Shown here in pieces: positions 1 to 64,000 of a stretch of DNA of 64,000 nt. The stretch is from Actinomycetota bacterium. GTDB taxonomy: Bacteria > Actinomycetota > Thermoleophilia > RBG-16-64-13. A model generated the notes under the pieces. That model was not told where the DNA came from and did no database searches. It saw only the letters and a program-made list of their open reading frames with translations. The stretch's first letter is position 1. Every line of letters begins with the position of its first letter. The translations under genes were made by a program, and so were the position numbers. Location of the stretch: contig JAHJSA010000023.1 in assembly GCA_018830645.1 (NCBI GenBank), positions 133,482-197,481 of the forward strand. Reading direction: 5' to 3'.

Positions 1-1
1 C

Positions 2-442
2 ACTCGCTGGGCGGTGAACGGAGTCTACGTGATGGCCTCGCTCTTCGTCGGGAGTGCGGTCGCCCTGGCCTATACGTTCCTGCTGTTCGCCCCTATCGAC
101 GTCGGCGCGGTGGCGCGAGTGACGCTGCTCTACGCGAGCTACGTGCTGCTGGTATTCTCGTGGACGGTGTTCCTTTCGTCCCTCTTCGTCCACCCAGCGG
201 CGGCCGGTGGACTCAGCGTGATACCGCTGTTCGTGCTGCCCGCTCTCGGCCTCCTCTGGGGACCGCTCGGCGACTACGGGCCGTACGGCGCCGTGGCGGG
301 CGGCACTGCGACGATCGGAGCAGCCGGCTCGCCTGCTGAGGCTCTGGGAAGCGAACCCCTGATCAGTGCGGCGCTGAACCTGGGGTTGTGCGTCGCATTG
401 GTCGCGGGCACATACCTGCGTCTCCGCCGGATGGAACTCTGA
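2..442 (+). CDS. Membrane protein, C-terminal part (ABC-2 permease-like)
   Basis: The reading frame is open to the left edge of the window, so the N-terminus is missing. What remains (about 147 codons) is strongly hydrophobic, with about four membrane segments, a Gly/Pro-rich extracytoplasmic stretch near its middle and a short basic tail ending in RLRRMEL. This resembles the last helices of an ABC-2 type permease, which often end in a helix followed by RLRR-type residues, but no family motif proves it. It converges with the minus-strand operon that ends at 509. Another kind of polytopic membrane protein is possible. Confidence 0.5.
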   Translation, partial: TRWAVNGVYVMASLFVGSAVALAYTFLLFAPIDVGAVARVTLLYASYVLLVFSWTVFLSSLFVHPAAAGGLSVIPLFVLPALGLLWGPLGDYGPYGAVAGGTATIGAAGSPAEALGSEPLISAALNLGLCVALVAGTYLRLRRMEL

Positions 443-508
443 CCTACGCTCGCTCCGCGCACGGTCGGCCGCCGAGCGCACCGGCAGGCGATCGGCGCCG
501 GCACGGGA

Positions 509-1540
509 CTACGACCCTATCCCCACCTTCTTGAGCAACTCCTCGGCAAGCCGCGCCCCGTGGGCCGGGGCCGCTTCGAAGTGCCGCTCCCACGAACCGT
601 CGGGCGCCCATGCGCGCACGAGTACCCGGTCGCTTTCACGGGACTGACCGTAGCGAGCCACAAGCGCCGCGGCCTCACCCAATGTCGTGTCGTCGACCTC
701 TCCGAGCGCCATGACGCCCGCCACGGGGCCGACCGCGTCCACGGCCTCCACCACCGCGACCAGGGCGTGGCTCAGGTTCAGCAGTCGCCGGTTCTCCAAG
801 TCGTCGCGCGGCACGATCACCCACTGCCCGGTAGACGAGCGGAAGTGTCTGCCCGCCTTGAGCAAGGTGACCTGGGGCATGGTGACGTCGGGAAACTCCT
901 CAAGCAACTCCGACAGGCGCGAGGCGAAACCTGGATCCGTGAGCAGGCAGCCGCCGGCGGGGCACGGATAGTCGTTGATGCCCATGTCGCGCGCCATGGC
1001 CATCTGCTCCTTGCGTCCGCGACCACTGAGCGAAAGCAGTTTCTCGCGATCGACGATGCCTTGGATCTCAGGCTCTGTGGGAGGGAAGTGCTGGGCGGAG
1101 AGCGGTCGCAACACCTTCCCTGTCAGACCGGACTCCGCCTCGATGATGTCCATAGCGTTTCGACGCTGCGACATGGGGCGCTGCCCCACCACCTCGCCGG
1201 TGACGATGAACGTCGCGCCGATCTCTTCCATGTGCTGTGCCGCCTTGCGAAAGCTGAGGATGCGGCAGTCAAGACAAGGGTTCAGACCGCGCCCGTGGCC
1301 GTACTTCGGCCTGCGCACGGCCTCGAGCAACGCGTGGGAGTTGTTCACTACCTTCAAAGGGACCCCGAGCAGCGCGGCGGCCGAGCGGGCCTCTGAACGG
1401 CACCCCTGCGAGGTGCAAGTGCAGAAGGGTGTGACGAAGTTGATCGCCGTGACCTCGATGTCCTGGTCGACCATCATCTTCACGGCCAGTCTGCTGTCGA
1501 GCCCGCCGGAGAGAAGTGCTACCGCCTTGCCTCGTGCCAT
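509..1540 (-). CDS. PP-loop ATPase, MnmA/ThiI-type tRNA thiolation-like protein
   Basis: The 343-residue protein starts with an N-type ATP pyrophosphatase PP-loop (LLSGGLDSRLA, residues 9-19), which adenylates the substrate in tRNA thiolation enzymes. Three Cys clusters follow: CTCTSQGC (about 40-47), PCLDC (about 88-92) and CPAGGC (about 193-198). They could carry persulfide or an FeS cluster, as in MnmA, ThiI, TtuA and TtcA enzymes. No THUMP domain is visible, so it is not a classical ThiI. It is the last gene of a three-gene minus-strand operon, 2 nt after the DUF523 gene. The family is well supported; the exact modified nucleotide is not. Confidence 0.75.
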   Translation of the reverse strand: MARGKAVALLSGGLDSRLAVKMMVDQDIEVTAINFVTPFCTCTSQGCRSEARSAAALLGVPLKVVNNSHALLEAVRRPKYGHGRGLNPCLDCRILSFRKAAQHMEEIGATFIVTGEVVGQRPMSQRRNAMDIIEAESGLTGKVLRPLSAQHFPPTEPEIQGIVDREKLLSLSGRGRKEQMAMARDMGINDYPCPAGGCLLTDPGFASRLSELLEEFPDVTMPQVTLLKAGRHFRSSTGQWVIVPRDDLENRRLLNLSHALVAVVEAVDAVGPVAGVMALGEVDDTTLGEAAALVARYGQSRESDRVLVRAWAPDGSWERHFEAAPAHGARLAEELLKKVGIGS

Positions 1541-1542
1541 GT

Positions 1543-2091
1543 TCAGGTATCTCCTTGCGCCGCTGCCCCGTCGGAACCCGTCGAGATCGACAGACCGGCG
1601 GCAGGAACATCGTTCTCGGTCAACACCCGTACGCCCTCCCGCTCGAGGAGAGCAGCGGTCACGCCCGAACCAGGCCGAAGCGTGCCGGTGAACGTGCCGT
1701 CGTAGGTCTCACCGCAGCCGCACGACGGGCTGCGGGCTTTCAGCACCGCCACTCTGGCGCCCACGAGCCTCGCGATGTCGGCCACCGCCCGCGCCCCGCG
1801 CTCCAACTCGGCCGTCACATCGCGCCCGTCTTCCGTCGTGACCACCACGCCGGCCGAGGGCGCCCTACCGCCCGCGTCGTCACCACCGCCCGCAATGTCA
1901 CGACCCTGTATCTCGGCGGGAGGGCGCGGTGTCGACAGCCCACCCAACTGCTCGGGGCAGACAGGGATCACCGTATGCGAGTCGGCAAGGCCGAGTACCG
2001 TGTCGATGCGGCGGCAGCCGCCGTCGAACCGCACAGGGAGACCCAGCAAGCAGGCACTGACGAGGACGGGGGGCTTCGCGCCCCCGTTCAT
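1543..2091 (-). CDS. DUF523 family protein
   Basis: The 182-residue product matches the DUF523 pattern: an N-terminal VSACLLG segment followed by FDGGC and PVCPEQLGG, with a later SPSCG motif. The conserved cysteines suggest metal or thiol chemistry, but the family has no settled function. The ATG start overlaps the stop of the upstream small gene (ATGA), and the gene ends 2 nt before the PP-loop ATPase, so the two are probably translated together. The pairing with a thiolation-like enzyme hints at sulfur handling, which is inference. Confidence 0.8.
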   Translation of the reverse strand: MNGGAKPPVLVSACLLGLPVRFDGGCRRIDTVLGLADSHTVIPVCPEQLGGLSTPRPPAEIQGRDIAGGGDDAGGRAPSAGVVVTTEDGRDVTAELERGARAVADIARLVGARVAVLKARSPSCGCGETYDGTFTGTLRPGSGVTAALLEREGVRVLTENDVPAAGLSISTGSDGAAAQGDT

Positions 2092-2348
2092 TCGACGGGC
2101 GAGGCCCCGGCCGACCCCGGCGTTCCCTCGCGCTCCTCGAGGGCCCGCAGGATGTCTTGGAGTTCGACGACCTTGCCACTCAGCGCCGAGAGTTCGTGCG
2201 CGAGCCGTTCGCCGGCCTGCCCGACTTTCTCGCCGGCTTCCTGGTCGATCGAGTCCTCTTGCAGGATCTCCTCGATCTCGTCGAGGTAGAAGAACGCCTC
2301 GTCGAGCTTGAGCTTCACCTTGTCGAGGTTACCGATGATGCGTTCCAC
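2088..2348 (-). CDS. Small predicted coiled-coil protein
   Basis: An 86-residue, highly charged protein with heptad-like Leu/Ile spacing over most of its length (residues about 5-75), rich in Glu, and without Cys or a signal peptide. It is the first gene of the operon with DUF523 and the PP-loop ATPase and overlaps the next gene by 4 nt. I do not recognise a family. The strict operon position and acidic helical composition support a real small gene, perhaps a structural or regulatory partner. Confidence 0.6.
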   Translation of the reverse strand: MERIIGNLDKVKLKLDEAFFYLDEIEEILQEDSIDQEAGEKVGQAGERLAHELSALSGKVVELQDILRALEEREGTPGSAGASPVE

Positions 2349-2493
2349 GATACCTCTCTCCGCGTCGTCGACCGTGGTTCTCTTTTCTACCGCAAGAGGT
2401 TACCATCCTACACGAGGGAACGCCGGGGAGCGCGTCCCGCCACAGATCCGGCCCGCACCGCGGCGCAGCCGACCGACCTCACGGAGGATGATC

Positions 2494-2892
2494 TTGGAGA
2501 AGAGGAAGCCCGAACGTCCACCCATCACGCCGCGCTTCCGCATGATCCTCTGGGTAGCGATCGGGATCGTGCCTGTGATCATGTACCCGATCCTGGCGGC
2601 CATCCTCTCGTACACGGGCTACGAAGCGCAGACCACGTACTCCGATTCCCTCATAGGCGCGTTCGTAGCTCTGGGTCTGATCGTGTTCTTCGTCGGCCGC
2701 GGGGTCGCGCGCAGGGCCGATCCCCACACGAACGACACGGCCTTCATAGTCGGCCTCGCTCTCGCCGAAGCCATCGGCATCGAAGGGTTCGTGCTCTGGC
2801 TCTTGATCAAGTGGAACTGGGGCTTCTGGGCGATGATGATCCTCGCACTCGGCGCGGCCTGGTCACTGCGTCCCAGGAGCAGCGCGAACTGA
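2494..2892 (+). CDS. Small membrane protein, unknown function
   Basis: About 132 residues with a basic, Pro-rich N-terminus and four hydrophobic segments (near residues 15-37, 46-65, 78-100 and 103-120). The start is set by a GGAGG at 2483-2487. The upstream ATG at 2488 directly abuts this site with no spacer, while the in-frame TTG at 2494 has the usual 6-nt spacing, so TTG is preferred. It is divergent from the coiled-coil/DUF523 operon across a 145-bp gap. No family was recognised. Confidence 0.6.
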   Translation: MEKRKPERPPITPRFRMILWVAIGIVPVIMYPILAAILSYTGYEAQTTYSDSLIGAFVALGLIVFFVGRGVARRADPHTNDTAFIVGLALAEAIGIEGFVLWLLIKWNWGFWAMMILALGAAWSLRPRSSAN

Positions 2893-2959
2893 AGGACCGC
2901 CTCGGGTCAAGCGCACGGTCCGCCCCGCCCTCGTATCTCGCAGGACGTGTCCGCCCAGG

Positions 2960-3017
2960 CGTGAAGTCCGCCCAGGCTTGAAGCCGGCGGACGCTTGAAG
3001 CCGGCGGACGCTTGAAG
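2960..3017 (+). repeat. 17-bp tandem repeat in a gene leader
   Basis: Two exact 17-bp units (CTTGAAGCCGGCGGACG at 2977-2993 and 2994-3010) follow a degenerate copy and precede a partial copy that runs into the ribosome binding site of the next gene. The array has no reading frame of its own. It looks like recent slippage in the leader of the hydrolase gene. Confidence 0.85.
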
Positions 3018-3027
3018 GAGGTGCATC

Positions 3028-3729
3028 ATGATCGAGAGGCGTATCCGTATCGGGATCGACGGCGCTGAGCAGGTCACCGGGGTTGTCAACCGGCCGGAAG
3101 GGTGCGTGCGGGGCGTGACCCCCGGGCTGGTGCTCGCGCATGGGGCGAAGAACGATCTGGACCACCCTCTGCTCACGGCGGTGGCCAGAGGGTTGGCGGA
3201 GGCCGGAGTCGCGACCGTCCTTCGCTTCAACTTCGCGTACTCCGAACGCGGGGCCGACTCACCCGACCGCCTCGACCGCCTGGAGGCCGTATACCGGCGG
3301 GCGCACGACGCGCTCACCGACGACGAGGTGTGCCCACCGGGTCCACTGTTCCTTGGCGGAAAGTCCTTGGGGGCACGAGTGGCGGCGGGGATGGCCTCAC
3401 GTCATCACGAGGGTGACGGCCTCCTCTCAGAAGGGCTTGTGTTCCTGGGCTACCCCCTACACGCACCTGGGAGGGCGGCGGAGGCCAAGTTGGACCTGCT
3501 ACTGCGTCTCGACGTTCCCAGTCTCTTCCTCGAGGGGACGAAAGACCCCTTCTGCGACCTCACGGTGTTGCGTCCCGCGTTGGAGCGCATGCCGGTGCCC
3601 GGTCGGCTCTATGTGGTCGAGGGCGGCGGCCACTCTCTCGAGGTCTCCCACTCATCGGAGGACGGGCAGGACATGGTCTACGCCGGCGTAGTGGAGGCCG
3701 TGGCGCGCTTCATCACCGCTCGATCCTAA
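3028..3729 (+). CDS. Alpha/beta hydrolase, KANL3/Tex30-like
   Basis: The 233-residue protein shows the alpha/beta-hydrolase layout: an oxyanion-region LAHGAKND near residue 36, a nucleophile elbow GGKSLGA (Ser near residue 112), an Asp in GTKDPF and a catalytic His in GGGHSLE. The short size and GAKNDLDHP segment fit the KANL3/Tex30 or dienelactone-hydrolase-like group. It is probably cytoplasmic. AAGGAGG at 3015-3021 lies 6 nt from the ATG. The substrate is unknown. Confidence 0.8.
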   Translation: MIERRIRIGIDGAEQVTGVVNRPEGCVRGVTPGLVLAHGAKNDLDHPLLTAVARGLAEAGVATVLRFNFAYSERGADSPDRLDRLEAVYRRAHDALTDDEVCPPGPLFLGGKSLGARVAAGMASRHHEGDGLLSEGLVFLGYPLHAPGRAAEAKLDLLLRLDVPSLFLEGTKDPFCDLTVLRPALERMPVPGRLYVVEGGGHSLEVSHSSEDGQDMVYAGVVEAVARFITARS

Positions 3730-3816
3730 CGAGACCCACGCCTGACGCTGCGGCCCACATGGGCGGGTCGAGATGGGCGGGGGCACGACCCCCTCGAGCG
3801 CCCCAGGGGTTCAGCG

Positions 3817-4473
3817 TTACTCGAGACCGAGCGGACACACCGACAGGCAGACGCCGCACCCCGTGCACCAGGCGAGATCGAACGAGCCCGGCAGCATAGC
3901 CGGGCAATCCTGCGTACAGCGGCCGCAGTCGCGACACACGCCCACCGGCCCCACCACCGACCCCACCGAACCCGAACCGGCCGACGCAGGCGACTCACCG
4001 GCCGACGCAGGCGACTCACCGGCCAACCCGGCGACCGGGGCCAGTGGCGCGTCGGTCACCATGCCCACGAGGGTGAGGGAGAGCCCGTAGCCCGAGGCGA
4101 CCAGGGCCCCCACCGGGCTCACTTCACCGAGCCCCGCGGCGGCCGCGGCACAAGGCAGCGACACGGCGCCGCTCACCACCGGCCGGGCTTGGTAGCCGGC
4201 CGCGTCCAGCAGCGCGCGCACCGACGTCAAGGCCTCCGACAGGCCGACGTCAAGAAGCGCGGGACCGTACGGGCCGGAAGAGGTGACCAGATCGGGGGGG
4301 GCGGCCAACACCAGCACGGCGCTGTACCCGGCAAGCACCCGCTCGGGATCGACTCTCTCCGGCACGCCCGCGAACGAGCTTCTTGGAGCCGCGCCACACC
4401 CGGCGAAGCCGCCGGCGAGGGCGGCCGCACACACCCGGGCGGACAGCTCCAGAATCTCCTTGTTCTCAGCCAT
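3817..4473 (-). CDS. Iron-sulfur protein with two C-terminal 4Fe-4S motifs
   Basis: From ATG at 4473 the product is 218 residues. The C-terminus carries two cluster motifs, CRDCGRCTQDCP and CTGCGVCLSVCP, as in epoxyqueuosine-reductase-like and related FeS proteins of anaerobes. The central part is Ala/Gly-rich without clear membrane helices. A 21-bp duplication (3979-4020) adds a repeated GESPASA segment just before the clusters. A redox or electron-transfer role is likely; the partner is unknown. It converges with the hydrolase gene and diverges from the ZIP transporter. Confidence 0.7.
   Translation of the reverse strand: MAENKEILELSARVCAAALAGGFAGCGAAPRSSFAGVPERVDPERVLAGYSAVLVLAAPPDLVTSSGPYGPALLDVGLSEALTSVRALLDAAGYQARPVVSGAVSLPCAAAAAGLGEVSPVGALVASGYGLSLTLVGMVTDAPLAPVAGLAGESPASAGESPASAGSGSVGSVVGPVGVCRDCGRCTQDCPAMLPGSFDLAWCTGCGVCLSVCPLGLE
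3979..4020 (-). repeat. 21-bp in-frame tandem duplication
   Basis: Two adjacent identical 21-bp units (3979-3999 and 4000-4020) add seven residues to the FeS protein without shifting its frame. They lie in the linker before the two cluster motifs. Confidence 0.85.
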
Positions 4474-4610
4474 GCGTGATCTCGTCCTCCGTGCGCGCAG
4501 CCTCACGCCTCGACGATGCGTCTCGTTCAGGTGGAACAGCCTACACCGCGATGCCCTGAGCGGCAACGCAGCCCGCCGCCCGCAGCACCGGCCTCCAGGC
4601 CATCGGCCCC

Positions 4611-4670
4611 AGCGCGCCGGCCTCAAGTCTGCCGGCCCCCAGCGCGCCGGCCTCAAGTCTGCCGGCCCCC
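4611..4670. repeat. 30-bp tandem repeat between divergent genes
   Basis: Two exact 30-bp units (4611-4640 and 4641-4670) followed by a decayed partial copy to about 4690. They fill much of the 309-bp gap 4474-4782 between the FeS protein (minus) and the ZIP transporter (plus). The rest of the gap holds no gene that I can see; it must contain both promoters. Confidence 0.85.
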
Positions 4671-4782
4671 AGCGCCCTGGCTCCCAGTCGATACGCATCA
4701 GATGGGTTTGGCTCCGCGGGCAAGTGCGTACTACTCTGTAGCAGCAGCCGGAGGAAGCAGCGACGCAAGGAGGGCGCCACGC

Positions 4783-5595
4783 GTGGTCGATATGCTGAAG
4801 GATCTCCACCCGGTGCTCCAAGCCCTGCTGGCCACCCTCTTCACGTGGGGTATGACCGCCCTCGGAGCCGCACTGGTGTTCTTGGCCCGCGATATCAGGA
4901 AGCGGACCCTTGACGCCATGCTCGGCTTCGCCGCGGGCGTGATGATCGCCGCCAGCTATTGGTCGCTCTTGGCGCCTGCGATCGCCCTCTCCGAGGGGAA
5001 GTCCGTGCCGGTGTGGTTCCCCGCGGTCGTGGGCTTCATGGCCGGCGGACTCTTCCTGTGGGGAGTCGACAAGGTGCTGCCACACGTGCACCTTGGCTTC
5101 CCCACCGAGGAGGCGGAAGGGATCAAGACCTCCTGGCATCGCAGCGTGCTGCTCGTCTCGGCGATCACGTTACACAACATCCCTGAAGGGCTGGCGGTAG
5201 GCGTGGCATTCGGAGCGGCTGCGGCCGGGTATCCAGAGGCCACCCTGGCCGCGGCCGCGGCGCTCGCCCTGGGCATCGGCATCCAGAACCTCCCGGAAGG
5301 CACCGCCGTGTCGATGCCGCTGCGGCGCGAGGGCATGTCGCGTGTCAAGGCCTTCGGCTTCGGTCAGGCGAGCGGGGCGGTGGAGCCCGTCGCGGGAGTG
5401 ATCGGCGCGCTGGCCGTGATCGTGGCTCAGCCGCTCCTACCCTACGCCCTCGCCTTCGCCGCCGGAGCCATGATCTTCGTCGTGGTGGAGGAACTCATCC
5501 CCGAGTCCCAGCGTGGCGGCAACACCGACCTCGCGACCATGGGAGCCATGAGTGGGTTCACCATCATGATGATGCTCGACGTGGCGCTGGGCTGA
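4783..5595 (+). CDS. ZIP family metal transporter
   Basis: A 270-residue polytopic membrane protein of about eight helices. The ZIP metal-binding helices are clear: [10 protein letters not shown] (about residues 128-137) and NLPEGTAVS (about 169-177). The family moves Zn, Fe or other divalent ions into the cytoplasm. GGAGG at 4769-4773 lies 9 nt before GTG 4783, against 18 nt before the next ATG (4792), so GTG is preferred. It resembles the GufA/ZupT branch by its short, His-poor central loop. The specificity is not readable. Confidence 0.88.
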
Positions 5596-5690
5596 CGCGC
5601 CGCGAATCAAAGAACGGACTGCCACGGAATAGAGACCAGACCGCCGGTGGATGAGGACCCGGCGATCGCACACGGGAAGGATCAAGGTCC

Positions 5691-6866
5691 ATGCTTCCAC
5701 TCTTCTTCGAGTTCCATAGTCCCACCAAGGTGGTGTACGGGCCCGGCCTCGTGACCGACCTGCAAGCGGAGCTCGCCCAAGTGGGCGCCCGCCGATATCT
5801 GCTCGTGTCGGACCGCGGCCTTGAGAAGCTCGGTCTCCCCGCTCGAGTCGCCACCTCGCTGGAAGACGCGGGCGTGGAGGTAGTGGGTTCCTTCCTCGAC
5901 GTGCCCGAGAACTCGGAGGTGGGGGCGGTGCGTGCCTGTGCCGAAGCGGCCGTGGCAGCCGCCGCGGAGGGCCTCGTGGCCCTGGGCGGGGGCAGCGTCA
6001 TCGACACGGCCAAGTGCGCCGACATCCTCCTCAGCGAAGGAGGCGACCTCGTCGACGACTACTCCGGAGCCGGCACCCTCACCCGGCCGCTCAAGCCTTT
6101 GGTCGCCATCCCCACGACGGCCGGCACCGGCAGCGAGGTCACCCAGGCGGCGGTGATCCTCGACGAGGCAGGCTCCGTGAAGCTGAGCTTCTCCGACAAG
6201 TTCCTTCTGCCCACACTGGCCGTGCTCGATCCCGAACTCACGGTCTCCCTGCCACCGCGGCTGACGGCCTCCACCGCCATGGACGCCCTCACCCACGCGG
6301 TGGAGTCGTACGTGAGCCCGCAGTGGTCGCCCATGAGCGAGGCTCTAGCCGCCGGAGCGGTGCGCCTGATCTTCGCGCACCTGGAGGCGGCCGTCGCCGA
6401 CGGCTCCGACCTGGAGGCCCGCGGCGCCCTGCTCACCGCCGCCGCGATGGCCGGCATCGCCTTCTCGCACGCCATGGTAGGGTGCGTACATGGGATGGCG
6501 CACGCCGTGGGCGGACTCTGCCATGTGCCCCATGGAGCGGCAAACGCCATACTCCTCCCCCACGGACTCGCGTACAACCGGGAGGTGGTGGAGGAGCGCC
6601 TCGGCGGACTTGCCCCCTTCGTGCGCGGCCTGACGGCAGATGAAGAACAGCTGGACCCGGCCGATCGCGTGATCGTGGCGATCACGAACCTCGCCGGCCG
6701 CTTGAACGCGGCAGGCGTCCTGGCCACCCGCCTGCGCGACGTGGGCGTGCCCGAGGAACGCCTGGCGGCGGTGGCGGAGGCCACCGTGATGGACGGTACG
6801 AGCTTCTACAACCCGCGAGAGGTGGTGGCGGAGGAGATCCTGTCCCACCTGAGGAACGCCTACTAG
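5691..6866 (+). CDS. Iron-containing alcohol dehydrogenase
   Basis: A 391-residue group III alcohol dehydrogenase that interconverts an alcohol and an aldehyde or ketone with NAD(P). Visible motifs are the nucleotide-binding GGGSVIDTAK (near residue 100), PTTAGTGSE (about 139-147), DALTHAVESY and the metal-binding histidines in HGMAHAVGG and HVPHGAAN. It is cytoplasmic. It leads a cluster with an SCP2 protein and an aldehyde:ferredoxin oxidoreductase, suggesting that alcohol is oxidised via aldehyde to acid, or the reverse. Confidence 0.92.
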   Translation: MLPLFFEFHSPTKVVYGPGLVTDLQAELAQVGARRYLLVSDRGLEKLGLPARVATSLEDAGVEVVGSFLDVPENSEVGAVRACAEAAVAAAAEGLVALGGGSVIDTAKCADILLSEGGDLVDDYSGAGTLTRPLKPLVAIPTTAGTGSEVTQAAVILDEAGSVKLSFSDKFLLPTLAVLDPELTVSLPPRLTASTAMDALTHAVESYVSPQWSPMSEALAAGAVRLIFAHLEAAVADGSDLEARGALLTAAAMAGIAFSHAMVGCVHGMAHAVGGLCHVPHGAANAILLPHGLAYNREVVEERLGGLAPFVRGLTADEEQLDPADRVIVAITNLAGRLNAAGVLATRLRDVGVPEERLAAVAEATVMDGTSFYNPREVVAEEILSHLRNAY

Positions 6867-6891
6867 GCAGTGCGACAGCAAGGGAGGACGG

Positions 6892-7305
6892 GTGGGATCT
6901 TTCACGTCGAGCGAGCAGTTCGAGACCATGCTCGGAGGCTTCTTCGAACACCTGACGGTGGTGCCGTCGATCGCGGAGAAGCTTCTGGCCTCGAAGCTCA
7001 TCATCCGCTTCAAGTACACCGACCCCGACGTGGCCCTCGTGGTCGATTGCAGCGGTGACGCCGTAGAGATCCGTCGAGGCGATACCGAGACCAAAGCCAC
7101 CGTAGAGATGTTCATGACCGCCGACGTCGCCCATCGCTTCTGGTTCGGAAAGGTGAACTTGATGATGGCGCTCACCCGCAAGCAGATGGTGGCCAAGGGG
7201 CCGGTGCCCAGGATCCTCGAGCTCCTGCCCGCGATCAAGCCGGCGTATCAGCTCTACCCCACCTATCTGCGCGAGAACGGCTACGCGCAGTACGTGATCG
7301 ACTGA
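6892..7305 (+). CDS. SCP2 sterol-binding domain protein
   Basis: 137 residues covering one SCP2-like domain, including the typical DVALVVDCSGDAVEI strand region and TADVAHRFWFGKVN. The family forms a hydrophobic pocket that can bind lipids or acyl groups. GGGAGG at 6882-6887 lies 4 nt before GTG 6892. It sits 25 nt after the alcohol dehydrogenase and just before the aldehyde oxidoreductase, so it may help present a hydrophobic substrate. That role is inference. Confidence 0.8.
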   Translation: MGSFTSSEQFETMLGGFFEHLTVVPSIAEKLLASKLIIRFKYTDPDVALVVDCSGDAVEIRRGDTETKATVEMFMTADVAHRFWFGKVNLMMALTRKQMVAKGPVPRILELLPAIKPAYQLYPTYLRENGYAQYVID

Positions 7306-7324
7306 CCGCGGAGGCCTGGAGGCC

Positions 7325-9220
7325 ATGCGCGGCGGCTACGCGGGGCGAGTGCTCCACATCGATCTCACCACCGGCCACCATTCGGAGGCGCCCCTCGCCC
7401 CGCACATGGCTCGCGAGTACCTTGGCGGCGGTGGCGTCGGAGCACGCCTGTACCTGGACCTGATCGGGGAAGCACTGGCCAAAGGCGCTTCGCCGCCCGA
7501 CGCGCTCTCGCCGGAGAACCCGGTCGTGATCATGACCGGCCCGCTCACCGGCGTCAAGATGGATGCCGTGGCCCGTTGGACCATGAGTTCCCGCTCCCCG
7601 CTCACCGGCTTCTGGGGAGATACCAACGTGGGCGGCCATTTCGGCGCGGAGCTCAAGTCGGCCGGATACGACGGCATCGTGATCACCGGCGCCGCCGCCA
7701 CGCCGGCGCTTCTCGACATCCAGGACGGTGCTGTCGAGATCCGTGACGCGACGCCCTACTGGGGCACCGACGTGTACGAAGTCACCGACCGCCTCACCGA
7801 GGACCTCCGCAGCCCCGAGGGCAAGCGTGGGCACGTACTCGCCATCGGCCCCGCGGGCGAGAAGCTCGTGCGCTTCGCCGCAGTGGGCACGCGCAAACGG
7901 CACTGGGCCGGCCGCACAGGGCTCGGCGCGGTGTGGGGTGCCAAGAACCTGAAAGCCATCCACGTGAGGGGCTCGGGCACAGTGCCCATAGCGTTCCCCA
8001 AGCGCCTGCAGACCCTTCGCAAAGAGCTCAAGGCCCTCTACGCGGAAGACATGCTGATCGAAGCACTGCGCGCCTTCGGCACCATCGCCTCCATCGACCT
8101 CGGAGCGCTCACCGGCGACGTGCCCTACCAGAACTGGCGCACCGGCTTCTGGGCCGGTGTGGACGACCTCTCCTCCGTCGCCTACCAGGAGCAGCTCCTC
8201 ACCGGCAACGCCACATGCTACGCCTGCGGGGTGCGCTGCAAGCGCGAGGTCGAGGTGAAGGAGGGCCCCTACGCGGGCGTGAAGGGAGCGGGGCCTGAGT
8301 ACGAGACGCTCTGCGTCTTCGGCTCACTCTGCCTCAATACCGACCTACCCTCCATCGCGAAGGCCAACGATCTCTGTAACCGCTACGGCATGGACACGAT
8401 GAGCTGCGGCGCGACCATCGCCTTCGCGCTCGAGTGCTTCGAGACGGGTCTTCTCGGCCTCGACCACTGGCATGGACCGGCGCCTCAGTGGGGAGATGCC
8501 GCCGCGATCGTGGAACTCGTCGAACTCATCGGCCGCCGCGAAGGCGTCGGCGACCTGCTGGCTGAGGGCAGCGCGGCCGCGGCCGCGCGCCTCGGAGGCG
8601 CCGCCCCGGCGCTACTCTCAACGGTGAAGGGCCTCGAAGCCCCCATGCACGACGCGCGCGGCGCCCACGGACTGGCGCTCGCCTATGCGGTGTCACCCCG
8701 CGGCGCCTGCCACAACGCCAGCCTGCAGTACCCCATCGAGCCCGGCGGCATGTTCGTGGCAGACGTGCCGGAGCTGGCGGTGGAGCTGGAGGAACAGAGC
8801 AGCGAAGGGAAGGCCGCGCTGAACGTGGCCACCCAGGACTACGGCACGTTCTTCGCCGGGTGCGCCGTCTTCTGCAATCTGGGCGCGCGACCGCTATCCG
8901 CTGCTCAAGCCGTTGAGATGGTGAGTTGCGTTACCGGGGTCGACCACACGCTCGACGAGCTGATGACGGTGGGACGTCGGGTCTGGTACCTGAAGCGCGG
9001 CCTCAGTAACCTCTTCGGGGCCCGCGCCGAGCACGACCGGCTGCCGCCCCGCCTCATGGCCGCCCTGGACGACGGCCCCACTGCGGGTGGAGCACCCGAC
9101 ATGGACCTCATGCTGCGCGAGTTCTACGAGCTACGCGACATCGATCCCGAAGGGCTTCCACGGCGGAAGGTTCTGGAGGGTCTGGGGCTCGATGACCTGG
9201 CGGATCTGTTGCATTCATAG
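7325..9220 (+). CDS. Aldehyde:ferredoxin oxidoreductase (tungsten enzyme)
   Basis: 631 residues, the normal length of the AOR family. These enzymes oxidise aldehydes to carboxylates with a W-bis-pterin cofactor and one 4Fe-4S cluster, passing electrons to ferredoxin. Seen here are the N-terminal GRVLHIDLTTG, the pterin-binding GGHFGAELKSAGYDGI and the cluster Cys motif CYACGVRC (about residues 299-306) with a distal Cys in AGCAVFC. It is oxygen-sensitive and cytoplasmic in known members. Cotranscription with the alcohol dehydrogenase and SCP2 gene is likely from the short spacing. Confidence 0.93.
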   Translation: MRGGYAGRVLHIDLTTGHHSEAPLAPHMAREYLGGGGVGARLYLDLIGEALAKGASPPDALSPENPVVIMTGPLTGVKMDAVARWTMSSRSPLTGFWGDTNVGGHFGAELKSAGYDGIVITGAAATPALLDIQDGAVEIRDATPYWGTDVYEVTDRLTEDLRSPEGKRGHVLAIGPAGEKLVRFAAVGTRKRHWAGRTGLGAVWGAKNLKAIHVRGSGTVPIAFPKRLQTLRKELKALYAEDMLIEALRAFGTIASIDLGALTGDVPYQNWRTGFWAGVDDLSSVAYQEQLLTGNATCYACGVRCKREVEVKEGPYAGVKGAGPEYETLCVFGSLCLNTDLPSIAKANDLCNRYGMDTMSCGATIAFALECFETGLLGLDHWHGPAPQWGDAAAIVELVELIGRREGVGDLLAEGSAAAAARLGGAAPALLSTVKGLEAPMHDARGAHGLALAYAVSPRGACHNASLQYPIEPGGMFVADVPELAVELEEQSSEGKAALNVATQDYGTFFAGCAVFCNLGARPLSAAQAVEMVSCVTGVDHTLDELMTVGRRVWYLKRGLSNLFGARAEHDRLPPRLMAALDDGPTAGGAPDMDLMLREFYELRDIDPEGLPRRKVLEGLGLDDLADLLHS

Positions 9221-9369
9221 GGATCGCTCAGACCGACCGGCTCCGCGACCGTCCGCGCGAGCGTCCCCTCGCGGTGTGTGAGCGCCCTTCGTGGCGCGAG
9301 CGTCCTGGGCGGCAGGTGCGGTCGCCCGGAGCTGCCGTGGGTCGCTCGAGGCGTCAGTCGCTCAAGTCG

Positions 9370-10173
9370 TCAGTCCCTCGAGTCGAACGGAGGCTCCCGG
9401 GTCACCACTATCCAAACGGCACGCGCCAAGGTGTCGCCTCGATTGGTCAGCCGATGTGGCTGTGTGGAGTCGTACGCGATGGTGTCGCCCTCTCTCAGGG
9501 TGAACTCCTCGAAACCCAGGTTCACGGTGAGTTCGCCCTCCAGCACGAGGCCGTACTCACGCCCGGGGTGGCGCATGAGGTTCTGCGCCGAACTCGCTCC
9601 GCATTCGTACTGGATCTCGAGGAAGTCCACGAACGGTTCGTGCTCGGGGGTGAGGCGCTCCCACACGAGAAGCCCACCGAACCCGTCGATGATGATCTTC
9701 TCCCTGCCACCGCGGCGCACCACTGCCGCATGACGCGTCTGGTCCCCGGTCGCGGCCGTAGGTTCCGTGGCAGCCGTAGGCTCCGCCGCGGAGCCGGGTT
9801 TCGCCGCGAGTGCTGACTCCGCCGCCGCTCCGAGTACTTCCGCGGTACTCGGCCGGCGATCGGCCGTGCGGCTGGAGCGGATGCCTTCTGTCGTGGGTCC
9901 ACCGAGGTCGGGGCTGCACCCGGTATCGGGGTCGTCTGACGCTTGGGGCAGGTTACGACCGAAGAAGGCGTCCATGGGCGCATCGAGAGCGTTCGCAATC
10001 GCATACAGTGACGAGACGGACGGATTGATCTTGCCCGTCTCGATCTGGCTGATGAGGCTCGGTGTGACCTCCACCTTGCGGGCAAGGGCGCGGAGGCTCA
10101 TCTTCTTGGCCTGCCGCAGCGCCCGCATCTTGGCACCCACGCCCTCCGGCCCGTTCGCGGTCTCCTGACTCAT
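9370..10173 (-). CDS. XRE-family regulator with C-terminal cupin sensor
   Basis: The 267-residue protein has an N-terminal helix-turn-helix (RALARKVEVTPSLISQIETG, about residues 25-44), an Ala/Thr-rich linker (about 100-150) and a C-terminal cupin domain (about 180-260) with HPGREYGLVLEGE and STQPHRL. Such proteins bind small ligands through the cupin and regulate nearby catabolic or uptake genes. The ATG overlaps the livM stop (ATGA), so it is the last gene of the importer operon and probably regulates it. The linker is longer than usual for this family. Confidence 0.88.
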   Translation of the reverse strand: MSQETANGPEGVGAKMRALRQAKKMSLRALARKVEVTPSLISQIETGKINPSVSSLYAIANALDAPMDAFFGRNLPQASDDPDTGCSPDLGGPTTEGIRSSRTADRRPSTAEVLGAAAESALAAKPGSAAEPTAATEPTAATGDQTRHAAVVRRGGREKIIIDGFGGLLVWERLTPEHEPFVDFLEIQYECGASSAQNLMRHPGREYGLVLEGELTVNLGFEEFTLREGDTIAYDSTQPHRLTNRGDTLARAVWIVVTREPPFDSRD

Positions 10174-11186
10174 TCGGGCTCGTCCGCCTTCCCCAACCGC
10201 AGTCTCCGCTGGACCGGGAAGAGGTGTACGCCCCACCGCCTCACCAGGGTGCCCCAGAGGCCGCCGGGGAACCACACGGTGATGACCACGGCGAGCACAC
10301 CAAGGAGGATGAGATACCAGCTCCCGTAGCTCGAAAGTGTCTCTTGTAGCGTGAAGTAGATGATCGCGCCCAAGATGGGGCCCTCGATCGTCCCCACTCC
10401 CCCGATCACCACGATGAAGATCATGGTCGCCGTCCAGGATATGGAGAAGGACGAATCGGGCTGGATGCGCAGGAGGTTCATGTAGACAACGGCACCAGTG
10501 ACCGCGCACCCGAACGCAGCCAACACGTATGCGGAGAGCTTCGCTCGGAACACGTGCACGCCGAGGCTCTCGACCGCGGGTTCGTTGTCGCGGATAGCGG
10601 TGAGGGCCAACCCCACTCGCGCCCGAAGGATGGCGTACACCACGAGAACGGCACCCACTGCCGCCGCCAAGGCGAGCCAGTAGGTGCCACGCATCCGGAC
10701 GTCCACCGGCATCTGGGCCACAGCGGTGATGGTCCTCCCCGATCCCCCACCCGTCTGCGGGATGTTGGCCACAATCAGCCGAAGGATCTCGGCCATGACC
10801 CACGTGCCGATGGCGAAGTACCCTCCCTTGAGGCGGAACACCAACGCGGCGGTGGGAAGGGAGATCGCCGCCGCAAACAGGCCGGTCAAGGGCACCGCGA
10901 GAAACGGGTGCAGGCCGAACACGTCGGTGAGGAGCCACAGCGAGTAGGCCCCGATGCCGATGTACCCCTGCTGCCCCACCGACATCAGGCCGGCGTATCC
11001 GGCAAGCAGGTTCCACATCTGAGCAAGCGCGATAAGCGTGAGCAGTGATACCAATGTACGACTCGTGGATTGGTCCGCCCACAACGGTACGCTGACGAGC
11101 ACGGCCACCGTCACGACGCCGATCACGAGCGCCGTCTTGCTCAGGGTGGTTGAACGCTGAACCGAGAGGTCCCGCGGCCCGGTCAT
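10170..11186 (-). CDS. livM: Branched-chain-type ABC permease, LivM-like
   Basis: About 338 residues with some ten membrane segments and the LivM signature GYAGLMSVGQQGYIGIGAY near the N-terminus and GGVGTIEGPILGA near the C-terminus. It forms the translocation channel with LivH. ATG 11186 is preferred because a GGAG lies 5 nt upstream; a GTG at 11222, right after the livH stop, is an alternative. It is the fourth gene of the G-F-H-M run, followed by the overlapping regulator. A specificity for amino acids is not implied; these systems also take amides and aromatic acids. Confidence 0.88.
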   Translation of the reverse strand: MTGPRDLSVQRSTTLSKTALVIGVVTVAVLVSVPLWADQSTSRTLVSLLTLIALAQMWNLLAGYAGLMSVGQQGYIGIGAYSLWLLTDVFGLHPFLAVPLTGLFAAAISLPTAALVFRLKGGYFAIGTWVMAEILRLIVANIPQTGGGSGRTITAVAQMPVDVRMRGTYWLALAAAVGAVLVVYAILRARVGLALTAIRDNEPAVESLGVHVFRAKLSAYVLAAFGCAVTGAVVYMNLLRIQPDSSFSISWTATMIFIVVIGGVGTIEGPILGAIIYFTLQETLSSYGSWYLILLGVLAVVITVWFPGGLWGTLVRRWGVHLFPVQRRLRLGKADEPE

Positions 11187-11222
11187 TCGTTCTCCAGCTC
11201 CGCGTTCCGCACGGCCGGCCAC

Positions 11223-12089
11223 CTAGCTCACCGTCTTCGCGAAGAGCCCGCTGGGCCGGATGGCGAGCACCGTCACGAAGACCAGGTGGCCCACGAAGAT
11301 GCCCCACCCCGGTGAGAGCTGGAACCCCACGGTCTGGGCCACCCCCAACATGATGCCTCCCACGAGAGTGCCCCAACTGGACCCCAGCCCGCCCATGATC
11401 ACCGCTTCGAAAGCGTAGACCAGCCGGGCGGGGCCGATGCCCGGGGTGAAGGTCGTGCGGATGCCCATCAGAACGCCGGCAAGCGCCACGATCGCCAGGG
11501 CGATGCCCATGGCCAGCGCGTAGATGTGCTTGTTGTCGATGCCCATGAGCCGGGCGGCTCCCTGGTCGTCGGAGGTGGCGCGGAAGGCGCGACCGAGTTG
11601 CGTGCGGGTGAGAAACGCGTTCAGGAGCACGATCACCAGCACCGACACCACCAGGATGAGCAAGGGGAACCAGCCGAACGCCACTTTGTCGCCCAGCGCC
11701 AGGCTGGCGTTCTCGATCCTACCGGCGTCCAGTCCCCGGGAATCGGCTGAGAAGCCCTGAAGCAGGCCGTTCTGGATGATCACCGAAAGCCCGAAGGTCG
11801 CCAGGAGCGGGCGCATGTCGTCGCCTTTGAGCGTGAAGTTGAGAAGGAACCGCTGAAGAAGGTAGCCCACCAGGAAGACGAGTGGGACGACAACCACCAG
11901 GGCCAGCAAGGGGTTGACGTCGACCACGCCCACCACCAGTAGGCAGATGAAGGCCGCCAAGATGCTCAGGTCTCCGTGGGCCAGGTTCACCATGCGCATC
12001 ACGCCGAAGACCAAGGAGAGGCCGGTCGCGTAGAGGGCGTACAACCCGCCAAGAAGCACACCTTGTACGATCACATTGACCCAGGTCAT
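11223..12089 (-). CDS. livH: Branched-chain-type ABC permease, LivH-like
   Basis: 288 residues, seven to eight membrane segments, with LivH signatures GLYALYATGLSLVFGVMR, NLAHGDLSILAAF and GGLGSSWGTLVGG. It is paralogous to the permease at 34005-34874. The ATG overlaps the livF stop by 4 nt, so the genes are translationally coupled. It should pair with the LivM-like protein to form the channel. Confidence 0.9.
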   Translation of the reverse strand: MTWVNVIVQGVLLGGLYALYATGLSLVFGVMRMVNLAHGDLSILAAFICLLVVGVVDVNPLLALVVVVPLVFLVGYLLQRFLLNFTLKGDDMRPLLATFGLSVIIQNGLLQGFSADSRGLDAGRIENASLALGDKVAFGWFPLLILVVSVLVIVLLNAFLTRTQLGRAFRATSDDQGAARLMGIDNKHIYALAMGIALAIVALAGVLMGIRTTFTPGIGPARLVYAFEAVIMGGLGSSWGTLVGGIMLGVAQTVGFQLSPGWGIFVGHLVFVTVLAIRPSGLFAKTVS

Positions 12090-12793
12090 CCCGTGCGCGT
12101 CCCGAAATAGGCTTCTGTGATCTGTTCACGCGAGATCGCCCCACGCTCGCCCTCGATCACTTTGCGTCCCTCGAGAAGGCAGCAGACGCGGTCCGCCACC
12201 TCCATGATCTGGGCGATATCCTGCTCCACGAGTATCACGGTCATCCCCGAACTCACCACGTCGGCCATAGCCTCATACAGGTGACGGATCACGACCGGTG
12301 CGAGGCCCAGGCTCACCTCGTCTATGAGAAGAAGGCGGGGGTTGGACATGAGCGCGCGCCCGATGGCCAGCGCCTGCTGCTCCCCGCCCGAGAGGAAGGA
12401 AGCCTGCTTGTTCCTGAGCTTCACGAGGAGAGGGAACACCCCATACACGGCATCGAGATCCCACGGGCCCTTCCGCTTGCCGTACGCTCCCACCTGGAGG
12501 TTCTCGTGCACGGTGAGACTGGGGAACACACGCCGACCTTCCGGCACGAGCGAGATCCCCCGAGTGACACGCTTGTGTGCGGGGAGGTGCTCAACTGCTT
12601 CGCCGTCGAATCGCACCGTGCCGGTGGGACTCTCGAGCAGCCCGGCGATGGTCTGAAGCAGCGTGGACTTCCCCGCCCCGTTGGCCCCTATGACTCCGAA
12701 GGACTCGCCCGCGTTCACCGAGAGCGACACGGAGAAGAGGGCTTGGAAGTCGCCGTAGCGGGTGCTTATATCCTCGAGCTCAAGCAGACTCAC
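12086..12793 (-). CDS. livF: Branched-chain-type ABC ATPase, LivF-like
   Basis: 235 residues with Walker A GANGAGKST (about 37-45), signature LSGGEQQ, Walker B LLLIDEVSLGLAP and a switch His. The GLAP sequence after Walker B marks the LivF subfamily. GTG start overlapping the livG stop (GTGA). It energises the importer together with LivG. Confidence 0.92.
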   Translation of the reverse strand: MSLLELEDISTRYGDFQALFSVSLSVNAGESFGVIGANGAGKSTLLQTIAGLLESPTGTVRFDGEAVEHLPAHKRVTRGISLVPEGRRVFPSLTVHENLQVGAYGKRKGPWDLDAVYGVFPLLVKLRNKQASFLSGGEQQALAIGRALMSNPRLLLIDEVSLGLAPVVIRHLYEAMADVVSSGMTVILVEQDIAQIMEVADRVCCLLEGRKVIEGERGAISREQITEAYFGTRTG

Positions 12794-13515
12794 ACGCGCT
12801 CGGTCCCCATGTAGCAGTACTCCACTTCCGGGCTACAGATGACCTCGTGCGGATCGCCCTCGATGAGGAGCTTTCCGAAGTCGATGGCCATGAGGCGATC
12901 CACCACGGCCAGCAGCGCATGCACGATGTGCTCGATCCAGATGATCGACATGCCCTCCGAGCGCAGCGCTCGGATGGTCTCGATGAGCTCGTTCACCTCC
13001 GCTTCGGTGAGGCCCCCGGCTATCTCGTCCAGTAGGAGCACGCGCGGCTCGGTGGCCAGCGCCCGAGCAAGCTCGAGGCGCTTGCGGTCGAGCAGTGTGA
13101 GAGAACCGGCCACGGTGTTCGCGTGGTGGAGCAGATCGGCGCGCTCGAGGGCATCAACCGCCGTCTGGTAGGAGGCACGTTCGCTCTTTCCGCGGCCGTG
13201 AGTGGCCCCCACCAGAACATTCTCGAAGGCGGTCATGCCCACGAACGGACGCGGCACCTGATACGTGCGACCGAGCCCTCGACGGCATCGTTCATGCCGG
13301 GCGAGATGAGTGATGTCCTGGCCCTCGAACAGTACACGCCCCGCGTCGGGGCGCACGGCGCCCCCGATCAGATTGAGCATGGTGGTCTTGCCGGCTCCGT
13401 TCGGTCCGACGACGCCGAGCGCCTCCCCTTTCTGCAGGGAGACGCTCAGGTCGTCTGTCACCAGGACACCGCCGAACGACTTCCTGAGACCTTCGATCTC
13501 CAGGATCGTGGTCAT
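12790..13515 (-). CDS. livG: Branched-chain-type ABC ATPase, LivG-like
   Basis: 241 residues with Walker A GPNGAGKTT, the LivG-type TYQVPRPF and MTAFENVLVG segments, Walker B LLLDEIAGGL and a C-terminal CYMGTERV. The usual ABC signature LSGGQ-like stretch is here SLTLLDRKRLELARAL, as expected for LivG. It is the only LivG in the window; the second importer at 31.8-36.0 kb has none, so this ATPase may serve both. It is the first gene after the substrate-binding protein, 63 nt downstream. Confidence 0.92.
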   Translation of the reverse strand: MTTILEIEGLRKSFGGVLVTDDLSVSLQKGEALGVVGPNGAGKTTMLNLIGGAVRPDAGRVLFEGQDITHLARHERCRRGLGRTYQVPRPFVGMTAFENVLVGATHGRGKSERASYQTAVDALERADLLHHANTVAGSLTLLDRKRLELARALATEPRVLLLDEIAGGLTEAEVNELIETIRALRSEGMSIIWIEHIVHALLAVVDRLMAIDFGKLLIEGDPHEVICSPEVEYCYMGTERV

Positions 13516-13578
13516 CGGTGTCCTTTCACTCTATGGTCGACAACTGCGACGCATGGTACAGGCGGCCGAACTCATCGG

Positions 13579-14958
13579 CTAGAGCGGCTGCACCTCGCCG
13601 GTGAGGGCGATCTCGGGAGCGGTGACGTTACTGACGATCTTGAGATCGTACGGGTACTTCTCGCCCTTGACCCACTGACCACCGACCAGCGGCGTCTTGG
13701 ACACGTTCGGCACGGGGCCCGTCGACCAGTCGACCGGTCCGGCGATGGTGTCCATCTTGGTGGTCTTGATCGCGTCCACGATAGAGGCTTTGTCGTCGAT
13801 GTCGGCTGTGCGGCTGAGTGCATCCATGGCCACTTCGTACACCGCGTAGTGAAGAAGCGGCTGAGTCCACTGCTTGCCGGTCTTGCTCTCGTACTTGGCG
13901 GCGAGATCGCCGCAGGATTCGCCCGTCAGCGACGAGGTGAAGGGATGGTTCGGCGTCCACCAGACCTCGGTGGTGAGACCGTAGCCGATGTCGCCGAGCG
14001 CTTCCATCGACGACGGGAAGAGCAGGCCCTTGCCCACGGAAGCGATCTTCGGCTTGAAGCCCTGCTGCGCCGACTGCTGCCAGAAGTTCGCGAAGTCGGG
14101 CGGGATCATCACGCCGGTGGCGATCTCGCAACCCGCTTCCTTGAACTTGGAGATCTGGGCGGAGAAGTCCTCGGTGAGTGCCTGGAACCGGCCCGGATCG
14201 ACCAGTTCGAAGCCACCAGCGGTGAGGGCGGGCGGGAACCCGTTCACGACGTCGGCCCAGGCGTTGCCGTCGGGATCGTTCGGCCACATGGCCCCGACCT
14301 TCTTCGCGCCCACAGCGTTCCACATCGCCGTGAAGTTGGCGATGACGTCTTCCAGACCCCAGAAGAAGTGGTACGTCCAGTTGAAGCCGACCGCCGGATC
14401 GCCCCCGCGACCGAAGAAGAAGGGCTGCCACGGCGTGTCGTTGGAGATACAGGGGATACCGTTCGCCTCGCACTGGTCGGCCACCGGGTTCACTGTGTCT
14501 GGAGTCGAGGCTACCAGCATGAGGTCGATCTTGTCGTTGTTGATGAGGTCGCCTGCTACCTGGCCCGCCCGACCCGGATCGGACTGGCTGTCGGCCACGA
14601 TCACCTTGATCGGGTGAGTGGTGCCCCCGATGTCCACGGTGGGAGCCGCGGCTGCCCACTCGTCGATGCAGAACGTGTCGGCTTCACCGAAGCCGGCGAT
14701 GGGGCCGGTGAGCGGGGTTACGAAGCCGATCTTGATCTCGCGACCCATGCTAGCGCCGGCCGTTGTGGCCGTGGTGGCGCCTACCGTGGTGGCCGATCCG
14801 GCCGTCGTCGTGGTGGTGCTGTCGCCGCAACCGGCCAGGGCGCCGCCCAAGCCCACGCCGACACCTGCTATGCCGGCGAGTCTCAGGAACTCGCGGCGGC
14901 TGAGCGGTCCGGAGATCGATGGGATGCGGACACCGTCTGTGCGCTTCTTATCTTCCAC
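13579..14958 (-). CDS. Substrate-binding lipoprotein of the first Liv-type importer
   Basis: 459 residues from GTG 14958, with AGGGGG 7 nt upstream. The N-terminus has a twin-arginine motif SRREFLRLAG and a lipobox LAGC, then a Thr-rich linker, so it is probably a Tat-exported lipoprotein. The rest is a periplasmic-binding-protein type I (LivJ/K, Peripla_BP_6) fold that captures the ligand. It is a close paralogue of the protein at 31821-33212: both share NPVADQCEANG, GDPAVGF and SKTPLVGGQW segments. The ligand is unknown. It is the first gene of the importer operon. Confidence 0.92.
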   Translation of the reverse strand: MEDKKRTDGVRIPSISGPLSRREFLRLAGIAGVGVGLGGALAGCGDSTTTTTAGSATTVGATTATTAGASMGREIKIGFVTPLTGPIAGFGEADTFCIDEWAAAAPTVDIGGTTHPIKVIVADSQSDPGRAGQVAGDLINNDKIDLMLVASTPDTVNPVADQCEANGIPCISNDTPWQPFFFGRGGDPAVGFNWTYHFFWGLEDVIANFTAMWNAVGAKKVGAMWPNDPDGNAWADVVNGFPPALTAGGFELVDPGRFQALTEDFSAQISKFKEAGCEIATGVMIPPDFANFWQQSAQQGFKPKIASVGKGLLFPSSMEALGDIGYGLTTEVWWTPNHPFTSSLTGESCGDLAAKYESKTGKQWTQPLLHYAVYEVAMDALSRTADIDDKASIVDAIKTTKMDTIAGPVDWSTGPVPNVSKTPLVGGQWVKGEKYPYDLKIVSNVTAPEIALTGEVQPL

Positions 14959-15057
14959 TTGGTGACCCCCTACTCGTATCGTTCGACGACCCCGAAGCGG
15001 CACTCGCCGCTCCGGTTGGTGCTATGACGGCTGCAGGCTACTGCTCTGCCGACCCCG

Positions 15058-15423
15058 TCACATCTGCCGTGCGGGAGCGAAGACCACCACGAAACGCAGG
15101 GTCTCCGTGCCGACCACATCGAGCCTGTGCTCCGCGCCTTCGGTCATGAAGAGGCAATCACCGGGCTCCAGGTCGAAGATGTCGTCCTCGACGTAGGCCT
15201 TGCCGCGACCGGAGATGATGAAGTAGATGTGCTCCGAGATGGGGTGGGTGTCGAGCTCGGTGGCGGCACCGGGGCGCATCTCGGTGAGGAAGAACTCGAC
15301 CTGCTTGTTCCCGGTGATCTTCGGCATCACGAGCGGCCATGAATCGGTGTTCGTGTGCTTGGGCGGCAACATCGACTCGGTCTCGCTGACCTTGATGATC
15401 ATTCCCTTCTTCTCAGCTGCCAT
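15058..15423 (-). CDS. Single-domain cupin protein
   Basis: 121 residues, one cupin fold. Candidate metal ligands are the His and Glu in THPISEHIYF and the His in EGAEHRLDV; the second His of the standard HxH pair is Ile here. GGAGAGG lies close before the ATG. Small cupins include isomerases, lyases (some cleave dimethylsulfoniopropionate) and binding proteins, so no reaction can be assigned. It lies between the Liv binding protein and a dehydrogenase of the same strand, which suggests a role in the same catabolic route. Confidence 0.75.
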   Translation of the reverse strand: MAAEKKGMIIKVSETESMLPPKHTNTDSWPLVMPKITGNKQVEFFLTEMRPGAATELDTHPISEHIYFIISGRGKAYVEDDIFDLEPGDCLFMTEGAEHRLDVVGTETLRFVVVFAPARQM

Positions 15424-15567
15424 GTGCCTCTCCTTTCGTTCCGCTCGCGGACGAGCGACGGATCCGGCCGTCTATCGGCCAAGATATATGGGTGTGACTC
15501 CTACTACACTCCTGACGATCGCCCATGACCGGCGTGACCGTGACACTCCCTCATCTGCCCGCATTGC

Positions 15568-15600
15568 GGAACAACGTGCCCGCTATGCAGCCATTGTTCC
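15568..15600. promoter_or_regulatory. Candidate operator: spaced inverted repeat upstream of cupin gene
   Basis: GGAACAA (15568-15574) and TTGTTCC (15594-15600) form 7-bp arms separated by 19 nt, within the 282-bp gap before the cupin gene. The left arm is part of CCGCATTGCGGAACA, which recurs with one change inside the perfect 8-3-8 inverted repeat at 16770-16788. A binding site for the XRE-cupin regulator is a reasonable guess. Confidence 0.4.
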
Positions 15601-15705
15601 CGATGACCCGGGATTCTGTCAAGCCAAACCGAAGTGGTGGTCCCGAATCGTCGGACCCCCGGGAACTGCAGCACCTCCCCTCGACTATCCGCGCCGCGCG
15701 CTCGA

Positions 15706-16581
15706 TCAGATGCCCGCCATCCTCTCCAACTCCAGGGTGACCGCGGAGAAATCCTGCTCCGCGTGCCCGGCGTCGGCAGCCTGCTGGTAGAACTCGCGCA
15801 CTGCCTTGGTCGTTGGCAACTCCACGCCGTTCTCGGCGGCCGCGGCCAGGGCGAGATCGAGGTCTTTGATCATCAGACCGAGCAAGAACGCCGGCGCGTA
15901 GTTGCGATCGCCGAGCGGGCCGGATTTGTATTTGACCAGCGGCGAGCCGACGACGCTGTTGCCGATGACCTCTAGCATGCCCTTCCAATCCAGCCCAGCA
16001 CTCTCCCCGAGCACCAGTCCTTCGGCCAAGATCTGCACCTGGGTGGACACCATCATGTTGAGCACCAGCTTGAGGTAGCGAGCGTCTTCTCCGCCGCCCA
16101 CGTGGTAGCGGGTCTCCCCGATCACCGAGAGATATGGATCAGCCGCGTCATACACAGCCTTGTCGCCGGAGGCCAGGATCGTGAGCTTGCCCGCCTCGGC
16201 AAGCACGGTCGATCCGCTCACGGGGGAGCGGAGATACCCGATGCCCTTCGCGGCGGCAGCCGCGGCGATCTCGGCGGATTCCGCCGGCGCCACGGTTCCC
16301 ATGTCCACCAGCAGCTTGGGCGGCGGGTCGGCTTCGATGACTCCGTCCTCGCCGAGCACGACAGCCCTGAGTGCGGCGCCGTCGGCCATGTTCGTGAAGA
16401 CCACATCTGCGCCCGCTGCCGCCTCCGCCGGCGAAGCGGCGACTACCGCACCCTTGTCGGCAAGCGGCGAACACTTCGAAGCCGTGCGGTTGTAGATGGT
16501 CAGATCGTGTCCCGCATCCATGAGACGCGCCGCCATGCGCGACCCCATGATGCCGATCCCAACGAAACCCACGCGACCCAT
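15706..16581 (-). CDS. 3-Hydroxyisobutyrate dehydrogenase-like NAD(P) oxidoreductase
   Basis: 291 residues from ATG 16581, chosen because GGAGG lies 6 nt upstream. The N-terminal Rossmann motif is GFVGIGIMGSRMA; the family substrate loop SPVSGSTVLAEAGKLTI and catalytic-helix KLVLNMMVS (catalytic Lys) follow. The family oxidises or reduces beta-hydroxyacids (3-hydroxyisobutyrate, tartronate semialdehyde, 3-hydroxypropionate). It is cytoplasmic. The neighbouring M24 hydrolase and oxo-acid dehydrogenase make a C3/C4 hydroxyacid intermediate plausible, but this is inference. Confidence 0.88.
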   Translation of the reverse strand: MGRVGFVGIGIMGSRMAARLMDAGHDLTIYNRTASKCSPLADKGAVVAASPAEAAAGADVVFTNMADGAALRAVVLGEDGVIEADPPPKLLVDMGTVAPAESAEIAAAAAAKGIGYLRSPVSGSTVLAEAGKLTILASGDKAVYDAADPYLSVIGETRYHVGGGEDARYLKLVLNMMVSTQVQILAEGLVLGESAGLDWKGMLEVIGNSVVGSPLVKYKSGPLGDRNYAPAFLLGLMIKDLDLALAAAAENGVELPTTKAVREFYQQAADAGHAEQDFSAVTLELERMAGI

Positions 16582-16646
16582 GGGCACCCTCCTCACCCGT
16601 CATTTGAACGCCACTCCCGACGCTTTCCGCGGGGGAACGCTGTACG

Positions 16647-16660
16647 TTGTTAGTTAACAA
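16647..16660. promoter_or_regulatory. Candidate operator palindrome
   Basis: TTGTTA-GT-TAACAA, a 6-2-6 perfect inverted repeat, 66 bp upstream of the dehydrogenase start. Its TTGTT/AACAA ends resemble those of the spaced repeat upstream of the cupin gene. It is probably a regulator binding site for the divergent promoters. Confidence 0.5.
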
Positions 16661-16716
16661 TGGCTCCCTGTGTTTGTCAATTCGGATTAATCGCAGATAA
16701 ACACCAGGAATCAGTG

Positions 16717-16736
16717 GGGCCCCGTTGCTGGGGCCC
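16717..16736. promoter_or_regulatory. GC-rich hairpin
   Basis: GGGCCCC, a 6-nt loop, then GGGGCCC: a perfect 7-bp stem. It overlaps a second palindrome, GGCCCATGGGCC at 16732-16743. It has no T-tract. It may be a leader structure or a terminator-like element in the divergent gap. Confidence 0.4.
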
Positions 16737-16769
16737 ATGGGCCACCCCATCATGTGCGGCGCGCCGAGG

Positions 16770-16788
16770 TGTTCCGCATCGCGGAACA
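16770..16788. promoter_or_regulatory. Candidate operator: 8-3-8 inverted repeat
   Basis: TGTTCCGC-ATC-GCGGAACA is a perfect 8-bp inverted repeat with a 3-nt centre. The same core (CCGCATYGCGGAACA) occurs upstream of the cupin gene near 15559-15573, and CCCGGGATTC follows both copies (16791-16800 and 15607-15616). The two sites flank genes likely to be under the same control. Confidence 0.5.
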
Positions 16789-17002
16789 TGCCCGGGATTC
16801 AGGAGCTTCTCCGGTAGCGTCCCCGAACTCACCCCGTCGCCGCACCGTCCGCTCGCAGCGACTGCCCGCATTCGCAGGATCGCCAGATCTCGTCGCTCCG
16901 ATGGGTGGTAGCGTTCAATGATGATTGACATGAGCGTGAAGTCGCAGTTACCATGAAGGTCTGCTCGGTCCAGATGGCTCACTCGCCCCAGGAGGTCATG
17001 GG

Positions 17003-18220
17003 ATGGAATTCGGCACGATGGCATTCGACTCCGAGATCAGGGTGGACTTCGACCGCCTACGTCGCGACCGTGTAGCCAAGGCGGAGGCGGCCATGCAGCG
17101 GGCCGACGTGGACGCCCTCATGGTGTTCGACCCCAACAACGTCCGCTACCTCACCAGCACCTTCCTGGGCGAGTGGTCACGCGACAAGCTGGCCCGCTAC
17201 TCGATCATGCCGCGCGGCGGTCAGCCCCTGCTCTTCGACTTCGGCAGCGCCGTGGCCGCCAAGAAGAAGACCTCTCCCTGGATCGCGGACCGGGTCTTCC
17301 CCACCTCCAGCTGGATGCGGGGCTCGGTGCCGCGGGAGGCGGGCTTCCAAGAGGAGTTCATGGCCTTCTTCATGAACACCGTCAAGGAGAACGGTCTCGA
17401 GGGCGGCAAGATCGGCATCGACCTGATCGACGTGACCCTGCTCGAGCTATTGCAGAAAGAGAACCTGACCTTGGTGGACGGGCAGGACATCATGCTCGAC
17501 GCTCGGCGGGTCAAGACCCAAGACGAGATCCACCTCCTTGACGGCGCCGCCAGCATGGTCGATGCGGCGTACAGCGCCGTGGTGGCGAACCTGCACGCGG
17601 GTATTCGCGAGAACGAACTGGTGGCCATCGTCAACGATGTGCTCTACCGCCTCGGGTCCGACCAGGTGGAAGCGGTGAACGTAGTGTCGGGCCCGCGCTG
17701 CTCGCCCCACCCGCACTACTTCACCGACCGCATCATCCGCCCGGACGAGACGGTCTTCATGGACATCATGCACTCCTACAACGGTTACCGCACCTGCTAC
17801 TACCGCACCTTCCAGGTTGGAGAAGCCAGCAAGCCACTGCACGAGGCCTACAAGAAGACGTACGACTGGCTCTACGCTTCGATCGAGCAGGTGAAGCCGG
17901 GCAACACCACGGCAGACATCGCCAGGACCTGGCCCACGGCCGAGTCACTGGGATTCGAGTCGGAAGCCGCGTGCTTCGGCCTTCAGTTCGGGCACGGCAT
18001 AGGCATGAGCATCTGGGAGAAGCCGGTGATCAGCCGGCGTTTCTCCCTCGACACCCCCACGGTGCTGGAAGAAGGGATGGTCTTCGCGCTCGAGACGTAC
18101 TGCGCGGCCTCCGACGGTTCAGGCGCGGCCCGCATCGAAGAGGAGATCGTGGTGACCGCGACCGGCCACAAGATCATCACTCGGTACCCGTGCCACGAGC
18201 TCATCTGCGTGCGGGCCTAG
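17003..18220 (+). CDS. M24 family hydrolase (creatinase/prolidase fold) with altered metal site
   Basis: 405 residues: an N-terminal creatinase-like domain (about 15-170) and a C-terminal pita-bread domain. M24 metallopeptidases use two Asp, one His and two Glu. Here the first Asp (FMDIMHSYNGYR), the His (GHGIGM) and both Glu (ALETYC and IEEEIV) are present, but the second Asp is Cys in GYRTCYYRTF, and the usual second His of the HGIG region is Trp. Relatives include Xaa-Pro peptidase, creatinase, ectoine hydrolase and the DMSP lyase DddP. GGAGG at 16991 is 7 nt from ATG 17003. It probably acts on a small imported compound rather than on peptides. Confidence 0.8.
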   Translation: MEFGTMAFDSEIRVDFDRLRRDRVAKAEAAMQRADVDALMVFDPNNVRYLTSTFLGEWSRDKLARYSIMPRGGQPLLFDFGSAVAAKKKTSPWIADRVFPTSSWMRGSVPREAGFQEEFMAFFMNTVKENGLEGGKIGIDLIDVTLLELLQKENLTLVDGQDIMLDARRVKTQDEIHLLDGAASMVDAAYSAVVANLHAGIRENELVAIVNDVLYRLGSDQVEAVNVVSGPRCSPHPHYFTDRIIRPDETVFMDIMHSYNGYRTCYYRTFQVGEASKPLHEAYKKTYDWLYASIEQVKPGNTTADIARTWPTAESLGFESEAACFGLQFGHGIGMSIWEKPVISRRFSLDTPTVLEEGMVFALETYCAASDGSGAARIEEEIVVTATGHKIITRYPCHELICVRA

Positions 18221-18236
18221 GGCGGGGAGACCGAAG

Positions 18237-19415
18237 ATGGCCGATGAGAAGCGCACCGCGCGGGCACAGAAAGACGGAACCGAAAAGAAGAGTAAGGCCA
18301 CGAAGAAGGACGGATCCAGGCACGCCGACGCCGACCGGTCCACGGACACGGTATCCGCCGAAGGCAAGGCCGAAGCCCGACGACACTCCGTGGAGAAGGC
18401 CGAGACCCGGGCCAAAGCGACGGCCAAGCGCAAGGGGTTGAGGAAGCTCACCGGCTTGGACCGCGACGGACTCCTGGGGATGCTCGAGCGCATGATGCTT
18501 ATTCGCGAGTTCGAAGAGCAGTGCGCGAACCTCTACCGCGCCGGGCGCATCCGAGGAGTCACCCACACCTATCAAGGTCAGGAAGCCGTGGCGGTGGGCA
18601 CCTGCACCGCACTTCGCATCGACGACTACATCACCTCGACCCACCGCGGCCACGCCCACGTCATCGCCAAGGGCGGCGAAGTGGACCTCATGATGGCCGA
18701 ACTCATGGGCAAGGCAACCGGCTACTGCAAGGGACGCGGCGGCTCGATGCACATCGCCGACATGACCCGCGGCATCCTCGGCGCGAACGGCATCGTGGGT
18801 GGAGGCATGGGCATCGCAGTCGGCGCCGCACTGTCGTCGAAGATGCTGGGCCGCGACACTGTGGCCGTGTGCTTCTTCGGCGACGGCGCCATGAACCAGG
18901 GCATCCTGCACGAAGTGTCCAACATGGCAGCAGTCTGGAACCTGCCGGTGGTGTTCCTCGTGGAGAACAACCTGTACGGCATGAGCGCCTGTCTCGAAGA
19001 CGCGATGGCCTGCCCCGAGCTGGATCTCGCCAAACGGGCCGACGCCTACGGCATGCCCGGGGTCACCTGCGACGGGATGGACGTGGTGGATGTGTACCTC
19101 GCGGCCAAGGAGGCGGTCGAGAGGGCTCGCGGCGGCGGCGGACCGAGCTACGTAGTGTGCGACACGTACCGATTCCTCGGGCACCACGTGGGCGATCCCC
19201 TGAGCTACCGGGACAAGAGCGAGGTGGAGCCCTGGCGGGCGCTCGACCCGATCCCGCGCCTCGGCCGGCAGTTGGTGGCCGATAAGCTCGCCACGCAAGC
19301 AGAGGTCGACGCCGTCGACGCGGCCACCCGAGCAGCCATCGCCCGCGCGCTTGCCTTCGCAGAAGCGAGCCCCGATCCAGACCCCTCGAATCTGACGGAG
19401 GACGTGTTCGCATGA
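18237..19415 (+). CDS. acoA: Thiamine-diphosphate-dependent dehydrogenase E1 alpha (AcoA/PdhA-like)
   Basis: 392 residues. Residues about 65-385 form the E1 alpha fold, with THRGHAHVIAKGG and the thiamine diphosphate motif GDGAMNQG followed by ENNLYG. With E1 beta it decarboxylates a 2-oxo acid or cleaves acetoin and loads the acyl group onto the E2 lipoyl arm. Residues 1-65 are an unusual Lys/Ala/Glu-rich, low-complexity extension with no counterpart in standard E1 alpha. The gene follows the M24 gene by 16 nt and overlaps the E1 beta gene (ATGA). Order alpha-beta-E3-E2 resembles acetoin dehydrogenase operons. Confidence 0.88.
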   Translation: MADEKRTARAQKDGTEKKSKATKKDGSRHADADRSTDTVSAEGKAEARRHSVEKAETRAKATAKRKGLRKLTGLDRDGLLGMLERMMLIREFEEQCANLYRAGRIRGVTHTYQGQEAVAVGTCTALRIDDYITSTHRGHAHVIAKGGEVDLMMAELMGKATGYCKGRGGSMHIADMTRGILGANGIVGGGMGIAVGAALSSKMLGRDTVAVCFFGDGAMNQGILHEVSNMAAVWNLPVVFLVENNLYGMSACLEDAMACPELDLAKRADAYGMPGVTCDGMDVVDVYLAAKEAVERARGGGGPSYVVCDTYRFLGHHVGDPLSYRDKSEVEPWRALDPIPRLGRQLVADKLATQAEVDAVDAATRAAIARALAFAEASPDPDPSNLTEDVFA

Positions 19416-20461
19416 GTGGCACCGCGACAGGCAACGCGGCGGCCACGGGCGCCGCCGCCACCCTCACCTACGTCCAGGCACTGAACGAGGCCTTGCGCGA
19501 GGAGATGGAGCGAGACCCCACCGTGTTCGTCATGGGCGAGGATATCGCCGTCTGGGGCGGCGGGGGCGTCTTCGGCGTCACCAAAGGACTCCTCGAAGCC
19601 TTCGGCCCAGAGCGCGTACGCGACACCCCCATCTCCGAGGCCGGTTTCACCGGCGTCGGGCTCGGCGCGGCCCTCACCGGCATGCGGCCTGTGGTGGAGT
19701 ACATGTACGCCGACTTCATGATGGTGGCCATGGACCAGATCGCCAACCAGGCCGCCAAGATCCGCTACCAGTTCGGCGGCAAGGCGCGGGTACCCCTGGT
19801 ACTTCGCACCCAGGAGGGCGCGGGTCGGGGCAACGGCCCCCAGCATTCCCAGAGCCTCGAGGCATGGTTCTGCCACATCCCCGGGTTGAAGGTGGCCATC
19901 CCCTCCACCCCGGCCGACGCCAAGGGCCTGCTGAAGACCGCCATCCGCGACGACAACCCGGTGGTGTTCTTGGAGCACAAGTTGCTCTACGGCAAGAAGG
20001 GCGAGATCCCCGCCGGCGAGCACCTGGTGCCTTTCGGCAAGGCCAACGTGCTGCGAGAGGGGCGGCACGTCACGGTGGTAGGCATCCACGTGTTGAACGA
20101 CATGGCCTTGGAGGCGGCCGACATCCTCGCGGCCGAGGGCATCGAGCTCGAGGTCGTCGATCCACGTACTCTGGTGCCGTACGACCGGGAGACCGTGGCT
20201 GCGTCGATCCGCAAGACAGGACGGCTGATCGTCGCCCACCAGGCCCCCGAGCGCGCAGGCATCGCGGCAGAGCTGATCCAGTGCGCCATCGAAGACGCCT
20301 TTGACTACTTGGACGCCCCACCCGTACGTCTCTGCGCCGCCAACATGCCGGTGCCCTACGCCAAGAGCCTGGAAGACGCGGCCATGCCCCAGGTGGCCGA
20401 CATCGTGGCCGCCGCCCGTCGCTTGATGAGCGGGTCATCGGTGGTCGGTACGCGGTCATGA
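19412..20461 (+). CDS. acoB: Dehydrogenase E1 beta (AcoB/PdhB-like)
   Basis: 349 residues with the transketolase-like pyrimidine-binding domain (GEDIAVWGGGGVFGVTKGL; RDTPISEAGFTGVGLG) and C-terminal domain (VVDPRTLVPYD). It forms the heterotetramer with the alpha subunit. The start overlaps the alpha stop and the stop overlaps the E3 start, so the three are translated as one block. Confidence 0.92.
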   Translation: MSGTATGNAAATGAAATLTYVQALNEALREEMERDPTVFVMGEDIAVWGGGGVFGVTKGLLEAFGPERVRDTPISEAGFTGVGLGAALTGMRPVVEYMYADFMMVAMDQIANQAAKIRYQFGGKARVPLVLRTQEGAGRGNGPQHSQSLEAWFCHIPGLKVAIPSTPADAKGLLKTAIRDDNPVVFLEHKLLYGKKGEIPAGEHLVPFGKANVLREGRHVTVVGIHVLNDMALEAADILAAEGIELEVVDPRTLVPYDRETVAASIRKTGRLIVAHQAPERAGIAAELIQCAIEDAFDYLDAPPVRLCAANMPVPYAKSLEDAAMPQVADIVAAARRLMSGSSVVGTRS

Positions 20462-21873
20462 CCCAAGAGTGCGATCTCGCAATCGTGGGTGCCGGCCCGG
20501 GCGGATACGTGGCGGCCCTACGGGCGGCCCAACTCGGCATGAAGGTGACCCTGGTGGAACGTGCCGCCCTGGGAGGCGTGTGCCTCAACCGGGGATGCAT
20601 CCCCACGAAGGCGATGCTGCACGTCGCCGCACTCCTCCACGAGATCCGCCACGCTGAAGACTTCGGCATCGTGGTCGAAGGTCCCGTTCGCATCGACTAC
20701 CCGGCGGCGGTCCGCCGCAGGGAGCAGGTGGTGTCGCGCCTCACTCGGGGTGTGGGAACGCTGCTCAAGCACGCGAAGGTGCAGGTGTTGACGGGAGAAG
20801 CGGCCTTCGCAGGACCCACCACACTCGAGGTGAGCCTCACCGGCAAGGACGGCGCCGCCGGCGGCCACGAAACGGTCGCGGCTTCACACATCATGGTGGC
20901 CACCGGGTCGCGCCCCGCCGACTTCCCCGTGCCGGGGGCTGTACACCCGCGGGTGATCGACTCCGACGGGGCCCTGGCGTTGGATGAAGTGCCCCGGCGT
21001 CTCCTGGTGATCGGAGGCGGGGCGGTGGGCTGCGAGTGGAGCACCATCTTCGCCCGCTTCGGAGCGGAGGTGACCCTGGTGGAGATGCTCCCCAGCCTGC
21101 TTCCCCGTGAAGACACCGACCTGGGCGCTGTGCTGGCCGACAGCATGACCAAGATGGGCGTCGCCGTTCGCACCGGCACGTCCGTGGCTTCGATAGCACC
21201 GTCTGGTGACGCCCTCGCAGTGGAGTTGACCGGCGAACACGCGGGCGCGCTCGAGGCGGACTACGTGCTGGTGGCAGCCGGGCGTGCGCCCCTCACCGAG
21301 GGCCTCGGCCTGGCAGCTGCCGGCGTGGCCACGACGGAGCGGGGCTGGGTCATCGCAGATCAGGCCGGTCGGACCAACGTACCCTCGGTGCTGGCGATCG
21401 GCGACGTCACCGGCGGCGCACTCCTCGCCCACGTGGCGTCACGGCAGGGCGTGGTCGCGGTGGAGACCCTGGCGGGCCACTCCCCCGCTCCCGTGCGCGA
21501 CGACCGCATCCCTTCAGTCACCTACACCGACCCGGAAGTGGCCAGCGTTGGTCTTACCGAGTCCGCGGCCCGCGACTTGGGCCTCGCCGTCGAAGTGGGG
21601 AGGTTCCCCTTCTCGGCCAGTGGGCGCGCGGTCGCTGCGGGCACAGAGGCCGGGCTCGTGAAAGTGGTCGCCGATTCGCGCTTCGGGAGAGTGCTCGGCG
21701 TGCACATGATAGGCCCCCACGTGGGAGAATTGCTCGCCGAGGCCGTCCTCGCTTTGGAGCTTGAAGCCACGTTGGACGAGATGACGTCGGTGATACGGGC
21801 CCACCCCACCCTCTCTGAAGCGGTGGGCGAAGGCTCGCTCGCCGCCCTGGGCATCGCCCTGCACACGGTGTAG
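20458..21873 (+). CDS. lpdA: Dihydrolipoamide dehydrogenase (E3)
   Basis: 471 residues. FAD-binding GAGPGGYVAALRAAQLG at the N-terminus, redox-active disulfide GGVCLNRGCIPTK (CLNRGC, about residues 42-47), NAD motif GGGAVGCEWS and a C-terminal catalytic HPTLSEA segment. It reoxidises the E2 lipoyl group and makes NADH. Here the start overlaps the E1 beta stop; the next gene follows after 19 nt. Confidence 0.94.
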   Translation: MTQECDLAIVGAGPGGYVAALRAAQLGMKVTLVERAALGGVCLNRGCIPTKAMLHVAALLHEIRHAEDFGIVVEGPVRIDYPAAVRRREQVVSRLTRGVGTLLKHAKVQVLTGEAAFAGPTTLEVSLTGKDGAAGGHETVAASHIMVATGSRPADFPVPGAVHPRVIDSDGALALDEVPRRLLVIGGGAVGCEWSTIFARFGAEVTLVEMLPSLLPREDTDLGAVLADSMTKMGVAVRTGTSVASIAPSGDALAVELTGEHAGALEADYVLVAAGRAPLTEGLGLAAAGVATTERGWVIADQAGRTNVPSVLAIGDVTGGALLAHVASRQGVVAVETLAGHSPAPVRDDRIPSVTYTDPEVASVGLTESAARDLGLAVEVGRFPFSASGRAVAAGTEAGLVKVVADSRFGRVLGVHMIGPHVGELLAEAVLALELEATLDEMTSVIRAHPTLSEAVGEGSLAALGIALHTV

Positions 21874-21892
21874 GAGGAGGAGCGCTCATACC

Positions 21893-23356
21893 ATGATCAC
21901 CGAAGTGTTCATGCCGGTCCTGGGCCTGACTATGGAGTCGGCCACCATCATCGAGTGGGTGGCACGAGAGGGCGACGCCATCGCGGTGGACGACACCCTG
22001 CTGGTGGTCGAGACCGACAAGGCCGCGACCGACGTGCCCTCCCCTGCGGGCGGCATCCTGGGACGGATCGTGGTCATCGAAGGCGAGGACATCCCCGTCG
22101 GCACGGTCCTCGCCTACATCGTGACCTCAGCCGACGAGATCCCGGGTCTCCCCGTGGCGGCACCTCCTGCTCCTCCCGCCTTGGCGCCCGCGGTGGCGCC
22201 CTTGGTGGCGCCCGAAGTGGCGCGCGAGGTGGCGCCCTCGGCGGCGGAGGCCGTTCCGAACGACCCCTTGCCGGCTCCCGGGCCCGACTACGTACCCGCC
22301 GCTCACGCCACCCCTGGGGACGGCGGACGCGTGTTCGCGTCCCCGCGGGCTCGAGTCAGGGCAGCCGCCCTCGGCCTGGACCTCGCCGCCATCCCCCATA
22401 GCGGCGAACGCATTATCGAAGAAGACGTCCTGAGGGCGGCGGCGTCTGGAGCCGACTCGGCCGCCGCCGTGCGACTCACGCCGCTCGCTGCCAAGCTCGC
22501 CGCCGAACTCGGCATCGATCCGGCCGACCTCGACGGGGCGCCCATGGTACGGGTGAAGGCCGCGGACCTCCTCCGCGCCGCCGCCGCAGCAGAGGCGGCG
22601 GGCCCGTCCGGCGCCATAGGGACCGCCCCTACAGCCGCCGGCCCCACGTTCCAAACGGGCGACCGGCGCAGACTCAACCGGGTACGCCGCATCACCGCCG
22701 AGAGGATGACCGAGAACTGGCGCACCGCACCCCAGGTGACCTACACCAGCCGCTTCGACATGACCCGCGCCGTCGACCTGCGTGCGCAACTCAAAGACAC
22801 GGCGGCGGCCCGAGGCGTGCGCCTCACCTACGACGCCATGTTCCTGCGGGCCGCCGCCACCGCCCTGCTGGAATACCCTGAGGTCAACGCCCGCTGGGCG
22901 GAGGGAGAGGGCATCGAACTCTGGGCTGAGGCACACGTGGGTGTTGCCGTGGACCTCGGCGGAGAAGGCCTCATCGTACCGGTCGTGCGCAACGCCCACT
23001 CCCTCGGGCTCTTCGCGACGGCGGCGGAGGTAGACCGACTGGTGACGGCCGCCCGCGGAGGACAACTCGGGCCCGACGACTACAAGGGCGGCACGTTCAC
23101 CATCACCAACCTGGGTCTGTTCGGCATCGAAGCGTTCACCCCCATCGTCAACCTGCCCGAGGCGGCCATCCTCGGCATCGGGGCGATCACCACGACGCCG
23201 GTCTTCCAAGAAGGCTCGTTCGTACCGCGCCAGACCGCCATGCTCTCGCTCACCGCCGACCACCGGCTCGTCGACGGAGCCGTCGCCGCCCGCTTCCTTG
23301 GACGCATCCGCACGCTGATGGAAGCGCCCTCGCTGCTGCTTGAACGCGGGCTGTAG
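21893..23356 (+). CDS. acoC: Lipoyl acyltransferase E2 (AcoC/PdhC-like) with two E3-binding segments
   Basis: 487 residues. The lipoyl domain (about 1-78) has the modified Lys in ETDKAATDV. After an Ala/Pro linker come two peripheral-subunit-binding-like segments, one at about 144-182 (FASPRARVRAAALGLD) and one at about 195-230 (TPLAAKLAAELGID). The catalytic domain ends with the His motif DHRLVDGAVA. E2 is the complex core that passes the acyl group to CoA. Two binding segments rather than one are uncommon. A GGAGGAGG lies upstream of the ATG. Confidence 0.92.
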   Translation: MITEVFMPVLGLTMESATIIEWVAREGDAIAVDDTLLVVETDKAATDVPSPAGGILGRIVVIEGEDIPVGTVLAYIVTSADEIPGLPVAAPPAPPALAPAVAPLVAPEVAREVAPSAAEAVPNDPLPAPGPDYVPAAHATPGDGGRVFASPRARVRAAALGLDLAAIPHSGERIIEEDVLRAAASGADSAAAVRLTPLAAKLAAELGIDPADLDGAPMVRVKAADLLRAAAAAEAAGPSGAIGTAPTAAGPTFQTGDRRRLNRVRRITAERMTENWRTAPQVTYTSRFDMTRAVDLRAQLKDTAAARGVRLTYDAMFLRAAATALLEYPEVNARWAEGEGIELWAEAHVGVAVDLGGEGLIVPVVRNAHSLGLFATAAEVDRLVTAARGGQLGPDDYKGGTFTITNLGLFGIEAFTPIVNLPEAAILGIGAITTTPVFQEGSFVPRQTAMLSLTADHRLVDGAVAARFLGRIRTLMEAPSLLLERGL

Positions 23357-23385
23357 GGTCGCCCCCGGACTCGGGAGCCACTGGG

Positions 23386-24231
23386 ATGCGGGACGAAGGT
23401 CGCAACCGGCCACTCATCGGATTCACCGTACTGGGTCCGGCCTCGGTGGGGACACTCCTCGGGGCGCTGGTGCTGGCCGGCGATGCGCCCCGCGCCTACC
23501 TTGGCACAGCGGCGGTGACCACGTTCCTTCTGGCGCTCTTGGCCGTCGTCCTGTCGCTGGCTCATCTGGACAAGCCCTTCCGGGGCTACCGAGCCCTCAG
23601 GAGGTTCCCCACCTCTGCTCTCAGCCGCGAAATCGCGGTCTTCGGCGGCTACACATGCGGCGCCGGCGTATATGCGGCGGCTATGCTCGCCGGAGCGCAA
23701 CCCCTCTGGCCCGGCGTCGCGATCGTGGTGCTTGGCGCCGCGGCGGTCCTCGCGATGGCCCACGTGTACGTCATCCCAGGTCGGCCGGCGTGGCGCCACT
23801 GGTCCACCGTGGCCGGGTTCGCCGGTTGCGCGCTCTCGCTGGGGCCGGCCCTCGCCCTCGCCCTCGCAGCCGCCTGGTGGCCCGAGACCCTCGGTGGTGA
23901 CGGCGCCTTGGTCGTCAGGTCTGTGGTGATCTCGGGTGTGGCGCTCGCGGCCGTGGCTCTGTGGGCGCGAACCGTGCGTTGGTACAAGGTCTTCGCGAGG
24001 GGCACGGTCGCCACCGAAGCGGTCCCCGGGCGCTCCTCCGGTCTGTGGGTGGCCCGCGTGGTGGTGGGGCTGATGCTCCCGGTGGTCGTTCTGGCGACCG
24101 CGCCCACCTCGGCAATGGTGGCAGCCCTCGCGGCTCTTGCGCTTCTGGCCGGAGAGACGGCGGACCGCACCATGTTCTTCGCCGCGGGCGGCCCGCGGCC
24201 CATCGGGAGCGAGATCCCGGGCGCCCGCTGA
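23386..24231 (+). CDS. DmsC-like membrane anchor subunit
   Basis: 281 residues with eight hydrophobic segments and the DmsC signatures SLAHLDKPFRGYRALRRF and SALSREI. Such subunits anchor DMSO-reductase-family complexes and exchange electrons with quinone. It precedes the catalytic and FeS subunit genes, which is the reverse of the usual A-B-C order. GGGAG lies 8 nt before the ATG; it follows the E2 gene by 29 nt and may share its transcript. Confidence 0.85.
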   Translation: MRDEGRNRPLIGFTVLGPASVGTLLGALVLAGDAPRAYLGTAAVTTFLLALLAVVLSLAHLDKPFRGYRALRRFPTSALSREIAVFGGYTCGAGVYAAAMLAGAQPLWPGVAIVVLGAAAVLAMAHVYVIPGRPAWRHWSTVAGFAGCALSLGPALALALAAAWWPETLGGDGALVVRSVVISGVALAAVALWARTVRWYKVFARGTVATEAVPGRSSGLWVARVVVGLMLPVVVLATAPTSAMVAALAALALLAGETADRTMFFAAGGPRPIGSEIPGAR

Positions 24232-24257
24232 GCGGCGCCGTCAACCGGAGGTATGAG

Positions 24258-27050
24258 TTGAGTCCCGACACCACCCACACCGAGGCAGTCCGTGGCGAGT
24301 GGAAGAAGGTCATGTGCCGCCTCTGCGGGATCAAAGTGTGGTGTACAGCCCAGATGTACGTTGAGGACGGGGTGATCCTCAAGGTGGAGGGTGACCCTGA
24401 GAACCCCATGAACGAGGGCCGGCTCTGCGCCCGAGGCCAGTCGGCCATCATGAACGTCTACAACCCCTACCGGGTCAAGGCGCCCATGAAACGCACCAAC
24501 CCGAAGAAGGGGCTTGACGAAGACCCCGGCTGGGTCGAGATCTCGTGGGACGAGGCGCTCGACACGGTGGCGGCGAAGATCCGCGAGTGTCGGGAGAGGG
24601 ACCCCCGACGCTTCGCCCACATGTTCGGCTTCGGAGGCTACGGCTGGATCGTCACCGATGGAGCCTTCATGCCGGCGGTCGGCAGTCCCAACGAACTGCG
24701 CAGCCACGGGCACCTGTGCCCCGTTCACTTTGGCGCCGGCATGGTGCAGGGCACGTTCCTCGACAAGCAGGACGTGGAGTATTGCGAGTACTTCCTCGCG
24801 GTGGGTGGCAGCCTGGGCCCCAACATCGGCAGCACTCACAGCATGCGGGCCACCACCAAGGCGCTCGAGCGCGGCATGAAGCTGGTGGTGGTGGACCCCC
24901 GCTGCAGCCCCGAGGCCACCCTCGCCCAGGAGTGGGTGCCCATCCGCCCGGGCACCGACCTGGCCTTCACCCTGGCCCTGCTCCACGTGATGCTGCACGA
25001 GCACAAGGTGTGGGACGTGGACTTCCTGAAGCGGCGCACGAACGCCGTGTACCTGATAGCCGAGGACGGCCACTACCTCACCGACCCCGCCACGGGGAAG
25101 CCCCTGGTATGGGACGAAGCCGCGAATCGGGCCGCTCCGTTCGACGACCCCACCGTGCGGGACTACGCCCTGCACGGCACCTACGAGGTGGCCGGGGAAT
25201 CGGGAGATGGCGGCGCGTCCGGAGATGGCGGCGCGTCCGGAGATGGCGGCACCTCGACGGGCACCACCGCGTTCGACCTGGTGCGCGCCCAGATGCTCGA
25301 GTACACGCCCGAGTGGGCCGAGGAGGTGACCGCCGTCTCTGCCGCCACGATCCGTCGGCTGGCGCGCGAGTTCGTGGACCACGCCCACATCGGCGAGACC
25401 ATCACCCTCGATGGCTTCGAATTCCCGTTCAGGCCGGTGGTGATCAAGTCTGAGCGAGGCGCCTTGTCGAACAAGGCGGGGGCCTACCAGCACCTGGCGG
25501 CCAAGATGGTGGCGGCTCTGGTGGGCGCTCTCGACGTGCCCGGAAGCTACCTGGCTTCGGACGCGGGTCCGTCGTTGTCACCCGGCCCGGACGGCGTGGT
25601 CGCCCCGAAGGCCGAAGCTGCGGGCTGCGACTGGAGTTTCCCGCCCTCCATCGACCTCAAGGAGTTCTACCCCCACCGCCACACCAGCCCGTTCCTGGCG
25701 TGGAAGGCCATCCTCGACCCCGAGAAGTACGGCATCGACTACGAGATCGACGCGCTGGTCACGTATGCCGCCAACCCGATCATGGGCAGCGTCAACCCAG
25801 ACGAGGCCATCGAGGCTTTCAAGCGCATCCCCTTCATCGCCACGATCCCCCTCGTCTACGACGAGATGAGCCAATTCGCCGACATCCTGCTGCCCGAGAG
25901 TGTGATCGTGGAACGCCACGCCCTCATCGAGTTCGGGCACCACGTGGTGCAGGCGGCGGATGAGGCCATGCTCCGTGTGAAGGGGGTGCTGGTGCAGAAG
26001 CCCGTGATCCCCCCCGTGTACAACACCCGCCAGGCCGACGACATCTACATCGAACTGGCGGAACGAGTAGGGATCCTTCACGGTCCGGGCGGAGTGAACG
26101 ACCGTCTGAACCAACAGCTCGACCTCGCGGGCGAATACGCCCTCGACCTCGACGCGACGTATACGACGCCCGAGATCATGGACCGCATCCTCCGCTGCCG
26201 CTACGGGGACGATCACAGCCTCGACTGGTTCGACGATCACGCCGTCTACCCGAAGATGCTGTCGCCGAAAGAGGCGTACAACTTCTACTACCACCCCTGG
26301 GGAGCGACCCGATATCCCATCTACTTCGAACGCCTGTTGGCCTCGGGGGAACGGCTGAAGCGGAACCTCGAGGAGGTGGGTCTCGACACCATCCCCGGCC
26401 AGGACGCGGCCGACGTCTGGCTGCACTACCAACCGGTTCCCAGATGGTGCCCCCGGCCTGACGAGGAGGCCGCCGCTGAGTTCGACCTTCTCGCCATCAA
26501 CTGGTCGACCCCCCAGTGGCGCATGTCGGCGGGCGACCAGGTTGGCAACGTCTGGGTGCAGGAGTTCGTGGAGGTGAACGACCCGTACGAGTACCGCATC
26601 CTGATCAACGGTGCGACCGCCCGCGAGAAGGGCTTCTCCGACGGCGACGAGGTGATCGTGGAGGCTTGGCACGGAGGGTGGACCCGAGGCCGACTCAAGC
26701 TCACCGAGCTCATCTTCCCCGAAGCCTTGGGCTTCCCGAGCAACCACGGCTTCAAGTCACGTCAGCGCAATCCCATCACCCACCGGGGCCCTCACTACAA
26801 CGAGCTGCTCACCGGCGACGAGAGGGCCATCGACCCGGTCTCAGCGGGCATCGATCGCGCGCCTCGGGTGAGGATCTACCGCGCGGACGCCCCACCGCCC
26901 GCCGCGGCTCCGCCGGCCGGCTCGGGCCTTGGCGCCGCGGCCCCGGGCTCCGCGGCCTCTGGTCCTGCGGCCTCTGGTCCTGCGGCCTCTGGTCCTGCGG
27001 CCCCGGGTGCAGCGACCAGCTGGGCACACCAGCCCGGGGGTGCCCGCTGA
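24258..27050 (+). CDS. Molybdopterin oxidoreductase, catalytic subunit (DMSO reductase family)
   Basis: 930 residues from TTG 24258, set by GGAGG at 24247-24251 with 6-nt spacing. The N-terminal 4Fe-4S motif is CX2CX5CX27C (CRLCGIKVWC), two residues longer than the standard CX2CX3C spacing. Mo-bisPGD domains follow (LAVGGSLGPNIGS; VVVDPRCSPEATLA; LPESVIVERHALIEF) and a C-terminal dinucleotide-binding domain. No Tat signal is present, so it should face the cytoplasm, unlike DmsA. The substrate (S- or N-oxide, aldehyde, hydratase-type or other) cannot be read. Two slippage repeats add (GDGGAS)3 and a Pro/Ala/Ser/Gly tail. Confidence 0.9.
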   Translation: MSPDTTHTEAVRGEWKKVMCRLCGIKVWCTAQMYVEDGVILKVEGDPENPMNEGRLCARGQSAIMNVYNPYRVKAPMKRTNPKKGLDEDPGWVEISWDEALDTVAAKIRECRERDPRRFAHMFGFGGYGWIVTDGAFMPAVGSPNELRSHGHLCPVHFGAGMVQGTFLDKQDVEYCEYFLAVGGSLGPNIGSTHSMRATTKALERGMKLVVVDPRCSPEATLAQEWVPIRPGTDLAFTLALLHVMLHEHKVWDVDFLKRRTNAVYLIAEDGHYLTDPATGKPLVWDEAANRAAPFDDPTVRDYALHGTYEVAGESGDGGASGDGGASGDGGTSTGTTAFDLVRAQMLEYTPEWAEEVTAVSAATIRRLAREFVDHAHIGETITLDGFEFPFRPVVIKSERGALSNKAGAYQHLAAKMVAALVGALDVPGSYLASDAGPSLSPGPDGVVAPKAEAAGCDWSFPPSIDLKEFYPHRHTSPFLAWKAILDPEKYGIDYEIDALVTYAANPIMGSVNPDEAIEAFKRIPFIATIPLVYDEMSQFADILLPESVIVERHALIEFGHHVVQAADEAMLRVKGVLVQKPVIPPVYNTRQADDIYIELAERVGILHGPGGVNDRLNQQLDLAGEYALDLDATYTTPEIMDRILRCRYGDDHSLDWFDDHAVYPKMLSPKEAYNFYYHPWGATRYPIYFERLLASGERLKRNLEEVGLDTIPGQDAADVWLHYQPVPRWCPRPDEEAAAEFDLLAINWSTPQWRMSAGDQVGNVWVQEFVEVNDPYEYRILINGATAREKGFSDGDEVIVEAWHGGWTRGRLKLTELIFPEALGFPSNHGFKSRQRNPITHRGPHYNELLTGDERAIDPVSAGIDRAPRVRIYRADAPPPAAAPPAGSGLGAAAPGSAASGPAASGPAASGPAAPGAATSWAHQPGGAR
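25203..25256 (+). repeat. 18-bp in-frame tandem repeat, three units
   Basis: Two exact units (25203-25220, 25221-25238) and a third with changes encode GDGGAS repeated three times, a flexible surface insertion within the molybdopterin subunit. Confidence 0.9.
26956..27000 (+). repeat. 15-bp in-frame tandem repeat, three exact units
   Basis: Three identical 15-bp units (26956-26970, 26971-26985, 26986-27000) give an ASGPA repeat in the C-terminal tail of the molybdopterin subunit, beyond its last folded domain. Confidence 0.95.
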
Positions 27051-27727
27051 TGCGCTGGGGTATGGTGATCGACCTCTTCAAGTGCACCGGCTGCGGGGCC
27101 TGCGCGGTCGCCTGCAAGCGCGAGAATGCCACACCCCCCGGCGTGTTCTGGAGCAGGGTGCACATCTACGAGACCGGCACGTATCCGAACGCCCGACTCC
27201 ATTCGCTTCCCACCCTCTGCATGCAGTGCGACGAGCCGCCTTGTGAGAAGGCCTGCCCCACCGGTGCGACCTGGGTGCGCGCGGGAGGCATCGTCTTGGT
27301 GAACAACGACCAATGCATCGGATGTGGCTACTGCACCTGGGCATGCCCGTACGAATCGCGCTCGCTCAACCACTCGGACCCCCGGCCATACCACCCCGCG
27401 TACGGCTTCAATCCGTTCGAGGAACGAGGCTACATCTCGCACTCGAAGGGGGTCGTAGAGAAGTGCACCTTCTGTGCGCCGCGGATCGATCGGGGAGATC
27501 AGCCCGCCTGTGTGCAGACCTGCCCTTCACGTGCACGCGTCTTCGGCGACCTGGACGATCCCGAGAGCGAGGTGTCCAGACTGATCGCGGAACACGATGG
27601 CCTGGCTCGGATGGAAGAGATCGGCACGCGACCGAAGGTGTTCTACCTGCACCTGCGAGAGCGGCTCACCCCGGAGCCTCCCCACAAGCGACCTAGTCCC
27701 CACAAGCGACCTAGTCCCCACAAGTGA
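27050..27727 (+). CDS. DmsB-like four-cluster iron-sulfur subunit
   Basis: 225 residues from ATG 27050, overlapping the catalytic-subunit stop (TGATG). Four Cys groups are visible: CTGCGACAVAC, CMQCDEPPCEKAC, CIGCGYCTWAC and CTFCAPRIDRGDQPAC with VQTCP. They bind four FeS clusters that wire the catalytic subunit to the membrane anchor. The C-terminus runs into an 18-bp tandem repeat and the stop codon TGA at 27725 lies in the third unit, where CGA has become TGA. Confidence 0.92.
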   Translation: MRWGMVIDLFKCTGCGACAVACKRENATPPGVFWSRVHIYETGTYPNARLHSLPTLCMQCDEPPCEKACPTGATWVRAGGIVLVNNDQCIGCGYCTWACPYESRSLNHSDPRPYHPAYGFNPFEERGYISHSKGVVEKCTFCAPRIDRGDQPACVQTCPSRARVFGDLDDPESEVSRLIAEHDGLARMEEIGTRPKVFYLHLRERLTPEPPHKRPSPHKRPSPHK

Positions 27728-27752
27728 CCTACTCCCCGAAAGCGAACTACTC
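27681..27752 (+). repeat. 18-bp tandem repeat spanning a stop codon
   Basis: Four units of 18 bp starting at 27681, 27699, 27717 and 27735; the first two are identical and the others decay, with traces to about 27769. The first two encode the tail of the FeS subunit, the third creates its stop. The array reaches the end of the converging corrinoid gene. Confidence 0.9.
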
Positions 27753-27765
27753 TCCGTTGGGCGAC

Positions 27766-28476
27766 CTACACCCCGGACGTGATCCTCTGGCAGATGCGCA
27801 CGCCCTCCATGGCGTCGGTGGTCCAGTAGTCAGCCCCCACGAACTCGCACACCCGCTCGTCGATCGTGCCTCCCCCGATCACGATAGGAAGCCGGCGGCC
27901 CGATTCTGCTGCTTCCTCATGCAGCAGCTCGATGGTGGTGCGCATGCTTTGGTACGAGGCCGACACCAGGCCCGAAAGCCCGATAACGTCGGGTTCGAAC
28001 GCGCGTGCCTCCTCCAGGAAGCGGGCGGGAGGGATATCGACGCCAAGGTCCGTGACCGTGAAGCCGAAGCTGCGGAGCGCCATCCGCACCATGTTCTTCC
28101 CGATGTTGTGGATGTCTCCGGCCACGGTGCCCAGAAGCACCTTGCCCGAGCCGGTGCCCGTCATCTCGACTTCAAGGCTGAGCTGGGAGACCGTCATCAC
28201 CTGCCGGAAGATCTCGCCCGCCATGATGAGACCCGCCAAGTAGACCTCTTGCCGCTCGTAGCGCTCGCCCACCTTCCGCATGCCGTCTTCGCACGCGTTG
28301 ATCACAGAGAGACCGCTGACCCCCTCCTCGAGCGCCCTTTCCACGAGCGCGAGCACCTGTTCATCATCCAGGGCCATCATGGCCATGGATAGAGCCTCCA
28401 AGACTTCCTCCCGGTCCGGGTCTCCGCATCCCGCCGCCGGCCTCTCCGAATCAGGGTGCATTGAATCAGGGTGCAT
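27766..28476 (-). CDS. Corrinoid-binding methyltransferase protein, cassette 1, GntR-linked copy
   Basis: 236 residues in the MtaC/MtbC-like layout: an N-terminal helical cap (about 25-105) and a B12-binding domain with the cobalt-ligating His in GDIHNIGK (about residue 124) and GGGTIDE. It carries a methyl group on a cob(I)amide. It ends with WTTDAMEGVRICQR, shared with the paralogue at 36934-37578 but not with the UroD-linked corrinoid proteins. It overlaps the GntR gene by 11 nt, so the two form a unit. A 15-bp duplication gives MHPDSMHPDS at the N-terminus. It may shuttle methyl groups or report methylation state to the regulator; the second idea is speculation. Confidence 0.88.
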   Translation of the reverse strand: MHPDSMHPDSERPAAGCGDPDREEVLEALSMAMMALDDEQVLALVERALEEGVSGLSVINACEDGMRKVGERYERQEVYLAGLIMAGEIFRQVMTVSQLSLEVEMTGTGSGKVLLGTVAGDIHNIGKNMVRMALRSFGFTVTDLGVDIPPARFLEEARAFEPDVIGLSGLVSASYQSMRTTIELLHEEAAESGRRLPIVIGGGTIDERVCEFVGADYWTTDAMEGVRICQRITSGV

Positions 28477-29317
28477 GCTCGCCCTTTCGCGTATCGCTCG
28501 GGGCCTGGTCGTCGACGTGCGGCCCGAGGTGAGTACTCAGCCTGAACTGGTCTGCGCGGCAGAGGAACCATCCCCAACTCACCGGCAGCCCGTCGAAATC
28601 GCTGAAGACGTGTTCCAAACAGAAGGCTGGAGCGCCCTGAGGCATGCGCAGCAACTCGGCCGCCCGAGCACCGAGACTCATGGCCTGGATGCTCAGTTCT
28701 CCACTCGGAAGAGCGGCCCCCACGGTGCCCCGCAACAGGCCCTCGAGCGATGTGATCTGCAGCTGCGCCTCGATCAAGGGCCTCGTCTCGTCATACACGA
28801 CGTGCTCCCTGTGGTACACGATGGGCGTGCCCTCCCGCAGGAGAAGGCGTTGCAGGTAGATGGTCCGGGTGCCGGGGGCGAGACGGAGAACATGGGCCAC
28901 TCTCTCCGTGGCCGGGGCAATGGAAGCCTCGAGCAGCTGCACGTGCACCGAATCGCCGGCGGCCCACTGATCGGTGACCTCTTGGAGGCGGAACACGGCC
29001 TCCCCCAGATCGAGAGATCGCACGAACGTGCCCTTCCCCTGAGTGGTCGAGACCAACCCACGGTCGAGCAGAATGCTGATGGCACGTCGGATCGTCATGG
29101 GACTCACGCCGAACTCCAGGCGGAGTTGCGCCTCCGTGGGGAGCTGACCACCGGGCCGGTAGATGCCGTGTGCGATCCGCGAGGTCAACGCGTTGACGAT
29201 GCGCTGGTATGCAGGTTCTCCTATGCGCCGCCCGCGCTTGGCCGATCGGGCAGCCGGCTTCTCTTTCGACACCGTCCGCCCTTCTCGGCGTGCGCTGCTG
29301 GATCCGTCCTCCGCCAT
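28466..29317 (-). CDS. GntR/UTRA (HutC-type) regulator, cassette 1
   Basis: About 283 residues from ATG 29317; GTG 29272 or TTG 29362 are alternatives, but the likely promoter -10 at 29372-29367 puts the TTG upstream of the RNA start. The N-terminal winged helix has EFGVSPMTIRRAISIL and TQGKGTFV; the C-terminal UTRA ligand domain includes LEHVFSDFDGLPVSWGW. It is closely related to the regulator at 37575-38324. It should control the divergent promoters in 29318-29653. The effector may be the methylated substrate. Confidence 0.9.
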   Translation of the reverse strand: MAEDGSSSARREGRTVSKEKPAARSAKRGRRIGEPAYQRIVNALTSRIAHGIYRPGGQLPTEAQLRLEFGVSPMTIRRAISILLDRGLVSTTQGKGTFVRSLDLGEAVFRLQEVTDQWAAGDSVHVQLLEASIAPATERVAHVLRLAPGTRTIYLQRLLLREGTPIVYHREHVVYDETRPLIEAQLQITSLEGLLRGTVGAALPSGELSIQAMSLGARAAELLRMPQGAPAFCLEHVFSDFDGLPVSWGWFLCRADQFRLSTHLGPHVDDQAPSDTRKGEHAP

Positions 29318-29366
29318 GATCGTTCGAAGCCGTCCCTTCCTCGTTCGGGTTCGATTCCGCAATATC

Positions 29367-29416
29367 TATATATGAACTACGCGGTGCTTGCGGATTTATC
29401 TAGACATATGTATCGT
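29367..29416. promoter_or_regulatory. Divergent promoter region, cassette 1
   Basis: Plus strand: TTGCGG (29388-29393), 17-nt spacer, TATCGT (29411-29416) as -35/-10 for the corrinoid gene. Minus strand: a TATATA -10 within TATATATGAA (29367-29376) for the regulator gene. The cassette 2 gap has the same TATATATGAA and a TTGCGC-N17-TAGGAT promoter. Inference from pattern only. Confidence 0.5.
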
Positions 29417-29653
29417 ACACCTATCGGGACAACCGGAAAAGCGGGAGAATCGGGGCGACCAGAAAGGCGGAAGCCGGCCGAACCGGCACGTGAGCGAGGT
29501 CATCCCTTCTCCACTCCCATCATCGCAGAACGACGACGGCGCCGAGAGGTCCATGACCGACGGAGTATCGCACGCCAGAGCACTTCCGGAATGGTAGCCG
29601 CAAGCCACGCAGAAGTCCGACGAAACCAAGGGGACGCGAAGGGAGCAGAGCGG
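29417..29653 (+). other. Long leader of the cassette 1 corrinoid gene
   Basis: About 230 nt lie between the predicted RNA start and ATG 29654, against about 80 nt in cassette 2. A small hairpin (GCCGG-N5-CCGGC near 29473-29487) is visible. I see no cobalamin riboswitch box and no small gene with a convincing start. It may hold regulatory RNA structure. Confidence 0.35.
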
Positions 29654-30289
29654 ATGGCACATGACCTGGTGGAAGCGTTGGTGCATATGAAGGAGAAGGA
29701 GGCCCTGAGTATCGTGGAGGTGAGCCTCGAGGGCGGTGGCGACCCCAACGACATCCTGGCGTCGTGCTCGGAGGCCATGCAGATCGTGGGCGAACGCTTC
29801 CAGGAAGGCAGCTACTTCCTGCCGGAGCTCATCATGTCCGGCGAGATGCTCAAGAAGATCGCAGCGATCCTCAAGCCTCACATGGCCACCCAGGTAGCTT
29901 CCGAGGCGAAGCTGGGCCGCGTGGTCTTGGGGACGGTCCGGGGAGACATCCACGACATCGGTAAGGACATCGTGGGCTTCGTTCTCGACGTGAACGGCTT
30001 CGAGGTCACCGATCTCGGCATCAACGTGCCGGAGCAGAAGTTCGTGGACGCCGTGCGCGACCTCTCCCCCGGTGTCCTCGCCCTCTCCGGGTTCCTCACC
30101 ATCGCGTTCGACACGATGAAGAGCACCATAGCAGCGTTGGAGGAAGCGGGTCTGCGCAACGGCCTGCGCGTGATCATCGGTGGCGGGCAGATCGACGAAA
30201 CGGTGCGGGCCTTCACCGGGGCCGACGCCTACGGGGCAGACGCGATGGCCGCCGTGGCGTACACCAAAGAGATGGCAGGGGCGAAGTAG
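29654..30289 (+). CDS. Corrinoid-binding methyltransferase protein, cassette 1, UroD-linked copy
   Basis: 211 residues. N-terminal cap (about 1-85) and B12-binding domain with the His ligand in GDIHDIGKD and GGGQIDE. It is the methyl carrier for the UroD-family enzyme encoded immediately downstream (TAG then ATG, no gap), the standard arrangement of substrate-methyltransferase and carrier. GGAG lies 8 nt before the ATG. Same length as the carrier at 38492-39127. Confidence 0.92.
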   Translation: MAHDLVEALVHMKEKEALSIVEVSLEGGGDPNDILASCSEAMQIVGERFQEGSYFLPELIMSGEMLKKIAAILKPHMATQVASEAKLGRVVLGTVRGDIHDIGKDIVGFVLDVNGFEVTDLGINVPEQKFVDAVRDLSPGVLALSGFLTIAFDTMKSTIAALEEAGLRNGLRVIIGGGQIDETVRAFTGADAYGADAMAAVAYTKEMAGAK

Positions 30290-31642
30290 ATGCCTGTCGC
30301 GGGCGAGAAGAGTTGGAACGACCTCTCCGGTCCGGAGCGACGCGCCATCCGGTTTGCTAAATGGTTGGAGCCGGAGGGTGTGACCTTCCGTGATGCCGAA
30401 GCGAAGGCGGCCTACAAACAGCGCGTCAGCAGACTCATCGACGCGGTCGAGCTTGAGAAGGCCCCCGATCGGGTGCCCGTACTCACCAAGATGGGTTTCT
30501 ACCCCGCGCACCGCGCGGGCCTCACGCCCTACGACGCCATGAACGACACAGACCGCGCTCTCGAAGCCTGGTCCCGTGCCACGATCGAACTCCAGCCCGA
30601 CGGCCTTATCAGCCCCCTGCACAACACCATGCCGGCCAAGGCCTTCGAGCTTCTCGATTACCGTTTGTACGACTGGCCCGGGCACAACCTGCCGAAGGAC
30701 GCGGGCTATCAGTACAACGAAGACGAGTACATGACGCCGGAGGAGTACGACCACCTGATCGAAGACCCATCCGATTTCCTCTGGCGCGTCTACCTGCCGC
30801 GCGTCGTGGGCGCCTACGAGGGGTTCAGCATCCTCTCCCCCGCCTACGACATGGTCGAGCTCCCCTTCAGCACGGCCCACATCGGCCCCTGGGGCGCACC
30901 TCACCAGAAGGATGGATTCGAGCGGCTGGCGGCGGCGGGCAGAGAGGTCGGGACCTGGGCCGAGAAGGTCTTCCCGATGATCGCGCAGATGCAGGGCGCC
31001 GGCTTCCCCGACTACTGGGGCTACGCGACGAAGGCCCCGTTCGACTTCATCGGCGACTCCCTCCGCGGCACGCGCGGCGTGATCGTCGACATGTTCAAGA
31101 AGCCCGAGAAGGTGATCGAGGCCTGTGAACGCCTGGCCCCGCTCATGGTGAGGTGGGCTCTCGCCCACACCACCGTCGACAGCGCTCCCGGTATCTTCAT
31201 CCCACTCCACAAGGGTGCCGACGGGTTCATGTCCGACGAGCAATTCCGCACCTTCTACTGGCCCAGCCTGAAGAAGGTGCTCCTGGGCCTGATCGACCAC
31301 GGGTTCGTGCCCTGGCTGTTCGCGGAGGGCGGCTACAACTCGAGACTCGAGGCGATCGCCGAGTTGCCCAAGGGCACGACCGTCTGGATGTTCGACAGGA
31401 CCGACATGGTCGAAGCGAAGAGGGTCATCGGCGGAACGGCCTGCATCCAGGGGAACGTTCCATTGTCGATGATGCACATGTCCACACCCGACGAAGTGAC
31501 CGCCTACTGCCGTGAGCTCATCAGGACCGCGGGCCACGGCGGTGGGTTCATCCTCGATGTGGGCGCGAACATGGAGTCTCCGAAGGAGGAGAACGTGGTC
31601 GCCATGATCCAGGCGGCGAAACAGTACGGTGCCTACTCCTGA
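30290..31642 (+). CDS. UroD-family corrinoid methyltransferase, cassette 1
   Basis: 450 residues. The core (about 55-445) is a uroporphyrinogen-decarboxylase fold, as in MtaA, MtbA, CmuA and the O-demethylase MtvB. It lacks the clear HxC...C zinc triad of MtaA: a His in IPLHKGAD and a Cys in GTACIQGN are candidates, but the position of the last Cys is DVGANM. A 55-residue N-terminal extension precedes the fold. It should move a methyl group between a substrate and the corrinoid carrier. The missing Cys argues against a thiol (coenzyme M-like) substrate. The true substrate is unknown. Confidence 0.85.
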   Translation: MPVAGEKSWNDLSGPERRAIRFAKWLEPEGVTFRDAEAKAAYKQRVSRLIDAVELEKAPDRVPVLTKMGFYPAHRAGLTPYDAMNDTDRALEAWSRATIELQPDGLISPLHNTMPAKAFELLDYRLYDWPGHNLPKDAGYQYNEDEYMTPEEYDHLIEDPSDFLWRVYLPRVVGAYEGFSILSPAYDMVELPFSTAHIGPWGAPHQKDGFERLAAAGREVGTWAEKVFPMIAQMQGAGFPDYWGYATKAPFDFIGDSLRGTRGVIVDMFKKPEKVIEACERLAPLMVRWALAHTTVDSAPGIFIPLHKGADGFMSDEQFRTFYWPSLKKVLLGLIDHGFVPWLFAEGGYNSRLEAIAELPKGTTVWMFDRTDMVEAKRVIGGTACIQGNVPLSMMHMSTPDEVTAYCRELIRTAGHGGGFILDVGANMESPKEENVVAMIQAAKQYGAYS

Positions 31643-31657
31643 CGAGCGATCCTCTCT

Positions 31658-31689
31658 GGCATGGGGCGGCCACGAGCCCGCCCCATGCC
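31658..31689 (+). terminator. Perfect 12-bp hairpin after the methyltransferase gene
   Basis: GGCATGGGGCGG (31658-31669), 8-nt loop, CCGCCCCATGCC (31678-31689). There is no T-tract, as is common in GC-rich actinobacteria. It lies in the 178-bp gap between the methyltransferase and the importer genes and may terminate or attenuate transcription between them. Confidence 0.7.
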
Positions 31690-31820
31690 GTAGGGATGCC
31701 CGAAACAGGCATAGGAGGTGACACGGGTCGAACAGGGGCCGCGCGGCAGCCGCGCAGATCCGAGTTCCCGGAAGTGTTTGGCGACAGGTTCTCGAAACGC
31801 AGGAGAGGGAGGAACACGAC

Positions 31821-33212
31821 ATGACGGACTCAGACAGCGATAAGGTGAAAAGGGTGCTTGCCCTAGACCCACTCAGCCGCCGCCAGTTCCTCAAGCGGGC
31901 GGGGCTGGCAGGCGCGGCGATCGGCTTCGGCGGCGCGATTGTCGGCTGCGGCGACAGCACCACCACGACGACCGCGGCGGAAGGCACAGCCACTTCCGCC
32001 ACCACGGCCGTCACCGTAGGCGAGGAGATGGGGCGCGAGGTCAAGGTGGGGTGGGTCACCATGACCACCGGGCCCCTGGCCAGCCTGAGCGAGCCCGATG
32101 ACTTCCTGCTGGCGCAGGCCAAGGCCGCCGTCGGCGACGGTCTCGTCATCAACGGCAAGAAACACCCCATCACGTGGGTGGTCAAGGATAGCCAGTCCGA
32201 CTCCAACCGGGCCGCTCAGGTCGCCGGCGACCTCATCACGGGCGACCAGGTAGACCTCATGATGACCGGCATGACGCCGATCGTCTGCAACCCCGTCGCC
32301 GACCAGTGTGAAGCCAACGGCATGCCGCTCGTCTCGTACGGCGCTCCCTGGCAGGCGTGGTTCTTCGGCCGGAACGGCGACCCCGCCGTCGGCTTCGAGT
32401 GGGCGTACCACTTCTTCTGGGGCGCCGAGGATATGATCGCCGTGTACACCGGTCTATGGGACATGTTCGAGACCAACAAGACCGTCGGTGTACTGTGGCC
32501 CAACGACCCGGACGGCCTCGCCATGGCCGACCCCGTCAACGGCTTCCCACCCGTGATGGGGGAAATGGGCTACAAGATCGTGGACCCAGGGCGCTACACG
32601 AACCTCACCGAGGACTACTCCAGCATCATCAGCCAGTTCAAGGCCGAGAACTGCGAGATCGTCACCGGACTCATGATCGCTCCCGACTTCCCCACCTTCT
32701 GGTCGCAGGCCCAGCAGCAGGGCTTCAACCCCAAGGCGGTCACGATGGGACGTGCCATCCTGGTTCGCCCGGATATGGAAGCAGTCGGCGATTCCGGCAA
32801 CGGGCTATGCACCGAAGCGTGGTGGGCGTCGACTCACCCCTTCACCTCATCCCTCACAGGCAACACCTGCATGGAACAGGCCAAGGCGTGGGAAGACGAG
32901 AAGGGCACAGGCTACAACGGCTCTCTCGGGCTCACCGGTGCGGCATTCGAGGTGGCCATCGACGCGCTGAAGCGCACCACCGACATCGACGACCCCGCCT
33001 CCATCAGGGACGCCGTCAAAGCCACCGACCTGCAGACCATCCTCGGGCCCATCAACTTCTCCACCGGACCCGTGCCCAACATCTCCAAGACCCCCCTCGT
33101 TGGTGGGCAGTGGCAGCAGGGCGGCGAGTGGCCCTGGAGCTTGGTCGTCGTGAACAACGACGCCTACCCGTCCATCCCGAAGAGCGGAGAGTTGATCCCG
33201 CTCGGCGGGTGA
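31821..33212 (+). CDS. Substrate-binding lipoprotein of the second Liv-type importer
   Basis: 463 residues with twin-arginine motif SRRQFLKRAG, lipobox IVGC and a Thr-rich linker, then a Peripla_BP_6 domain. It is a close paralogue of the first importer's binding protein. Encoded right after a methyltransferase, it probably binds the methylated substrate or its parent compound. GGGAGG precedes the ATG. The stop overlaps the LivF start (TGATG). Confidence 0.92.
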   Translation: MTDSDSDKVKRVLALDPLSRRQFLKRAGLAGAAIGFGGAIVGCGDSTTTTTAAEGTATSATTAVTVGEEMGREVKVGWVTMTTGPLASLSEPDDFLLAQAKAAVGDGLVINGKKHPITWVVKDSQSDSNRAAQVAGDLITGDQVDLMMTGMTPIVCNPVADQCEANGMPLVSYGAPWQAWFFGRNGDPAVGFEWAYHFFWGAEDMIAVYTGLWDMFETNKTVGVLWPNDPDGLAMADPVNGFPPVMGEMGYKIVDPGRYTNLTEDYSSIISQFKAENCEIVTGLMIAPDFPTFWSQAQQQGFNPKAVTMGRAILVRPDMEAVGDSGNGLCTEAWWASTHPFTSSLTGNTCMEQAKAWEDEKGTGYNGSLGLTGAAFEVAIDALKRTTDIDDPASIRDAVKATDLQTILGPINFSTGPVPNISKTPLVGGQWQQGGEWPWSLVVVNNDAYPSIPKSGELIPLGG

Positions 33213-34003
33213 TGCACGCCCACCCAGTAGAGGCTGCACCAGCAGCCGGTGGTCCGAACGCCTCCCCAGGCCCCCGGGGAGGCGTTCGGACGTCGCCGCT
33301 CGCCGAAGGCCTCCTCGAGGTCGAAGGCGTCTCCACCGGGTACGGGAGCTTCCGCGCGCTCTTCGACGTGAGCCTACATGTGGACGAAGGAGAGATCCTG
33401 GCCGTCATCGGGGCGAACGGGGCGGGCAAGTCCACGCTGCTCAAGACCATATGCGGACTTCTGCGCACGGAGGACAGTACGGTGCGCTTCGATGGTAGAC
33501 CGATCGGCACCCTTCCAGCTCACAAGCGCGTGGGTCTGGGGATATCGCTCGTCCCTGAGGGGCGCTTGGTGTTCCCCAGCCTCACGGTCCACGAGAACCT
33601 CCTCGTGGGCGGGCATTCCCGGCGGACCGGGCCCTGGTCCGTGAGCAAGGTCCGCGAGCTCTTCCCCTTGCTCGACCGACTTATGGACAAACAAGCCGCG
33701 CATCTCTCGGGGGGCGAGCAGCAGGCCCTGGCCATCGGTAGGGGCCTCATGGCCAACCCCCGGCTCCTGCTCCTCGACGAGGTGTCTCTGGGGCTGGCGC
33801 CTATCGTCGTGACCGAGTTGTACAAAGCCATCCCGAGGATAGTGGCCGAAGGCACCACCCTGATCATCGTGGAACAGGACATCGGTCAAGCCGTTGCCGT
33901 CGCCGACCGCATCGTCTGCCTACTTGAAGGGCGCGTGGTCTTGCAGGGACGACCCGACGAGGTGACGCGGGAACAGATTTCCGCAGCCTACTTCGGGATC
34001 TGA
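33212..34003 (+). CDS. livF: Branched-chain-type ABC ATPase, LivF-like, with N-terminal extension
   Basis: 263 residues from ATG 33212. Walker A GANGAGKST, signature LSGGEQQ and Walker B LLLDEVSLGLAP identify LivF. The first ~33 residues (His/Pro/Ala/Gly-rich) are absent from the paralogue at 12086-12793. The DNA for that extension forms a 16-bp perfect hairpin (33252-33291), so the extension may exist because an RNA structure sits inside the reading frame. No start codon lies between the hairpin and the conserved domain. No LivG gene is present in this operon. Confidence 0.88.
   Translation: MHAHPVEAAPAAGGPNASPGPRGGVRTSPLAEGLLEVEGVSTGYGSFRALFDVSLHVDEGEILAVIGANGAGKSTLLKTICGLLRTEDSTVRFDGRPIGTLPAHKRVGLGISLVPEGRLVFPSLTVHENLLVGGHSRRTGPWSVSKVRELFPLLDRLMDKQAAHLSGGEQQALAIGRGLMANPRLLLLDEVSLGLAPIVVTELYKAIPRIVAEGTTLIIVEQDIGQAVAVADRIVCLLEGRVVLQGRPDEVTREQISAAYFGI
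33252..33291 (+). promoter_or_regulatory. 16-bp perfect hairpin inside the start of livF
   Basis: Positions 33252-33267 pair perfectly with 33276-33291 around an 8-nt loop. It lies 40 nt past the stop of the binding-protein gene. In many importer operons a hairpin here stabilises the binding-protein mRNA and lowers downstream expression; here it is translated as part of LivF, which is unusual. Confidence 0.75.
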
Positions 34004-34004
34004 C

Positions 34005-34874
34005 GTGGCCTGGCTCAACGACGTCATCCAGGGGATACTTCTCGGCGGTCTCTATGCCCTGTTCGCCGCCGGGCTCTCCCTCATCTTCGGGGTCATGCGC
34101 TTGGTCAATCTGGCGCACGGGGACCTGAGCCTGCTGGCTGCCTACGCGGCGTTGTTGATCGTTGGTCCCCTCGACATCAACCCGTTCCTTTCCATCTTCC
34201 TGGTAGTGCTCCTGGTAGCAGTCTTCGGCTACATCCTTCAGCGCGGCTTCCTGAACTTCGCCCTGGAGGACGACCCCATGCCGACCATCCTGGCCACCTT
34301 CGGGCTCTCCATCGTGATCCAGAACCTGCTCCTTGAAGTGTTCTCTGCCAACAGCAAGGGGCTCGACGCTGGAACCATCGAGACCCAGGCGCTGAAGATC
34401 ACCGATCAGATCTCGATCGGCTGGTTCCCGCTCATCACCCTTGTGACCTCGGTGGTCGTGCTGTTCGCGCTCCAGCTGTACCTCAACCGCACCAGGATGG
34501 GCCGCGCCTTCCGAGCCACCTCGGACAACCAAGAAGCCGCGCAGTTGATGGGCATCGACAACCGCCACCTCTACGGTCTGGCCATGGCCATCGCCCTGGG
34601 CATCGTCGCCATCGCCGGGGTGTTCCTCGGCATCCGCACCACGTTCAACCCGAGCGTGGGCCCCGCGCGGCTGATCTTCGCGTATGAGGCGGTGATCATC
34701 GGAGGCCTGGGCTCCGTGTGGGGCACGTTGGTGGGCGGCATGCTGCTCGGTGTGGCACAGACTATCGGTGCTCATCTCGACCCAGGCTGGGGCGTGCTCG
34801 CCGGGCACCTGCTGTTCCTCGCCGTCTTAGTGCTGCGGCCGCGGGGCCTCTTCGCGAAGCAGGTGCAGGCATGA
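34005..34874 (+). CDS. livH: Branched-chain-type ABC permease, LivH-like
   Basis: 289 residues, about eight membrane segments, with GLYALFAAGLSLIFGVMR, NLAHGDLSLLAAY and GGLGSVWGTLVGG. GTG start 1 nt after the livF stop and without a strong ribosome site, so it is probably coupled to livF translation. Paralogue of 11223-12089. Confidence 0.9.
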   Translation: MAWLNDVIQGILLGGLYALFAAGLSLIFGVMRLVNLAHGDLSLLAAYAALLIVGPLDINPFLSIFLVVLLVAVFGYILQRGFLNFALEDDPMPTILATFGLSIVIQNLLLEVFSANSKGLDAGTIETQALKITDQISIGWFPLITLVTSVVVLFALQLYLNRTRMGRAFRATSDNQEAAQLMGIDNRHLYGLAMAIALGIVAIAGVFLGIRTTFNPSVGPARLIFAYEAVIIGGLGSVWGTLVGGMLLGVAQTIGAHLDPGWGVLAGHLLFLAVLVLRPRGLFAKQVQA

Positions 34875-34908
34875 GGGCGACTCCGCGCACCGGGCGGAGG
34901 GCGGCGCG

Positions 34909-35991
34909 ATGAGCGGCCGGCAGCTTCGCGTGGAGCGCCAGACACGCGCCAGCCGCGTCGGCGTCCCCGCGGCCATCATCATTCTGGCAATCGCGGTCAG
35001 CCTGCCCCTTTGGGGCTCCTCGAACCTGATGAAGACGGGAGTCACGTTCCTCACCCTGGTCGCCTTGGCGCAGATGTGGAACCTGCTGGCCGGATACGCC
35101 GGCCTCCTCTCCGTGGGTCAGCAGGCCTTCGTTGGCATCGGGGCCTACGGCGTGTGGGCACTCGCCGAGAAGGGGGGAGTGCACCCCTTCGTCGCGGTGC
35201 CGATCGCCGGGCTCATCGCCGCGGCGTTCGCCCTGCCCACCGCCGGGCTGACGTTCCGACTTCGCGGCGGGTACTTCGCCGTGGGCACGTGGGTGGTCGC
35301 AGAGGTGTTCCGGCTCCTGGTGATCAACATCGCCTGGCTCGGTGGAGGATCGGGCGGCTCCATCACCTCGGTGGGACGCATTGCTCGGGACACGCGGGAG
35401 GCGGCGGTCTACTGGCTCGCGCTCGGCGTGGCCGTGGGCGCGGTTGTGCTCGTGTACCTGATCCTTCGTTCAAAGGGGGGCCTGGCTTTGGCCTCCATCC
35501 GTGACGACCAAACAGCGGCGGCGGGCCTCGGCGTGAACACGGTGCGGTCGAAGCTCTGGGTGTACGTGCTCTCGGCTTTCGGCTGCGGCACTACGGGAGC
35601 CGTGATCTACCTCAACCTGCTGACGGTTCAACCTGAGGGAGCATTCAGTCTCAACTGGAGCGCGCTCATGATCTTCACCGTGGTCATAGGCGGAGTGGGC
35701 ACCATCGAGGGCCCGATCCTCGGCGCCTTGATCTTCTTCGGCCTGCAGCAGGTGCTCTCGGACTACGGGTCCTGGTACCTCGTCCTGATCGGCACGATCG
35801 CCGCCACGTCGGCGGTCTTCGCGAAGCAGGGCCTCTGGGGGATCCTGAACCGTCGCTGGACACTCGAGCTGTTCCCGGTGCGGCGCCGAGTCGACCTCGA
35901 CTCCGACGCAGACCCTCCCGCTACAGAACCAGATGCGCAGCCGACCGACCGCCCGAAAGGGAGCGCGAGCGCTCCCTCTGAGGACGGCTAG
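34909..35991 (+). CDS. livM: Branched-chain-type ABC permease, LivM-like
   Basis: 360 residues, about ten membrane segments, with GYAGLLSVGQQAFVGIGAY and GGVGTIEGPILGA. A hydrophilic C-terminal tail rich in Asp/Pro/Thr extends beyond the last helix. Paralogue of the permease at 10170-11186. It should pair with the LivH-like protein. Confidence 0.9.
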   Translation: MSGRQLRVERQTRASRVGVPAAIIILAIAVSLPLWGSSNLMKTGVTFLTLVALAQMWNLLAGYAGLLSVGQQAFVGIGAYGVWALAEKGGVHPFVAVPIAGLIAAAFALPTAGLTFRLRGGYFAVGTWVVAEVFRLLVINIAWLGGGSGGSITSVGRIARDTREAAVYWLALGVAVGAVVLVYLILRSKGGLALASIRDDQTAAAGLGVNTVRSKLWVYVLSAFGCGTTGAVIYLNLLTVQPEGAFSLNWSALMIFTVVIGGVGTIEGPILGALIFFGLQQVLSDYGSWYLVLIGTIAATSAVFAKQGLWGILNRRWTLELFPVRRRVDLDSDADPPATEPDAQPTDRPKGSASAPSEDG

Positions 35992-36041
35992 GCCGGTCGT
36001 TCCCCCCCACCCGTACCACACGACCAGGAAAGGTTGATCAC

Positions 36042-36890
36042 ATGGACACGAGAGTAGCTTCCGCGACACGCGAGGTGATCATCGGCCACGACAGGCCCAC
36101 GGTTCTCATCGGCGAACGCATCAACCCCACGGGGAAGAAAGCTCTGGCCGATGCGTTGCGCGCCGGTGACCTCGACGTGGTGCGAGAGGAGGCACGCCGG
36201 CAGGTTGCCGCCGGCGCCGACATCCTCGATGTGAACGTGGGGGCCACGGGCGTCGATGAGAGGATCATGCTGCCGTTGGCGGTGCAGGCGGTGGCCGAGG
36301 TCGTCGACGTGCCGCTCTGCCTGGACAGCCGCAACGTAGAGGCGCTGGCCGCGGCGCTGGAAGTGTGCCCCGGCCGACCCATCATCAACTCCGTCACTGG
36401 GGAGGACGAGTCCCTCGAGCAGGTGCTGGCTTTGGCGAAACGATTCGGCGCTCCCGTCATCGGGCTCACCCTCGACGACACCGGCATCCCCTCCGATCCT
36501 GCCCGGCGGGTGGAGATCGCTCACCTGATCGTGGAGCGGGCGGCCGCCCTTGGAATCCCTCGAGAAGACGTGATCATCGATTGCCTCACGCTCACCCTGG
36601 GTGCGAACACCAAGGCCGGTCTGGGCACCTTGGAGGCGGTGCGCCGGGTGAGAGACGAGCTGGGCGTGAACCAGACCCAGGGAGCCAGCAACATATCTCA
36701 TGGGCTGCCAAACCGGCCGTACCTCACGGGGGCGTATCTGGCCATCGCCATCGAGGCGGGGCTCACCTGCCCCACGGTGGACGTGGCTCAGGTGCGCTTG
36801 GCCGTGCTCTCCGCCGATCTGATCCTGGGGCGCGACGACTTCGCCCTACGCTACATAGCCGCGTTCCGGGAGATGTCGGCAGGCGGCTGA
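36042..36890 (+). CDS. Pterin-binding (methyltetrahydrofolate) methyltransferase, cassette 1
   Basis: 282 residues of the AcsE/MetH/MtvA pterin-binding TIM barrel: GERINPTGKK near the N-terminus, DILDVNVGA, PLCLDSRN, INSVTGE, and the Asn-rich SNISHGLPNR. It transfers methyl between the corrinoid carrier and tetrahydrofolate, which closes the pathway from substrate to one-carbon metabolism. AGGAAAGG precedes the ATG. It lies 50 nt after livM and converges with cassette 2's minus arm. Confidence 0.9.
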   Translation: MDTRVASATREVIIGHDRPTVLIGERINPTGKKALADALRAGDLDVVREEARRQVAAGADILDVNVGATGVDERIMLPLAVQAVAEVVDVPLCLDSRNVEALAAALEVCPGRPIINSVTGEDESLEQVLALAKRFGAPVIGLTLDDTGIPSDPARRVEIAHLIVERAAALGIPREDVIIDCLTLTLGANTKAGLGTLEAVRRVRDELGVNQTQGASNISHGLPNRPYLTGAYLAIAIEAGLTCPTVDVAQVRLAVLSADLILGRDDFALRYIAAFREMSAGG

Positions 36891-36933
36891 GGTCGCAGCT
36901 GGGTTCTGGAGCAAGGCTCCCGGCGGGGACAGC

Positions 36934-37578
36934 TCAGTCGACCCTCGTCAGCCGCTGACAAATCCGGACCCCTTCCATGGCGTCCGTGGTCCACGAGTCC
37001 GCCCCTACGAAGCGGCGCACCTCTTCGTCGATGAGTCCTCCGCCGATGACCACCGGCACGTGCATCGCCGCGTCGGCCTCCGCGCCGCGCAGGAGTCGCA
37101 CTGTGTCTTTCATGCTCTGGTAGGAGGCGGTCACGAGGCCGGAGAGGCCGACGACGTCCGGCCTGGTCGCGATGACGAGTTCCAGGAAGCGGGCCGGCGG
37201 GACGTCGACGCCAAGGTCGTCCACGGTGAAACCGAAGCTCCGAAGAGCGGTCGCGACGATGTTCTTCCCGATATCGTGTATGTCGCCGGCGACCGTGCCC
37301 AACAAGACCCTGCCGGACTCCTCGCCATGCAGTTCCGCTTCCAGCCCCGGTTGCACCAGCTCGAGCACCTCGCGGAAGATCTCTCCCGCCAGGATGAGGC
37401 CTGAGAGGTAGTATTCGTGCCGCTCGTACCGCTCGCCCACCACCCGCATGGCCTGCTCGCAGGCCTGTAGCAGCACGAGGGACTGGGTGCCCTCGGCGAG
37501 CGCTTCCCGAGTGAGCTCAAGGGTCCGCTCCTCCTCGAGCTCGATGAGCGCCTCCTTCATCGACTCCAACCGGGTCAC
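36934..37578 (-). CDS. Corrinoid-binding methyltransferase protein, cassette 2, GntR-linked copy
   Basis: 214 residues from GTG 37578, which overlaps the GntR stop (GTGA) and has GGAGG 6 nt upstream; an ATG at 37560 has poorer spacing. Cap domain, then B12-binding domain with His in GDIHDIGKN and GGGLIDE, ending with the WTTDAMEGVRICQR tail shared with 27766-28476. Coupled translation with the regulator is firm from the sequence. Role as for its cassette 1 counterpart. Confidence 0.9.
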   Translation of the reverse strand: MTRLESMKEALIELEEERTLELTREALAEGTQSLVLLQACEQAMRVVGERYERHEYYLSGLILAGEIFREVLELVQPGLEAELHGEESGRVLLGTVAGDIHDIGKNIVATALRSFGFTVDDLGVDVPPARFLELVIATRPDVVGLSGLVTASYQSMKDTVRLLRGAEADAAMHVPVVIGGGLIDEEVRRFVGADSWTTDAMEGVRICQRLTRVD

Positions 37579-38324
37579 TCCATGCCTCCCCGTTCTGCTC
37601 GACGAGTTCCCAGGTGTGTCCGCAGCAAGAACGAATCGGCTCGACACAGGAACCAGCCCCAGCTGACAGGGCGTCCCGTGAAGTCGTGGAACGCGTGCTC
37701 CAGACGGAAGGCCGCCGCTCCTTCGGGCTGGTCGAGGAGAGCCGCTTCCGCGGCGGCGAGGTTCACCACGCGAACGGTGAGTTCACCTTCCGGAAAGCCC
37801 TCCCCCCCAGCCCCTTGGAGCAGACCCTCCAGGGATGTGATCTGCAGTTGAGACTCCACCAGGGGGCGACGAGCGTCGAACACCACGTACTCTGTGTGGT
37901 ACATCATCGGCTTCTCGTCCTTCAGGAGAAGTCGACGCAGGAACACCGCCCGCTCACCCACTGGGATGCCGAGCGTCTCGGCCACGCGTTCGTCCGCCCG
38001 CACAGTGGAAGCGGCAAGCAGACGCACGTCCACCGAGTCGTCCTGCCACCGATCGGTGAACTGACGGAGCTTGAAGCTCGCTTCACCCAGCTCGAGGGCG
38101 CGCACGAAGGTGCCTCGGCCCTGCTCAGCCGAAAGGAGTCCGCGGTCTGAGAGTCTCGCGAGCGCCCGCCGGAGCGTCATCGGACTCACGCCGAACTCCT
38201 TGCACAGCTGAGGCTCGGGGGGCAACTGCTCCCCTGGACGATACGCGCCTCGAGCGATACGCTCGCCTAGAGCAGCCTCGATCCGCAGGTACACCGGGGT
38301 CTTCGTGCTCGTACTGTCACCCAA
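37575..38324 (-). CDS. GntR/UTRA regulator, cassette 2
   Basis: 249 residues from TTG 38324, with AGGTGG 7 nt upstream. Winged helix with EFGVSPMTLRRALARL and EQGRGTFV; UTRA domain with LEHAFHDFTGRPVSWGW. Close paralogue of the cassette 1 regulator, which points to duplication of the whole unit. It should control the divergent promoters at 38363-38405. Confidence 0.92.
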   Translation of the reverse strand: MGDSTSTKTPVYLRIEAALGERIARGAYRPGEQLPPEPQLCKEFGVSPMTLRRALARLSDRGLLSAEQGRGTFVRALELGEASFKLRQFTDRWQDDSVDVRLLAASTVRADERVAETLGIPVGERAVFLRRLLLKDEKPMMYHTEYVVFDARRPLVESQLQITSLEGLLQGAGGEGFPEGELTVRVVNLAAAEAALLDQPEGAAAFRLEHAFHDFTGRPVSWGWFLCRADSFLLRTHLGTRRAERGGME

Positions 38325-38362
38325 TCCGATACCACCTGTCCGAAGAGAACAATCCTAATTCT

Positions 38363-38405
38363 TATATATGAATGTGTTGCGCAGTCTTCGACATGATTGT
38401 AGGAT
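38363..38405. promoter_or_regulatory. Divergent promoter region, cassette 2
   Basis: Plus strand: TTGCGC (38377-38382), 17-nt spacer, TAGGAT (38400-38405). Minus strand: TATATA -10 inside TATATATGAA (38363-38372). The layout matches the cassette 1 gap. Probably the operator region for the GntR protein. Confidence 0.5.
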
Positions 38406-38491
38406 ATCGGCAGTGGCACCGCAAGGATCACGACTGTTGTAGGCCGATCGGCCCGTGTCGCGCGGGCGGCGGAAGACCAAGGAGGGAACGG

Positions 38492-39127
38492 TTGAGCGTC
38501 ACGAGCACGTTGGCACAGGCCCTGGGGGATCTAGACGAAGCCGCCGTCAAGTCGCTGGTGGAGGGGGCCCTCAGCGCGAAGCAGGATCCCCTGGAGATCG
38601 TGCAAGAACTCCAGGACGGCATGGAGATCGTCGGAAAAAAGTTCGAGGCAGACGAGTACTTCCTCTCCGAGTTGATATTCGCCGCTGAGATATTCAAGCA
38701 GGCGAACGCCCCGCTCGGCGAGAGCCTACAGAAGGCGGTCAAGGAGACCCTCGGCACTATCGTGTTGGGCACGGTCAAGAACGACATCCACGACTTCGGT
38801 AAGGACATCGTAGGAATGGTCCTCACCTCGAACGGTATCAAGGTCGTCGATCTGGGCGTCAACGTGGAGCATCAGGCCTTCGTGGACGCCATCCGTGAGC
38901 ACAAACCTCAACTCGTGGGCTTCAGTTGTCTTTTGACCACGGTATTCGAAGACATGAAGGACGCAGTGGCGGCTATCGAGGCCGCGGGCGTGCGAGATCA
39001 GGTCAAGGTGATGATAGGCGGTGGTCCCGTCGACCAGTCGGTTGCCGACTACGTGGGTGCGGACGCCTACTGTCTGAACGCTCAGGTGGCCGTGGAGACT
39101 GCCAAGAAGTACCTGAGGGGGAACTAG
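38492..39127 (+). CDS. Corrinoid-binding methyltransferase protein, cassette 2, UroD-linked copy
   Basis: 211 residues from TTG 38492, fixed by GGAGGG at 38481-38486 (5-nt spacing). Helical cap and B12-binding domain with the His ligand in NDIHDFGKD and GGGPVDQ. It is the likely methyl carrier for the UroD-family enzyme that starts 2 nt later. Confidence 0.92.
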   Translation: MSVTSTLAQALGDLDEAAVKSLVEGALSAKQDPLEIVQELQDGMEIVGKKFEADEYFLSELIFAAEIFKQANAPLGESLQKAVKETLGTIVLGTVKNDIHDFGKDIVGMVLTSNGIKVVDLGVNVEHQAFVDAIREHKPQLVGFSCLLTTVFEDMKDAVAAIEAAGVRDQVKVMIGGGPVDQSVADYVGADAYCLNAQVAVETAKKYLRGN

Positions 39128-39129
39128 AT

Positions 39130-40242
39130 ATGACGACGACGCAAGAGCTACTTCAGCAACGGAAGGACCGTATCGCGGCCGCCATCGCCTTGGAGAAGCC
39201 GGACCGCGTCCCGGTGGTGCCACTCGGCGACGCTTTCGCCGCCAACATGATGGGAGTCAAGATCTCCGACTTCTGCACGAAGCCTGAGGTCGCCTACCCC
39301 ACGATGATCGATGCCTTCACACAACTGGGCGACCTTGACGGCATCCAGCACGCGAGCTACAACGTGTCCGCGCTCAGCACCATCTGGCTCTCCAAGGTCA
39401 AATGGCCGGGCCGAGACCTGCCCGACAACGAGCTCTGGCAGGTGGAAGAACTCGAACTCATGACTACCGACGACTACGATGTGATCGCCGAGAAGGGTTT
39501 CGGAGAGTGGCTCGGCGGCTTCATCCCTCGGGCGGACCTGGGCGAGGAGTTCCAGCTGTTCCGAGAGGGCTGGGTCCCCACCCTCCCCGCGGCCATGAAG
39601 GCTTGGGAGGCGGTCGGTATCCCGGTCCTGTCTCCCGTGATCTTCACCATACCCTACGAGTACTTCTGCGGAGGACGCTCCATGCGCGCCTTCGTGCTCG
39701 ACCTCTACCGCATGCCGGATAAGGTGGAGGCCGCCATGCAGGCGACCATGCCCTTCATCAAGGAGACCGCCCGCCAGGTGATCCGCGGGCTCGGCGTATC
39801 CGGGTGTTGGCTCGGTGGCTGGCGCTCGGCGAGCGAGTTCCTCTCCCCTAAGCTCTGGGAACGGTTCGTGCTGCCGTACTACAAGGAGCTGGCCGCGGTG
39901 GTCATCGAGGAAGGCATCACGCCCGTCTTCCATTTCGACTCCAACTGGACGCGCGACCTCTCCTACTTCCTCGACTTCCCTAAGGCGAAGTGCGTGATCT
40001 CCACCGACAGCATGACCGACATCTACAAGGCGAAGGAAGTACTCGGCGGCCACATGTGCGTCATGGGCGACGTGTCCCCCAGCATGCTCACGCTTGGCAC
40101 TCCCGAGAAGGTGAAAGAGTACTCGCGGCGCCTGGTGAACGACCTCGGGCCCACCGGTTTCATCTTGGCACAGGGATGTTGCATCCCGCCGGACGCAAAA
40201 CCCGACAACGTGCGGGCCATGATCGAGGCGGTGCACGGGTAA
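39130..40242 (+). CDS. UroD-family corrinoid methyltransferase, cassette 2
   Basis: 370 residues over a single UroD-like fold. Candidate zinc or active-site residues are the His in VFHFDSNW and the Cys pair in QGCCIPPDA near the C-terminus, a feature missing in the cassette 1 enzyme. It lacks that enzyme's N-terminal extension. The two enzymes are distant paralogues and probably accept different methyl donors. Followed by a strong hairpin. Confidence 0.87.
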   Translation: MTTTQELLQQRKDRIAAAIALEKPDRVPVVPLGDAFAANMMGVKISDFCTKPEVAYPTMIDAFTQLGDLDGIQHASYNVSALSTIWLSKVKWPGRDLPDNELWQVEELELMTTDDYDVIAEKGFGEWLGGFIPRADLGEEFQLFREGWVPTLPAAMKAWEAVGIPVLSPVIFTIPYEYFCGGRSMRAFVLDLYRMPDKVEAAMQATMPFIKETARQVIRGLGVSGCWLGGWRSASEFLSPKLWERFVLPYYKELAAVVIEEGITPVFHFDSNWTRDLSYFLDFPKAKCVISTDSMTDIYKAKEVLGGHMCVMGDVSPSMLTLGTPEKVKEYSRRLVNDLGPTGFILAQGCCIPPDAKPDNVRAMIEAVHG

Positions 40243-40314
40243 CAGCGGCCATCAGCCCGGCGTGCGGTCGCTCCGTCCGCGAGCTGCGCCGCCACGCCAC
40301 GCGAGCTCTCCGCC

Positions 40315-40349
40315 TGCCGGATGCCGGGGATCATCCCCGGCATCCGGCA
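40315..40349 (+). terminator. 16-bp perfect hairpin after the cassette 2 methyltransferase
   Basis: 40315-40330 pairs with 40334-40349 around a TCA loop. The stem is perfect and mostly GC; there is no clear T-tract. It separates the carrier/methyltransferase pair from the CobW-like operon and probably ends or attenuates transcription. Confidence 0.75.
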
Positions 40350-40427
40350 TCGCTCTCGATCACCATCCGGCCGGTCAGCCATAGCAGGCGTCGCCCACCA
40401 CATGCGGGTGACATGATAGGAACTACG

Positions 40428-41072
40428 ATGACGTCGTCCAACACCGCGGAGCCGCCTCCCACCCCCATGCGCCTGCTCGTGTTCGCGGGCTTCCTTGGGT
40501 CGGGCAAGACCTCGCTGATCCTGCCGCTTGCCACCCTCCTGGCCGCGGGCGGCATCCGTACCTGCTTCATCGTGAATGAAGTGGGTGACGTGGGCATCGA
40601 TCAACAGGTGATGCGCGATGGAGGGCTCGAGGTGTACGAGATCACCGCCGGGTGCATCTGCTGCCAGCTGACCGTGGACCTGGTGACGACGCTCGGTGAG
40701 ATCGAGACTCGGATCCATCCTGATGTGGTGATAATCGAAGCGTCAGGGGTCGCCACCCCGACCGGTATCCATTCGGCCCTCGATCACTACCAGGGAACCC
40801 CGCTCGCCGCGATCCACACGGTGACAGTCGTGGACCCTACGCGCATCGAGGCGCTGCTCGCGGTGATGACACCGCTTATCGAGGGGCAGATCATCGGAGC
40901 CGACGAGATCCTCATCACGAAGATGGACGAAGCCACCGACGACGAGGTGGCGCTGGCCCTCGACGCCGTTGCGCGCCTGCATCCGCAGGCTCCGGTCCAC
41001 ACTGTCTCGGTGCACGACCGTGCCGGCTTGGCACCGGCGCTTAGCGCGCTCGCGGAGGCGGTCCGACCATGA
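40428..41072 (+). CDS. CobW/P47K-family GTPase
   Basis: 214 residues from ATG 40428, chosen for an AGGA 6 nt upstream over ATG 40413. P-loop GFLGSGKTS, a GCICC Cys motif (metal-binding CxCC of the family) and the nucleotide motif TKMD. CobW-like proteins are metallochaperones or help insert metals, some of them linked to cobalamin. It lacks the usual C-terminal CobW domain. The location suggests help in corrinoid cofactor loading or activation, which is inference. Confidence 0.88.
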   Translation: MTSSNTAEPPPTPMRLLVFAGFLGSGKTSLILPLATLLAAGGIRTCFIVNEVGDVGIDQQVMRDGGLEVYEITAGCICCQLTVDLVTTLGEIETRIHPDVVIIEASGVATPTGIHSALDHYQGTPLAAIHTVTVVDPTRIEALLAVMTPLIEGQIIGADEILITKMDEATDDEVALALDAVARLHPQAPVHTVSVHDRAGLAPALSALAEAVRP

Positions 41073-41482
41073 CGGCTCCGGACCACCTCGACCCGTACAC
41101 CGAGCGACTCCGCCTCCGAGGACGCCTCGAGCAGCCCCCGGATCTCGTCGCCGGGCTACTGGAAGACGTCGCCCGCCGCTGCGCGGAAGGGGGCGCGTCG
41201 CTCATCGGACACGTGAAGGCCCACGCGCGCACCGCCCAAGGCTCCTTCCATTGCAACCTCGCCTCGATCCGTTCGGGCGCCCATTCCGCGGGACCCCTCA
41301 CCGTGCACCCCGCTCCGGCCGATTCGATGGACCTCGATCTGGCCGTACTCGTGTATGGCCTGCCGCGCGAGACGGTCGCGGCGCTCGTTGAGGACGCCGT
41401 CGAGGGACTGCGGGAGCACGGTGTCACCGAATGGGTCTGCGCTGCCCACGCCCCCACCGACGACCATCAGCCCCAGGAGTAG
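41069..41482 (+). CDS. Unknown 137-residue protein in the methyltransferase operon
   Basis: The start overlaps the CobW-like gene stop (ATGA), and the next gene follows after 6 nt, so it is a true operon member. It has a central HVKAHART segment, one Cys in SFHCNLAS and a second near the C-terminus, and no membrane segment. I do not recognise the family. Its position between a metallochaperone-like GTPase and a methyltransferase suggests a role in the methyl-transfer system. Confidence 0.65.
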   Translation: MTAPDHLDPYTERLRLRGRLEQPPDLVAGLLEDVARRCAEGGASLIGHVKAHARTAQGSFHCNLASIRSGAHSAGPLTVHPAPADSMDLDLAVLVYGLPRETVAALVEDAVEGLREHGVTEWVCAAHAPTDDHQPQE

Positions 41483-41488
41483 CCCCAC

Positions 41489-42325
41489 ATGGAGATCATC
41501 GCAGAGAAGATCAACGGCACGCGCAAGGAGGTGGGGGCCGCCGTCGTGGGCCGCGACACCGCTTTCATCCAGCAGCTGGCCCGGCTGCAGGCCGCGGCCG
41601 GCGCCACCTACATCGACGTGAACGCCGGCACCGGCAAGACGGAGCCCGAGGACCTCGTCTGGCTCACGGAGACGGTGCAGGCGGCGGTGGACCTGCCCCT
41701 CTGCCTCGACAGCGCCAATCCTGCCGCCCTCGGAGCCGCCCTCCCCCGTGCCGCGAAGCTGCCCCTCATCAACTCCATCAGCGGCGAGCGGAGTCGCCTG
41801 GAGGGCGTACTTCCGCTGGTCGCGGAGTACGGCACGCCGGTCATCGCCCTCGCCGCCGACGACAACGGCATCAGCAAGGAACTCGACAGACGCATCGAAG
41901 TGGTGCGCGCCGTGATCGCGGCCATCCGCGACGCCGGAGTGGCGGACGGGCTCGTCTACGTGGATCCGCTGGTCATGCCACTCGCCGGGTTCCACCAGAG
42001 CGGTGCGTTGGCGCTCGCGGCGATGCGAGCTGTGAAGGCCGAGTTCCCTGAGGTCAAGCTGGCGGTGGGTCTCAGCAATCTCTCCTACGGCCTGCCGGCA
42101 CGCGGCCTTATCAACCGGGTCTTCCTGGCGTTCGCGGTCGAGGCGGGGCTCGACGCCGTATTGGTCGACCCCAACGACCGCGCCGTGATGCAGGAGCTGG
42201 TCGCGGCCGAACTCGTTCTCGGCCGCGACCCGTTCTGCCGTCAATACACGCAGTCGTACCGCGCCGGGCGCTTCGGTTTCGAGGGCACCGCGTCTGCGGC
42301 GCCGGCCCCTCAGGCGCAGCACTAA
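41489..42325 (+). CDS. Pterin-binding methyltransferase, cassette 2
   Basis: 278 residues of the methyltetrahydrofolate-methyltransferase barrel: EKINGTRKEV near the start, TYIDVNAG, PLCLDSAN, INSISGE, and GLSNLSYGLPAR. It should pass methyl from the corrinoid carrier to tetrahydrofolate. Paralogue of 36042-36890. The stop overlaps the DUF1638 start (TAATG). Confidence 0.9.
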   Translation: MEIIAEKINGTRKEVGAAVVGRDTAFIQQLARLQAAAGATYIDVNAGTGKTEPEDLVWLTETVQAAVDLPLCLDSANPAALGAALPRAAKLPLINSISGERSRLEGVLPLVAEYGTPVIALAADDNGISKELDRRIEVVRAVIAAIRDAGVADGLVYVDPLVMPLAGFHQSGALALAAMRAVKAEFPEVKLAVGLSNLSYGLPARGLINRVFLAFAVEAGLDAVLVDPNDRAVMQELVAAELVLGRDPFCRQYTQSYRAGRFGFEGTASAAPAPQAQH

Positions 42326-43122
42326 TGGCGATCGCCGCCATCATCGCCTGCGAGATGATAGAGGACGAGACCCTCCTCGCCGTGGACCGAGCGTACCCGG
42401 AAGGCGGCAGTCCCCCGATTGTGTGGATCGAGAGCTCTCTGCACGAGCGGCCGGAGAAGCTGCAGTCCGCGCTGCTCGCGGTCATCGAGGCGCTCGACGT
42501 GGGGGCGCGCGCCCGGGAGCCGGTGATGGTGCCCAGCGTGCGGGTGAGCGAGGAGTCGGCCGATTTCGGGAAGGGAGGTGGAACCCCCGCCCGCCGCGAG
42601 GAACTCGTGCAGGTTGGGCCCCAGGGGGACATCCTCCTCGGCTTCGGCTACTGCGGCGGTGGGCTCAAGCAGCTGGTGTCGCACGAGCGGCGCCTGGTTT
42701 TCCCCCGCGTTGACGACTGCATCTCGCTGTTCCTCGACGGCGGCTACGACCGGGGACGGGCCACCCGCGACCCCCACTCCTACTACCTCACCAAGGGCTG
42801 GTTCTGTCACCAGGGCGCGATGACCGATGGCTACGACGCGTGGGTGGAACGCTACGGCCTCGAGCGCGCCGCCCAAATCCGCCGATTGATGTTCGCCAAC
42901 TACGAGCGCATCTCGCTCATCGACACAGGCGCGTACTCCATCGACGAGTGGCTCCCACACAGCGAAACGCGGGCCACCGAATTGGAGCTCAGCCACGAGA
43001 TCGTGCCGGGATCGGTGCGCCTGCTCGAGAGGCTCTTCGCCGGGGATTGGGACGAGGACGTCATCGTTCTGGAGCCTGGGCAGCCCATCGGCATCGAGCA
43101 CCTGCTCTGCTTCGAAGCGTGA
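42325..43122 (+). CDS. DUF1638 family protein
   Basis: 265 residues with the family's GYCGGGLKQL, PRVDDCISLFL and YYLTKGWF segments. The conserved Cys residues suggest metal or corrinoid contact. DUF1638 genes are often near corrinoid methyltransferases in anaerobes, but their function is not known to me. It is the last gene of the CobW-like operon. Confidence 0.85.
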   Translation: MAIAAIIACEMIEDETLLAVDRAYPEGGSPPIVWIESSLHERPEKLQSALLAVIEALDVGARAREPVMVPSVRVSEESADFGKGGGTPARREELVQVGPQGDILLGFGYCGGGLKQLVSHERRLVFPRVDDCISLFLDGGYDRGRATRDPHSYYLTKGWFCHQGAMTDGYDAWVERYGLERAAQIRRLMFANYERISLIDTGAYSIDEWLPHSETRATELELSHEIVPGSVRLLERLFAGDWDEDVIVLEPGQPIGIEHLLCFEA

Positions 43123-43139
43123 CGCGCGACAGGGAGACA

Positions 43140-43171
43140 CCCGCCGCCGGCAGCTAGCCCCCTGCGGCGGG
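43140..43171. terminator. Candidate bidirectional terminator
   Basis: CCCGCCGC (43140-43147) pairs with GCGGCGGG (43164-43171) between two converging operons. The loop is long (16 nt) and can pair partly. Position supports termination more than the structure does. Confidence 0.45.
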
Positions 43172-43212
43172 CGCCCGGTTTCGACGCCGCCGGGGTGCGC
43201 GGCAGCGGCCGT

Positions 43213-44361
43213 CTACGTGCCGCCTCTGAGGAACTCGCGGGCGATGCCGGTCTCGTGCAGTTCGTTGGCTCCCTCGAAGATCTGGAACACCTTGGCGTCG
43301 CGCATGAACTGCTCCGCCCCATATTCCACCATGTAACCGTACCCACCCATGAGTTGCACGGCGTCGGTGGTGACCGTCATGGCCGTGTCGCTGGCGAAGA
43401 GCTTGGCCATCGAAGAGAAGCGTGCCTTGTCACCCTGATCGTCGTCGTAGCGAGCCGCCGCCGTGTAGATCAGGGTGCGAGCCGCTTCCACCTGGGTGAT
43501 CATGCGCCCAAGCTTCGCCTGAACCACCGGGTTCCGGGCGAGGGGCCGACCAAACTGCTCGCGCTCCTTGACGTAGGTGGCGACGATGTCCAGGGCGCCC
43601 TGAGCCACGCCCAAGGCCTGGGCTGCCGAAGCGATCCTGGTCTTGTACAGGGTTTCCAGCGCGACGCCCAACCCCTGGCCCACGCTTCCGAGCACGTTCC
43701 CAGCCGGTACGAACACGTTCTCCACGACGAGGGAACACGTGGGCGAGCCGCGCAGGCCCATCTTGTGCTCGATCTTGTCGACCTCGAAGCCCTCGCAGTC
43801 GGTCTCCACCAGAAAGGCGGTGATCTCCTCGCCTTTCGCGGCCTTCGTCTTCGCGAAGTACACCACCACGTCGGCGATGTTGGCGTGGCTGATGAACACT
43901 TTCCGGCCGTTGAGGACCCAGCCGCCGTCGCCGGGAACGGCGCGCGAGGTCATCGCCCGCACATCCGAGCCGGCGTTGGCCTCCGTCAGGGCGAATGCCC
44001 CCATGACCTCTCCCGTGGCGAGGCGCGGCAGCCACCGTTCCTTCTGCGCGTCGTCGCCGAACAAGACGATCGGGGCCGAGCCAAGGCACTGCACGCCCAG
44101 GATCATGGAGCAGGCGCCGGAGACCCGGGCCATCTGCTCCAACACGGCGACTTCCGTCACTACGAGTCCGTCGATGCCCCCGTACTCCTCGGGCACCGCC
44201 ACGCCGAACAGATCGTAACGCTTGAACAGCTCGGCAAGCCAGTGAGGGAACTCCCCGCGTTCTTCGACCTCCACCGTGCGCGCAGAGACCTGCTCCAGCA
44301 TGAGTTCGCGTACCATCTTGATGACGGCCTGCTGTTCGTCGGAGAACGTGGCGTGATACAC
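43213..44361 (-). CDS. Acyl-CoA dehydrogenase
   Basis: 382 residues, full length for the family. FAD/substrate signatures ALTEANAGSDVRAM and a C-terminal QLMGGYGYMVEY, FEGANELHETGIA are clear; the catalytic Glu should be in FEGANEL (family knowledge for this subgroup). It oxidises acyl-CoA to enoyl-CoA. Upstream on the same strand lie broken thiolase and hydroxyacyl-CoA dehydrogenase pieces, so it is a survivor of a beta-oxidation operon. Confidence 0.92.
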   Translation of the reverse strand: MYHATFSDEQQAVIKMVRELMLEQVSARTVEVEERGEFPHWLAELFKRYDLFGVAVPEEYGGIDGLVVTEVAVLEQMARVSGACSMILGVQCLGSAPIVLFGDDAQKERWLPRLATGEVMGAFALTEANAGSDVRAMTSRAVPGDGGWVLNGRKVFISHANIADVVVYFAKTKAAKGEEITAFLVETDCEGFEVDKIEHKMGLRGSPTCSLVVENVFVPAGNVLGSVGQGLGVALETLYKTRIASAAQALGVAQGALDIVATYVKEREQFGRPLARNPVVQAKLGRMITQVEAARTLIYTAAARYDDDQGDKARFSSMAKLFASDTAMTVTTDAVQLMGGYGYMVEYGAEQFMRDAKVFQIFEGANELHETGIAREFLRGGT

Positions 44362-44419
44362 GGGGCGGGTACTCCTTGGTCTGGTGTGTGGAACGACGCG
44401 GCCCGAAGAGCGGGACTCG

Positions 44420-44592
44420 TCACAACCTGAGCTTCTCGTACACGCCCGCGGCGCCCATGCCGCCCGCTATGCACATGCTACGATACCGTACCGAGCGCGG
44501 CGGCGCTCCATTTCGTGCAGAAGGGTGGCCGTGAGTTTGGCGCCGGTGCAGCCCAAGGGATGGCCCAGGGTGATCGCCCCTCCGCTCAGGCG
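44420..44592 (-). pseudogene. Thiolase C-terminal remnant, frameshifted
   Basis: Read on the minus strand, [16 protein letters not shown] and [15 protein letters not shown] match the acetyl-CoA acetyltransferase C-terminus. The frame then hits a stop, while the expected [11 protein letters not shown] continues in another frame: one base is missing near 44484. Only about 55 codons of a ~390-residue enzyme remain. It is 58 bp upstream of the acyl-CoA dehydrogenase. Confidence 0.8.
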
Positions 44593-44705
44593 AGCCCGTC
44601 ACGGCCCCTGACGGCCACCGGCCGCGGCGACGTGGGCTGCCACCCCGTCTCGAGAAGAGCCAGCGCCGCCCGCTTGGCTGCGTGGATGAGCGCCTCCCGG
44701 AACCG
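44586..44705 (-). pseudogene. 3-Hydroxyacyl-CoA dehydrogenase C-terminal remnant
   Basis: On the minus strand, about 38 codons read REALIHAAKRAALALLETGW and then [12 protein letters not shown] before a TGA at 44588-44586. This matches the end of FadB/FadJ-type enzymes (AKR..AL..GY.P....PV.GRDGLA). No upstream part exists; TatD begins at once. Together with the thiolase piece it is a deletion scar. Confidence 0.65.
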
Positions 44706-44709
44706 AGCT

Positions 44710-45516
44710 TCAACGAGCCTGCAACCCGCCCGAGCCGCCTTGAAGCGGATTGCCGCTCGCACGATCCACGCGGGCTGCGAGCCGCTCGCCGACGAGTCTG
44801 CGGAAGTTCTCCTCCACGACCTCTTCCAGGGTGCCCGCCTCGATACCCTTCAGGCGTGCGGTCTCCTCGACCACCTCGCAGACCAAGTCCGGCATCGCCT
44901 CCCTCCCCCGCAGGGATCGTGCCGCCGGGTTGTCGGTCTCCGTCAACAGCTGAGGGAGAGGGAGGCGTCGGACCAGGTCCCGAACGGCCGGCGTGTCCAG
45001 CACCGCGAAGCCGATCGAGAAGAACGCACCACGGTCGATCAACTCCTGCAGAACGTCTGTCGGTCCCTGATACCAGTGGAGGATCGCCCGGGTCGGCTGA
45101 ACGCGATCGAGACTCTCCAAGACGTCACGCTCCGCGCCCTTCGAGTGGATCGTGACCACCTTCTCGTTGTCCCGAGCCAGGTGGAGCACCTGTTCGAACG
45201 TCCGCCGCTGCGCCCGACGTTCGGAAGTCGTGGCGCGGGTATAGTCGAGCCCGATCTCTCCGATCATTGGCGCGTCCTCCAACGCACGCTCCAAGTCGGA
45301 CGTGGACGGGAGATCCGTGGCACCCCACACCGGGTGCAGGCCGAAGGATGGGATGACCAGATCGCAGAGGGCGGCGACCTGCTGGGTCTTTCGCCATGAA
45401 TCGAGGCTCACGGAGTTGGCCACCGTGAGGATTCCTCGATCCCGAATCATGGCTAGGACCCTCGGCAGGTCTTCCGGCGTGTAGAAATCCAGATGGGCGT
45501 GCGCGTCGATCAGCAC
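44710..45516 (-). CDS. tatD: TatD-family metal-dependent hydrolase
   Basis: 268 residues. Metal ligands in DAHAHLD (start), Glu in IGEIGLDY, His in TIHSKGA and LHWYQG, and Asp in LLTETDNPA match the TatD amidohydrolase fold, a Mg/Mn DNase or phosphodiesterase family. The C-terminal tail (SGNPLQGGSGGLQAR) abuts the deletion scar and may be partly foreign. Confidence 0.88.
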   Translation of the reverse strand: MLIDAHAHLDFYTPEDLPRVLAMIRDRGILTVANSVSLDSWRKTQQVAALCDLVIPSFGLHPVWGATDLPSTSDLERALEDAPMIGEIGLDYTRATTSERRAQRRTFEQVLHLARDNEKVVTIHSKGAERDVLESLDRVQPTRAILHWYQGPTDVLQELIDRGAFFSIGFAVLDTPAVRDLVRRLPLPQLLTETDNPAARSLRGREAMPDLVCEVVEETARLKGIEAGTLEEVVEENFRRLVGERLAARVDRASGNPLQGGSGGLQAR

Positions 45517-45540
45517 GGTGGCGTCCCGCTGCCGGGCTCA

Positions 45541-45565
45541 CGTGACGGACGCCATGTCCGTCACG
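45541..45565 (-). terminator. 10-bp perfect hairpin after the mini-ferredoxin
   Basis: CGTGACGGAC (45541-45550), 5-nt loop, GTCCGTCACG (45556-45565). It lies just past the stop of the mini-ferredoxin on the minus strand, between it and tatD, and marks the end of that transcript. Confidence 0.7.
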
Positions 45566-45571
45566 AAGCGG

Positions 45572-45658
45572 TTAGTCGTGCGATATGGCGCCGACGGGGC
45601 AGGTCTCCTCGCACGCTGCGCACGCGATACATTCCTCCTGGTCTACTTTGAATCTCAT
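45572..45658 (-). CDS. 28-residue single-cluster ferredoxin-like protein
   Basis: ATG 45658 to TAA 45572 encodes 28 residues with one complete 4Fe-4S motif, CIACAACEETCP, ending in VGAISHD. Standard bacterial ferredoxins of this type carry two motifs in about 55 residues, so this is half size. It starts 9 nt after the flavin-type gene and is followed by a hairpin, which suggests a true gene. The ribosome site is weak. A truncated ferredoxin is the alternative; no second-motif remnant is visible past the stop. Confidence 0.6.
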   Translation of the reverse strand: MRFKVDQEECIACAACEETCPVGAISHD

Positions 45659-45667
45659 GATGGTGTC

Positions 45668-46072
45668 TCAGACGATCCGCTCCCCCGAGTTCGGCCCGGC
45701 ACTGAGATCCCACACGCTCTCAACGGTGATCTTGACCACCGACTTCACCGGAGGAAGGCCGGCCTGCAGCCCTGCGATGGTGTCCGACACCTTGTCGAAG
45801 AGCGGCCCGGAGTCGACGAACGACGCTTTGCCCTTCACCTGCACGGCAACATCGTCGTCGGGCTCGTAGATGGCAACGGCGACACTGTCGTTCTTGAGCA
45901 GGTTGGCTCTGGTCTTCTTCGAGAAGAGATCAGCGAAGAAGAGATTCTCGTCATCGAGCAGAGAGCCGCTACCTTTGATGGCGATGTTGGGCGTCCCATC
46001 TTCCCCGGTCGTGGCCACCCACACGTTGTGACCGTTGCGCATGACGTTCTGGACGTTCTCGGGCAGTTTCAC
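45668..46072 (-). CDS. Pyridoxamine-phosphate-oxidase-like (split-barrel flavin) protein
   Basis: 134 residues from GTG 46072, with GGAG 7 nt upstream. Sequence GHNVWVATTGEDGTPNIAIKG is typical of the PNPOx-like split barrel that binds FMN or F420. It is too short for PdxH and is probably an uncharacterised flavin reductase-like protein. It is followed by the mini-ferredoxin. A GTAGC palindrome lies about 93 bp upstream. Confidence 0.82.
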   Translation of the reverse strand: MKLPENVQNVMRNGHNVWVATTGEDGTPNIAIKGSGSLLDDENLFFADLFSKKTRANLLKNDSVAVAIYEPDDDVAVQVKGKASFVDSGPLFDKVSDTIAGLQAGLPPVKSVVKITVESVWDLSAGPNSGERIV

Positions 46073-46164
46073 TGCAGTACTCCTTGTCGCTCGCTGGTTC
46101 CGGCGCCCCGGAATAGGCGGGATGCCCTTGAAACACACGCTACAGGGTCAGGTGGAGCTTTGTC

Positions 46165-46178
46165 GTAGCATTTGCTAC
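46165..46178. promoter_or_regulatory. Shared operator candidate GTAGC-N4-GCTAC, copy 1
   Basis: GTAGC (46165-46169), ATTT, GCTAC (46174-46178), followed by CCnGAGC. The same element is at 49154-49167. It lies upstream of the flavin-type gene. An extra GCTAC half-site is near 46138. Confidence 0.6.
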
Positions 46179-46219
46179 CCGAGCGGGAACTGGGGAAGAC
46201 CCCCGAGCAACGAACACTC

Positions 46220-47428
46220 CTAGCTTCTAGCCGGCAGAAGCTTGGTGCCGACAATGGCTATGCCCGCCATACCCGCCGCCATGAGATACCCGTAGGTGAA
46301 GCTTCCGCTCCAGTCCGCCAGAACACCCGCCGCCGCCGGGCCGAGGACTTGGCCGGCACCGAAGAAGATCGTGATCGTTCCAAAAGCCAGGGCGGCCTTC
46401 TGAGGTCCCATGTAATCACCCACGGTAGCGGCCATTATTCCCGGGATGGCCCACAGGGCTACTCCGTAGAAGGCCACAGACAAGAAGATCATCCACATGC
46501 CGCTGTTGAAGGCTATGAACAGGTAGCTGACCAGCTGGAAGCCGAAGACCGTGGAGAGGGCCGCCCTCCTGCCCAGCTTGTCACTGAGCCACCCGAAGAC
46601 CGGCCCAGACAACAGACTGAAAGCACCGATCCACATCCATGTGTGGCCGGCCACTGTTTCCGTCATTCCGACCTCCTGTACCAGAGTGGTGACGATGAAG
46701 GTGGCGTATATGACGTAGGTGTAGCCAAAGAAGAAGTACAGCCCGCCCAGTATCAGAATGGCCTTCTTCGGGGACAGCCGTCGTGAGAGGGCGTCCGCTC
46801 CGAGCGATTGCACGGGGTCGGTGCCGAGAGGTGACAGCCCGATCTGCTCCGGCGTGTCCTTGAGTAGTGCCACGGCGACCAGGGCCACTGCGAAGGAGGC
46901 CCCACCCAGGATCATCCAATTGGTGCGCCAGCCTTCTGTTCCTACCCAAGCGTTGACGTAGGGGATGAACCAGCCGGAGATGATGAACGCGACGCCTGCG
47001 CCAATGACGATAGAGCCAGCGGCCCTGCCCCTGTGGCTCTTCTTGAACCAATGAGATACGAGCGCCATGACCGGCACGAAGGCCGCGCCCGAGCCGACGC
47101 CGGTCAGAACGTAGGGTATGAACACCTGCCAGAAGCCGCTCGCCCTTGAAACGACCGCCATTGTCAGCGCGGAAAGGAGCAAGCCGGATACGATGATCCT
47201 CTTCGCGCCCAGGATTGAGTAAAGCCTGCCGCTGAGAATGACGGCGATCAGGTATCCAGCGAAGTTCCCGGTGCTGATGAGTCCCATCTGGGAATAGCTC
47301 AGATCGAGTGCTTCCCCCATGGCCGGAAGAAGCATGCCCAGAGCGAAGCGCCCGAATCCCAGGCACGCCATGACGATCAAGGTTCCGGTGCCGACGATCA
47401 CCCAACCGTAGTGAAAGCGACTCTGCAT
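46220..47428 (-). CDS. MFS transporter
   Basis: 402 residues with 12 predicted membrane segments. The cytoplasmic loop 2-3 segment GRLYSILGAKR and a loop 8-9 segment GWLSDKLGRR are MFS signatures. The N-terminus HYGWVIVGTGTLIV resembles the oxalate/formate-antiporter and YbfB-like groups. It probably moves a small organic anion. It is part of a run of minus-strand genes from a QueG-like protein onward. Confidence 0.88.
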   Translation of the reverse strand: MQSRFHYGWVIVGTGTLIVMACLGFGRFALGMLLPAMGEALDLSYSQMGLISTGNFAGYLIAVILSGRLYSILGAKRIIVSGLLLSALTMAVVSRASGFWQVFIPYVLTGVGSGAAFVPVMALVSHWFKKSHRGRAAGSIVIGAGVAFIISGWFIPYVNAWVGTEGWRTNWMILGGASFAVALVAVALLKDTPEQIGLSPLGTDPVQSLGADALSRRLSPKKAILILGGLYFFFGYTYVIYATFIVTTLVQEVGMTETVAGHTWMWIGAFSLLSGPVFGWLSDKLGRRAALSTVFGFQLVSYLFIAFNSGMWMIFLSVAFYGVALWAIPGIMAATVGDYMGPQKAALAFGTITIFFGAGQVLGPAAAGVLADWSGSFTYGYLMAAGMAGIAIVGTKLLPARS

Positions 47429-47472
47429 GGCTTTGTCCTAACTGCACGCGATCTCGAAAAGGACGACCGAAC

Positions 47473-48336
47473 TCACTCCGCCGGCGCACGCTCCTGCCTG
47501 GTTCTCGTGGGTGGGATCCGGCTTTCGCAGGGCACGCCCGTCTGGCAGAGCCCGCAACCCGTGATCTCCACTCCGTAGGACTCCCCTACGGCCTGCATGG
47601 CATCCACGTACGAGTATTGACTGCACTTCGCCTTGTCGTGTCCGGTCTCGCGAGAGAGCGCTTCAGCCGGGCAGCGCTCCACGCAATCTCCGCAGGTACC
47701 GTCTCGGTGGTACAGGCAGTTCGTTCGCAGCCCCTCGTAGGGGCGCGCCGACGGCGCGAGCGGAAGGTCGGTTATGACGCTGCCCAGCCGGTGGGCAATG
47801 CCCCGGGGCGTGATGAGGGCGTCGTTCAGGCTGAAAGTGCCGAGCCCGGCGGCGTACGCGGCATGGCGCTCCGACCACGTCGAGGCGATGCCCACGCGGG
47901 CGTCCTCGAGTTGCCGCCAAGAGGGCTCGATCTGAGGTGCCACGGTCCGATACCCCAGGGTGGCCAGGTGGTCCACCAGGTGTCGGCGCAGCAGGGCGTT
48001 GAACGCCTCCCCGTGGAAGCGGGTGTGTGCCCACGCGCGGGACGGCCAGCGGTCCGCCCTCCGATTCGTGCGCCGAGTGGAGGCCGTGACCGGCAGGACC
48101 CAGCAGACCACCGTCTGTGGTTCCCCGCCGCCGGGCCCGACGGCTTCGGCAAACCACTCCTGGGGTGTGCGGTGGAACTCTCCGATCACCGTCTTGTACT
48201 GCCGGAAGAGAGGGTCCGCGGCATCGACGAACCCGACCAGGGACTCGTCGAAGTAGGGCTCCCGGCCCCCTTCTTGCCGATTCGCCGGGTTCTCCCGAAC
48301 GAAACGGCTGATCTCGTCACGAATGGCTTGCTCCAT
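47473..48336 (-). CDS. QueG-like 4Fe-4S protein
   Basis: 287 residues with a C-terminal cluster motif CGDCVERCP, a later Cys in AKCSQY and GCGLCQTGVPC. The layout resembles epoxyqueuosine reductase-type proteins but the N-terminal part differs, with an Arg-rich segment RRTNRRADRW. It may be one of the many QueG-related redox proteins of anaerobes. It precedes the MFS gene on the same strand by 44 nt. Confidence 0.72.
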   Translation of the reverse strand: MEQAIRDEISRFVRENPANRQEGGREPYFDESLVGFVDAADPLFRQYKTVIGEFHRTPQEWFAEAVGPGGGEPQTVVCWVLPVTASTRRTNRRADRWPSRAWAHTRFHGEAFNALLRRHLVDHLATLGYRTVAPQIEPSWRQLEDARVGIASTWSERHAAYAAGLGTFSLNDALITPRGIAHRLGSVITDLPLAPSARPYEGLRTNCLYHRDGTCGDCVERCPAEALSRETGHDKAKCSQYSYVDAMQAVGESYGVEITGCGLCQTGVPCESRIPPTRTRQERAPAE

Positions 48337-48385
48337 GGACGACTCCGTCAGCTCGGCTGTGATCAGGTGGCGACGCCGAGGGTCT

Positions 48386-49036
48386 TCATGCCAGGAGCTT
48401 CTCCCGGATCGCCCGACCGAGTTCCTGGGTGGACTTCACCACGGTCTCCTGGTCCTCGAAGCAGCTGATGCCCACCGACTCGAGGGTGGCTTCCGGGCCG
48501 TGGATCATTTTGATGCCGTTCATCGGGCACTCTTCCCGGAACTGGCACTTCACGCAGGGAACGTTGCCGGCCATCACCACCGAGCCCACGAAGTCCATCC
48601 CCTCCTCCATGGCGGCGAACTGGATGGCGTTCACCCCCATGTCCGCGGCCGGCGGCAGCCCCTCGACACCCTGGGGCGTGGCGGACGTCACCACCGCTGC
48701 GACAGGCTTGCCCCTCAGGAAGCCGTTCCGGTGCCGGAGGGGGTAGAGCCTCTCGAGGAAGGCCTTGGTGCGCGCATCGAGGCTGGAATAGGGCGTGAAC
48801 CCCCCGACGACCAGGGCATCAGCCGCCTTGACCTTTTCAGCCATCTCGATGCCGTCGTCCTTGATGACGCAGCGGTTGGTCTTGACGCAGCCCAGGCACG
48901 CCTTGCAGGGCGCGATGGTGTAGTCGAAGAGCTTGACGAACTCGGTCTCGAGGCCCGTGGCTTCCAGTACAGCCTTGACCGCGCGGTCTGTGTTGCTGTT
49001 CTTGATGGGGCTTCCGGATACTCCGATGACCTTCAT
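48386..49036 (-). CDS. NADPH-dependent FMN reductase-like iron-sulfur flavoprotein
   Basis: 216 residues from ATG 49036, with GAGGAG upstream. Flavodoxin-like SGSPIKNSNT at the N-terminus (FMN phosphate loop), then CKACLGCVKTNRC (Cys cluster about residues 44-56) and a second group CVKCQFREEC. This matches iron-sulfur flavoproteins of anaerobes. It may reduce flavin or quinone. It shares a GTAGC palindrome with the flavin-type gene's upstream region. Confidence 0.88.
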   Translation of the reverse strand: MKVIGVSGSPIKNSNTDRAVKAVLEATGLETEFVKLFDYTIAPCKACLGCVKTNRCVIKDDGIEMAEKVKAADALVVGGFTPYSSLDARTKAFLERLYPLRHRNGFLRGKPVAAVVTSATPQGVEGLPPAADMGVNAIQFAAMEEGMDFVGSVVMAGNVPCVKCQFREECPMNGIKMIHGPEATLESVGISCFEDQETVVKSTQELGRAIREKLLA

Positions 49037-49153
49037 GGGTCTCCTCGTGGGATTGTCGTGCGAGTGTTGGGTGGCCGGCTTGAAACTGGGTCGGCCATGA
49101 CTCATGCCCCTGTAGCGGCGATTCCACACTACCAGATGGCGATGTGTCGTTCT

Positions 49154-49167
49154 GTAGCCTCCGCTAC
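49154..49167. promoter_or_regulatory. Shared operator candidate GTAGC-N4-GCTAC, copy 2
   Basis: GTAGC (49154-49158), CTCC, GCTAC (49163-49167), followed by CCnGAGC as in copy 1. It lies 118 bp upstream of the iron-sulfur flavoprotein and 53 bp before the divergent Nudix gene. An inverted half-site (CTGTAGC) is at about 49108. Confidence 0.6.
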
Positions 49168-49219
49168 CAGAGCCGCGAGTCGTTGGCAGGGGGCGCCGCG
49201 CCGGTGTACGGTTGTCCTC

Positions 49220-49828
49220 ATGACCGACCGAGACACGATCCGCGCCAGACTCGCCATTGCCGCGACCCGGCCCGCCGACCCCCGACGTCCCCACCGGGGC
49301 GACGTGCCGCCGGCCCGCCGCCCTCCGCACGAAGACTTCCTCCCCGCCGCCGTGCTGCTCGGCCTAGTGGGCTACGCTGACGGACCACGGGTCGTCCTCA
49401 CCGTACGCACCGACCACCTGCGCGACCACGCCGGCCAGATCAGCCTGCCCGGGGGGCGGATCGAGTCCACCGACGCGGGCCCCGAGGCGGCCGCCCTGCG
49501 CGAAGCCGAGGAGGAGACCGGCATCGACCCGCCACGCGTGGACGTGCTCGGGCGCCTTCGCCCGTACGACACCATCACCGGCTTCCACGTGCACCCGGTG
49601 GTGGGTTGGATCGACCCCCCGGTCACCTACACCGCCGACCCCTTTGAGGTGGCCGAGGTGTTCGAGGTGCCGCTGAGCTTCGTCCTCGAAGCGGAGAACC
49701 ACAAGCAGGAGTCCATGGAGGCGGCGGGCCGCACCGGACGGTTCTACGTGCTGCAGTATGGGGCACGGCGGATCTGGGGGGCCACCGCCGGGATCCTGGT
49801 GGACTTCGCGCGAGTGCTCGGGGGTTGA
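49220..49828 (+). CDS. Nudix hydrolase, CoA-pyrophosphatase-like
   Basis: 202 residues. The Nudix box starts at GGRIES and has REAEEETGI (Mg-binding Glu cluster, about residues 99-107). LPGG precedes it, as in NudL/CoAse enzymes that cleave CoA to phosphopantetheine and ADP. Basic Pro/Arg-rich N-terminus. ATG 49220 is the first start with the full domain. Convergent with the next gene. Confidence 0.87.
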   Translation: MTDRDTIRARLAIAATRPADPRRPHRGDVPPARRPPHEDFLPAAVLLGLVGYADGPRVVLTVRTDHLRDHAGQISLPGGRIESTDAGPEAAALREAEEETGIDPPRVDVLGRLRPYDTITGFHVHPVVGWIDPPVTYTADPFEVAEVFEVPLSFVLEAENHKQESMEAAGRTGRFYVLQYGARRIWGATAGILVDFARVLGG

Positions 49829-49961
49829 GGCGGCACGCTCGCCAGGGCGCGCGAACTCGAAGCGCTGGCGTTCCTGCAGATCAAGCTGGCTTCAGAGGGC
49901 ACGATCACCTGGATGGGAGGGTTTGCTCTCATCGAGTAGGGCGCCGCGACGCCCGCTGAGG

Positions 49962-50261
49962 TCAGACGTCGTCCGGGATGGGCTCGTTCAGGTCGCGGAT
50001 CCATACGAGCTCGCCGTCCACCGAGACGTACTCACCTGCGACGATCACATCGCGATAGTCCACCCTCAACGTGTCGACTTCCATGCGCAGTCGATCGAGC
50101 GAACCACGGCTGGCCACGACCGCGCAGCGCCACAATCGATCCCCGGGCGCCGACCCGTCATGGATGGTGGCGGCTTCGAGCAGAGCCAACGCCTCCTCCT
50201 GCTCCCCTGGGGGGAACGCGCGGGCGATGTACATCAGGACGTCGGTGGGGATCATCGTCAT
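49962..50261 (-). CDS. Hypothetical protein, 99 residues
   Basis: An acidic soluble protein with MYIARAFPPGEQEEALAL near the start and a likely beta-rich C-terminus (VAGEYVSVDGELVWI). One Cys. No signal peptide. Family unknown. It follows the VOC-type gene by 25 nt on the same strand and may share its transcript. Confidence 0.55.
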   Translation of the reverse strand: MTMIPTDVLMYIARAFPPGEQEEALALLEAATIHDGSAPGDRLWRCAVVASRGSLDRLRMEVDTLRVDYRDVIVAGEYVSVDGELVWIRDLNEPIPDDV

Positions 50262-50286
50262 TCCAGCGCCGATGCGTACCGCGGGC

Positions 50287-50685
50287 CTACGCGAACATCA
50301 GCTGCCAGGAGACACCGAAGCGGTCCTGCACCCACGCGTACCGCTTCGCGAACGGATATGAGTCGAGCGCCATCATCACGCTGCCGCCGTCTACCAGCTC
50401 CGCGTACAGCCGGTCGACCTCCTCCGCGCTCGCGCACGTCAGGAAGAACGAGGTGGAAGGCGTGAACGTAAACGCGTGCTCGACAGCGCTGTCCATGGCC
50501 ACGACGAGCTGCCCGTTCAGCCGGAATCGGGCGTGCACCACCTGGCCCACCGGTCCGGGGAACTCCGGCCCGTAGCGCTCGATGAACTCGACGCTGGAGT
50601 CAGCGAACAGGCCCGTGTAGAAGCCGCTCGCCTCCTCCGCCTGTCCGGCGAACATCAGCATGATCGCCATTTCGTTATCGGCCAT
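50287..50685 (-). CDS. VOC-superfamily protein, PhnB-like
   Basis: 132 residues from ATG 50685 with GGGGAGGAG upstream. Beta-alpha-beta modules typical of glyoxalase/bleomycin-resistance folds: IMLMFAGQAEEA, MVDGGSVMMALDSYPF-like middle and YAWVQDRFGVSWQLMF at the C-terminus. The PhnB-like group often has no known substrate. Confidence 0.85.
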   Translation of the reverse strand: MADNEMAIMLMFAGQAEEASGFYTGLFADSSVEFIERYGPEFPGPVGQVVHARFRLNGQLVVAMDSAVEHAFTFTPSTSFFLTCASAEEVDRLYAELVDGGSVMMALDSYPFAKRYAWVQDRFGVSWQLMFA

Positions 50686-50744
50686 GGGTGCTCCTCCCCT
50701 GTCTTCGATCGTCCCGTACCTGCAGAGCCCGCAGGTTTGCACGG

Positions 50745-50835
50745 AGTCGATGGTCTGGTCGGTCCCAGGGCACTCGCGGTCGTAGTAGTCCGCCGCATCG
50801 TTGAGTTCGCGGTCTGCGTCTTCGCGCAGACCCTC
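50745..50835 (-). pseudogene. Possible ParE/RelE-type toxin N-terminal remnant
   Basis: Directly after the acetyltransferase stop, the same frame reads REDADRELNDAADYYDREC, which resembles the start of ParE-type toxins (A..EL.EAA.YYE...PG). It then fuses into the leader of the VOC gene. Only about 30 codons remain. Weak evidence from a short stretch. Confidence 0.3.
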
Positions 50836-51291
50836 TCACAGCTGTTTGATCATCGGAACGAAGCGGATCCCCTTGAGCTCCGATTCGACGTCGACGGCCA
50901 CGAACCCCAGCCGCTCGTAGGCGGGGACCGCCCACGGCGAGGAGTTGACACTCATGGTGCCCACGTCTGGATCGGCGACGCGGCAGCGCTCGATCGCGTG
51001 CGCAAGGAGACTCCGGCCGATTCCGCGGCCCTGCCGACCCGCGTCCACGAAGAACAGGGCGATGTGCGAGCCGTCCCGCAGGTCGAGCATGCCCAGCAGC
51101 CTGTCGCCCTCTTCCGCGACGGCGAGGAAGTGGTCGTCGGGACGATCCAACACGAAGGAACGCGCGCTCCGCTCGAACTCAGCGACTCCCTCGTCGGTGA
51201 AGTCCGGGCGGACGAACTCGTCGAAGCCGGCCATGACGAGGGCCAGGACCGCAGCCTCTTCGCCGGGCGCCATGTCGCGCACTTGGAACAT
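50836..51291 (-). CDS. GNAT-family N-acetyltransferase
   Basis: 151 residues. The acetyl-CoA motif A is RQGRGIGRSLLAHA (about 97-110), followed by NSSPWAVPAYERLGF (motif B). The acceptor is unknown. The gene ends the toxin-antitoxin-rich stretch on its left side. Confidence 0.9.
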   Translation of the reverse strand: MFQVRDMAPGEEAAVLALVMAGFDEFVRPDFTDEGVAEFERSARSFVLDRPDDHFLAVAEEGDRLLGMLDLRDGSHIALFFVDAGRQGRGIGRSLLAHAIERCRVADPDVGTMSVNSSPWAVPAYERLGFVAVDVESELKGIRFVPMIKQL

Positions 51292-51315
51292 CCGGGACTC
51301 AGCCGAGTCGGCTTG

Positions 51316-51630
51316 CTAGTCCACGCTCAGGCGCTTGATGTGCGTGCCTGTGCGTTTGAGTTCCTGGGCGGCGTCCCACAAGTCCACGGCCCGCTGCGCG
51401 TTCAGCCAGAACTCCGCCGAGTTGCCAAACAACTGAGACAGCCGCAGCGCCATCTCAGGGCTCAGCGCCCGCCTCTCGCGGGCCAGCTCGTTCACTGTCT
51501 GCCGTGAGACTCCGATGGCGCTCGCGAGCGTTGCGACCGTCAGGCCGTAGTCGGGCATGAAATCCTCGCGCAGCATCTCTCCGGGATGGATCGGGCGGAC
51601 CGTGCGTTCTCTCGTGTTGGGGACGACCAT
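51316..51630 (-). CDS. higA: HigA-type antitoxin
   Basis: 104 residues from ATG 51630, with GAGGTGAGG upstream. HTH of the XRE class: LASAIGVSRQTVNELARE, preceded by HPGEMLREDFM, a HigA/VapI signature. It binds the HigB toxin and its own promoter. It follows higB by 13 nt, toxin first, as is usual for higBA. Confidence 0.93.
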   Translation of the reverse strand: MVVPNTRERTVRPIHPGEMLREDFMPDYGLTVATLASAIGVSRQTVNELARERRALSPEMALRLSQLFGNSAEFWLNAQRAVDLWDAAQELKRTGTHIKRLSVD

Positions 51631-51643
51631 GTCACACCTCACC

Positions 51644-51925
51644 TCAGTGGTAGTCGCAGATCTCGACGTCGTAGGCGTCTCCGTCCTCGAAGACGAAGCA
51701 GATCCGCCATTGGTCGTTGATGGAGATCGAATACTGCCCTCTTCGGTCACCTTCCAGACCGTGCAGCCGGTTGCTTGGAGGCTCCATCAGGTCCTCCAAA
51801 CGCGACGCGAGGTCCAGGTACTCGAGCCTGCGGCGCGCCCGCCTCACGACGTCGGGAGGGAACCACCTGGCTTTGCCGTTCGCAAAGAGCTCCTCCGTGC
51901 GCTTGTTGGCGAAGGTTCTGATCAC
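51644..51925 (-). CDS. higB: HigB-type RelE-superfamily toxin
   Basis: 93 residues from GTG 51925. RelE/HigB signatures FANKRTEELF near the start, RLEYLDLA, SNRLHGL and QWRICFVFEDG, DVEICDYH. HigB toxins cleave mRNA on the ribosome. No Shine-Dalgarno is present; the promoter at 51932-51960 puts the RNA start at about the GTG, so the mRNA is probably leaderless. Confidence 0.93.
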   Translation of the reverse strand: MIRTFANKRTEELFANGKARWFPPDVVRRARRRLEYLDLASRLEDLMEPPSNRLHGLEGDRRGQYSISINDQWRICFVFEDGDAYDVEICDYH

Positions 51926-51931
51926 GTACGG

Positions 51932-51960
51932 ATAATAATGCGTCACGTGACACGGGTCAA
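51932..51960 (-). promoter_or_regulatory. higBA promoter with operator palindrome
   Basis: Minus strand: -35 TTGACC (51960-51955), exact 17-nt spacer, -10 TATTAT (51937-51932). The spacer contains GTCACGTGAC (51951-51942), a 10-bp palindrome likely bound by HigA. RNA should start about 7 nt after the -10, at the GTG of higB. Confidence 0.75.
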
Positions 51961-52068
51961 GGTGCGCGGGGTCGGATTGCGCCGCCCGCACGGAGACCTA
52001 CACGCCGGGTCTCGGGGCCGCGGTGGCCGGCCGCGAGTCTCGCCACTCCTCGAGGGTCAGCGCGTCGC

Positions 52069-52881
52069 CTACGACGCGTGTCGGAACTGACGGTATCGCA
52101 GCGCGAGCCGTGCAGGGTCAGGACGTTGGGCGATCGATCTTGGCAGGACGATGCTCTGGCCGTGCAGCCCCTGGATCGCATGAGCCAGCGTCGGGCCGTC
52201 GCGTTCCCTGAGGATGTCGGGCCTCACTTCGATCACGTAGTCGGGACGGAGGCCGACGAAGTTCCGATCGTACGCGCTGTGATGGAGAGCGCACAAGGAG
52301 AGACCGTTGGGTACCACCGGCTCCCCCAACGGCTGCGGATCGGGGATGATGTGGGCAGCGTCCAGCAGCTCCTCGTGACGCAGGCGGCAGAACGCGCACT
52401 GTCTGCGGTAGGCCTCGAGCACACGCGCCCGAAATCCACGCTGATGGAGACGCACCTTCACCTCGGCGGTGATGTAGCTCCGGCGGCCCATGTCGACGTC
52501 TTCGTATATGGAGCGGACAGCGGGCCGCTCGGGCGAGTAGAGCACATGCTCCCTGTCGTCCACAGCAACTGTCACCGTGAGAGCGCCGGGGTCATCGTTC
52601 ACGATGTACACGGGCCAGACCGCGAGATACCTCCCGGGGACTACCCCGTGAAAGTAGGCAAGAGGCAACCCGAGGCGCATCGCCTCGCGCATGCCCCGGT
52701 TGTCCCGATGGTCGGGGTCGTTTCCGCGGTAGCGGTAGTGGAGGAGTCCGCTGAGCAAGAAGTTCCCTGGGCAAGACGTCGCCATGAAGACCCACTTGCT
52801 CGGACAGCCAGTTGAAGGCTGCAGTTCGCACTCGTGCGTCAAGAAGACGATCCACGGCGGCCCCCACTTGTCCACTCCCAC
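52069..52881 (-). CDS. HNH endonuclease
   Basis: 270 residues. The C-terminal half is an HNH nuclease: CAFCRLRHEELLDAAHI (zinc Cys pair and the Asp-Ala-Ala-His step) and LCALHHSAYDRN. The middle segment GLPLAYFHGVVPGRYLAVWP is typical of a widespread HNH family of defence regions. The first 50-60 residues do not match the family, so the N-terminus may be truncated or replaced; no better upstream start is visible. Confidence 0.82.
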   Translation of the reverse strand: MGVDKWGPPWIVFLTHECELQPSTGCPSKWVFMATSCPGNFLLSGLLHYRYRGNDPDHRDNRGMREAMRLGLPLAYFHGVVPGRYLAVWPVYIVNDDPGALTVTVAVDDREHVLYSPERPAVRSIYEDVDMGRRSYITAEVKVRLHQRGFRARVLEAYRRQCAFCRLRHEELLDAAHIIPDPQPLGEPVVPNGLSLCALHHSAYDRNFVGLRPDYVIEVRPDILRERDGPTLAHAIQGLHGQSIVLPRSIAQRPDPARLALRYRQFRHAS

Positions 52882-52920
52882 TGCGCTGTCGTGGTGCCGA
52901 TCAACACCGGCATATTCGTA

Positions 52921-53331
52921 TCATGAGTCGCCCCAAGCTTCGACCTCAAGCCCCGGAACCCGCCTGAACTCGCGCAGGTTGGCCGTGACCATGGTGAGCC
53001 CATGGGCGATGCAAGTAGCCGCAAGCCACAGGTCGTGTGGACCGATGAGCGTGCCCGCCCTCGCGAGTTCGGCCCAGACCCGCGCATGAGCCCGCGCTGT
53101 AGCCAGATCGACGGGGAGGAGCGGAAATCGTTCCAGGACACCCTCGACGAACGCCGAACGTCGGGCGCGCTGCTCCGGTTGAGCCGCACGATGAACCCCA
53201 TGGAGCAATTCGCTCGCGGTGATCACGGACAGGAACGATTCGTCGTCCGCCCGACGCGCCACGTGCGGCTCGAGGTCGAGCCTGCCGCGCTCGGCCTCGA
53301 TCAAGATGCTGGCATCGATCAGGACGGCCAC
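52921..53331 (-). CDS. vapC: PIN-domain toxin (VapC-like)
   Basis: 136 residues. Acidic PIN residues are visible: Asp in LIDASILIE, Glu in TASELLHG, and Asp in GPHDLWLAA. VapC toxins are RNases. The start overlaps the antitoxin stop by 13 nt. Confidence 0.92.
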   Translation of the reverse strand: MAVLIDASILIEAERGRLDLEPHVARRADDESFLSVITASELLHGVHRAAQPEQRARRSAFVEGVLERFPLLPVDLATARAHARVWAELARAGTLIGPHDLWLAATCIAHGLTMVTANLREFRRVPGLEVEAWGDS

Positions 53332-53597
53332 GGGTCACGGACCTCAGTTCGAGCAAGATCCTCTCGGGCATCCTCGAGATCAGCCGCAAAGGCGTCGGCT
53401 TCCGTGGGAGTGAGGCGCGGCAGCGAGTCGAGCAGCCCGGGAAGATCGCCGAGACGCTTGCCGGCGGGAAGGGGCCGAAGTTCCGCCACCGGCTTGTTGC
53501 CACGCACGAGGACGAACGACTCACGCCGGTAGACGACGCGATTGACGTAATCGGCGAAATGGCGGACCACTTCCGTGACTGTGAGAGATTCGGGCAT
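53319..53597 (-). CDS. Phd/YefM-type antitoxin
   Basis: 92 residues with TVTEVVRHFADYVNRV and FVLVRGNKPVAELRP, the N-terminal DNA-binding fold of Phd/YefM. The C-terminal half is acidic and should bind the PIN toxin. GGAAGGAG precedes the ATG; an 8-1-8 palindrome lies 16 nt upstream of the start. Confidence 0.9.
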   Translation of the reverse strand: MPESLTVTEVVRHFADYVNRVVYRRESFVLVRGNKPVAELRPLPAGKRLGDLPGLLDSLPRLTPTEADAFAADLEDAREDLARTEVRDPWPS

Positions 53598-53612
53598 CGT
53601 GTCTCCTTCCGC

Positions 53613-53629
53613 AATCTGATAATCAGATT
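53613..53629. promoter_or_regulatory. Operator palindrome of the Phd/PIN module
   Basis: AATCTGAT-A-ATCAGATT, a perfect 8-1-8 inverted repeat just upstream of the antitoxin start. Autorepression is the usual control of such modules. Confidence 0.7.
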
Positions 53630-53758
53630 ACATGAGTGGGAACCCGAGTGCCAGCATGATATCGAAGTCAAGATATCGCGGGACCATCGGTGGGCTCACA
53701 CTCGGGAGAATACCGCCCGCCACGCGGCCGTGCGTCGGACGAACCAAACCGGCACCGC

Positions 53759-55615
53759 CTATTCCCGCCCCATGACTTCGATCTCTCTCCACGCCACCCA
53801 GGATGGGCTCACGGTGGTGATGATCTTGACGTATCGGATATCAGCCAGAGGAGTTGCCGGATCGAACTCCACCCTGCCCATATCCTCGGTGGATCCGCTG
53901 AATTCCTCGAGGAGCGTCAAGCTGTCTTCCTCTCTTCCGCCCCAGATTTGATGGACGGTCCTACCCGCCGGATACTGCGCGAGGACGAGGCGTATCGCGC
54001 TGACAGCAATCGGCTCACCAAGATCGACTTGGATCCATTGAGGGGGATCATCGCCGGAACTCCAAATGGTCTCCGAGTCTCCGTCAACAGCATTGAGTGG
54101 TGGCGAATCGGGTATGGACTTGGACGCTGTCGCGGTGATAGAAGCAGGCTCGCCGTCCGACGAAGCGGTGGAAGGCGAAAGCGATTCGTGCCCGGCCGCG
54201 CGATACTCCACGTTCCCGCCGACCATCGTCATCCATACTTCGATATCGATCAGGTCGTCGGGATCTACCGTCCTCGGATCGGCGGAGAGGACGAGCAGAT
54301 CGGCGAACTTCCCCGCCTTCAGGCTGCCCACTTCGGTTTCGCGGAAGAGCGCGTAGGCGGCGTTGATGGTCATCATGGACAGGGCTTCGTCCACCGTGAT
54401 CCTCTGAGCGGCCAGCCAGGCGGGTGGCGGGCAGATCACACCATCGTCATCGACTCCCTGGCGCGTCACGTAACTGTACAGGTGCTCGAAGGGGTTCAAG
54501 GGGAGGTAGGGCCAATCACTGTGCCAGGCGACCGGCAGACCCGGCGTGGCGTCCAGGAAGGCCCGCCAATTCTCGAACCAGGGGAGCTCCGCAGCGAACG
54601 TGGAGGAGTAGATGCCGGTATCTACTTCCTGGCAGGTCGGAAAGAATCCGAACGCGATGGGGACGATCCCGATCTCGGAATAGCGAGGCAGAAGATCGGG
54701 GCGGGCAAAGGAGTTGTGATCGATGCGGTGGCGCAGAACGTTCGGACCGCCGTCCAGAGCGCTTTCGATCGCGTCCATGGCCGACTCGATGGCGCGGTCC
54801 CCAATGGCGTGTAGGACTACCTGATACCCGGCCCCGTCTGCGTCCGCCACGATCTTGTTCAACTCATCTTGGGCGAACCAGAGGTCTCCGTAGCCGCCGT
54901 CGGGATACTCGATGCTCAGTGCGTACTTGCCGCAGACCCCGCCGTCAGTGAATACCTTGATGCCACCGATGCGCAGCATCTCTCCAGGATTCCGAGTGGG
55001 CGCTACATCCTTGTACCAGTCTCCCAGCACATCACCGCAAGGGCCGGAGTAGGTCAGATAGAGACTGGTGCGGATGCGCAGCTTGCCTGCCCGCTCGAAG
55101 GCCTGCATCTCGTCCAGGAATTCGGGCGGGGTATACATATTGGCCAGGGTGGTGATTCCGTTCTCCAGAGCCTGCTGTTGCGACTGATCCAGGTCGAGCC
55201 CCTGCGCAGCTGCATCATTGAAGACGTGATCATGGGCATCCACGAACCCGGGCATGACGGTCTGCCCGTGCAGGTCGATGATCTGAGTCTCAGGGCCGCT
55301 CATGGCGATGACTTCATCGTCGGTACCTACCCCGATGATCACCTCACCCTTGATGGCGATGGCCTGGGCCGTGGGTTGGCTTGGTTCCATTGTAAGAAGG
55401 ATGCCGTTGTGAAAGATGATGTCGGCGGGCCCGGCTTGTTCGACTTGCGATGGAGTCGTTGTCGGCGCGACGTCCGCATCTACTGGGGCCGTGGTTGGAG
55501 GAGGAACCACCAGTTCCGTTGACGTGGTTGAAGGCTCCGCGCAGGCCGTCAGAAGGATGGAGAATGCGAGGCATACGGAAGCGATTGCCCGCAGGCTACG
55601 CGTCGAGTTGAACAT
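53759..55615 (-). CDS. Exported amidohydrolase (YtcJ-like) lipoprotein with C-terminal discoidin-like domain
   Basis: 618 residues. Signal peptide with lipobox LTAC (Cys 25), then a Thr/Pro/Ala linker. The amidohydrolase domain (about 63-475) has DAHDHV metal His residues, a Lys in GIKVFTDGG, His in VVLHAIGDRA and RIDHNSF and Asp in AWHSDWP. A C-terminal segment (about 490-617) has AVDGDSETIWSSGDDPPQW and QVDLGEP, as in F5/8 type C sugar- or surface-binding domains. This fusion is uncommon. It should act outside the membrane. No clear ribosome site. Confidence 0.85.
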   Translation of the reverse strand: MFNSTRSLRAIASVCLAFSILLTACAEPSTTSTELVVPPPTTAPVDADVAPTTTPSQVEQAGPADIIFHNGILLTMEPSQPTAQAIAIKGEVIIGVGTDDEVIAMSGPETQIIDLHGQTVMPGFVDAHDHVFNDAAAQGLDLDQSQQQALENGITTLANMYTPPEFLDEMQAFERAGKLRIRTSLYLTYSGPCGDVLGDWYKDVAPTRNPGEMLRIGGIKVFTDGGVCGKYALSIEYPDGGYGDLWFAQDELNKIVADADGAGYQVVLHAIGDRAIESAMDAIESALDGGPNVLRHRIDHNSFARPDLLPRYSEIGIVPIAFGFFPTCQEVDTGIYSSTFAAELPWFENWRAFLDATPGLPVAWHSDWPYLPLNPFEHLYSYVTRQGVDDDGVICPPPAWLAAQRITVDEALSMMTINAAYALFRETEVGSLKAGKFADLLVLSADPRTVDPDDLIDIEVWMTMVGGNVEYRAAGHESLSPSTASSDGEPASITATASKSIPDSPPLNAVDGDSETIWSSGDDPPQWIQVDLGEPIAVSAIRLVLAQYPAGRTVHQIWGGREEDSLTLLEEFSGSTEDMGRVEFDPATPLADIRYVKIITTVSPSWVAWREIEVMGRE

Positions 55616-55639
55616 ACGCGTACTCGGTCCAAACGACTC

Positions 55640-55921
55640 TCACAGAGAGTACTTCTCGCGCATGCGGCGCGCGACCTCATCGTGTGAGACGACTTGGCCG
55701 GCGGCTATCTGTGCCTCAGAAACTGACAGATCACGCAGCAATTCGATCTCGTCGATCAGGCTTTCGTACACGCTCGGATCGAGGAGAACGGCGGCACTGC
55801 GTCCGTGCTGGGTCAGGATCAGCGGGCGCCCGGTCGAATGCATCTGCTCGATCATGGCGGAGGTGTTCGCACGGAACTCAGTCACGGGGAGCACGTCGGT
55901 GGATGGACGGATAGGGGGCAT
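55640..55921 (-). CDS. Orphan Phd/YefM-type antitoxin
   Basis: 93 residues: LPVTEFRANTSAMIEQM, PLILTQHGRSAAVLLDP and a C-terminal helix, typical of Phd/YefM. The expected toxin gene downstream is absent; the amidohydrolase lies there instead (25 nt). The toxin may have been lost, or it may act as a stand-alone repressor. Confidence 0.87.
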   Translation of the reverse strand: MPPIRPSTDVLPVTEFRANTSAMIEQMHSTGRPLILTQHGRSAAVLLDPSVYESLIDEIELLRDLSVSEAQIAAGQVVSHDEVARRMREKYSL

Positions 55922-56014
55922 GGGAACCTCCGATTCAGGACGCCAATGAGTACATAATAGCGTGCTTAACGCCTTTGTGCGGTGCCCCTACCAAGTCGGC
56001 GTCGAACAACACTC

Positions 56015-56680
56015 TCATCGATACTTCTCCTCAAGGTAGCGCCGATAGTCGCTCTCATCCAAACCGAAGCCGGCGAACGCGCCTCGAAGGGAGCGGACAC
56101 GGGGGGTGATGTCGATGTCGGGATCCGTGGTGTCGATCAACGCAAGGAAGCCGGAGACCAGCCGCGAGAGCGACTCACCGCACCCTGTGAACTCGAAGTT
56201 GACCCGGGTGGCCGCGATGTTGACCGCCATGGTCACGTCCGCCAACTCGATGAGCTTCTGCTCGATCGGATAGCCTCTCTCGTCGCGCAGCCACCTCAGG
56301 ACCTGCGACAGGTGCCACACGGCCGAAACGCCCTCGTGGACCGGGATGGGCCCAGGCGTGCGGGGAGACAGCAGGAGCTTGCGCATGTTCTGACGGCTCT
56401 TCCCCACAAGCTCGGCAACGTCGGTGAAGCCCACGAAGTCGGGGGACGCTTCGATGAGCCTGGCTTGGGGGAGCGCCGCGAGCACATCACGGATGGCGCT
56501 CACGAGCGCCGCCTCAGCGATCGTTGCTCTACGGATGAAGTCAAGGGCGATCCGGCCGGGAATACCGATGCCGATGATCGCATCGTCGCATCCGCTCGCC
56601 GCGAGTCTCTCGACACACTCCTCTGGACCGCAACCGACGGCAGAGGTGTCGAACCTCAGTGAGAAGTCGTATTCGTTCAT
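56015..56680 (-). CDS. HTH-containing partner of a HicA-like protein
   Basis: 221 residues from ATG 56680. An internal helix-turn-helix-like stretch FTDVAELVGKSRQNMRKLLL (about residues 88-107) suggests DNA binding. N-terminal EYDFSLRFD resembles a small beta-strand domain. It follows the 85-residue gene by 10 nt, so the pair is an operon. I know no named family for it; by analogy it is the antitoxin of a two-gene module. Confidence 0.6.
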   Translation of the reverse strand: MNEYDFSLRFDTSAVGCGPEECVERLAASGCDDAIIGIGIPGRIALDFIRRATIAEAALVSAIRDVLAALPQARLIEASPDFVGFTDVAELVGKSRQNMRKLLLSPRTPGPIPVHEGVSAVWHLSQVLRWLRDERGYPIEQKLIELADVTMAVNIAATRVNFEFTGCGESLSRLVSGFLALIDTTDPDIDITPRVRSLRGAFAGFGLDESDYRRYLEEKYR

Positions 56681-56690
56681 GCCCACATCA

Positions 56691-56948
56691 CTACTCGTCA
56701 TCGTCTCCACCGGTGCACCTGGCCACGACTCTTCGCAGCTGCTTGGCATGGTTCTGCGGATTGCGCGGTGTGCTCCATATGCTGGTGATGCAGAATTCCC
56801 CGCAGTGACAACGCGGGCTGTTGTGCGGGCAGTACATCGTTCCCCATGCGTGCGAACTCTTCCCGCCGACCTTGATTCGCCATCCACTGGCCTCAGCGTG
56901 TGCGATAGCGGCCTCGATGTCGGGGTCCGGGTGCTTCCTCCGGGCCAT
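56691..56948 (-). CDS. Small HicA-like protein, candidate toxin
   Basis: 85 residues. The N-terminal helix (DPDIEAAIAHAEASGWRI), a Ser-His pair in GGKSSHAWG and the C-terminal STPRNPQNHAKQLRRVV give a HicA-like (double-stranded-RNA-binding fold) outline, with four extra Cys residues (CPHN..CHC..C) that could bind Zn. ATG 56948 has AAGGAAG upstream. A perfect promoter and operator lie 21-58 nt upstream. Confidence 0.65.
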   Translation of the reverse strand: MARRKHPDPDIEAAIAHAEASGWRIKVGGKSSHAWGTMYCPHNSPRCHCGEFCITSIWSTPRNPQNHAKQLRRVVARCTGGDDDE

Positions 56949-56968
56949 CTTTGTCTTCCTTCACAGAC

Positions 56969-57006
56969 AGTATCAACGGCATGTGGCTAGTTGTCAAGTG
57001 ACAACT
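56969..57006 (-). promoter_or_regulatory. Promoter and operator of the HicA-like module
   Basis: Minus strand: -35 TTGACA (56997-56992), 17-nt spacer, -10 GATACT (56974-56969). The -35 overlaps a perfect 8-2-8 inverted repeat AGTTGTCA-AG-TGACAACT (56989-57006). This is a textbook autoregulated promoter. Confidence 0.78.
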
Positions 57007-57345
57007 GCACATCCGCCCCGATAATCCTACCGATGTTCGTCTGGCTAAGGATACCGACGGGCTCGGACAGACCGCAGCCGAGGGCGCCGTATGACAGGGG
57101 CAGTTCCCCGACGCCGCCGTACATCTCTCGCTGTCGATGACCGCCTTCGTCGCCGACTACTCCCGCTCAGACCCTCGCGCCCTCCACGGCAGTCGCAAGG
57201 CGGAGCGAGCGCGCCCACGCGTAGCCGCCCAGTCACGGTCGTCGTGCGGGCCCAGGCCGTGCAGCGGGCTCGCTTCTAGCTTGGTGACGAGCTTGTCGAG
57301 CCCGCGGAGGGGTTCGCGTCGAACGAGCGCCGGGCGACAACCGGA
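57007..57345. other. Non-coding stretch between promoter and repeats
   Basis: GC-rich sequence between the HicA-like promoter and the TGTCACAGC repeats. Several short reading frames occur on both strands, but none has a credible ribosome site, family match or coding-like composition. It may be degraded DNA. Confidence 0.4.
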
Positions 57346-57437
57346 GTGTCACAGCAGCGTGCACAGCTTGTCACAGCAGCGTGTCACAGCTTGTCACAGC
57401 TCCTTGTCGCAGCTCCTTGTCACAGCGTGTCATAGCG
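57346..57437. repeat. Short clustered repeats (TGTCACAGC)
   Basis: Eight copies or near-copies of a 9-10 bp unit, TGTCACAGC, spaced by 0-4 nt over about 92 bp. Variants are TGCACAGC, TGTCGCAGC and TGTCATAGC. It lies between the Mrr stop and the HicA-like module. It may be slippage, or an iteron-like protein-binding array; nothing else here suggests an origin. Confidence 0.75.
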
Positions 57438-57523
57438 ACGGCCGAAGGAGAGAGGCCCGCGTCGGATCGGTGGGGCCGCTTGCGCGTTCAACGATCAGCC
57501 CTGCGCCTCGAGGCCTCAGTGCT

Positions 57524-58438
57524 CTATGACTCCAGGTCGGGATCGAAGTAGTCACTGTCGACTCGGGCCATCGACAAGGTCTTTGTCACGGTGACACCCA
57601 CGCGGTGCCGAACCATGAGCCGGGCGAGCTCGGGCCCATCGATGAGGACGATGCGCTTCTTGATCGACCTGGCGAAATCTCTTGCCGGACCGGTGAACTT
57701 GTCGGTCGTGAAGAAGACGCCCTTGTCCGTGCCGTGCTCGTCGAGCGAGCCCGCGAACTCGCGGATGAGCTTCACGTCGACGGGCGTGTTGTAGCGCTTG
57801 GCCTGAACGACGACTTGGTCGAGGCCGAGAGTGTCTTCTCTGATCACACCGTCAAGACCGCCGTCGTGACTGCGAGCAGTAAGAGTCGTGCGCTCCGGGT
57901 CGGAGCCGCCGTAGCCCATGGCGGTGAGCACCTCGAGGACGATGCGCACGAAGCGCAGCGGGTCGACCGCACGCAGGCGCTCAAGGACTTCTGCGGCCAC
58001 ATGGTCGCGCACTTCGTCATAGGCGGCCTGGAGCCGCTCCTCGGGGGTCGCCACGTCACCGTCGATGACGGCGGGGTCCAGTGGCTTGAGGACACTGCGC
58101 CCCATGAACTCCAGATAGCCGGGGTATCGCTCCAGCGTCTTGGTGGTGATCTTGGCGGGCTTCTCGGCGAGGAGCGCCCGCCCGCTGTCGGCAATGGCAT
58201 ACTGCCCACGGCCAGGTGAATCGATCACACCCGCGCGCTTCATGTAGTGGAGCGCCCACAGGATCCGGTTGCGGTAGCGAGGCATCGCACCGCTCGGCAA
58301 CATCTCGGCCTGATCTTCAGCAGTAACGCCAAGCCGTGCGGCGACCTGGTTACTCACATCTCGCGGCCGATGGATCTCACCGTCGACGAGCGTCTCGAGC
58401 ACAGGAAGCATCAGGGACGCGAAACTGGGAACTGCCAT
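57524..58438 (-). CDS. mrr: Mrr-type restriction endonuclease
   Basis: 304 residues. The N-terminal winged-helix Mrr_N domain (about 10-95, RYRNRILWALHYMKRAG) and C-terminal Mrr_cat domain with catalytic GGLDGVI and VVQAKRY (the D...QxK pattern), RLMVRHRVGV at the end. It cuts modified foreign DNA (type IV restriction). Confidence 0.92.
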   Translation of the reverse strand: MAVPSFASLMLPVLETLVDGEIHRPRDVSNQVAARLGVTAEDQAEMLPSGAMPRYRNRILWALHYMKRAGVIDSPGRGQYAIADSGRALLAEKPAKITTKTLERYPGYLEFMGRSVLKPLDPAVIDGDVATPEERLQAAYDEVRDHVAAEVLERLRAVDPLRFVRIVLEVLTAMGYGGSDPERTTLTARSHDGGLDGVIREDTLGLDQVVVQAKRYNTPVDVKLIREFAGSLDEHGTDKGVFFTTDKFTGPARDFARSIKKRIVLIDGPELARLMVRHRVGVTVTKTLSMARVDSDYFDPDLES

Positions 58439-58539
58439 GCGAGTCCTCCCCCAGGTTGAGGCTGTGGCACAGGAAGTGTACCCGAAGGCCGTGGCCGGAC
58501 CGATTAGCTAGCTGCTTCGGTCGGAAACCGATTGGGGCC

Positions 58540-58875
58540 CTACAACGCTACCAGCCGCTCCAACCTCTGCAACACGGCGGCAGTGCTGTCCGGCGGCACC
58601 TTGCAGAGAAACTCCGCGCCGCGCGCCCTCCAGTCAAGGCTCTTGGCCTGATCCGATAGTACGACTCCCTGCACGGGAAGCCCGTCCGGAACCGCGACCT
58701 CGAACGGATAGCCCTTCACCTGACTGGTGATCGGACAGAGGATAGCGAGGCCGACCTTGCCATTGTAGGAGCCGGGTGAGATGACCAAGGCGGGCCGACG
58801 GCCTGACTGCTCGTGTCCGACGCTCGGATTCATCGTGATCCAGACGACGTCGCCGCGTTCCGGGGTCCACGGCAT
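58540..58875 (-). CDS. mazF: MazF/PemK-type toxin
   Basis: 111 residues. GDVVWITMNPSVGHEQSGRRPALVIS is the MazF/PemK core in two overlapping parts, with PITSQVKGYPFE and VVLSDQAKSLDW. Sequence-specific endoribonuclease. It starts 2 nt after the MazE gene. Confidence 0.93.
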   Translation of the reverse strand: MPWTPERGDVVWITMNPSVGHEQSGRRPALVISPGSYNGKVGLAILCPITSQVKGYPFEVAVPDGLPVQGVVLSDQAKSLDWRARGAEFLCKVPPDSTAAVLQRLERLVAL

Positions 58876-58877
58876 CC

Positions 58878-59120
58878 TTACCAGGCCTCCGCACCCTGCG
58901 CCGGACCGGTGTCCACCTCACCATGCAGGTTGGCATCGGTGACGCCATCGAGTAGCTCATCGAGGGTGGGCGCCCACGGGGACAAGGGCTGGACGAGAAG
59001 GCCCCCTTTGACCAGACGCATCTCCACCGCGGAGTCGTCCTTCAGACCGACTTCCTCCGCGAAGGACTTGGGGATTCTGACAGCAAGGCTGTTTCCCCAC
59101 CTCTGGACCTTCGTCTTCAT
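58878..59120 (-). CDS. mazE: MazE-type antitoxin
   Basis: 80 residues from ATG 59120, with GGGAGG 5 nt upstream. AbrB-like N-terminus KVQRWGNSLAVRIPKSFAEE is diagnostic. The C-terminal tail binds the toxin. A GTATC-N9-GATAC repeat lies upstream. Confidence 0.93.
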   Translation of the reverse strand: MKTKVQRWGNSLAVRIPKSFAEEVGLKDDSAVEMRLVKGGLLVQPLSPWAPTLDELLDGVTDANLHGEVDTGPAQGAEAW

Positions 59121-59138
59121 GACGACCTCCCGGCCGTA

Positions 59139-59157
59139 GTATCTACAATGAGGATAC
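59139..59157. promoter_or_regulatory. mazEF operator candidate
   Basis: GTATC (59139-59143) and GATAC (59153-59157) form inverted half-sites separated by 9 nt, 19 bp before mazE. Probably bound by the MazEF complex. Confidence 0.5.
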
Positions 59158-59166
59158 CACACGGAC

Positions 59167-59292
59167 TCACCGCAGGCGCGCCCTCGCAGCGGCGAAGACC
59201 TCGTCCGCGGGGACGGCCCGCGCCGTGCCGCTGTCAAGCTCGGCGTCGCGCCGGACTGCCTCATCGAGGCTGACGTCAAGGTGAACCACCCC
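59167..59292 (-). pseudogene. RelB-like (addiction-module antitoxin) C-terminal remnant
   Basis: On the minus strand about 40 codons read DEAVRRDAELDSGTARAVPA then DEVFAAARARLR, matching the end of addiction-module antitoxins (EI.RR.AEL.SG...P..EV.ARLR). The N-terminal part is missing. It may be a short gene from GTG 59289 or, more likely, a relic. Confidence 0.45.
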
Positions 59293-59347
59293 GGGTTCAC
59301 AGGCTTCGGGAACACGTCGAGTTACTGAGACAGGATCGAAGGAGCGC

Positions 59348-60523
59348 TCAAACCCAGTCGAACCGAGGGGGCGAGGGGAGGGCTCCGGCCCCCGCGGCCG
59401 ACAAGACAAGAATCCTGTCCGTCTTTGTTGCGTTGCCTTTCGTGTCACCCCAGATTCGAGAGACCTTGCGGTCGTTGGGCAGGCGGTCCTCAATGATCTG
59501 TCTGACCACCAGGCTCCCAGGGACGCAGCTCTCAGCGACATGCTCCGCAAGTCGAACAGTTCGCGCGCCTAGCCTGACGTCGCCAATCACGAGACAGATG
59601 TAGCCGTCATCAGTGATGACGTTTGCCAGCCGATGCAGTACCAGAGACATGAAGCGGAGGTACTTGGTAAGGGAGCCCGTGGAAAAGAGGACGTTGTCGA
59701 CCTCTCGCGGAGTCTCGCCCAAGAGCCAGAGTCTTATCCAATTGAACTTGCCGTACTTCATGACATGGAGGTACGGTGGCGATGAAAACACCAATTTCGC
59801 CTTGCTGTTCCCGGACTCGATGCGACCGGACAGGGTCGCATCCTGCGCCCAGGCCATCCCTCTCTGTGGAAGCGCAAGGTGACCTCGATAGCGATTCAGC
59901 CGTGACGCCAGCATCTCAACCACATCGACTTCGGGTGCAACGAGCGCGTGGTCGTGAATGTACTTGAGGACGTAGCCGGGAGCCATGGCAAACGTGTTCG
60001 GCATGGCAACTGAGAGGCCTTTGGCCACGCCGTTCGCGTTCGCGTTCAGGTGGAGAATCCCCATCAGTGCGGCCAGAATGAACGCGTCCTCGGCGGTGCT
60101 TCGATCCAATGTCGATCGGAGCCACAGAAGCTGGCCGAGAGTGCCAGGTGCAAAGACTGCGCGAATGGCCTCTGGCTCGTCGCGGGTCGGAAGCACTCGC
60201 AGTTGCCGCTTCAGCCTCCTCACCCGACTGTCGAGAGATTCCCAGTCCGGCGGGTTGGTCTTGGCCGACGTAAGCACGTTGGCCAAGGGGTTCAAATCCG
60301 ACCCCATTCCCGCGCGACCGAGAGCACACGCCTCCAGCGGAGTGGTGCCGCGACCAGAGAAGGGATCGTAGACGACGTCACCTTCGCGCGTCAACCACTT
60401 GATGAACACGTGCGGCATCGAGGGTGGGAACATCGCCATATAGGAGCAAAGCGAGTGGAGTGGGTGCCCCCAGCGCGGTGGAGCGTTTCGCCATTCTCCC
60501 GCAATCAGTTCCGCCGCTTGCAT
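59348..60523 (-). CDS. DNA methyltransferase (N4-cytosine/N6-adenine)
   Basis: 391 residues; ATG 60523 is 6 nt after a GGAG, an upstream TTG is adjacent. AdoMet motif I is DPFSGRGTTPLEA (about 53-65), and the catalytic motif IV is SSPPYL (about 252), of the N4-cytosine type. Target recognition probably lies between. It is the last gene of the DndD-like operon, 20 nt downstream, and likely marks host DNA for that system. Confidence 0.88.
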   Translation of the reverse strand: MQAAELIAGEWRNAPPRWGHPLHSLCSYMAMFPPSMPHVFIKWLTREGDVVYDPFSGRGTTPLEACALGRAGMGSDLNPLANVLTSAKTNPPDWESLDSRVRRLKRQLRVLPTRDEPEAIRAVFAPGTLGQLLWLRSTLDRSTAEDAFILAALMGILHLNANANGVAKGLSVAMPNTFAMAPGYVLKYIHDHALVAPEVDVVEMLASRLNRYRGHLALPQRGMAWAQDATLSGRIESGNSKAKLVFSSPPYLHVMKYGKFNWIRLWLLGETPREVDNVLFSTGSLTKYLRFMSLVLHRLANVITDDGYICLVIGDVRLGARTVRLAEHVAESCVPGSLVVRQIIEDRLPNDRKVSRIWGDTKGNATKTDRILVLSAAGAGALPSPPRFDWV

Positions 60524-60542
60524 CAAGGACTCCCCGTGTGGC

Positions 60543-60938
60543 TCATCTGTCCGCGGCGCCTAGAACCTCGGCTATCGATCGTCCATTCCTGACAATCTCG
60601 TTGTGCAAGTAGTGAACACCCTTGTTGGCAAGACTCTGGGCCCACCTGTACGGACTATCGCCATAAGCCGGCACCAAGCTCATGATTAGCAGCTTGAGGT
60701 CTCCGTCCGGGTCGAGGGTCTGCACGCTGAACTTAGTCGTGTATCCGCTGTCAACCTCGTCCTCTCGCGGCCGCAAGCCCCTCGCCAAAGCAACTGTCAC
60801 GGCAACCCGATAGACGTCAACTTCGTCTCTGAACCAACGCGTGTTCGAACGCAACTCCTTCAACAGGTCGTCCGTTGAATCGGGCAGACCAACTTGTGTC
60901 CGGTCCGCTGCTTTCGCTGCGCTACCTTCGGTGCCCAT
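60543..60938 (-). CDS. 131-residue protein in DndE position
   Basis: It follows the DndD-like gene with an 8-nt gap and GGAGG before the ATG. Mostly helical in pattern, with DSGYTTKFSVQTLDPDGDLKLL in two overlapping parts and NKGVHYLHNEIV. In dnd operons a DndE of similar size sits right after DndD. Sequence identity to DndE is not obvious to me, so this is inference from size and position. Confidence 0.6.
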   Translation of the reverse strand: MGTEGSAAKAADRTQVGLPDSTDDLLKELRSNTRWFRDEVDVYRVAVTVALARGLRPREDEVDSGYTTKFSVQTLDPDGDLKLLIMSLVPAYGDSPYRWAQSLANKGVHYLHNEIVRNGRSIAEVLGAADR

Positions 60939-60946
60939 GGAACCTC

Positions 60947-62920
60947 CTACACCGCTTCCGGCACGATTCTGCTGCGTGTCTCGGTGACTCGCACGACCTC
61001 GTAGCGGCGCGCGATGTTTACTCCTGGCTCGTCAAGATCTCGATCCTTGTCGATTTCGCCCGAGTGCACCAAGACAACGACCTGCGGGCCCAGCTGAGGG
61101 AGGAATCGAATCACGTTCTTGCGGTGGCCCTGGTCGAGACGAGCGAAGTTGCTGTCCATCACAACTGGCCCCTCGCGGACAGCGGCACGATTAAGCCCGC
61201 CAATGAGGGAGAGTGCGACAATCTGTTCCGCGCCGGCTGATCTGCCAGGAACTGGCTGGCCGTTGCTGTCGAGAAGAGCGAGCCCATAGTTCTCGTCAAT
61301 CCTCAGACCCTGATAGGCCGGCTCTGTCGTCAGAGTCTTGAAGATCTCTGAGGCGTCCGCTCCGACTGTCTCCCGAAGGCTGTCGCGGAAACCGTCAACC
61401 GCTGATTCGAACAACTCGGCCAAGAAGCGGCAGACGGCGGTCTTGAAAGCCAATGCCGGGTTCGCGTCAGGGAGTTTGTTGAGCTGGGTTTGCTTCTTGG
61501 TGCGCTCGTGGGCTAGCTCAAGAAGGATTCCCTCTTCGTCGCCGATGATCGTCTCAACCTTGTTGCACTGCCCGCGCAAGCGTTGCCAGCGCTCGTACTT
61601 TGCGTTGTAGTCCCCGTACGCTCTGCCCACCATGCTCGCGGAGATCTCGTCGATGCGGGTCTCAAGCTCGCCGATCGCGATCTCCGCCCCGGCTATCACT
61701 TCCTGGCGCATTCTGACTTCCATGAGCGCGTCCTGGGAGTTGAACTTCTCGTACGTGTCTGCTCGACGCACTGTGTCAAGGAGCGCGCTCATGTCATCGG
61801 AGTAGTGGGTTAGCTTCAGCCTTGTCGCTTCGTCTTGTACCCGCTTCAGAGCCGAGTGGTCTAGGCTAGTCTGGCATAGGGCGCATCTCTTGGCCCTGGT
61901 GGACTCCTGAAGCCTCTCCAGCCAATGGAGATCTTGAAGGGCGACCATCGCCCGCGCGCGCTCGGCTCGCAGATTCTCCAACCGCTGGGCAACCTGTTGG
62001 ACAACCGGAAGCCACCACTTCCGGTGCACCAAGTCGGCGATGGCATCTTCGGCTCCTTCGAGTCGGTTCTGCTGCTCCTCAATCTGAGATTCCAGTATGC
62101 CCTTCTGTGAGATCTTGGAGGCGATATCCGCATTCTGTTTGACGGCGAGTTCGGCTGCAGCAGTGTCTTTCAGCAGCTTTGTTCGCTCAACTTCCAGTTC
62201 GGCAATATCGCTCTTCTTCGCACGGATAGCATTATCAAGTCTACCCACTTCCTCCAAGAGCGCAGCGTGCTTCTCCCTCTTCCGGAGATACGCGTTCTGC
62301 AATTGTTCAGATTCCGTCGCTAGCTCTTGGAGAGCAGGGTAAACTCTGAGGGCTGGAAGGCCCAAGATCTTCTCAATTGCCTGCTTCACTGCGGCCGCTT
62401 CTTGTTCGGGGTTCTTCAGAAGATCTTCATAATCCTCGAGCATTTCGGCATCGAAGAAGAAGAACCGCGAAACATCCTCACTCAGTATGTTCTGGAGGTA
62501 TGGATCAATCGAACTCTCAGGGAATACCCTCGTTCCGGACTTAAGCTCCTTGGTTATCAGGAATTCCGCGTCCGAACTTGGCGGGCCGCTCGCCACTGCC
62601 TCTCGTCTCAGTAAATACTCAGCATCATCATGCTGAAACACAAGATTGACTGCCAAGGAGAAATCGCCCTCGGACTCTGCATCACGACTCAGGAGTTGCT
62701 CCTTCGTCTCAGGGTCAACCAGCGGAATCTCCCGTCCTTGTCTATCGGTCGCCCTTCCGTAGAGGCACCAACGTATAGCTTGCAGAAGCGATGTCTTGCC
62801 CTTCATATTCTCGCCAAACACGAGAACAATCTTCGCCGTCGGCGTCGTTGAGAGGTCCAACGGATCCTGCTGGCCGTAGTAGCATCGAAAGTTCTTGAGC
62901 TGAATGCTGCTAATCCTCAA
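60947..62920 (-). CDS. DndD-like SMC/Rad50-family ATPase
   Basis: 657 residues from TTG 62920. Walker A GENMKGKTS (about 35-43), a long coiled coil (about 195-505) with a CALCQTSL zinc-hook-like motif near 344, signature region SAGAEQIVALSLI and Walker B/D-loop VVMDSNFARLDQGHRKN. The RLDxxHR ending is typical of DndD. In dnd systems DndD supports phosphorothioate modification or restriction; here dndB and dndC are not seen. The operon is helicase, 80-residue protein, this, 131-residue protein, methyltransferase. Confidence 0.88.
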   Translation of the reverse strand: MRISSIQLKNFRCYYGQQDPLDLSTTPTAKIVLVFGENMKGKTSLLQAIRWCLYGRATDRQGREIPLVDPETKEQLLSRDAESEGDFSLAVNLVFQHDDAEYLLRREAVASGPPSSDAEFLITKELKSGTRVFPESSIDPYLQNILSEDVSRFFFFDAEMLEDYEDLLKNPEQEAAAVKQAIEKILGLPALRVYPALQELATESEQLQNAYLRKREKHAALLEEVGRLDNAIRAKKSDIAELEVERTKLLKDTAAAELAVKQNADIASKISQKGILESQIEEQQNRLEGAEDAIADLVHRKWWLPVVQQVAQRLENLRAERARAMVALQDLHWLERLQESTRAKRCALCQTSLDHSALKRVQDEATRLKLTHYSDDMSALLDTVRRADTYEKFNSQDALMEVRMRQEVIAGAEIAIGELETRIDEISASMVGRAYGDYNAKYERWQRLRGQCNKVETIIGDEEGILLELAHERTKKQTQLNKLPDANPALAFKTAVCRFLAELFESAVDGFRDSLRETVGADASEIFKTLTTEPAYQGLRIDENYGLALLDSNGQPVPGRSAGAEQIVALSLIGGLNRAAVREGPVVMDSNFARLDQGHRKNVIRFLPQLGPQVVVLVHSGEIDKDRDLDEPGVNIARRYEVVRVTETRSRIVPEAV

Positions 62921-63152
62921 CTGTACTCACCACCTCGTCGACAGTGGCATCCACGAGTAATCGTGCTTCGCGTATGAAGGCAGTCAAACTACGTTCCCAC
63001 TGGTGTTTCCAAGCGAGCTCGAACAAGGCACGGATCATCTCATCCGAGAGAGCTCCCTGCAGTTGAGGATCAGCAAGGGCTCGCCGCCGCTCGTTCGCCA
63101 AGTGAAGCAGGACCCGGAGCGCTTCTTGTTTTGTACGCGCGTCGCCCGACAA
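62910..63152 (-). CDS. 80-residue helical protein in the defence operon
   Basis: TTG 63152 overlaps the helicase stop and is fixed by GGAGG with 6-nt spacing. The protein is charged and helical (KQEALRVLLHLANERRRAL; ALFELAWKHQWERSLTAFI). The stop overlaps the DndD-like start. Family unknown. Strict overlaps show it is a true operon member. Confidence 0.7.
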   Translation of the reverse strand: MSGDARTKQEALRVLLHLANERRRALADPQLQGALSDEMIRALFELAWKHQWERSLTAFIREARLLVDATVDEVVSTVED

Positions 63153-63153
63153 T

Positions 63154-63999
63154 CTAGCCCTCCTCCTGATTGGTCTCGAACTCAATGGCCTGATCCTCGA
63201 GAGCCGAGGCCAACGCATCCAGCTTGTAACGACAGGCCTGGTTTCGCGCGTGGGCGGCAAACACTCTTGCACGCTCAAGATCCCGATTCAGGACCTGTTC
63301 TTCGTCCTCGTTCTGCCGGCAGACTAGCAGGTCGTAGATGTCGGCAGAGTACTTGCCTGGAGTCCGTCGAAGGACCCGACCCCTCCTCTGGATAAACTGT
63401 CGCGGGTTGGTGGATGACGCTAGGATGAGGGCGTGATCAACTGCGGGGATGTCGACGCCTTGGTCGAGGCACCGAATGGACACGAGTACACCGCCGTGGC
63501 GCTGAAACGACCTCAAGGTTGCCTGGGCGTCTCCCAACATTTGCGTGTGGTAGTCAAGAACATTCAGGCCAGCCGACACCAGACGGTCACTTACCTCGTT
63601 CAGCTGGTCTGAATCCTCGCAGTACAGCAGCCACCGATCGCCCGATTGATATTCCGCCTGAACGACTGCGCAGGCAAGAGCAGTCTTTGCCCTGGCCTTC
63701 TTCACGACTCTCGCGCGCTGAATCAGCAGCATCTCCAGCGCGTCACTCGGTTCCGCGTCGGGCTTCGCGGCTGCCCGAGCCTGGATCACGGCGATGCGCC
63801 TGCTCAGCTCATCGTATCTCTCGGCCTCGTCCTCCTCAAGGAGAACGGTACGGACGTGGTAGTCGTACGGAACAAGCCTGCCTGCGAGGAGTGCCTCGGG
63901 AATACCGAAGGGTGGTGGTAACACACAGCCAAAATAGTCGAAGAGCGCGGCCGTGCCCTCGGGATCGTTGAAGCGCTGGGGTGTGGCGCTGAGGCCGAG
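63154..63999 (-). CDS. SF2 helicase, C-terminal part (cut by window edge)
   Basis: The frame is open to the right edge. The first residues are LGLSATPQRF, helicase motif III, so the Walker A and DEAD/DEAH motifs lie outside. The rest is a RecA-like second domain with GGVLVSIRCLDQGVDIP (motif V) and QRRGRVLRR (motif VI, Arg finger). COG1061-type restriction helicases are the nearest. First visible gene of the defence operon. Confidence 0.92.
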   Translation of the reverse strand, partial: LGLSATPQRFNDPEGTAALFDYFGCVLPPPFGIPEALLAGRLVPYDYHVRTVLLEEDEAERYDELSRRIAVIQARAAAKPDAEPSDALEMLLIQRARVVKKARAKTALACAVVQAEYQSGDRWLLYCEDSDQLNEVSDRLVSAGLNVLDYHTQMLGDAQATLRSFQRHGGVLVSIRCLDQGVDIPAVDHALILASSTNPRQFIQRRGRVLRRTPGKYSADIYDLLVCRQNEDEEQVLNRDLERARVFAAHARNQACRYKLDALASALEDQAIEFETNQEEG

Positions 64000-64000
64000 G

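Follow-up and report, generated by a model that had tools for sequence, protein, structure and literature searches.

Within the window, i.e., the whole stretch of 64,000 nt that was analyzed, two neighboring cassettes with predicted functions in corrinoid-dependent methyl transfer extend from position 27766 to 43122. Each consists of a GntR/UTRA regulator gene (R) and a corrinoid protein gene (A) on the minus strand, a second corrinoid protein gene (B) and a gene for a UroD-family methyltransferase (U) on the plus strand, and further downstream a gene for a pterin-binding methyltransferase (P). The features are as follows:

27766–28476, minus strand: corrinoid protein A1 (regulator-linked); Pfam B12-binding 84.4 bits, B12-binding_2 51.7 bits; assigned also from its junction with R1 and the tree; start uncertain
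28466–29272, minus strand: GntR/UTRA regulator R1; Pfam GntR 68.2 and UTRA 75.7 bits, above cut-off (read from 29362); start by codon score
29393–29410, no strand: predicted operator 1, GATTTATCTAGACATATG; motif model score 13.6
29654–30289, plus strand: corrinoid carrier B1, 211 aa; both B12-binding domains above Pfam cut-offs
30290–31642, plus strand: UroD-family methyltransferase U1; Pfam URO-D 72.8 bits; match to CdmB at E=1.7e-41
31821–33212, plus strand: periplasmic binding protein of a Liv-type ABC transporter; Pfam Peripla_BP_6 118.1 bits
33380–34003, plus strand: presumably a LivF-type ATPase, named from the sequence by family knowledge; true start perhaps upstream
34005–34874, plus strand: presumably a LivH-type permease, named likewise
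34909–35991, plus strand: presumably a LivM-type permease, named likewise
36042–36890, plus strand: pterin-binding methyltransferase P1 (methyl-corrinoid:THF); Pterin_bind 102.7 bits, NF005719 262.3 bits (cut-off 259)
36934–37578, minus strand: corrinoid protein A2 (regulator-linked); both B12-binding domains above Pfam cut-offs; AlphaFold model with pLDDT 93.0 and pTM 0.77
37575–38324, minus strand: GntR/UTRA regulator R2; Pfam GntR 78.5 and UTRA 74.7 bits, above cut-off
38359–38376, no strand: predicted operator 2, weak match TTCTTATATATGAATGTG; score 10.1, below the scan cut-off of 10.5
38492–39127, plus strand: corrinoid carrier B2, 211 aa; both B12-binding domains above Pfam cut-offs; tree
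39130–40242, plus strand: UroD-family methyltransferase U2; Pfam URO-D 125.3 bits (read from 39133); match to CdmB at E=6.9e-20
40428–41072, plus strand: CobW-family GTPase; Pfam cobW 121.3 bits
41069–41482, plus strand: small protein with no Pfam assignment; counterparts at loci L091 and L095, both related cassettes
41489–42325, plus strand: pterin-binding methyltransferase P2; NF005719 301.6 bits (cut-off 259)
42325–43122, plus strand: DUF1638 protein; Pfam DUF1638 109.1 bits; recurs in such cassettes at other loci

This arrangement agrees with the first-pass annotation of the DNA, including the places of all genes named there. U1 and P1 are separated by four ABC-transporter genes, U2 and P2 by the CobW gene and the gene of the small protein. 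The reading frames of A2 and R2 overlap by 4 nt (GTGA); for A1, the in-frame start options give either an 11-nt overlap with R1 or a start 4 nt past the R1 stop. As had been noticed before, A1 and A2 have WTTDAMEGVRICQR in common, R1 and R2 the motif VSWGWF, and B1 and B2 are both 211 residues long with the starts chosen by codon score. The divergent layout was sought in other genomes and recurs there, so that it is no chance arrangement. Riboswitch control of the cassettes was considered and ruled out, since the window yielded no match in a search against Rfam at gathering scores.

In both cassettes, the UroD-family enzyme adjoins a corrinoid protein with both B12 domains, as in systems consisting of methyltransferase I, carrier and methyltransferase II, and among solved proteins CdmB comes closest to both U1 and U2. 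The pterin methyltransferase of such systems is present twice, with P1 and P2 above the NF005719 cut-off. Methyl transfer to tetrahydrofolate, suggested earlier as the outlet of the module, is therefore probable.

The components of the two cassettes are related to different degrees, with identities between copies 1 and 2 of 60% for R, 63% for A, 45% for B, 30% for U and 40% for P. B1 shares more identity with a third carrier, encoded at another place in the genome (locus L016; 67%), than with B2, and U1 is closer to the UroD protein of the same locus (52%) than to U2, which rules out a simple tandem duplication. Moreover, B1 and B2 fall into different groups of the corrinoid tree. The view of a duplicated and diverged module thus holds for paralogous cassettes but not for a duplication of the module as a whole. 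Trees that place the parts with unrelated neighbors, or a lack of the divergent layout elsewhere, had been named beforehand as speaking against it; this applies in part to B and U, and not to the R-A pair.

R1 and R2 exceed the Pfam cut-offs for both the GntR HTH and the UTRA domain and belong to the GntR family as UTRA (HutC-like) regulators. In this R subfamily, A lies directly downstream of R on the same strand in 50 of 53 members, a count that combines 49 cases from locus inspection with L078, whose initial label of B was changed to A on the basis of the tree. Adjacency to a transcription factor gene is presumably also a trait of AerR-type co-regulators. Taking the A start nearest to the R stop, the distance is within 30 nt in 44 of the 50 pairs, and 14 pairs overlap by 1 or 4 nt. 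Where A is missing, R stands before a corrinoid adenosyltransferase gene (L079) or a para-aminobenzoate synthesis gene (L093). At locus L110, an apparent GntR-corrinoid fusion was ruled out: the long open frame lacks a corrinoid domain, which belongs to the next gene.

The linkage was also found in two other phylum samples, with a corrinoid gene downstream in 22 of 23 loci whose R scored above 210 bits (20 of 21 after removing L139 and L140, repeats of L025 and L026), counts that omit rows without a locus, two of them above 210 bits (G1016). Among the GntR matches below 185 bits in these samples, a partial corrinoid gene was present in 1 of 38 loci. Reciprocally, 29 of the 30 A matches above 214 bits, the score below which A and B overlap, adjoin R in a search of 61 genomes, and the remaining one sits at a contig start. 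In some of these searches, those of the two other phylum samples included, at most 6 or 7 first-look candidates per genome were scored, and the bit cut-offs of 220, 214, 210 and 185 were set at gaps seen in the results. The genomes are, by their labels, presumably mostly MAGs, and the loci are related by descent, so that the counts are not independent. The distances of R and A correlate with r=0.93 over 49 pairs (≤0.14 in 500 permutations). For the 27 loci with all four genes, the correlations are 0.83 for R-A, 0.79 for B-U, 0.74 for R-B, 0.59 for A-B, and 0.56 each for A-U and R-U.

A and B differ at the cap position, which is Gly or Ala in 46 of 46 A proteins, versus Glu, Asp or Gln in 35 of 35 B proteins and in the 10 other corrinoid proteins from the genome of the window that were included in the tree. 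Among the later loci, Gly or Ala was found in 20 of 21 new A proteins (22 of 23 with two repeats) and Glu, Asp or Gln in 15 of 15 B proteins. Solved carriers may have His or Phe here, so an acid or Gln is not universal among carriers. The corrinoid-binding DxHxxG motif is kept in all 46 of the first A proteins and in 21 of 23 from the later loci. A Tyr at what we take to be the MetH Phe708-like position is not exclusive to A: it occurs in 8 of 35 B proteins and is absent from 4 of 23 later A proteins.

One half of the corrinoid tree is occupied by 35 A proteins of the main set and by the corrinoid protein of L004, whose gene also lies downstream of a GntR gene, a distant one. Although it roots the A half, we did not accept this protein as an A because of the Asp at its cap position. 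L004, L086 and L087 make up a more remote set of GntR, corrinoid and pterin genes in the vicinity of MttB-type genes. The second set, of 11 A proteins, is a separate clade, placed provisionally within the carrier-holding half at a support of 0.24. Tree and residue counts cover corrinoid pieces of at least 150 residues and thus omit, among others, A of L100, L101, L104 and L127. The fold of A is that of a carrier: Foldseek E-values of the A2 model are better for the carrier-like 4jgi and for MetH than for AerR (7te2, rank 50) or CarH, and 4jgi is also the best PDB sequence match. The NCBIfam CarH model matches A1 and A2 at 34 bits, far below its cut-off of 400, while B1 and B2 are not listed. 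Hence, the earlier description of two carriers per cassette stands for the presence of two corrinoid proteins but not for their equivalence: A tracks R, lacks the cap residue of B, is set apart from B in the tree for the main set, and also occurs at an operon for folate C1 metabolism.

This operon replaces the demethylation cassette in 8 of 53 loci, where R-A faces genes of the series fhs-fchA-folD-metV-metF-lpd (gene families determined for L094), running on to B in 3 of the 8. At two loci (L074 and L081), a divergent U was found without B within the stretch covered. The order is R-A-U-B-P in L089, and probably also in L012 and L010 taken together; A is linked to R, and it adjoins U at some loci such as L089.

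Upstream of R, a conserved palindromic motif scores above 7 in 45 of 51 stretches, with a likelihood gain of 307.9 versus 66.4–88.1 in 10 control sets. Four of the 12 motif sites outside these stretches precede B or U genes (L090, L133, L012 and L089). Among the new loci, the operator was significant by shuffling in only 12 of 20. These patterns suggest a binding site of R in the palindrome, which lies within the promoter region common to R and the divergent genes. Scanning the genome of the window at a cut-off of 10.5 yielded one further site, in L005 (10981, score 10.6); no operator scoring above 7 was detected in the 4.7 kb examined around its fhs gene (L138).

From sequence features, namely the R-A linkage, the distinct lineage of A, its retained cobalamin-binding motif and altered cap residue, and the conserved palindrome, we consider it probable that R has a cobalamin-binding co-regulator (sensor) in A, with B as the working carrier. 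U would pass a methyl group to B, which would hand it to tetrahydrofolate via P. R would sit on the palindrome between the divergent genes, and corrinoid-bearing A would touch R and report the state of the corrinoid or methyl pool, the likely signal being the ligand or redox state of its corrinoid (methyl-Co(III) versus Co(I)/Co(II)). R could thereby turn the cassette on or off, and do the same with the folate C1 operon in other genomes. Because the second B12 protein accompanies the gene switch and not the enzyme, the switch may read the methyl or B12 status of the cell through A. Tentatively, A may even be a former methyl carrier turned sensor, methylated or demethylated by the pathway and signaling to the GntR regulator how heavily the corrinoid pool is methylated. 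If so, bacteria of three phyla (by labels) would control demethylation and folate C1 oxidation by a transcription switch that responds to an intermediate of the pathway itself.

Alternatively, A could be a second metabolic carrier, for instance one that links U to P or serves a second donor, its place behind R being functionally meaningless. Both cobalamin-binding domains with DxHxxG, the carrier-like 4jgi as closest solved protein, and the position of A directly before U at L089 agree with this; A could serve U where B was not seen (L074 and L081), and clusters with two carriers are known (PMC9768040). We nevertheless consider it unlikely, as A stays with R in 50 of 53 loci and in 29 of the 30 best A matches, even opposite folate C1 genes, does not have the cap residue of B, and correlates less with U than R does with A or B with U.

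UTRA domains usually bind small ligands, and both regulators have one above the cut-off, so R might sense a small molecule itself, with A serving the operon as a sink or for feedback and not in direct contact with R. The strong R-A distance correlation and the persistence of the pair across different target operons make this improbable. We give still less credit to A as a cofactor handler that serves B as a store or source of corrinoid or by keeping the cofactor reduced, linked to R by joint expression only. The retained cobalamin-binding motif, the CobW gene in cassette 2 and the R gene preceding a corrinoid adenosyltransferase would fit, but such a protein is expected beside B or an activase and not beside a regulator, and the R-A pairing holds in both directions.

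To our knowledge, little is understood of the ways in which anaerobes perceive methyl donors and adjust demethylase expression to C1 flow, and the open-access literature, searched mostly at listing level, yielded no GntR-corrinoid pair. If A is a dedicated GntR partner, the second corrinoid protein of such cassettes would be explained and annotators would stop counting it as a carrier; the cap-residue signature and the operator together predict regulons, testable at once.

Known systems for comparison comprise corrinoid methyltransferases, MtvABC also being one of these systems, and regulators such as CarH and LitR, which control transcription by means of a MerR-type DNA-binding domain with a fused cobalamin domain. 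A resembles the latter in the putative use of such a domain for transcription control, in its weak NCBIfam match and in fold, but is a separate protein. In Rhodobacter, AerR acts as a light sensor with CrtJ on photosystem genes and interacts directly with this transcription factor (PMC6199135). A is likewise a free-standing cobalamin-binding protein of similar fold (7te2). It differs in its predicted partner, a GntR/UTRA regulator, its methyltransferase-carrier type and its C1 gene neighbors.

Two corrinoid proteins in one cluster are also described for glycine betaine metabolism of strain DCMF, where two MtgC are listed beside two MtgB (PMC9768040). The first-pass statement that known systems pair one carrier with one methyltransferase was therefore too strong. 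Each MtgC is listed beside an MtgB, whereas in the window each cassette has one corrinoid protein that is tied to the regulator instead. B-U-P resembles CdmBCA of Acetobacterium dehalogenans (PMC13222342) and Mto of Methermicoccus (PMC8630106) in comprising methyltransferase I, a corrinoid protein and methyltransferase II. cdmBCA is described with one corrinoid protein and the Mto operon with one corrinoid protein plus an unspecified transcriptional regulator; compared with both, the cassettes described here add a second corrinoid protein that goes with the regulator.

Both cassettes in the window have the gene content described in the first-pass annotation: a GntR/UTRA regulator (R), a corrinoid protein on the same strand (A), a corrinoid protein on the opposite strand (B), a UroD-family methyltransferase (U) and a pterin-binding methyltransferase (P), numbered 1 or 2 by copy. 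The two-corrinoid arrangement singled out there is real and conserved, but its interest lies elsewhere, as the second corrinoid protein belongs with the switch. The host genome (3.87 Mb; window on contig C11) contains 30 B12-binding matches. A2 overlaps R2 by 4 nt, and in-frame starts of A1 lie either 11 nt inside the end of R1 or 4 nt past it, so that R and A are probably translated together in both cassettes. Between CobW and P2, a small protein (41069-41482) matches no Pfam family and has similar genes in L091 and L095. Liv-type transporter genes with a single ATPase occupy 31821-35991, within which no second ATPase gene (LivG) was seen.

Searching 61 genomes (the host and 60 relatives) with three R queries returned 38 members above 220 bits, the next match scoring 112 bits. 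Another 13 members, at 150–260 bits, came from a phylum sample of 396 genomes, and two loci (L025 and L026) from a named-contig search, yielding a set of 53. A corrinoid gene lies directly downstream of R on the same strand in 50 of these, including L078. Among the other three, L095 runs out at the contig edge, in L079:6253-7631 a corrinoid adenosyltransferase comes next, and in L093:3-2677 there follows, 288 nt on, what is by its family a para-aminobenzoate synthesis gene; the latter two hint at a wider B12/folate regulon. In the reverse search, 29 of 30 A matches above 214 bits, below which A and B scores overlap, adjoin R, and the thirtieth is at the start of a contig in the genome of L095.

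Two more samples comprised 350 genomes around that of L025 (labelled Chloroflexi) and 345 around that of L026 (labelled delta proteobacterium). Among their search rows that came with a locus, 23 loci have R above 210 bits, 22 of them with a downstream corrinoid gene (20 of 21 new loci without the L025 and L026 repeats). The sole miss (L144/L202; L202:1557-7730, Chloroflexi-centred sample) lacks A; its R faces folD-fhs, and a pterin-binding protein is encoded farther downstream. Among GntR relatives below 185 bits, just one of 38 loci (L189) had a corrinoid gene, a partial one. A more distant GntR-corrinoid pair occurs in L004:5428-6972, L086 and L087 (genomes G000, G001 and G005), next to a pterin methyltransferase and close to MttB-type genes. 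Common species history inflates every distance correlation, which for R-A reached 0.93 over 49 pairs (500 permutations, ≤0.14) and, over 27 four-gene loci, 0.83 for R-A, 0.79 for B-U, 0.74 for R-B, 0.59 for A-B and 0.56 for both A-U and R-U.

A tree of 91 corrinoid proteins gathers the 35 A proteins from the main set into one half, which also takes in the L004 corrinoid protein. The latter is encoded downstream of the distant GntR and keeps Asp at the cap position. The second set's 11 A proteins make up a separate clade, which falls only nominally on the carrier side (support 0.24). The cap position opens the fourth cap helix (residue 60 of A2; model helix 58–82). It is presumably close to where E. 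coli MetH has Phe708/Leu715, residues that shield the upper face of the cobalamin. It is Gly or Ala in all 46 A proteins versus Glu, Asp or Gln in all 35 B proteins and also in the ten other host corrinoid proteins of the tree. In the later loci, 20 of 21 new A proteins (22/23 with the L025 and L026 repeats) and 15/15 B proteins keep this rule, the exception being the partial gene of L189. Five aligned solved proteins have, as read from the alignment, Asp, Glu, His, Phe and Phe at this position. DxHxxG is present in 46/46 A proteins and in 21/23 of the later loci. The AlphaFold model of A2 (pLDDT 93.0, pTM 0.77) matched carrier-type proteins first by E-value, with AerR and CarH lower. The NCBIfam CarH model matched A1 and A2 weakly and was not listed for B1 or B2.

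De novo search upstream of R identified a palindrome near ACTTGTATATACAAGT, scoring above 7 in 45 of 51 stretches, with a likelihood gain of 307.9 versus 66.4–88.1 in ten sets of other upstream stretches. The window holds two candidate operators:

29393-29410, candidate operator 1, clear match
38359-38376, candidate operator 2, weak match

A 733-kb scan located 49 sites ahead of R genes. Of the 12 sites found in other places, seven were placed relative to genes: four precede B or U genes (L090, L133, L012, L089), an overlapping pair precedes A in L092, and one (L089:266, counterpart L010:610) precedes an acyl-CoA-ligase/TRAP-like transporter operon adjoining the third cassette. In the later loci the palindrome was significant by shuffling in 12 of 20. 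Another operator-like site of the host genome, L005:10981 (score 10.6), is not near R.

Counted by hand over the 53 R loci, 22 carry a divergent corrinoid or UroD gene that no C1-pathway genes accompany, and in 13 A is followed on its own strand by U or P; L132 counts towards both groups. Eight (L094, L096-L102) face genes of the folate C1 operon fhs-fchA-folD-metV-metF-lpd, partly cut by contig ends and extending to B in L096, L098 and L100. Pfam assigned formate-THF ligase, cyclodeaminase, THF dehydrogenase, both methylene-THF reductase parts and a pyridine-nucleotide oxidoreductase in L094. A putative formate-dehydrogenase-like protein follows R-A in L096, L097 and L102 (domains seen for L102). 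A1 clusters with A of the C1-operon loci (tree support 0.86), indicating that a single A type accompanies different target operons. In 20 further loci, again counted by hand, B or U is divergent in nine, some with P and DUF1638.

Identity between the two copies is 60% for R and 63% for A, compared with 45% for B, 30% for U and 40% for P. A third set in the same genome, L016, is 67% identical to B1 and 52% to U1, with no R or A found in the 13-kb stretch that contains it. These values indicate that the R-A unit was duplicated, while carrier and enzyme derive from different lineages; the duplicated module proposed in the first-pass annotation is supported for R-A but not for B and U, whose copy 1 is closer to L016 than to copy 2. 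The third R-A pair of the host, L012, has the order R-A-U near the end of contig C93, and a B-P pair (L010) lies at the end of C32. In the same-genus genome G001 a single stretch (L089) has the order R-A-U-B-P, and L010 shares its neighbours with that stretch, so that C93 and C32 probably adjoin. A corrinoid protein at a contig end (L010:6485-7237) has an N-terminal run of DGLR repeats, which might stem from the assembly or from the repeats themselves.

In such enzyme families U loads B with a methyl group and P passes it from B to tetrahydrofolate, and B, U and P of the cassettes would form this pathway. Among solved proteins, CdmB is nearest to U1 (E=1.7e-41); according to PMC13222342, it belongs to a chloromethane dehalogenating system, and methyl halides therefore join methoxyaromatics as candidate methyl donors.

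The R-A linkage, the A lineage, the motif and the palindrome are matters of sequence. Beyond them, R would bind the palindrome and A would contact R, reporting a putative sensed state to it. Real weight stays with A serving as a second carrier, with R acting by its UTRA ligand alone, and with A handling the cofactor, because A looks capable of corrinoid binding and two loci have U without a nearby B. Most likely, A is a cobalamin-binding co-regulator of R, for which AerR with CrtJ, as described in PMC6199135, is the model. The enzymes of the cassettes are of known kinds, and we file the R-A pair as a new form of B12-based regulation.

Follow-up and report, generated by a model that had tools for sequence, protein, structure and literature searches.

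The 64,000-nucleotide stretch of DNA that we analyzed (hereafter, the window) carries at its right end five intact, tightly spaced open reading frames (ORFs) on the minus strand, between positions 59348 and 64000. Listed from the first gene of the operon to the last, they are as follows:

63154-64000, minus strand: C-terminal part of pbeA, open at the window end (the full gene encodes 716 aa)
62910-63152, minus strand: small protein of 80 aa in the PbeB slot (TTG start; assigned from the ORF and its junctions)
60947-62920, minus strand: PbeC, a DndD-type ABC/SMC-like ATPase of 657 aa (TTG start; PADLOC PbeC)
60543-60938, minus strand: PbeD, 131 aa (ATG start; predicted DndE fold)
59348-60526, minus strand: N4-type DNA methyltransferase, 392 aa (TTG start; Pfam and PADLOC matches)

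The order is A-B-C-D on a single strand and then the methylase, and the successive junctions measure 1 nt, -11 nt (an overlap), 8 nt, and 16 nt, so that the five genes coupled by overlaps and short gaps of which a first-pass annotation had spoken were all recovered. A scan inside the operon found no convincing terminator, and promoter and terminator scans gave a signal no better than chance. Extension of the contig beyond the window, a check which that annotation had proposed, completes pbeA at window-equivalent position 65304 (63154-65304, or L002:6636-8786, where L002 denotes our coordinates for the locus in the same contig and the window position equals the L002 position plus 56518). The A-B-C-D-methylase order on one strand is kept in an Acidimicrobiales MAG (L062), and the conserved gene order there and in related loci excludes a chance arrangement.

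The first gene was recovered over nearly its full length by the PADLOC PbeA model (PDLC02707, E = 2.4e-181), and Pfam searches found ResIII, Helicase_C, and a weak PLDc_2 match in its product. The initial description of this protein as a helicase is right as to its SF2 (ResIII-like) module but incomplete, since PbeA is a nuclease-helicase in which an N-terminal PLD/HKD nuclease domain precedes the helicase. The residues of the PLD site (H168 and K170 of the HxK motif and G185, S186, N188, and E189 of the GSxNE motif), as well as the Walker A and DExH residues of the helicase, are invariant in 64/64 labelled PbeA homologues and are common to the methylase-linked and dndC-linked members. In a Foldseek search with an AF2 model of the N-terminal domain (pLDDT 91.5), SauUSI was the best match, followed by the NgoAVII R protein, with other PLD-family enzymes below. 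No PD-X-D/EXK motif was seen in PbeA by Xiong 2019 (PMC6459918). The predicted fold together with the residue invariance favors PbeA as a working nuclease, without settling the point.

The two small proteins of the operon had no match in the PADLOC, Pfam, or NCBIfam family models. The 80-aa protein shows a weak similarity (36% identity in the alignment) to a protein in the same slot on an Aurantiacibacter plasmid, which is annotated by NCBI as a "DNA modification system-associated small protein." For the 131-aa protein, an AF2 model built from a 40-sequence alignment (pLDDT 89.3) contains two strand-helix-helix (ribbon-helix-helix) units. The top 14 PDB matches of this model in Foldseek are all DndE structures (7x4e, 4lrv, and 5wtu; probability 0.99-1.00), at a TM score of ~0.6 and with E-values of only 0.006-0.15. 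DndE had at first been thought absent; on its predicted fold, the 131-aa protein is PbeD, a DndE homologue.

The third gene product was unified over its full length with PbeC (PADLOC PDLC02725, E = 4.9e-120) and is also matched by the PADLOC DndD model (E = 4e-51). It carries a Walker A motif, GENMKGKT, and a CxxC zinc hook, CALC, in the middle of its coiled coil, which bears out the earlier recognition of a DndD-like ATPase with a zinc hook. A sequence search of the PDB with PbeC recovered no relative, and our literature search for PbeC with a zinc hook found nothing. The fifth gene product had been called an N4-type methyltransferase, and profile searches agree (Pfam N6_N4_Mtase, 6.8e-14; PADLOC MTase_II, 1.4e-38), as do its PDB sequence matches, which are DNA cytosine-N4 methyltransferases. 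Its motif I (DPFSGRGT) lies before motif IV (SSPPY), an order permuted relative to the beta class, and the catalytic cores of both motifs are conserved in nine homologues. Judged from the SPPY motif, the methylation product is probably m4C, and the ~190 residues that separate motifs I and IV could leave room for a target-recognition domain.

The locus is thus a methylase-linked PbeABCD module, of a kind that has already been recognized. The first-pass annotation could not match the gene set to a named system; PADLOC names PbeA and PbeC, and the methylase-linked form of this set is a described defense locus in Xiong 2019 (PMC6459918), where methyltransferase genes were found near 155/320 PbeAC pairs without dndCD, and in Rakesh 2024 (PMC10853773), which reports this core together with cytosine-N4 methylases that are circularly permuted. 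In our literature search, we found no experimental test of methylase-linked PbeABCD. The locus shares with DndCDEA-PbeABCD (PMC6459918) homologous PbeA and PbeC, a protein in the PbeB slot, a DndE-like PbeD, and the order A-B-C-D. It differs in that a methyltransferase is the operon partner and in that the PbeC hook is CxxC here but CxC in the sampled dndC-linked clade; it further lacks the defining feature of that phosphorothioate (PT)-based system, as a search for dndC (TIGR03183) found none in its own genome, which is 99.84% complete. This agrees with the absence of dndC supposed at the outset. Canonical Dnd (DndBCDE) was likewise rejected, given the absence of dndC and the score of PbeC against the NCBIfam DndD model TIGR03185 (161 bits, below the cut-off of 245.85). 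The CxC ABC-ATPase/DndE systems of PMC10853773, for which that paper refers to earlier work of its own group, have the same HKD nuclease and SF2 helicase, small protein, ABC ATPase, DndE, and linked permuted N4 methylase (the m4C product being predicted in our case). They differ in their hook, for which this locus and the entire methylase clade have CxxC; the term "CxxC" does not occur in the main text of that paper. The Hma system of PADLOC (helicase-methylase-ATPase) comprises similar gene types, and a 40-residue stretch of methylase motifs resembles HmaB (PADLOC, 1.7e-6), but there was no match to HmaA or HmaC, and PbeA, PbeC, and PbeD match the Pbe and DndE families. SauUSI and NgoAVII share the fold of the PbeA N-terminal domain, the PLD active-site residues, and the SF2 motor, and differ in being one- or two-gene systems without an ABC ATPase or DndE.

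The operon lies in a 12.2-kb block (57508 to ~69689; L002:990-13171) that is absent from a genome of the same genus (G046); this genome lacks the PbeABCD system, and its collinear region (L113) has 122 bp in the corresponding place. The left flank of the block (window 57458-57507) matches L113 5866-5915 with 96% identity over 50 bp, and the right flank (window-equivalent 69690-69724) matches L113 6038-6072 with 97% identity over 35 bp. The absence of the block from this genome and the GC content of the five genes (57-61% versus 66% in window positions 1-50000) support the proposal that the operon was acquired by transfer. We saw no integrase in scans of the block, and a tRNA search of the window found none. 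Besides the five operon genes, the block contains Mrr, MazFE, an AAA_13 ATPase, and an FRG-domain protein:

57524-58438, minus strand: Mrr-type type IV restriction enzyme (Mrr_cat 4.8e-33, Mrr_N 7.1e-28, PADLOC mREase_IV 4.1e-80)
58540-58875, minus strand: MazF/PemK-like toxin (Pfam PemK_toxin 6e-26)
58878-59315, minus strand: MazE-like antitoxin (Pfam MazE_antitoxin 1e-11), 32 nt after the methylase
L002:8907-11528 (window-equivalent 65425-68046), same strand as pbeA: AAA_13 ATPase, 873 aa (PADLOC candidate PDC-S06, E = 2.6e-219)
L002:11618-12604: FRG-domain protein adjoining the PDC-S06 ATPase (PADLOC candidate PDC-S15)

The AAA_13 ATPase gene lies 120 nt upstream of pbeA and is possibly a separate defense gene. 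AbiEi/AbiEii stand beside the equivalent site in G046, so the site looks like a defense hotspot. The presence of Mrr, a modification-dependent nuclease, near the methylase raises the question of whether its specificity avoids the mark of the methylase. A second stretch of the window that is not shared with the same-genus genome, 52512-57457, encodes the following:

53759-55615: amidohydrolase-like ORF
55640-55921: Phd/YefM antitoxin
56015-56887: protein matching PADLOC PDC-M06B

The distribution of the system is sporadic: under strict cut-offs, PbeA relatives occur in 4/299 genomes of the class (its own included) and PbeC in 1/397 genomes of the phylum. When a three-sequence PbeA alignment was used for a pattern scan, 80 related loci were recovered, and two plasmid loci plus that of the window brought the set to 83; single-protein PbeC scans of genome contigs and viral contigs recovered no relatives, whereas the PbeA alignment scan succeeded. 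This sample is weighted towards the PbeA proteins nearest to that of the window, with flanks of at most 10 kb. Labels for methylase and dndC came from iterated HMM searches of the ORFs of the loci and from a dndC search of 15 related genomes, five of which have a dndC (TIGR03183) above the cut-off. Among the 83 loci, the partner is a methylase of the window type in 8, a beta-type methylase in 17, a large or tandem (PglX-XI-like) methylase in 15, and a DPPY-type methylase without a Pfam D12 match in 2 (L052 and L053); dndC is the partner in 23, and the remaining 18 have none or are truncated. Of the 65 scorable PbeC loci, 42 have a methylase nearby, 23 have dndC, and none scored with both. In the vicinity of one of the loci, that of Actinocatenispora comari, no methylase or dndC was found; it has two PbeC/PbeD sets on one strand (L019:12332-14302 and 18823-20778).

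The methylase partner is associated by kind and mobile in place. At other loci, the window-type methylase is immediately upstream (L042), adjacent on the opposite strand (L023), or 2-5 kb off, and methylases of the beta type mostly lie directly upstream of pbeA. With the methylase 2-5.6 kb distant or on the other strand in several relatives, the coupling is looser than the operon of the window would suggest. On a PbeC tree of 78 rows, 65 of them scored, the methylase and dndC labels switch twice, as against a mean of 19.3 and a minimum of 15 in 200 shuffles, and on a PbeA tree they likewise switch twice (shuffle mean 19.3, minimum 14). These are quick trees with some long branches, among them those of the window and L062. 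Taking the methylase kinds and PT together, there are eight changes on the tree, and the related systems seem to have swapped self marks several times. One of the two switches is a gammaproteobacterial group (L014, L017, and L025) that has dndC nearby and yet falls inside the methylase clade, which looks like a return to phosphorothioation. In each of these three loci, pbeD is followed by a gene for a protein of 914-936 aa. The hook is CxxC in 51 rows, which are all of the methylase-clade members examined, and CxC in the 27 others, with a single change on each of the PbeC and PbeA trees. Since there is one such change on the tree and CxxC is kept in the three lineages that returned to PT, the hook follows ancestry and not chemistry. 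This clade-level pattern of hook and partner may be the new part of our findings.

We consider it probable that this methylase-linked PbeABCD locus works as an ATP-dependent restriction-modification system. In such a system, the methyltransferase would mark a short motif on the host DNA, probably with m4C, while the ABC ATPase PbeC, dimerized through its zinc hook, would scan DNA together with PbeD, a predicted DndE-fold DNA reader, for the very motif that the methylase marks. Where this motif is met in unmethylated form, as on phage or plasmid DNA entering the cell, PbeCD would recruit or activate PbeA, a translocase of the SF2 type with a PLD nuclease resembling SauUSI and NgoAVII, which would then cut the DNA or block its replication; PbeB might be a small adaptor or regulator. 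The shared target motif, the self-protection by methylation, and cutting as the effector step are what we infer. In the archaeal PT-linked system, full defense requires each of the four pbe genes and PT-modified virus escapes (PMC6459918), with which a role for modification as the self mark fits. The suggestion made at the outset that methylation here stands in place of phosphorothioation is probably right.

The effector step is where the most serious alternative arises. In the tested archaeal system, viral DNA was not degraded, and SNJ1 DNA was intact 6 h after infection of the DndCDEA-PbeABCD strain (PMC6459918), which leaves room for an effector step other than cutting; PbeABCD could bind unmodified invader DNA and stop its replication, with the PLD domain structural or only nicking. 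We regard this as unlikely, though deserving real weight, because HxK and GSxNE are invariant in all 64 homologues irrespective of linkage, because the fold of the PbeA N-terminal domain is nearest to those of ATP-dependent restriction nucleases, and because Rakesh 2024 (PMC10853773) argues for cleavage from the HKD domain. As the restriction-modification reading leaves the effector step open, the two overlap, and the likelihoods that we express should not be expected to sum to certainty.

The DndD-like character of PbeC and the predicted DndE fold of PbeD lend themselves to a different division of labor, in which PbeC-PbeD would guide the methyltransferase as its target-recognizing part, by analogy with DndD-DndE, and PbeA would restrict alone. 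The pairing of different methylases with related PbeCD is compatible with this, as is the proposal, in Rakesh 2024 (PMC10853773), that a DndDE core recruits different nucleobase modifications. However, modification was made by dndCDEA, with pbeABCD as the exclusion cassette, in Xiong 2019 (PMC6459918). The methylases moreover look complete, with a spacer that could hold their own target-recognition domain, and we therefore find a guiding role rather unlikely. The opposite polarity, with methylated DNA as the target of PbeABCD and a methylase that has no link to it or serves another purpose, draws on the location of some methylases kilobases away and on the nearest fold to the PbeA N-terminal domain, SauUSI, which is a 5mC-dependent type IV enzyme and targets modified DNA. 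Nevertheless, the host's own DNA would come under attack if the methylase of the operon is active, the methylase linkage is clade-wide, and modification protects in the PT system (PMC6459918), which together make this highly improbable. Least credible is that the low-GC inserted block, with MazEF directly downstream of the operon, is a decayed or inactive island kept by this toxin-antitoxin pair, as all five frames are open and every catalytic residue tested is intact.

Beyond the restriction-modification reading of this locus, we advance, as a tentative proposal that could well prove wrong, that PbeABCD is a general exclusion engine with an interchangeable self mark, the CxxC clade having operated with four or more kinds of methylase and returned to PT once, in gammaproteobacteria. 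If this is true, the same PbeCD-PbeA machine reads either chemistry and would sense a missing modification at its motif, rather than a given mark.

A gene set first taken as unnamed is now identified as methylase-linked PbeABCD, and the locus provides a compact, intact example for asking whether methylation can serve PbeABCD as a self mark, as was raised in 2019 and 2024. The two partner switches, the clade-fixed hook, and the one reversal to PT furnish natural pairs of systems whose modification modules could be exchanged, and such exchanges bear on what PbeCD recognizes.
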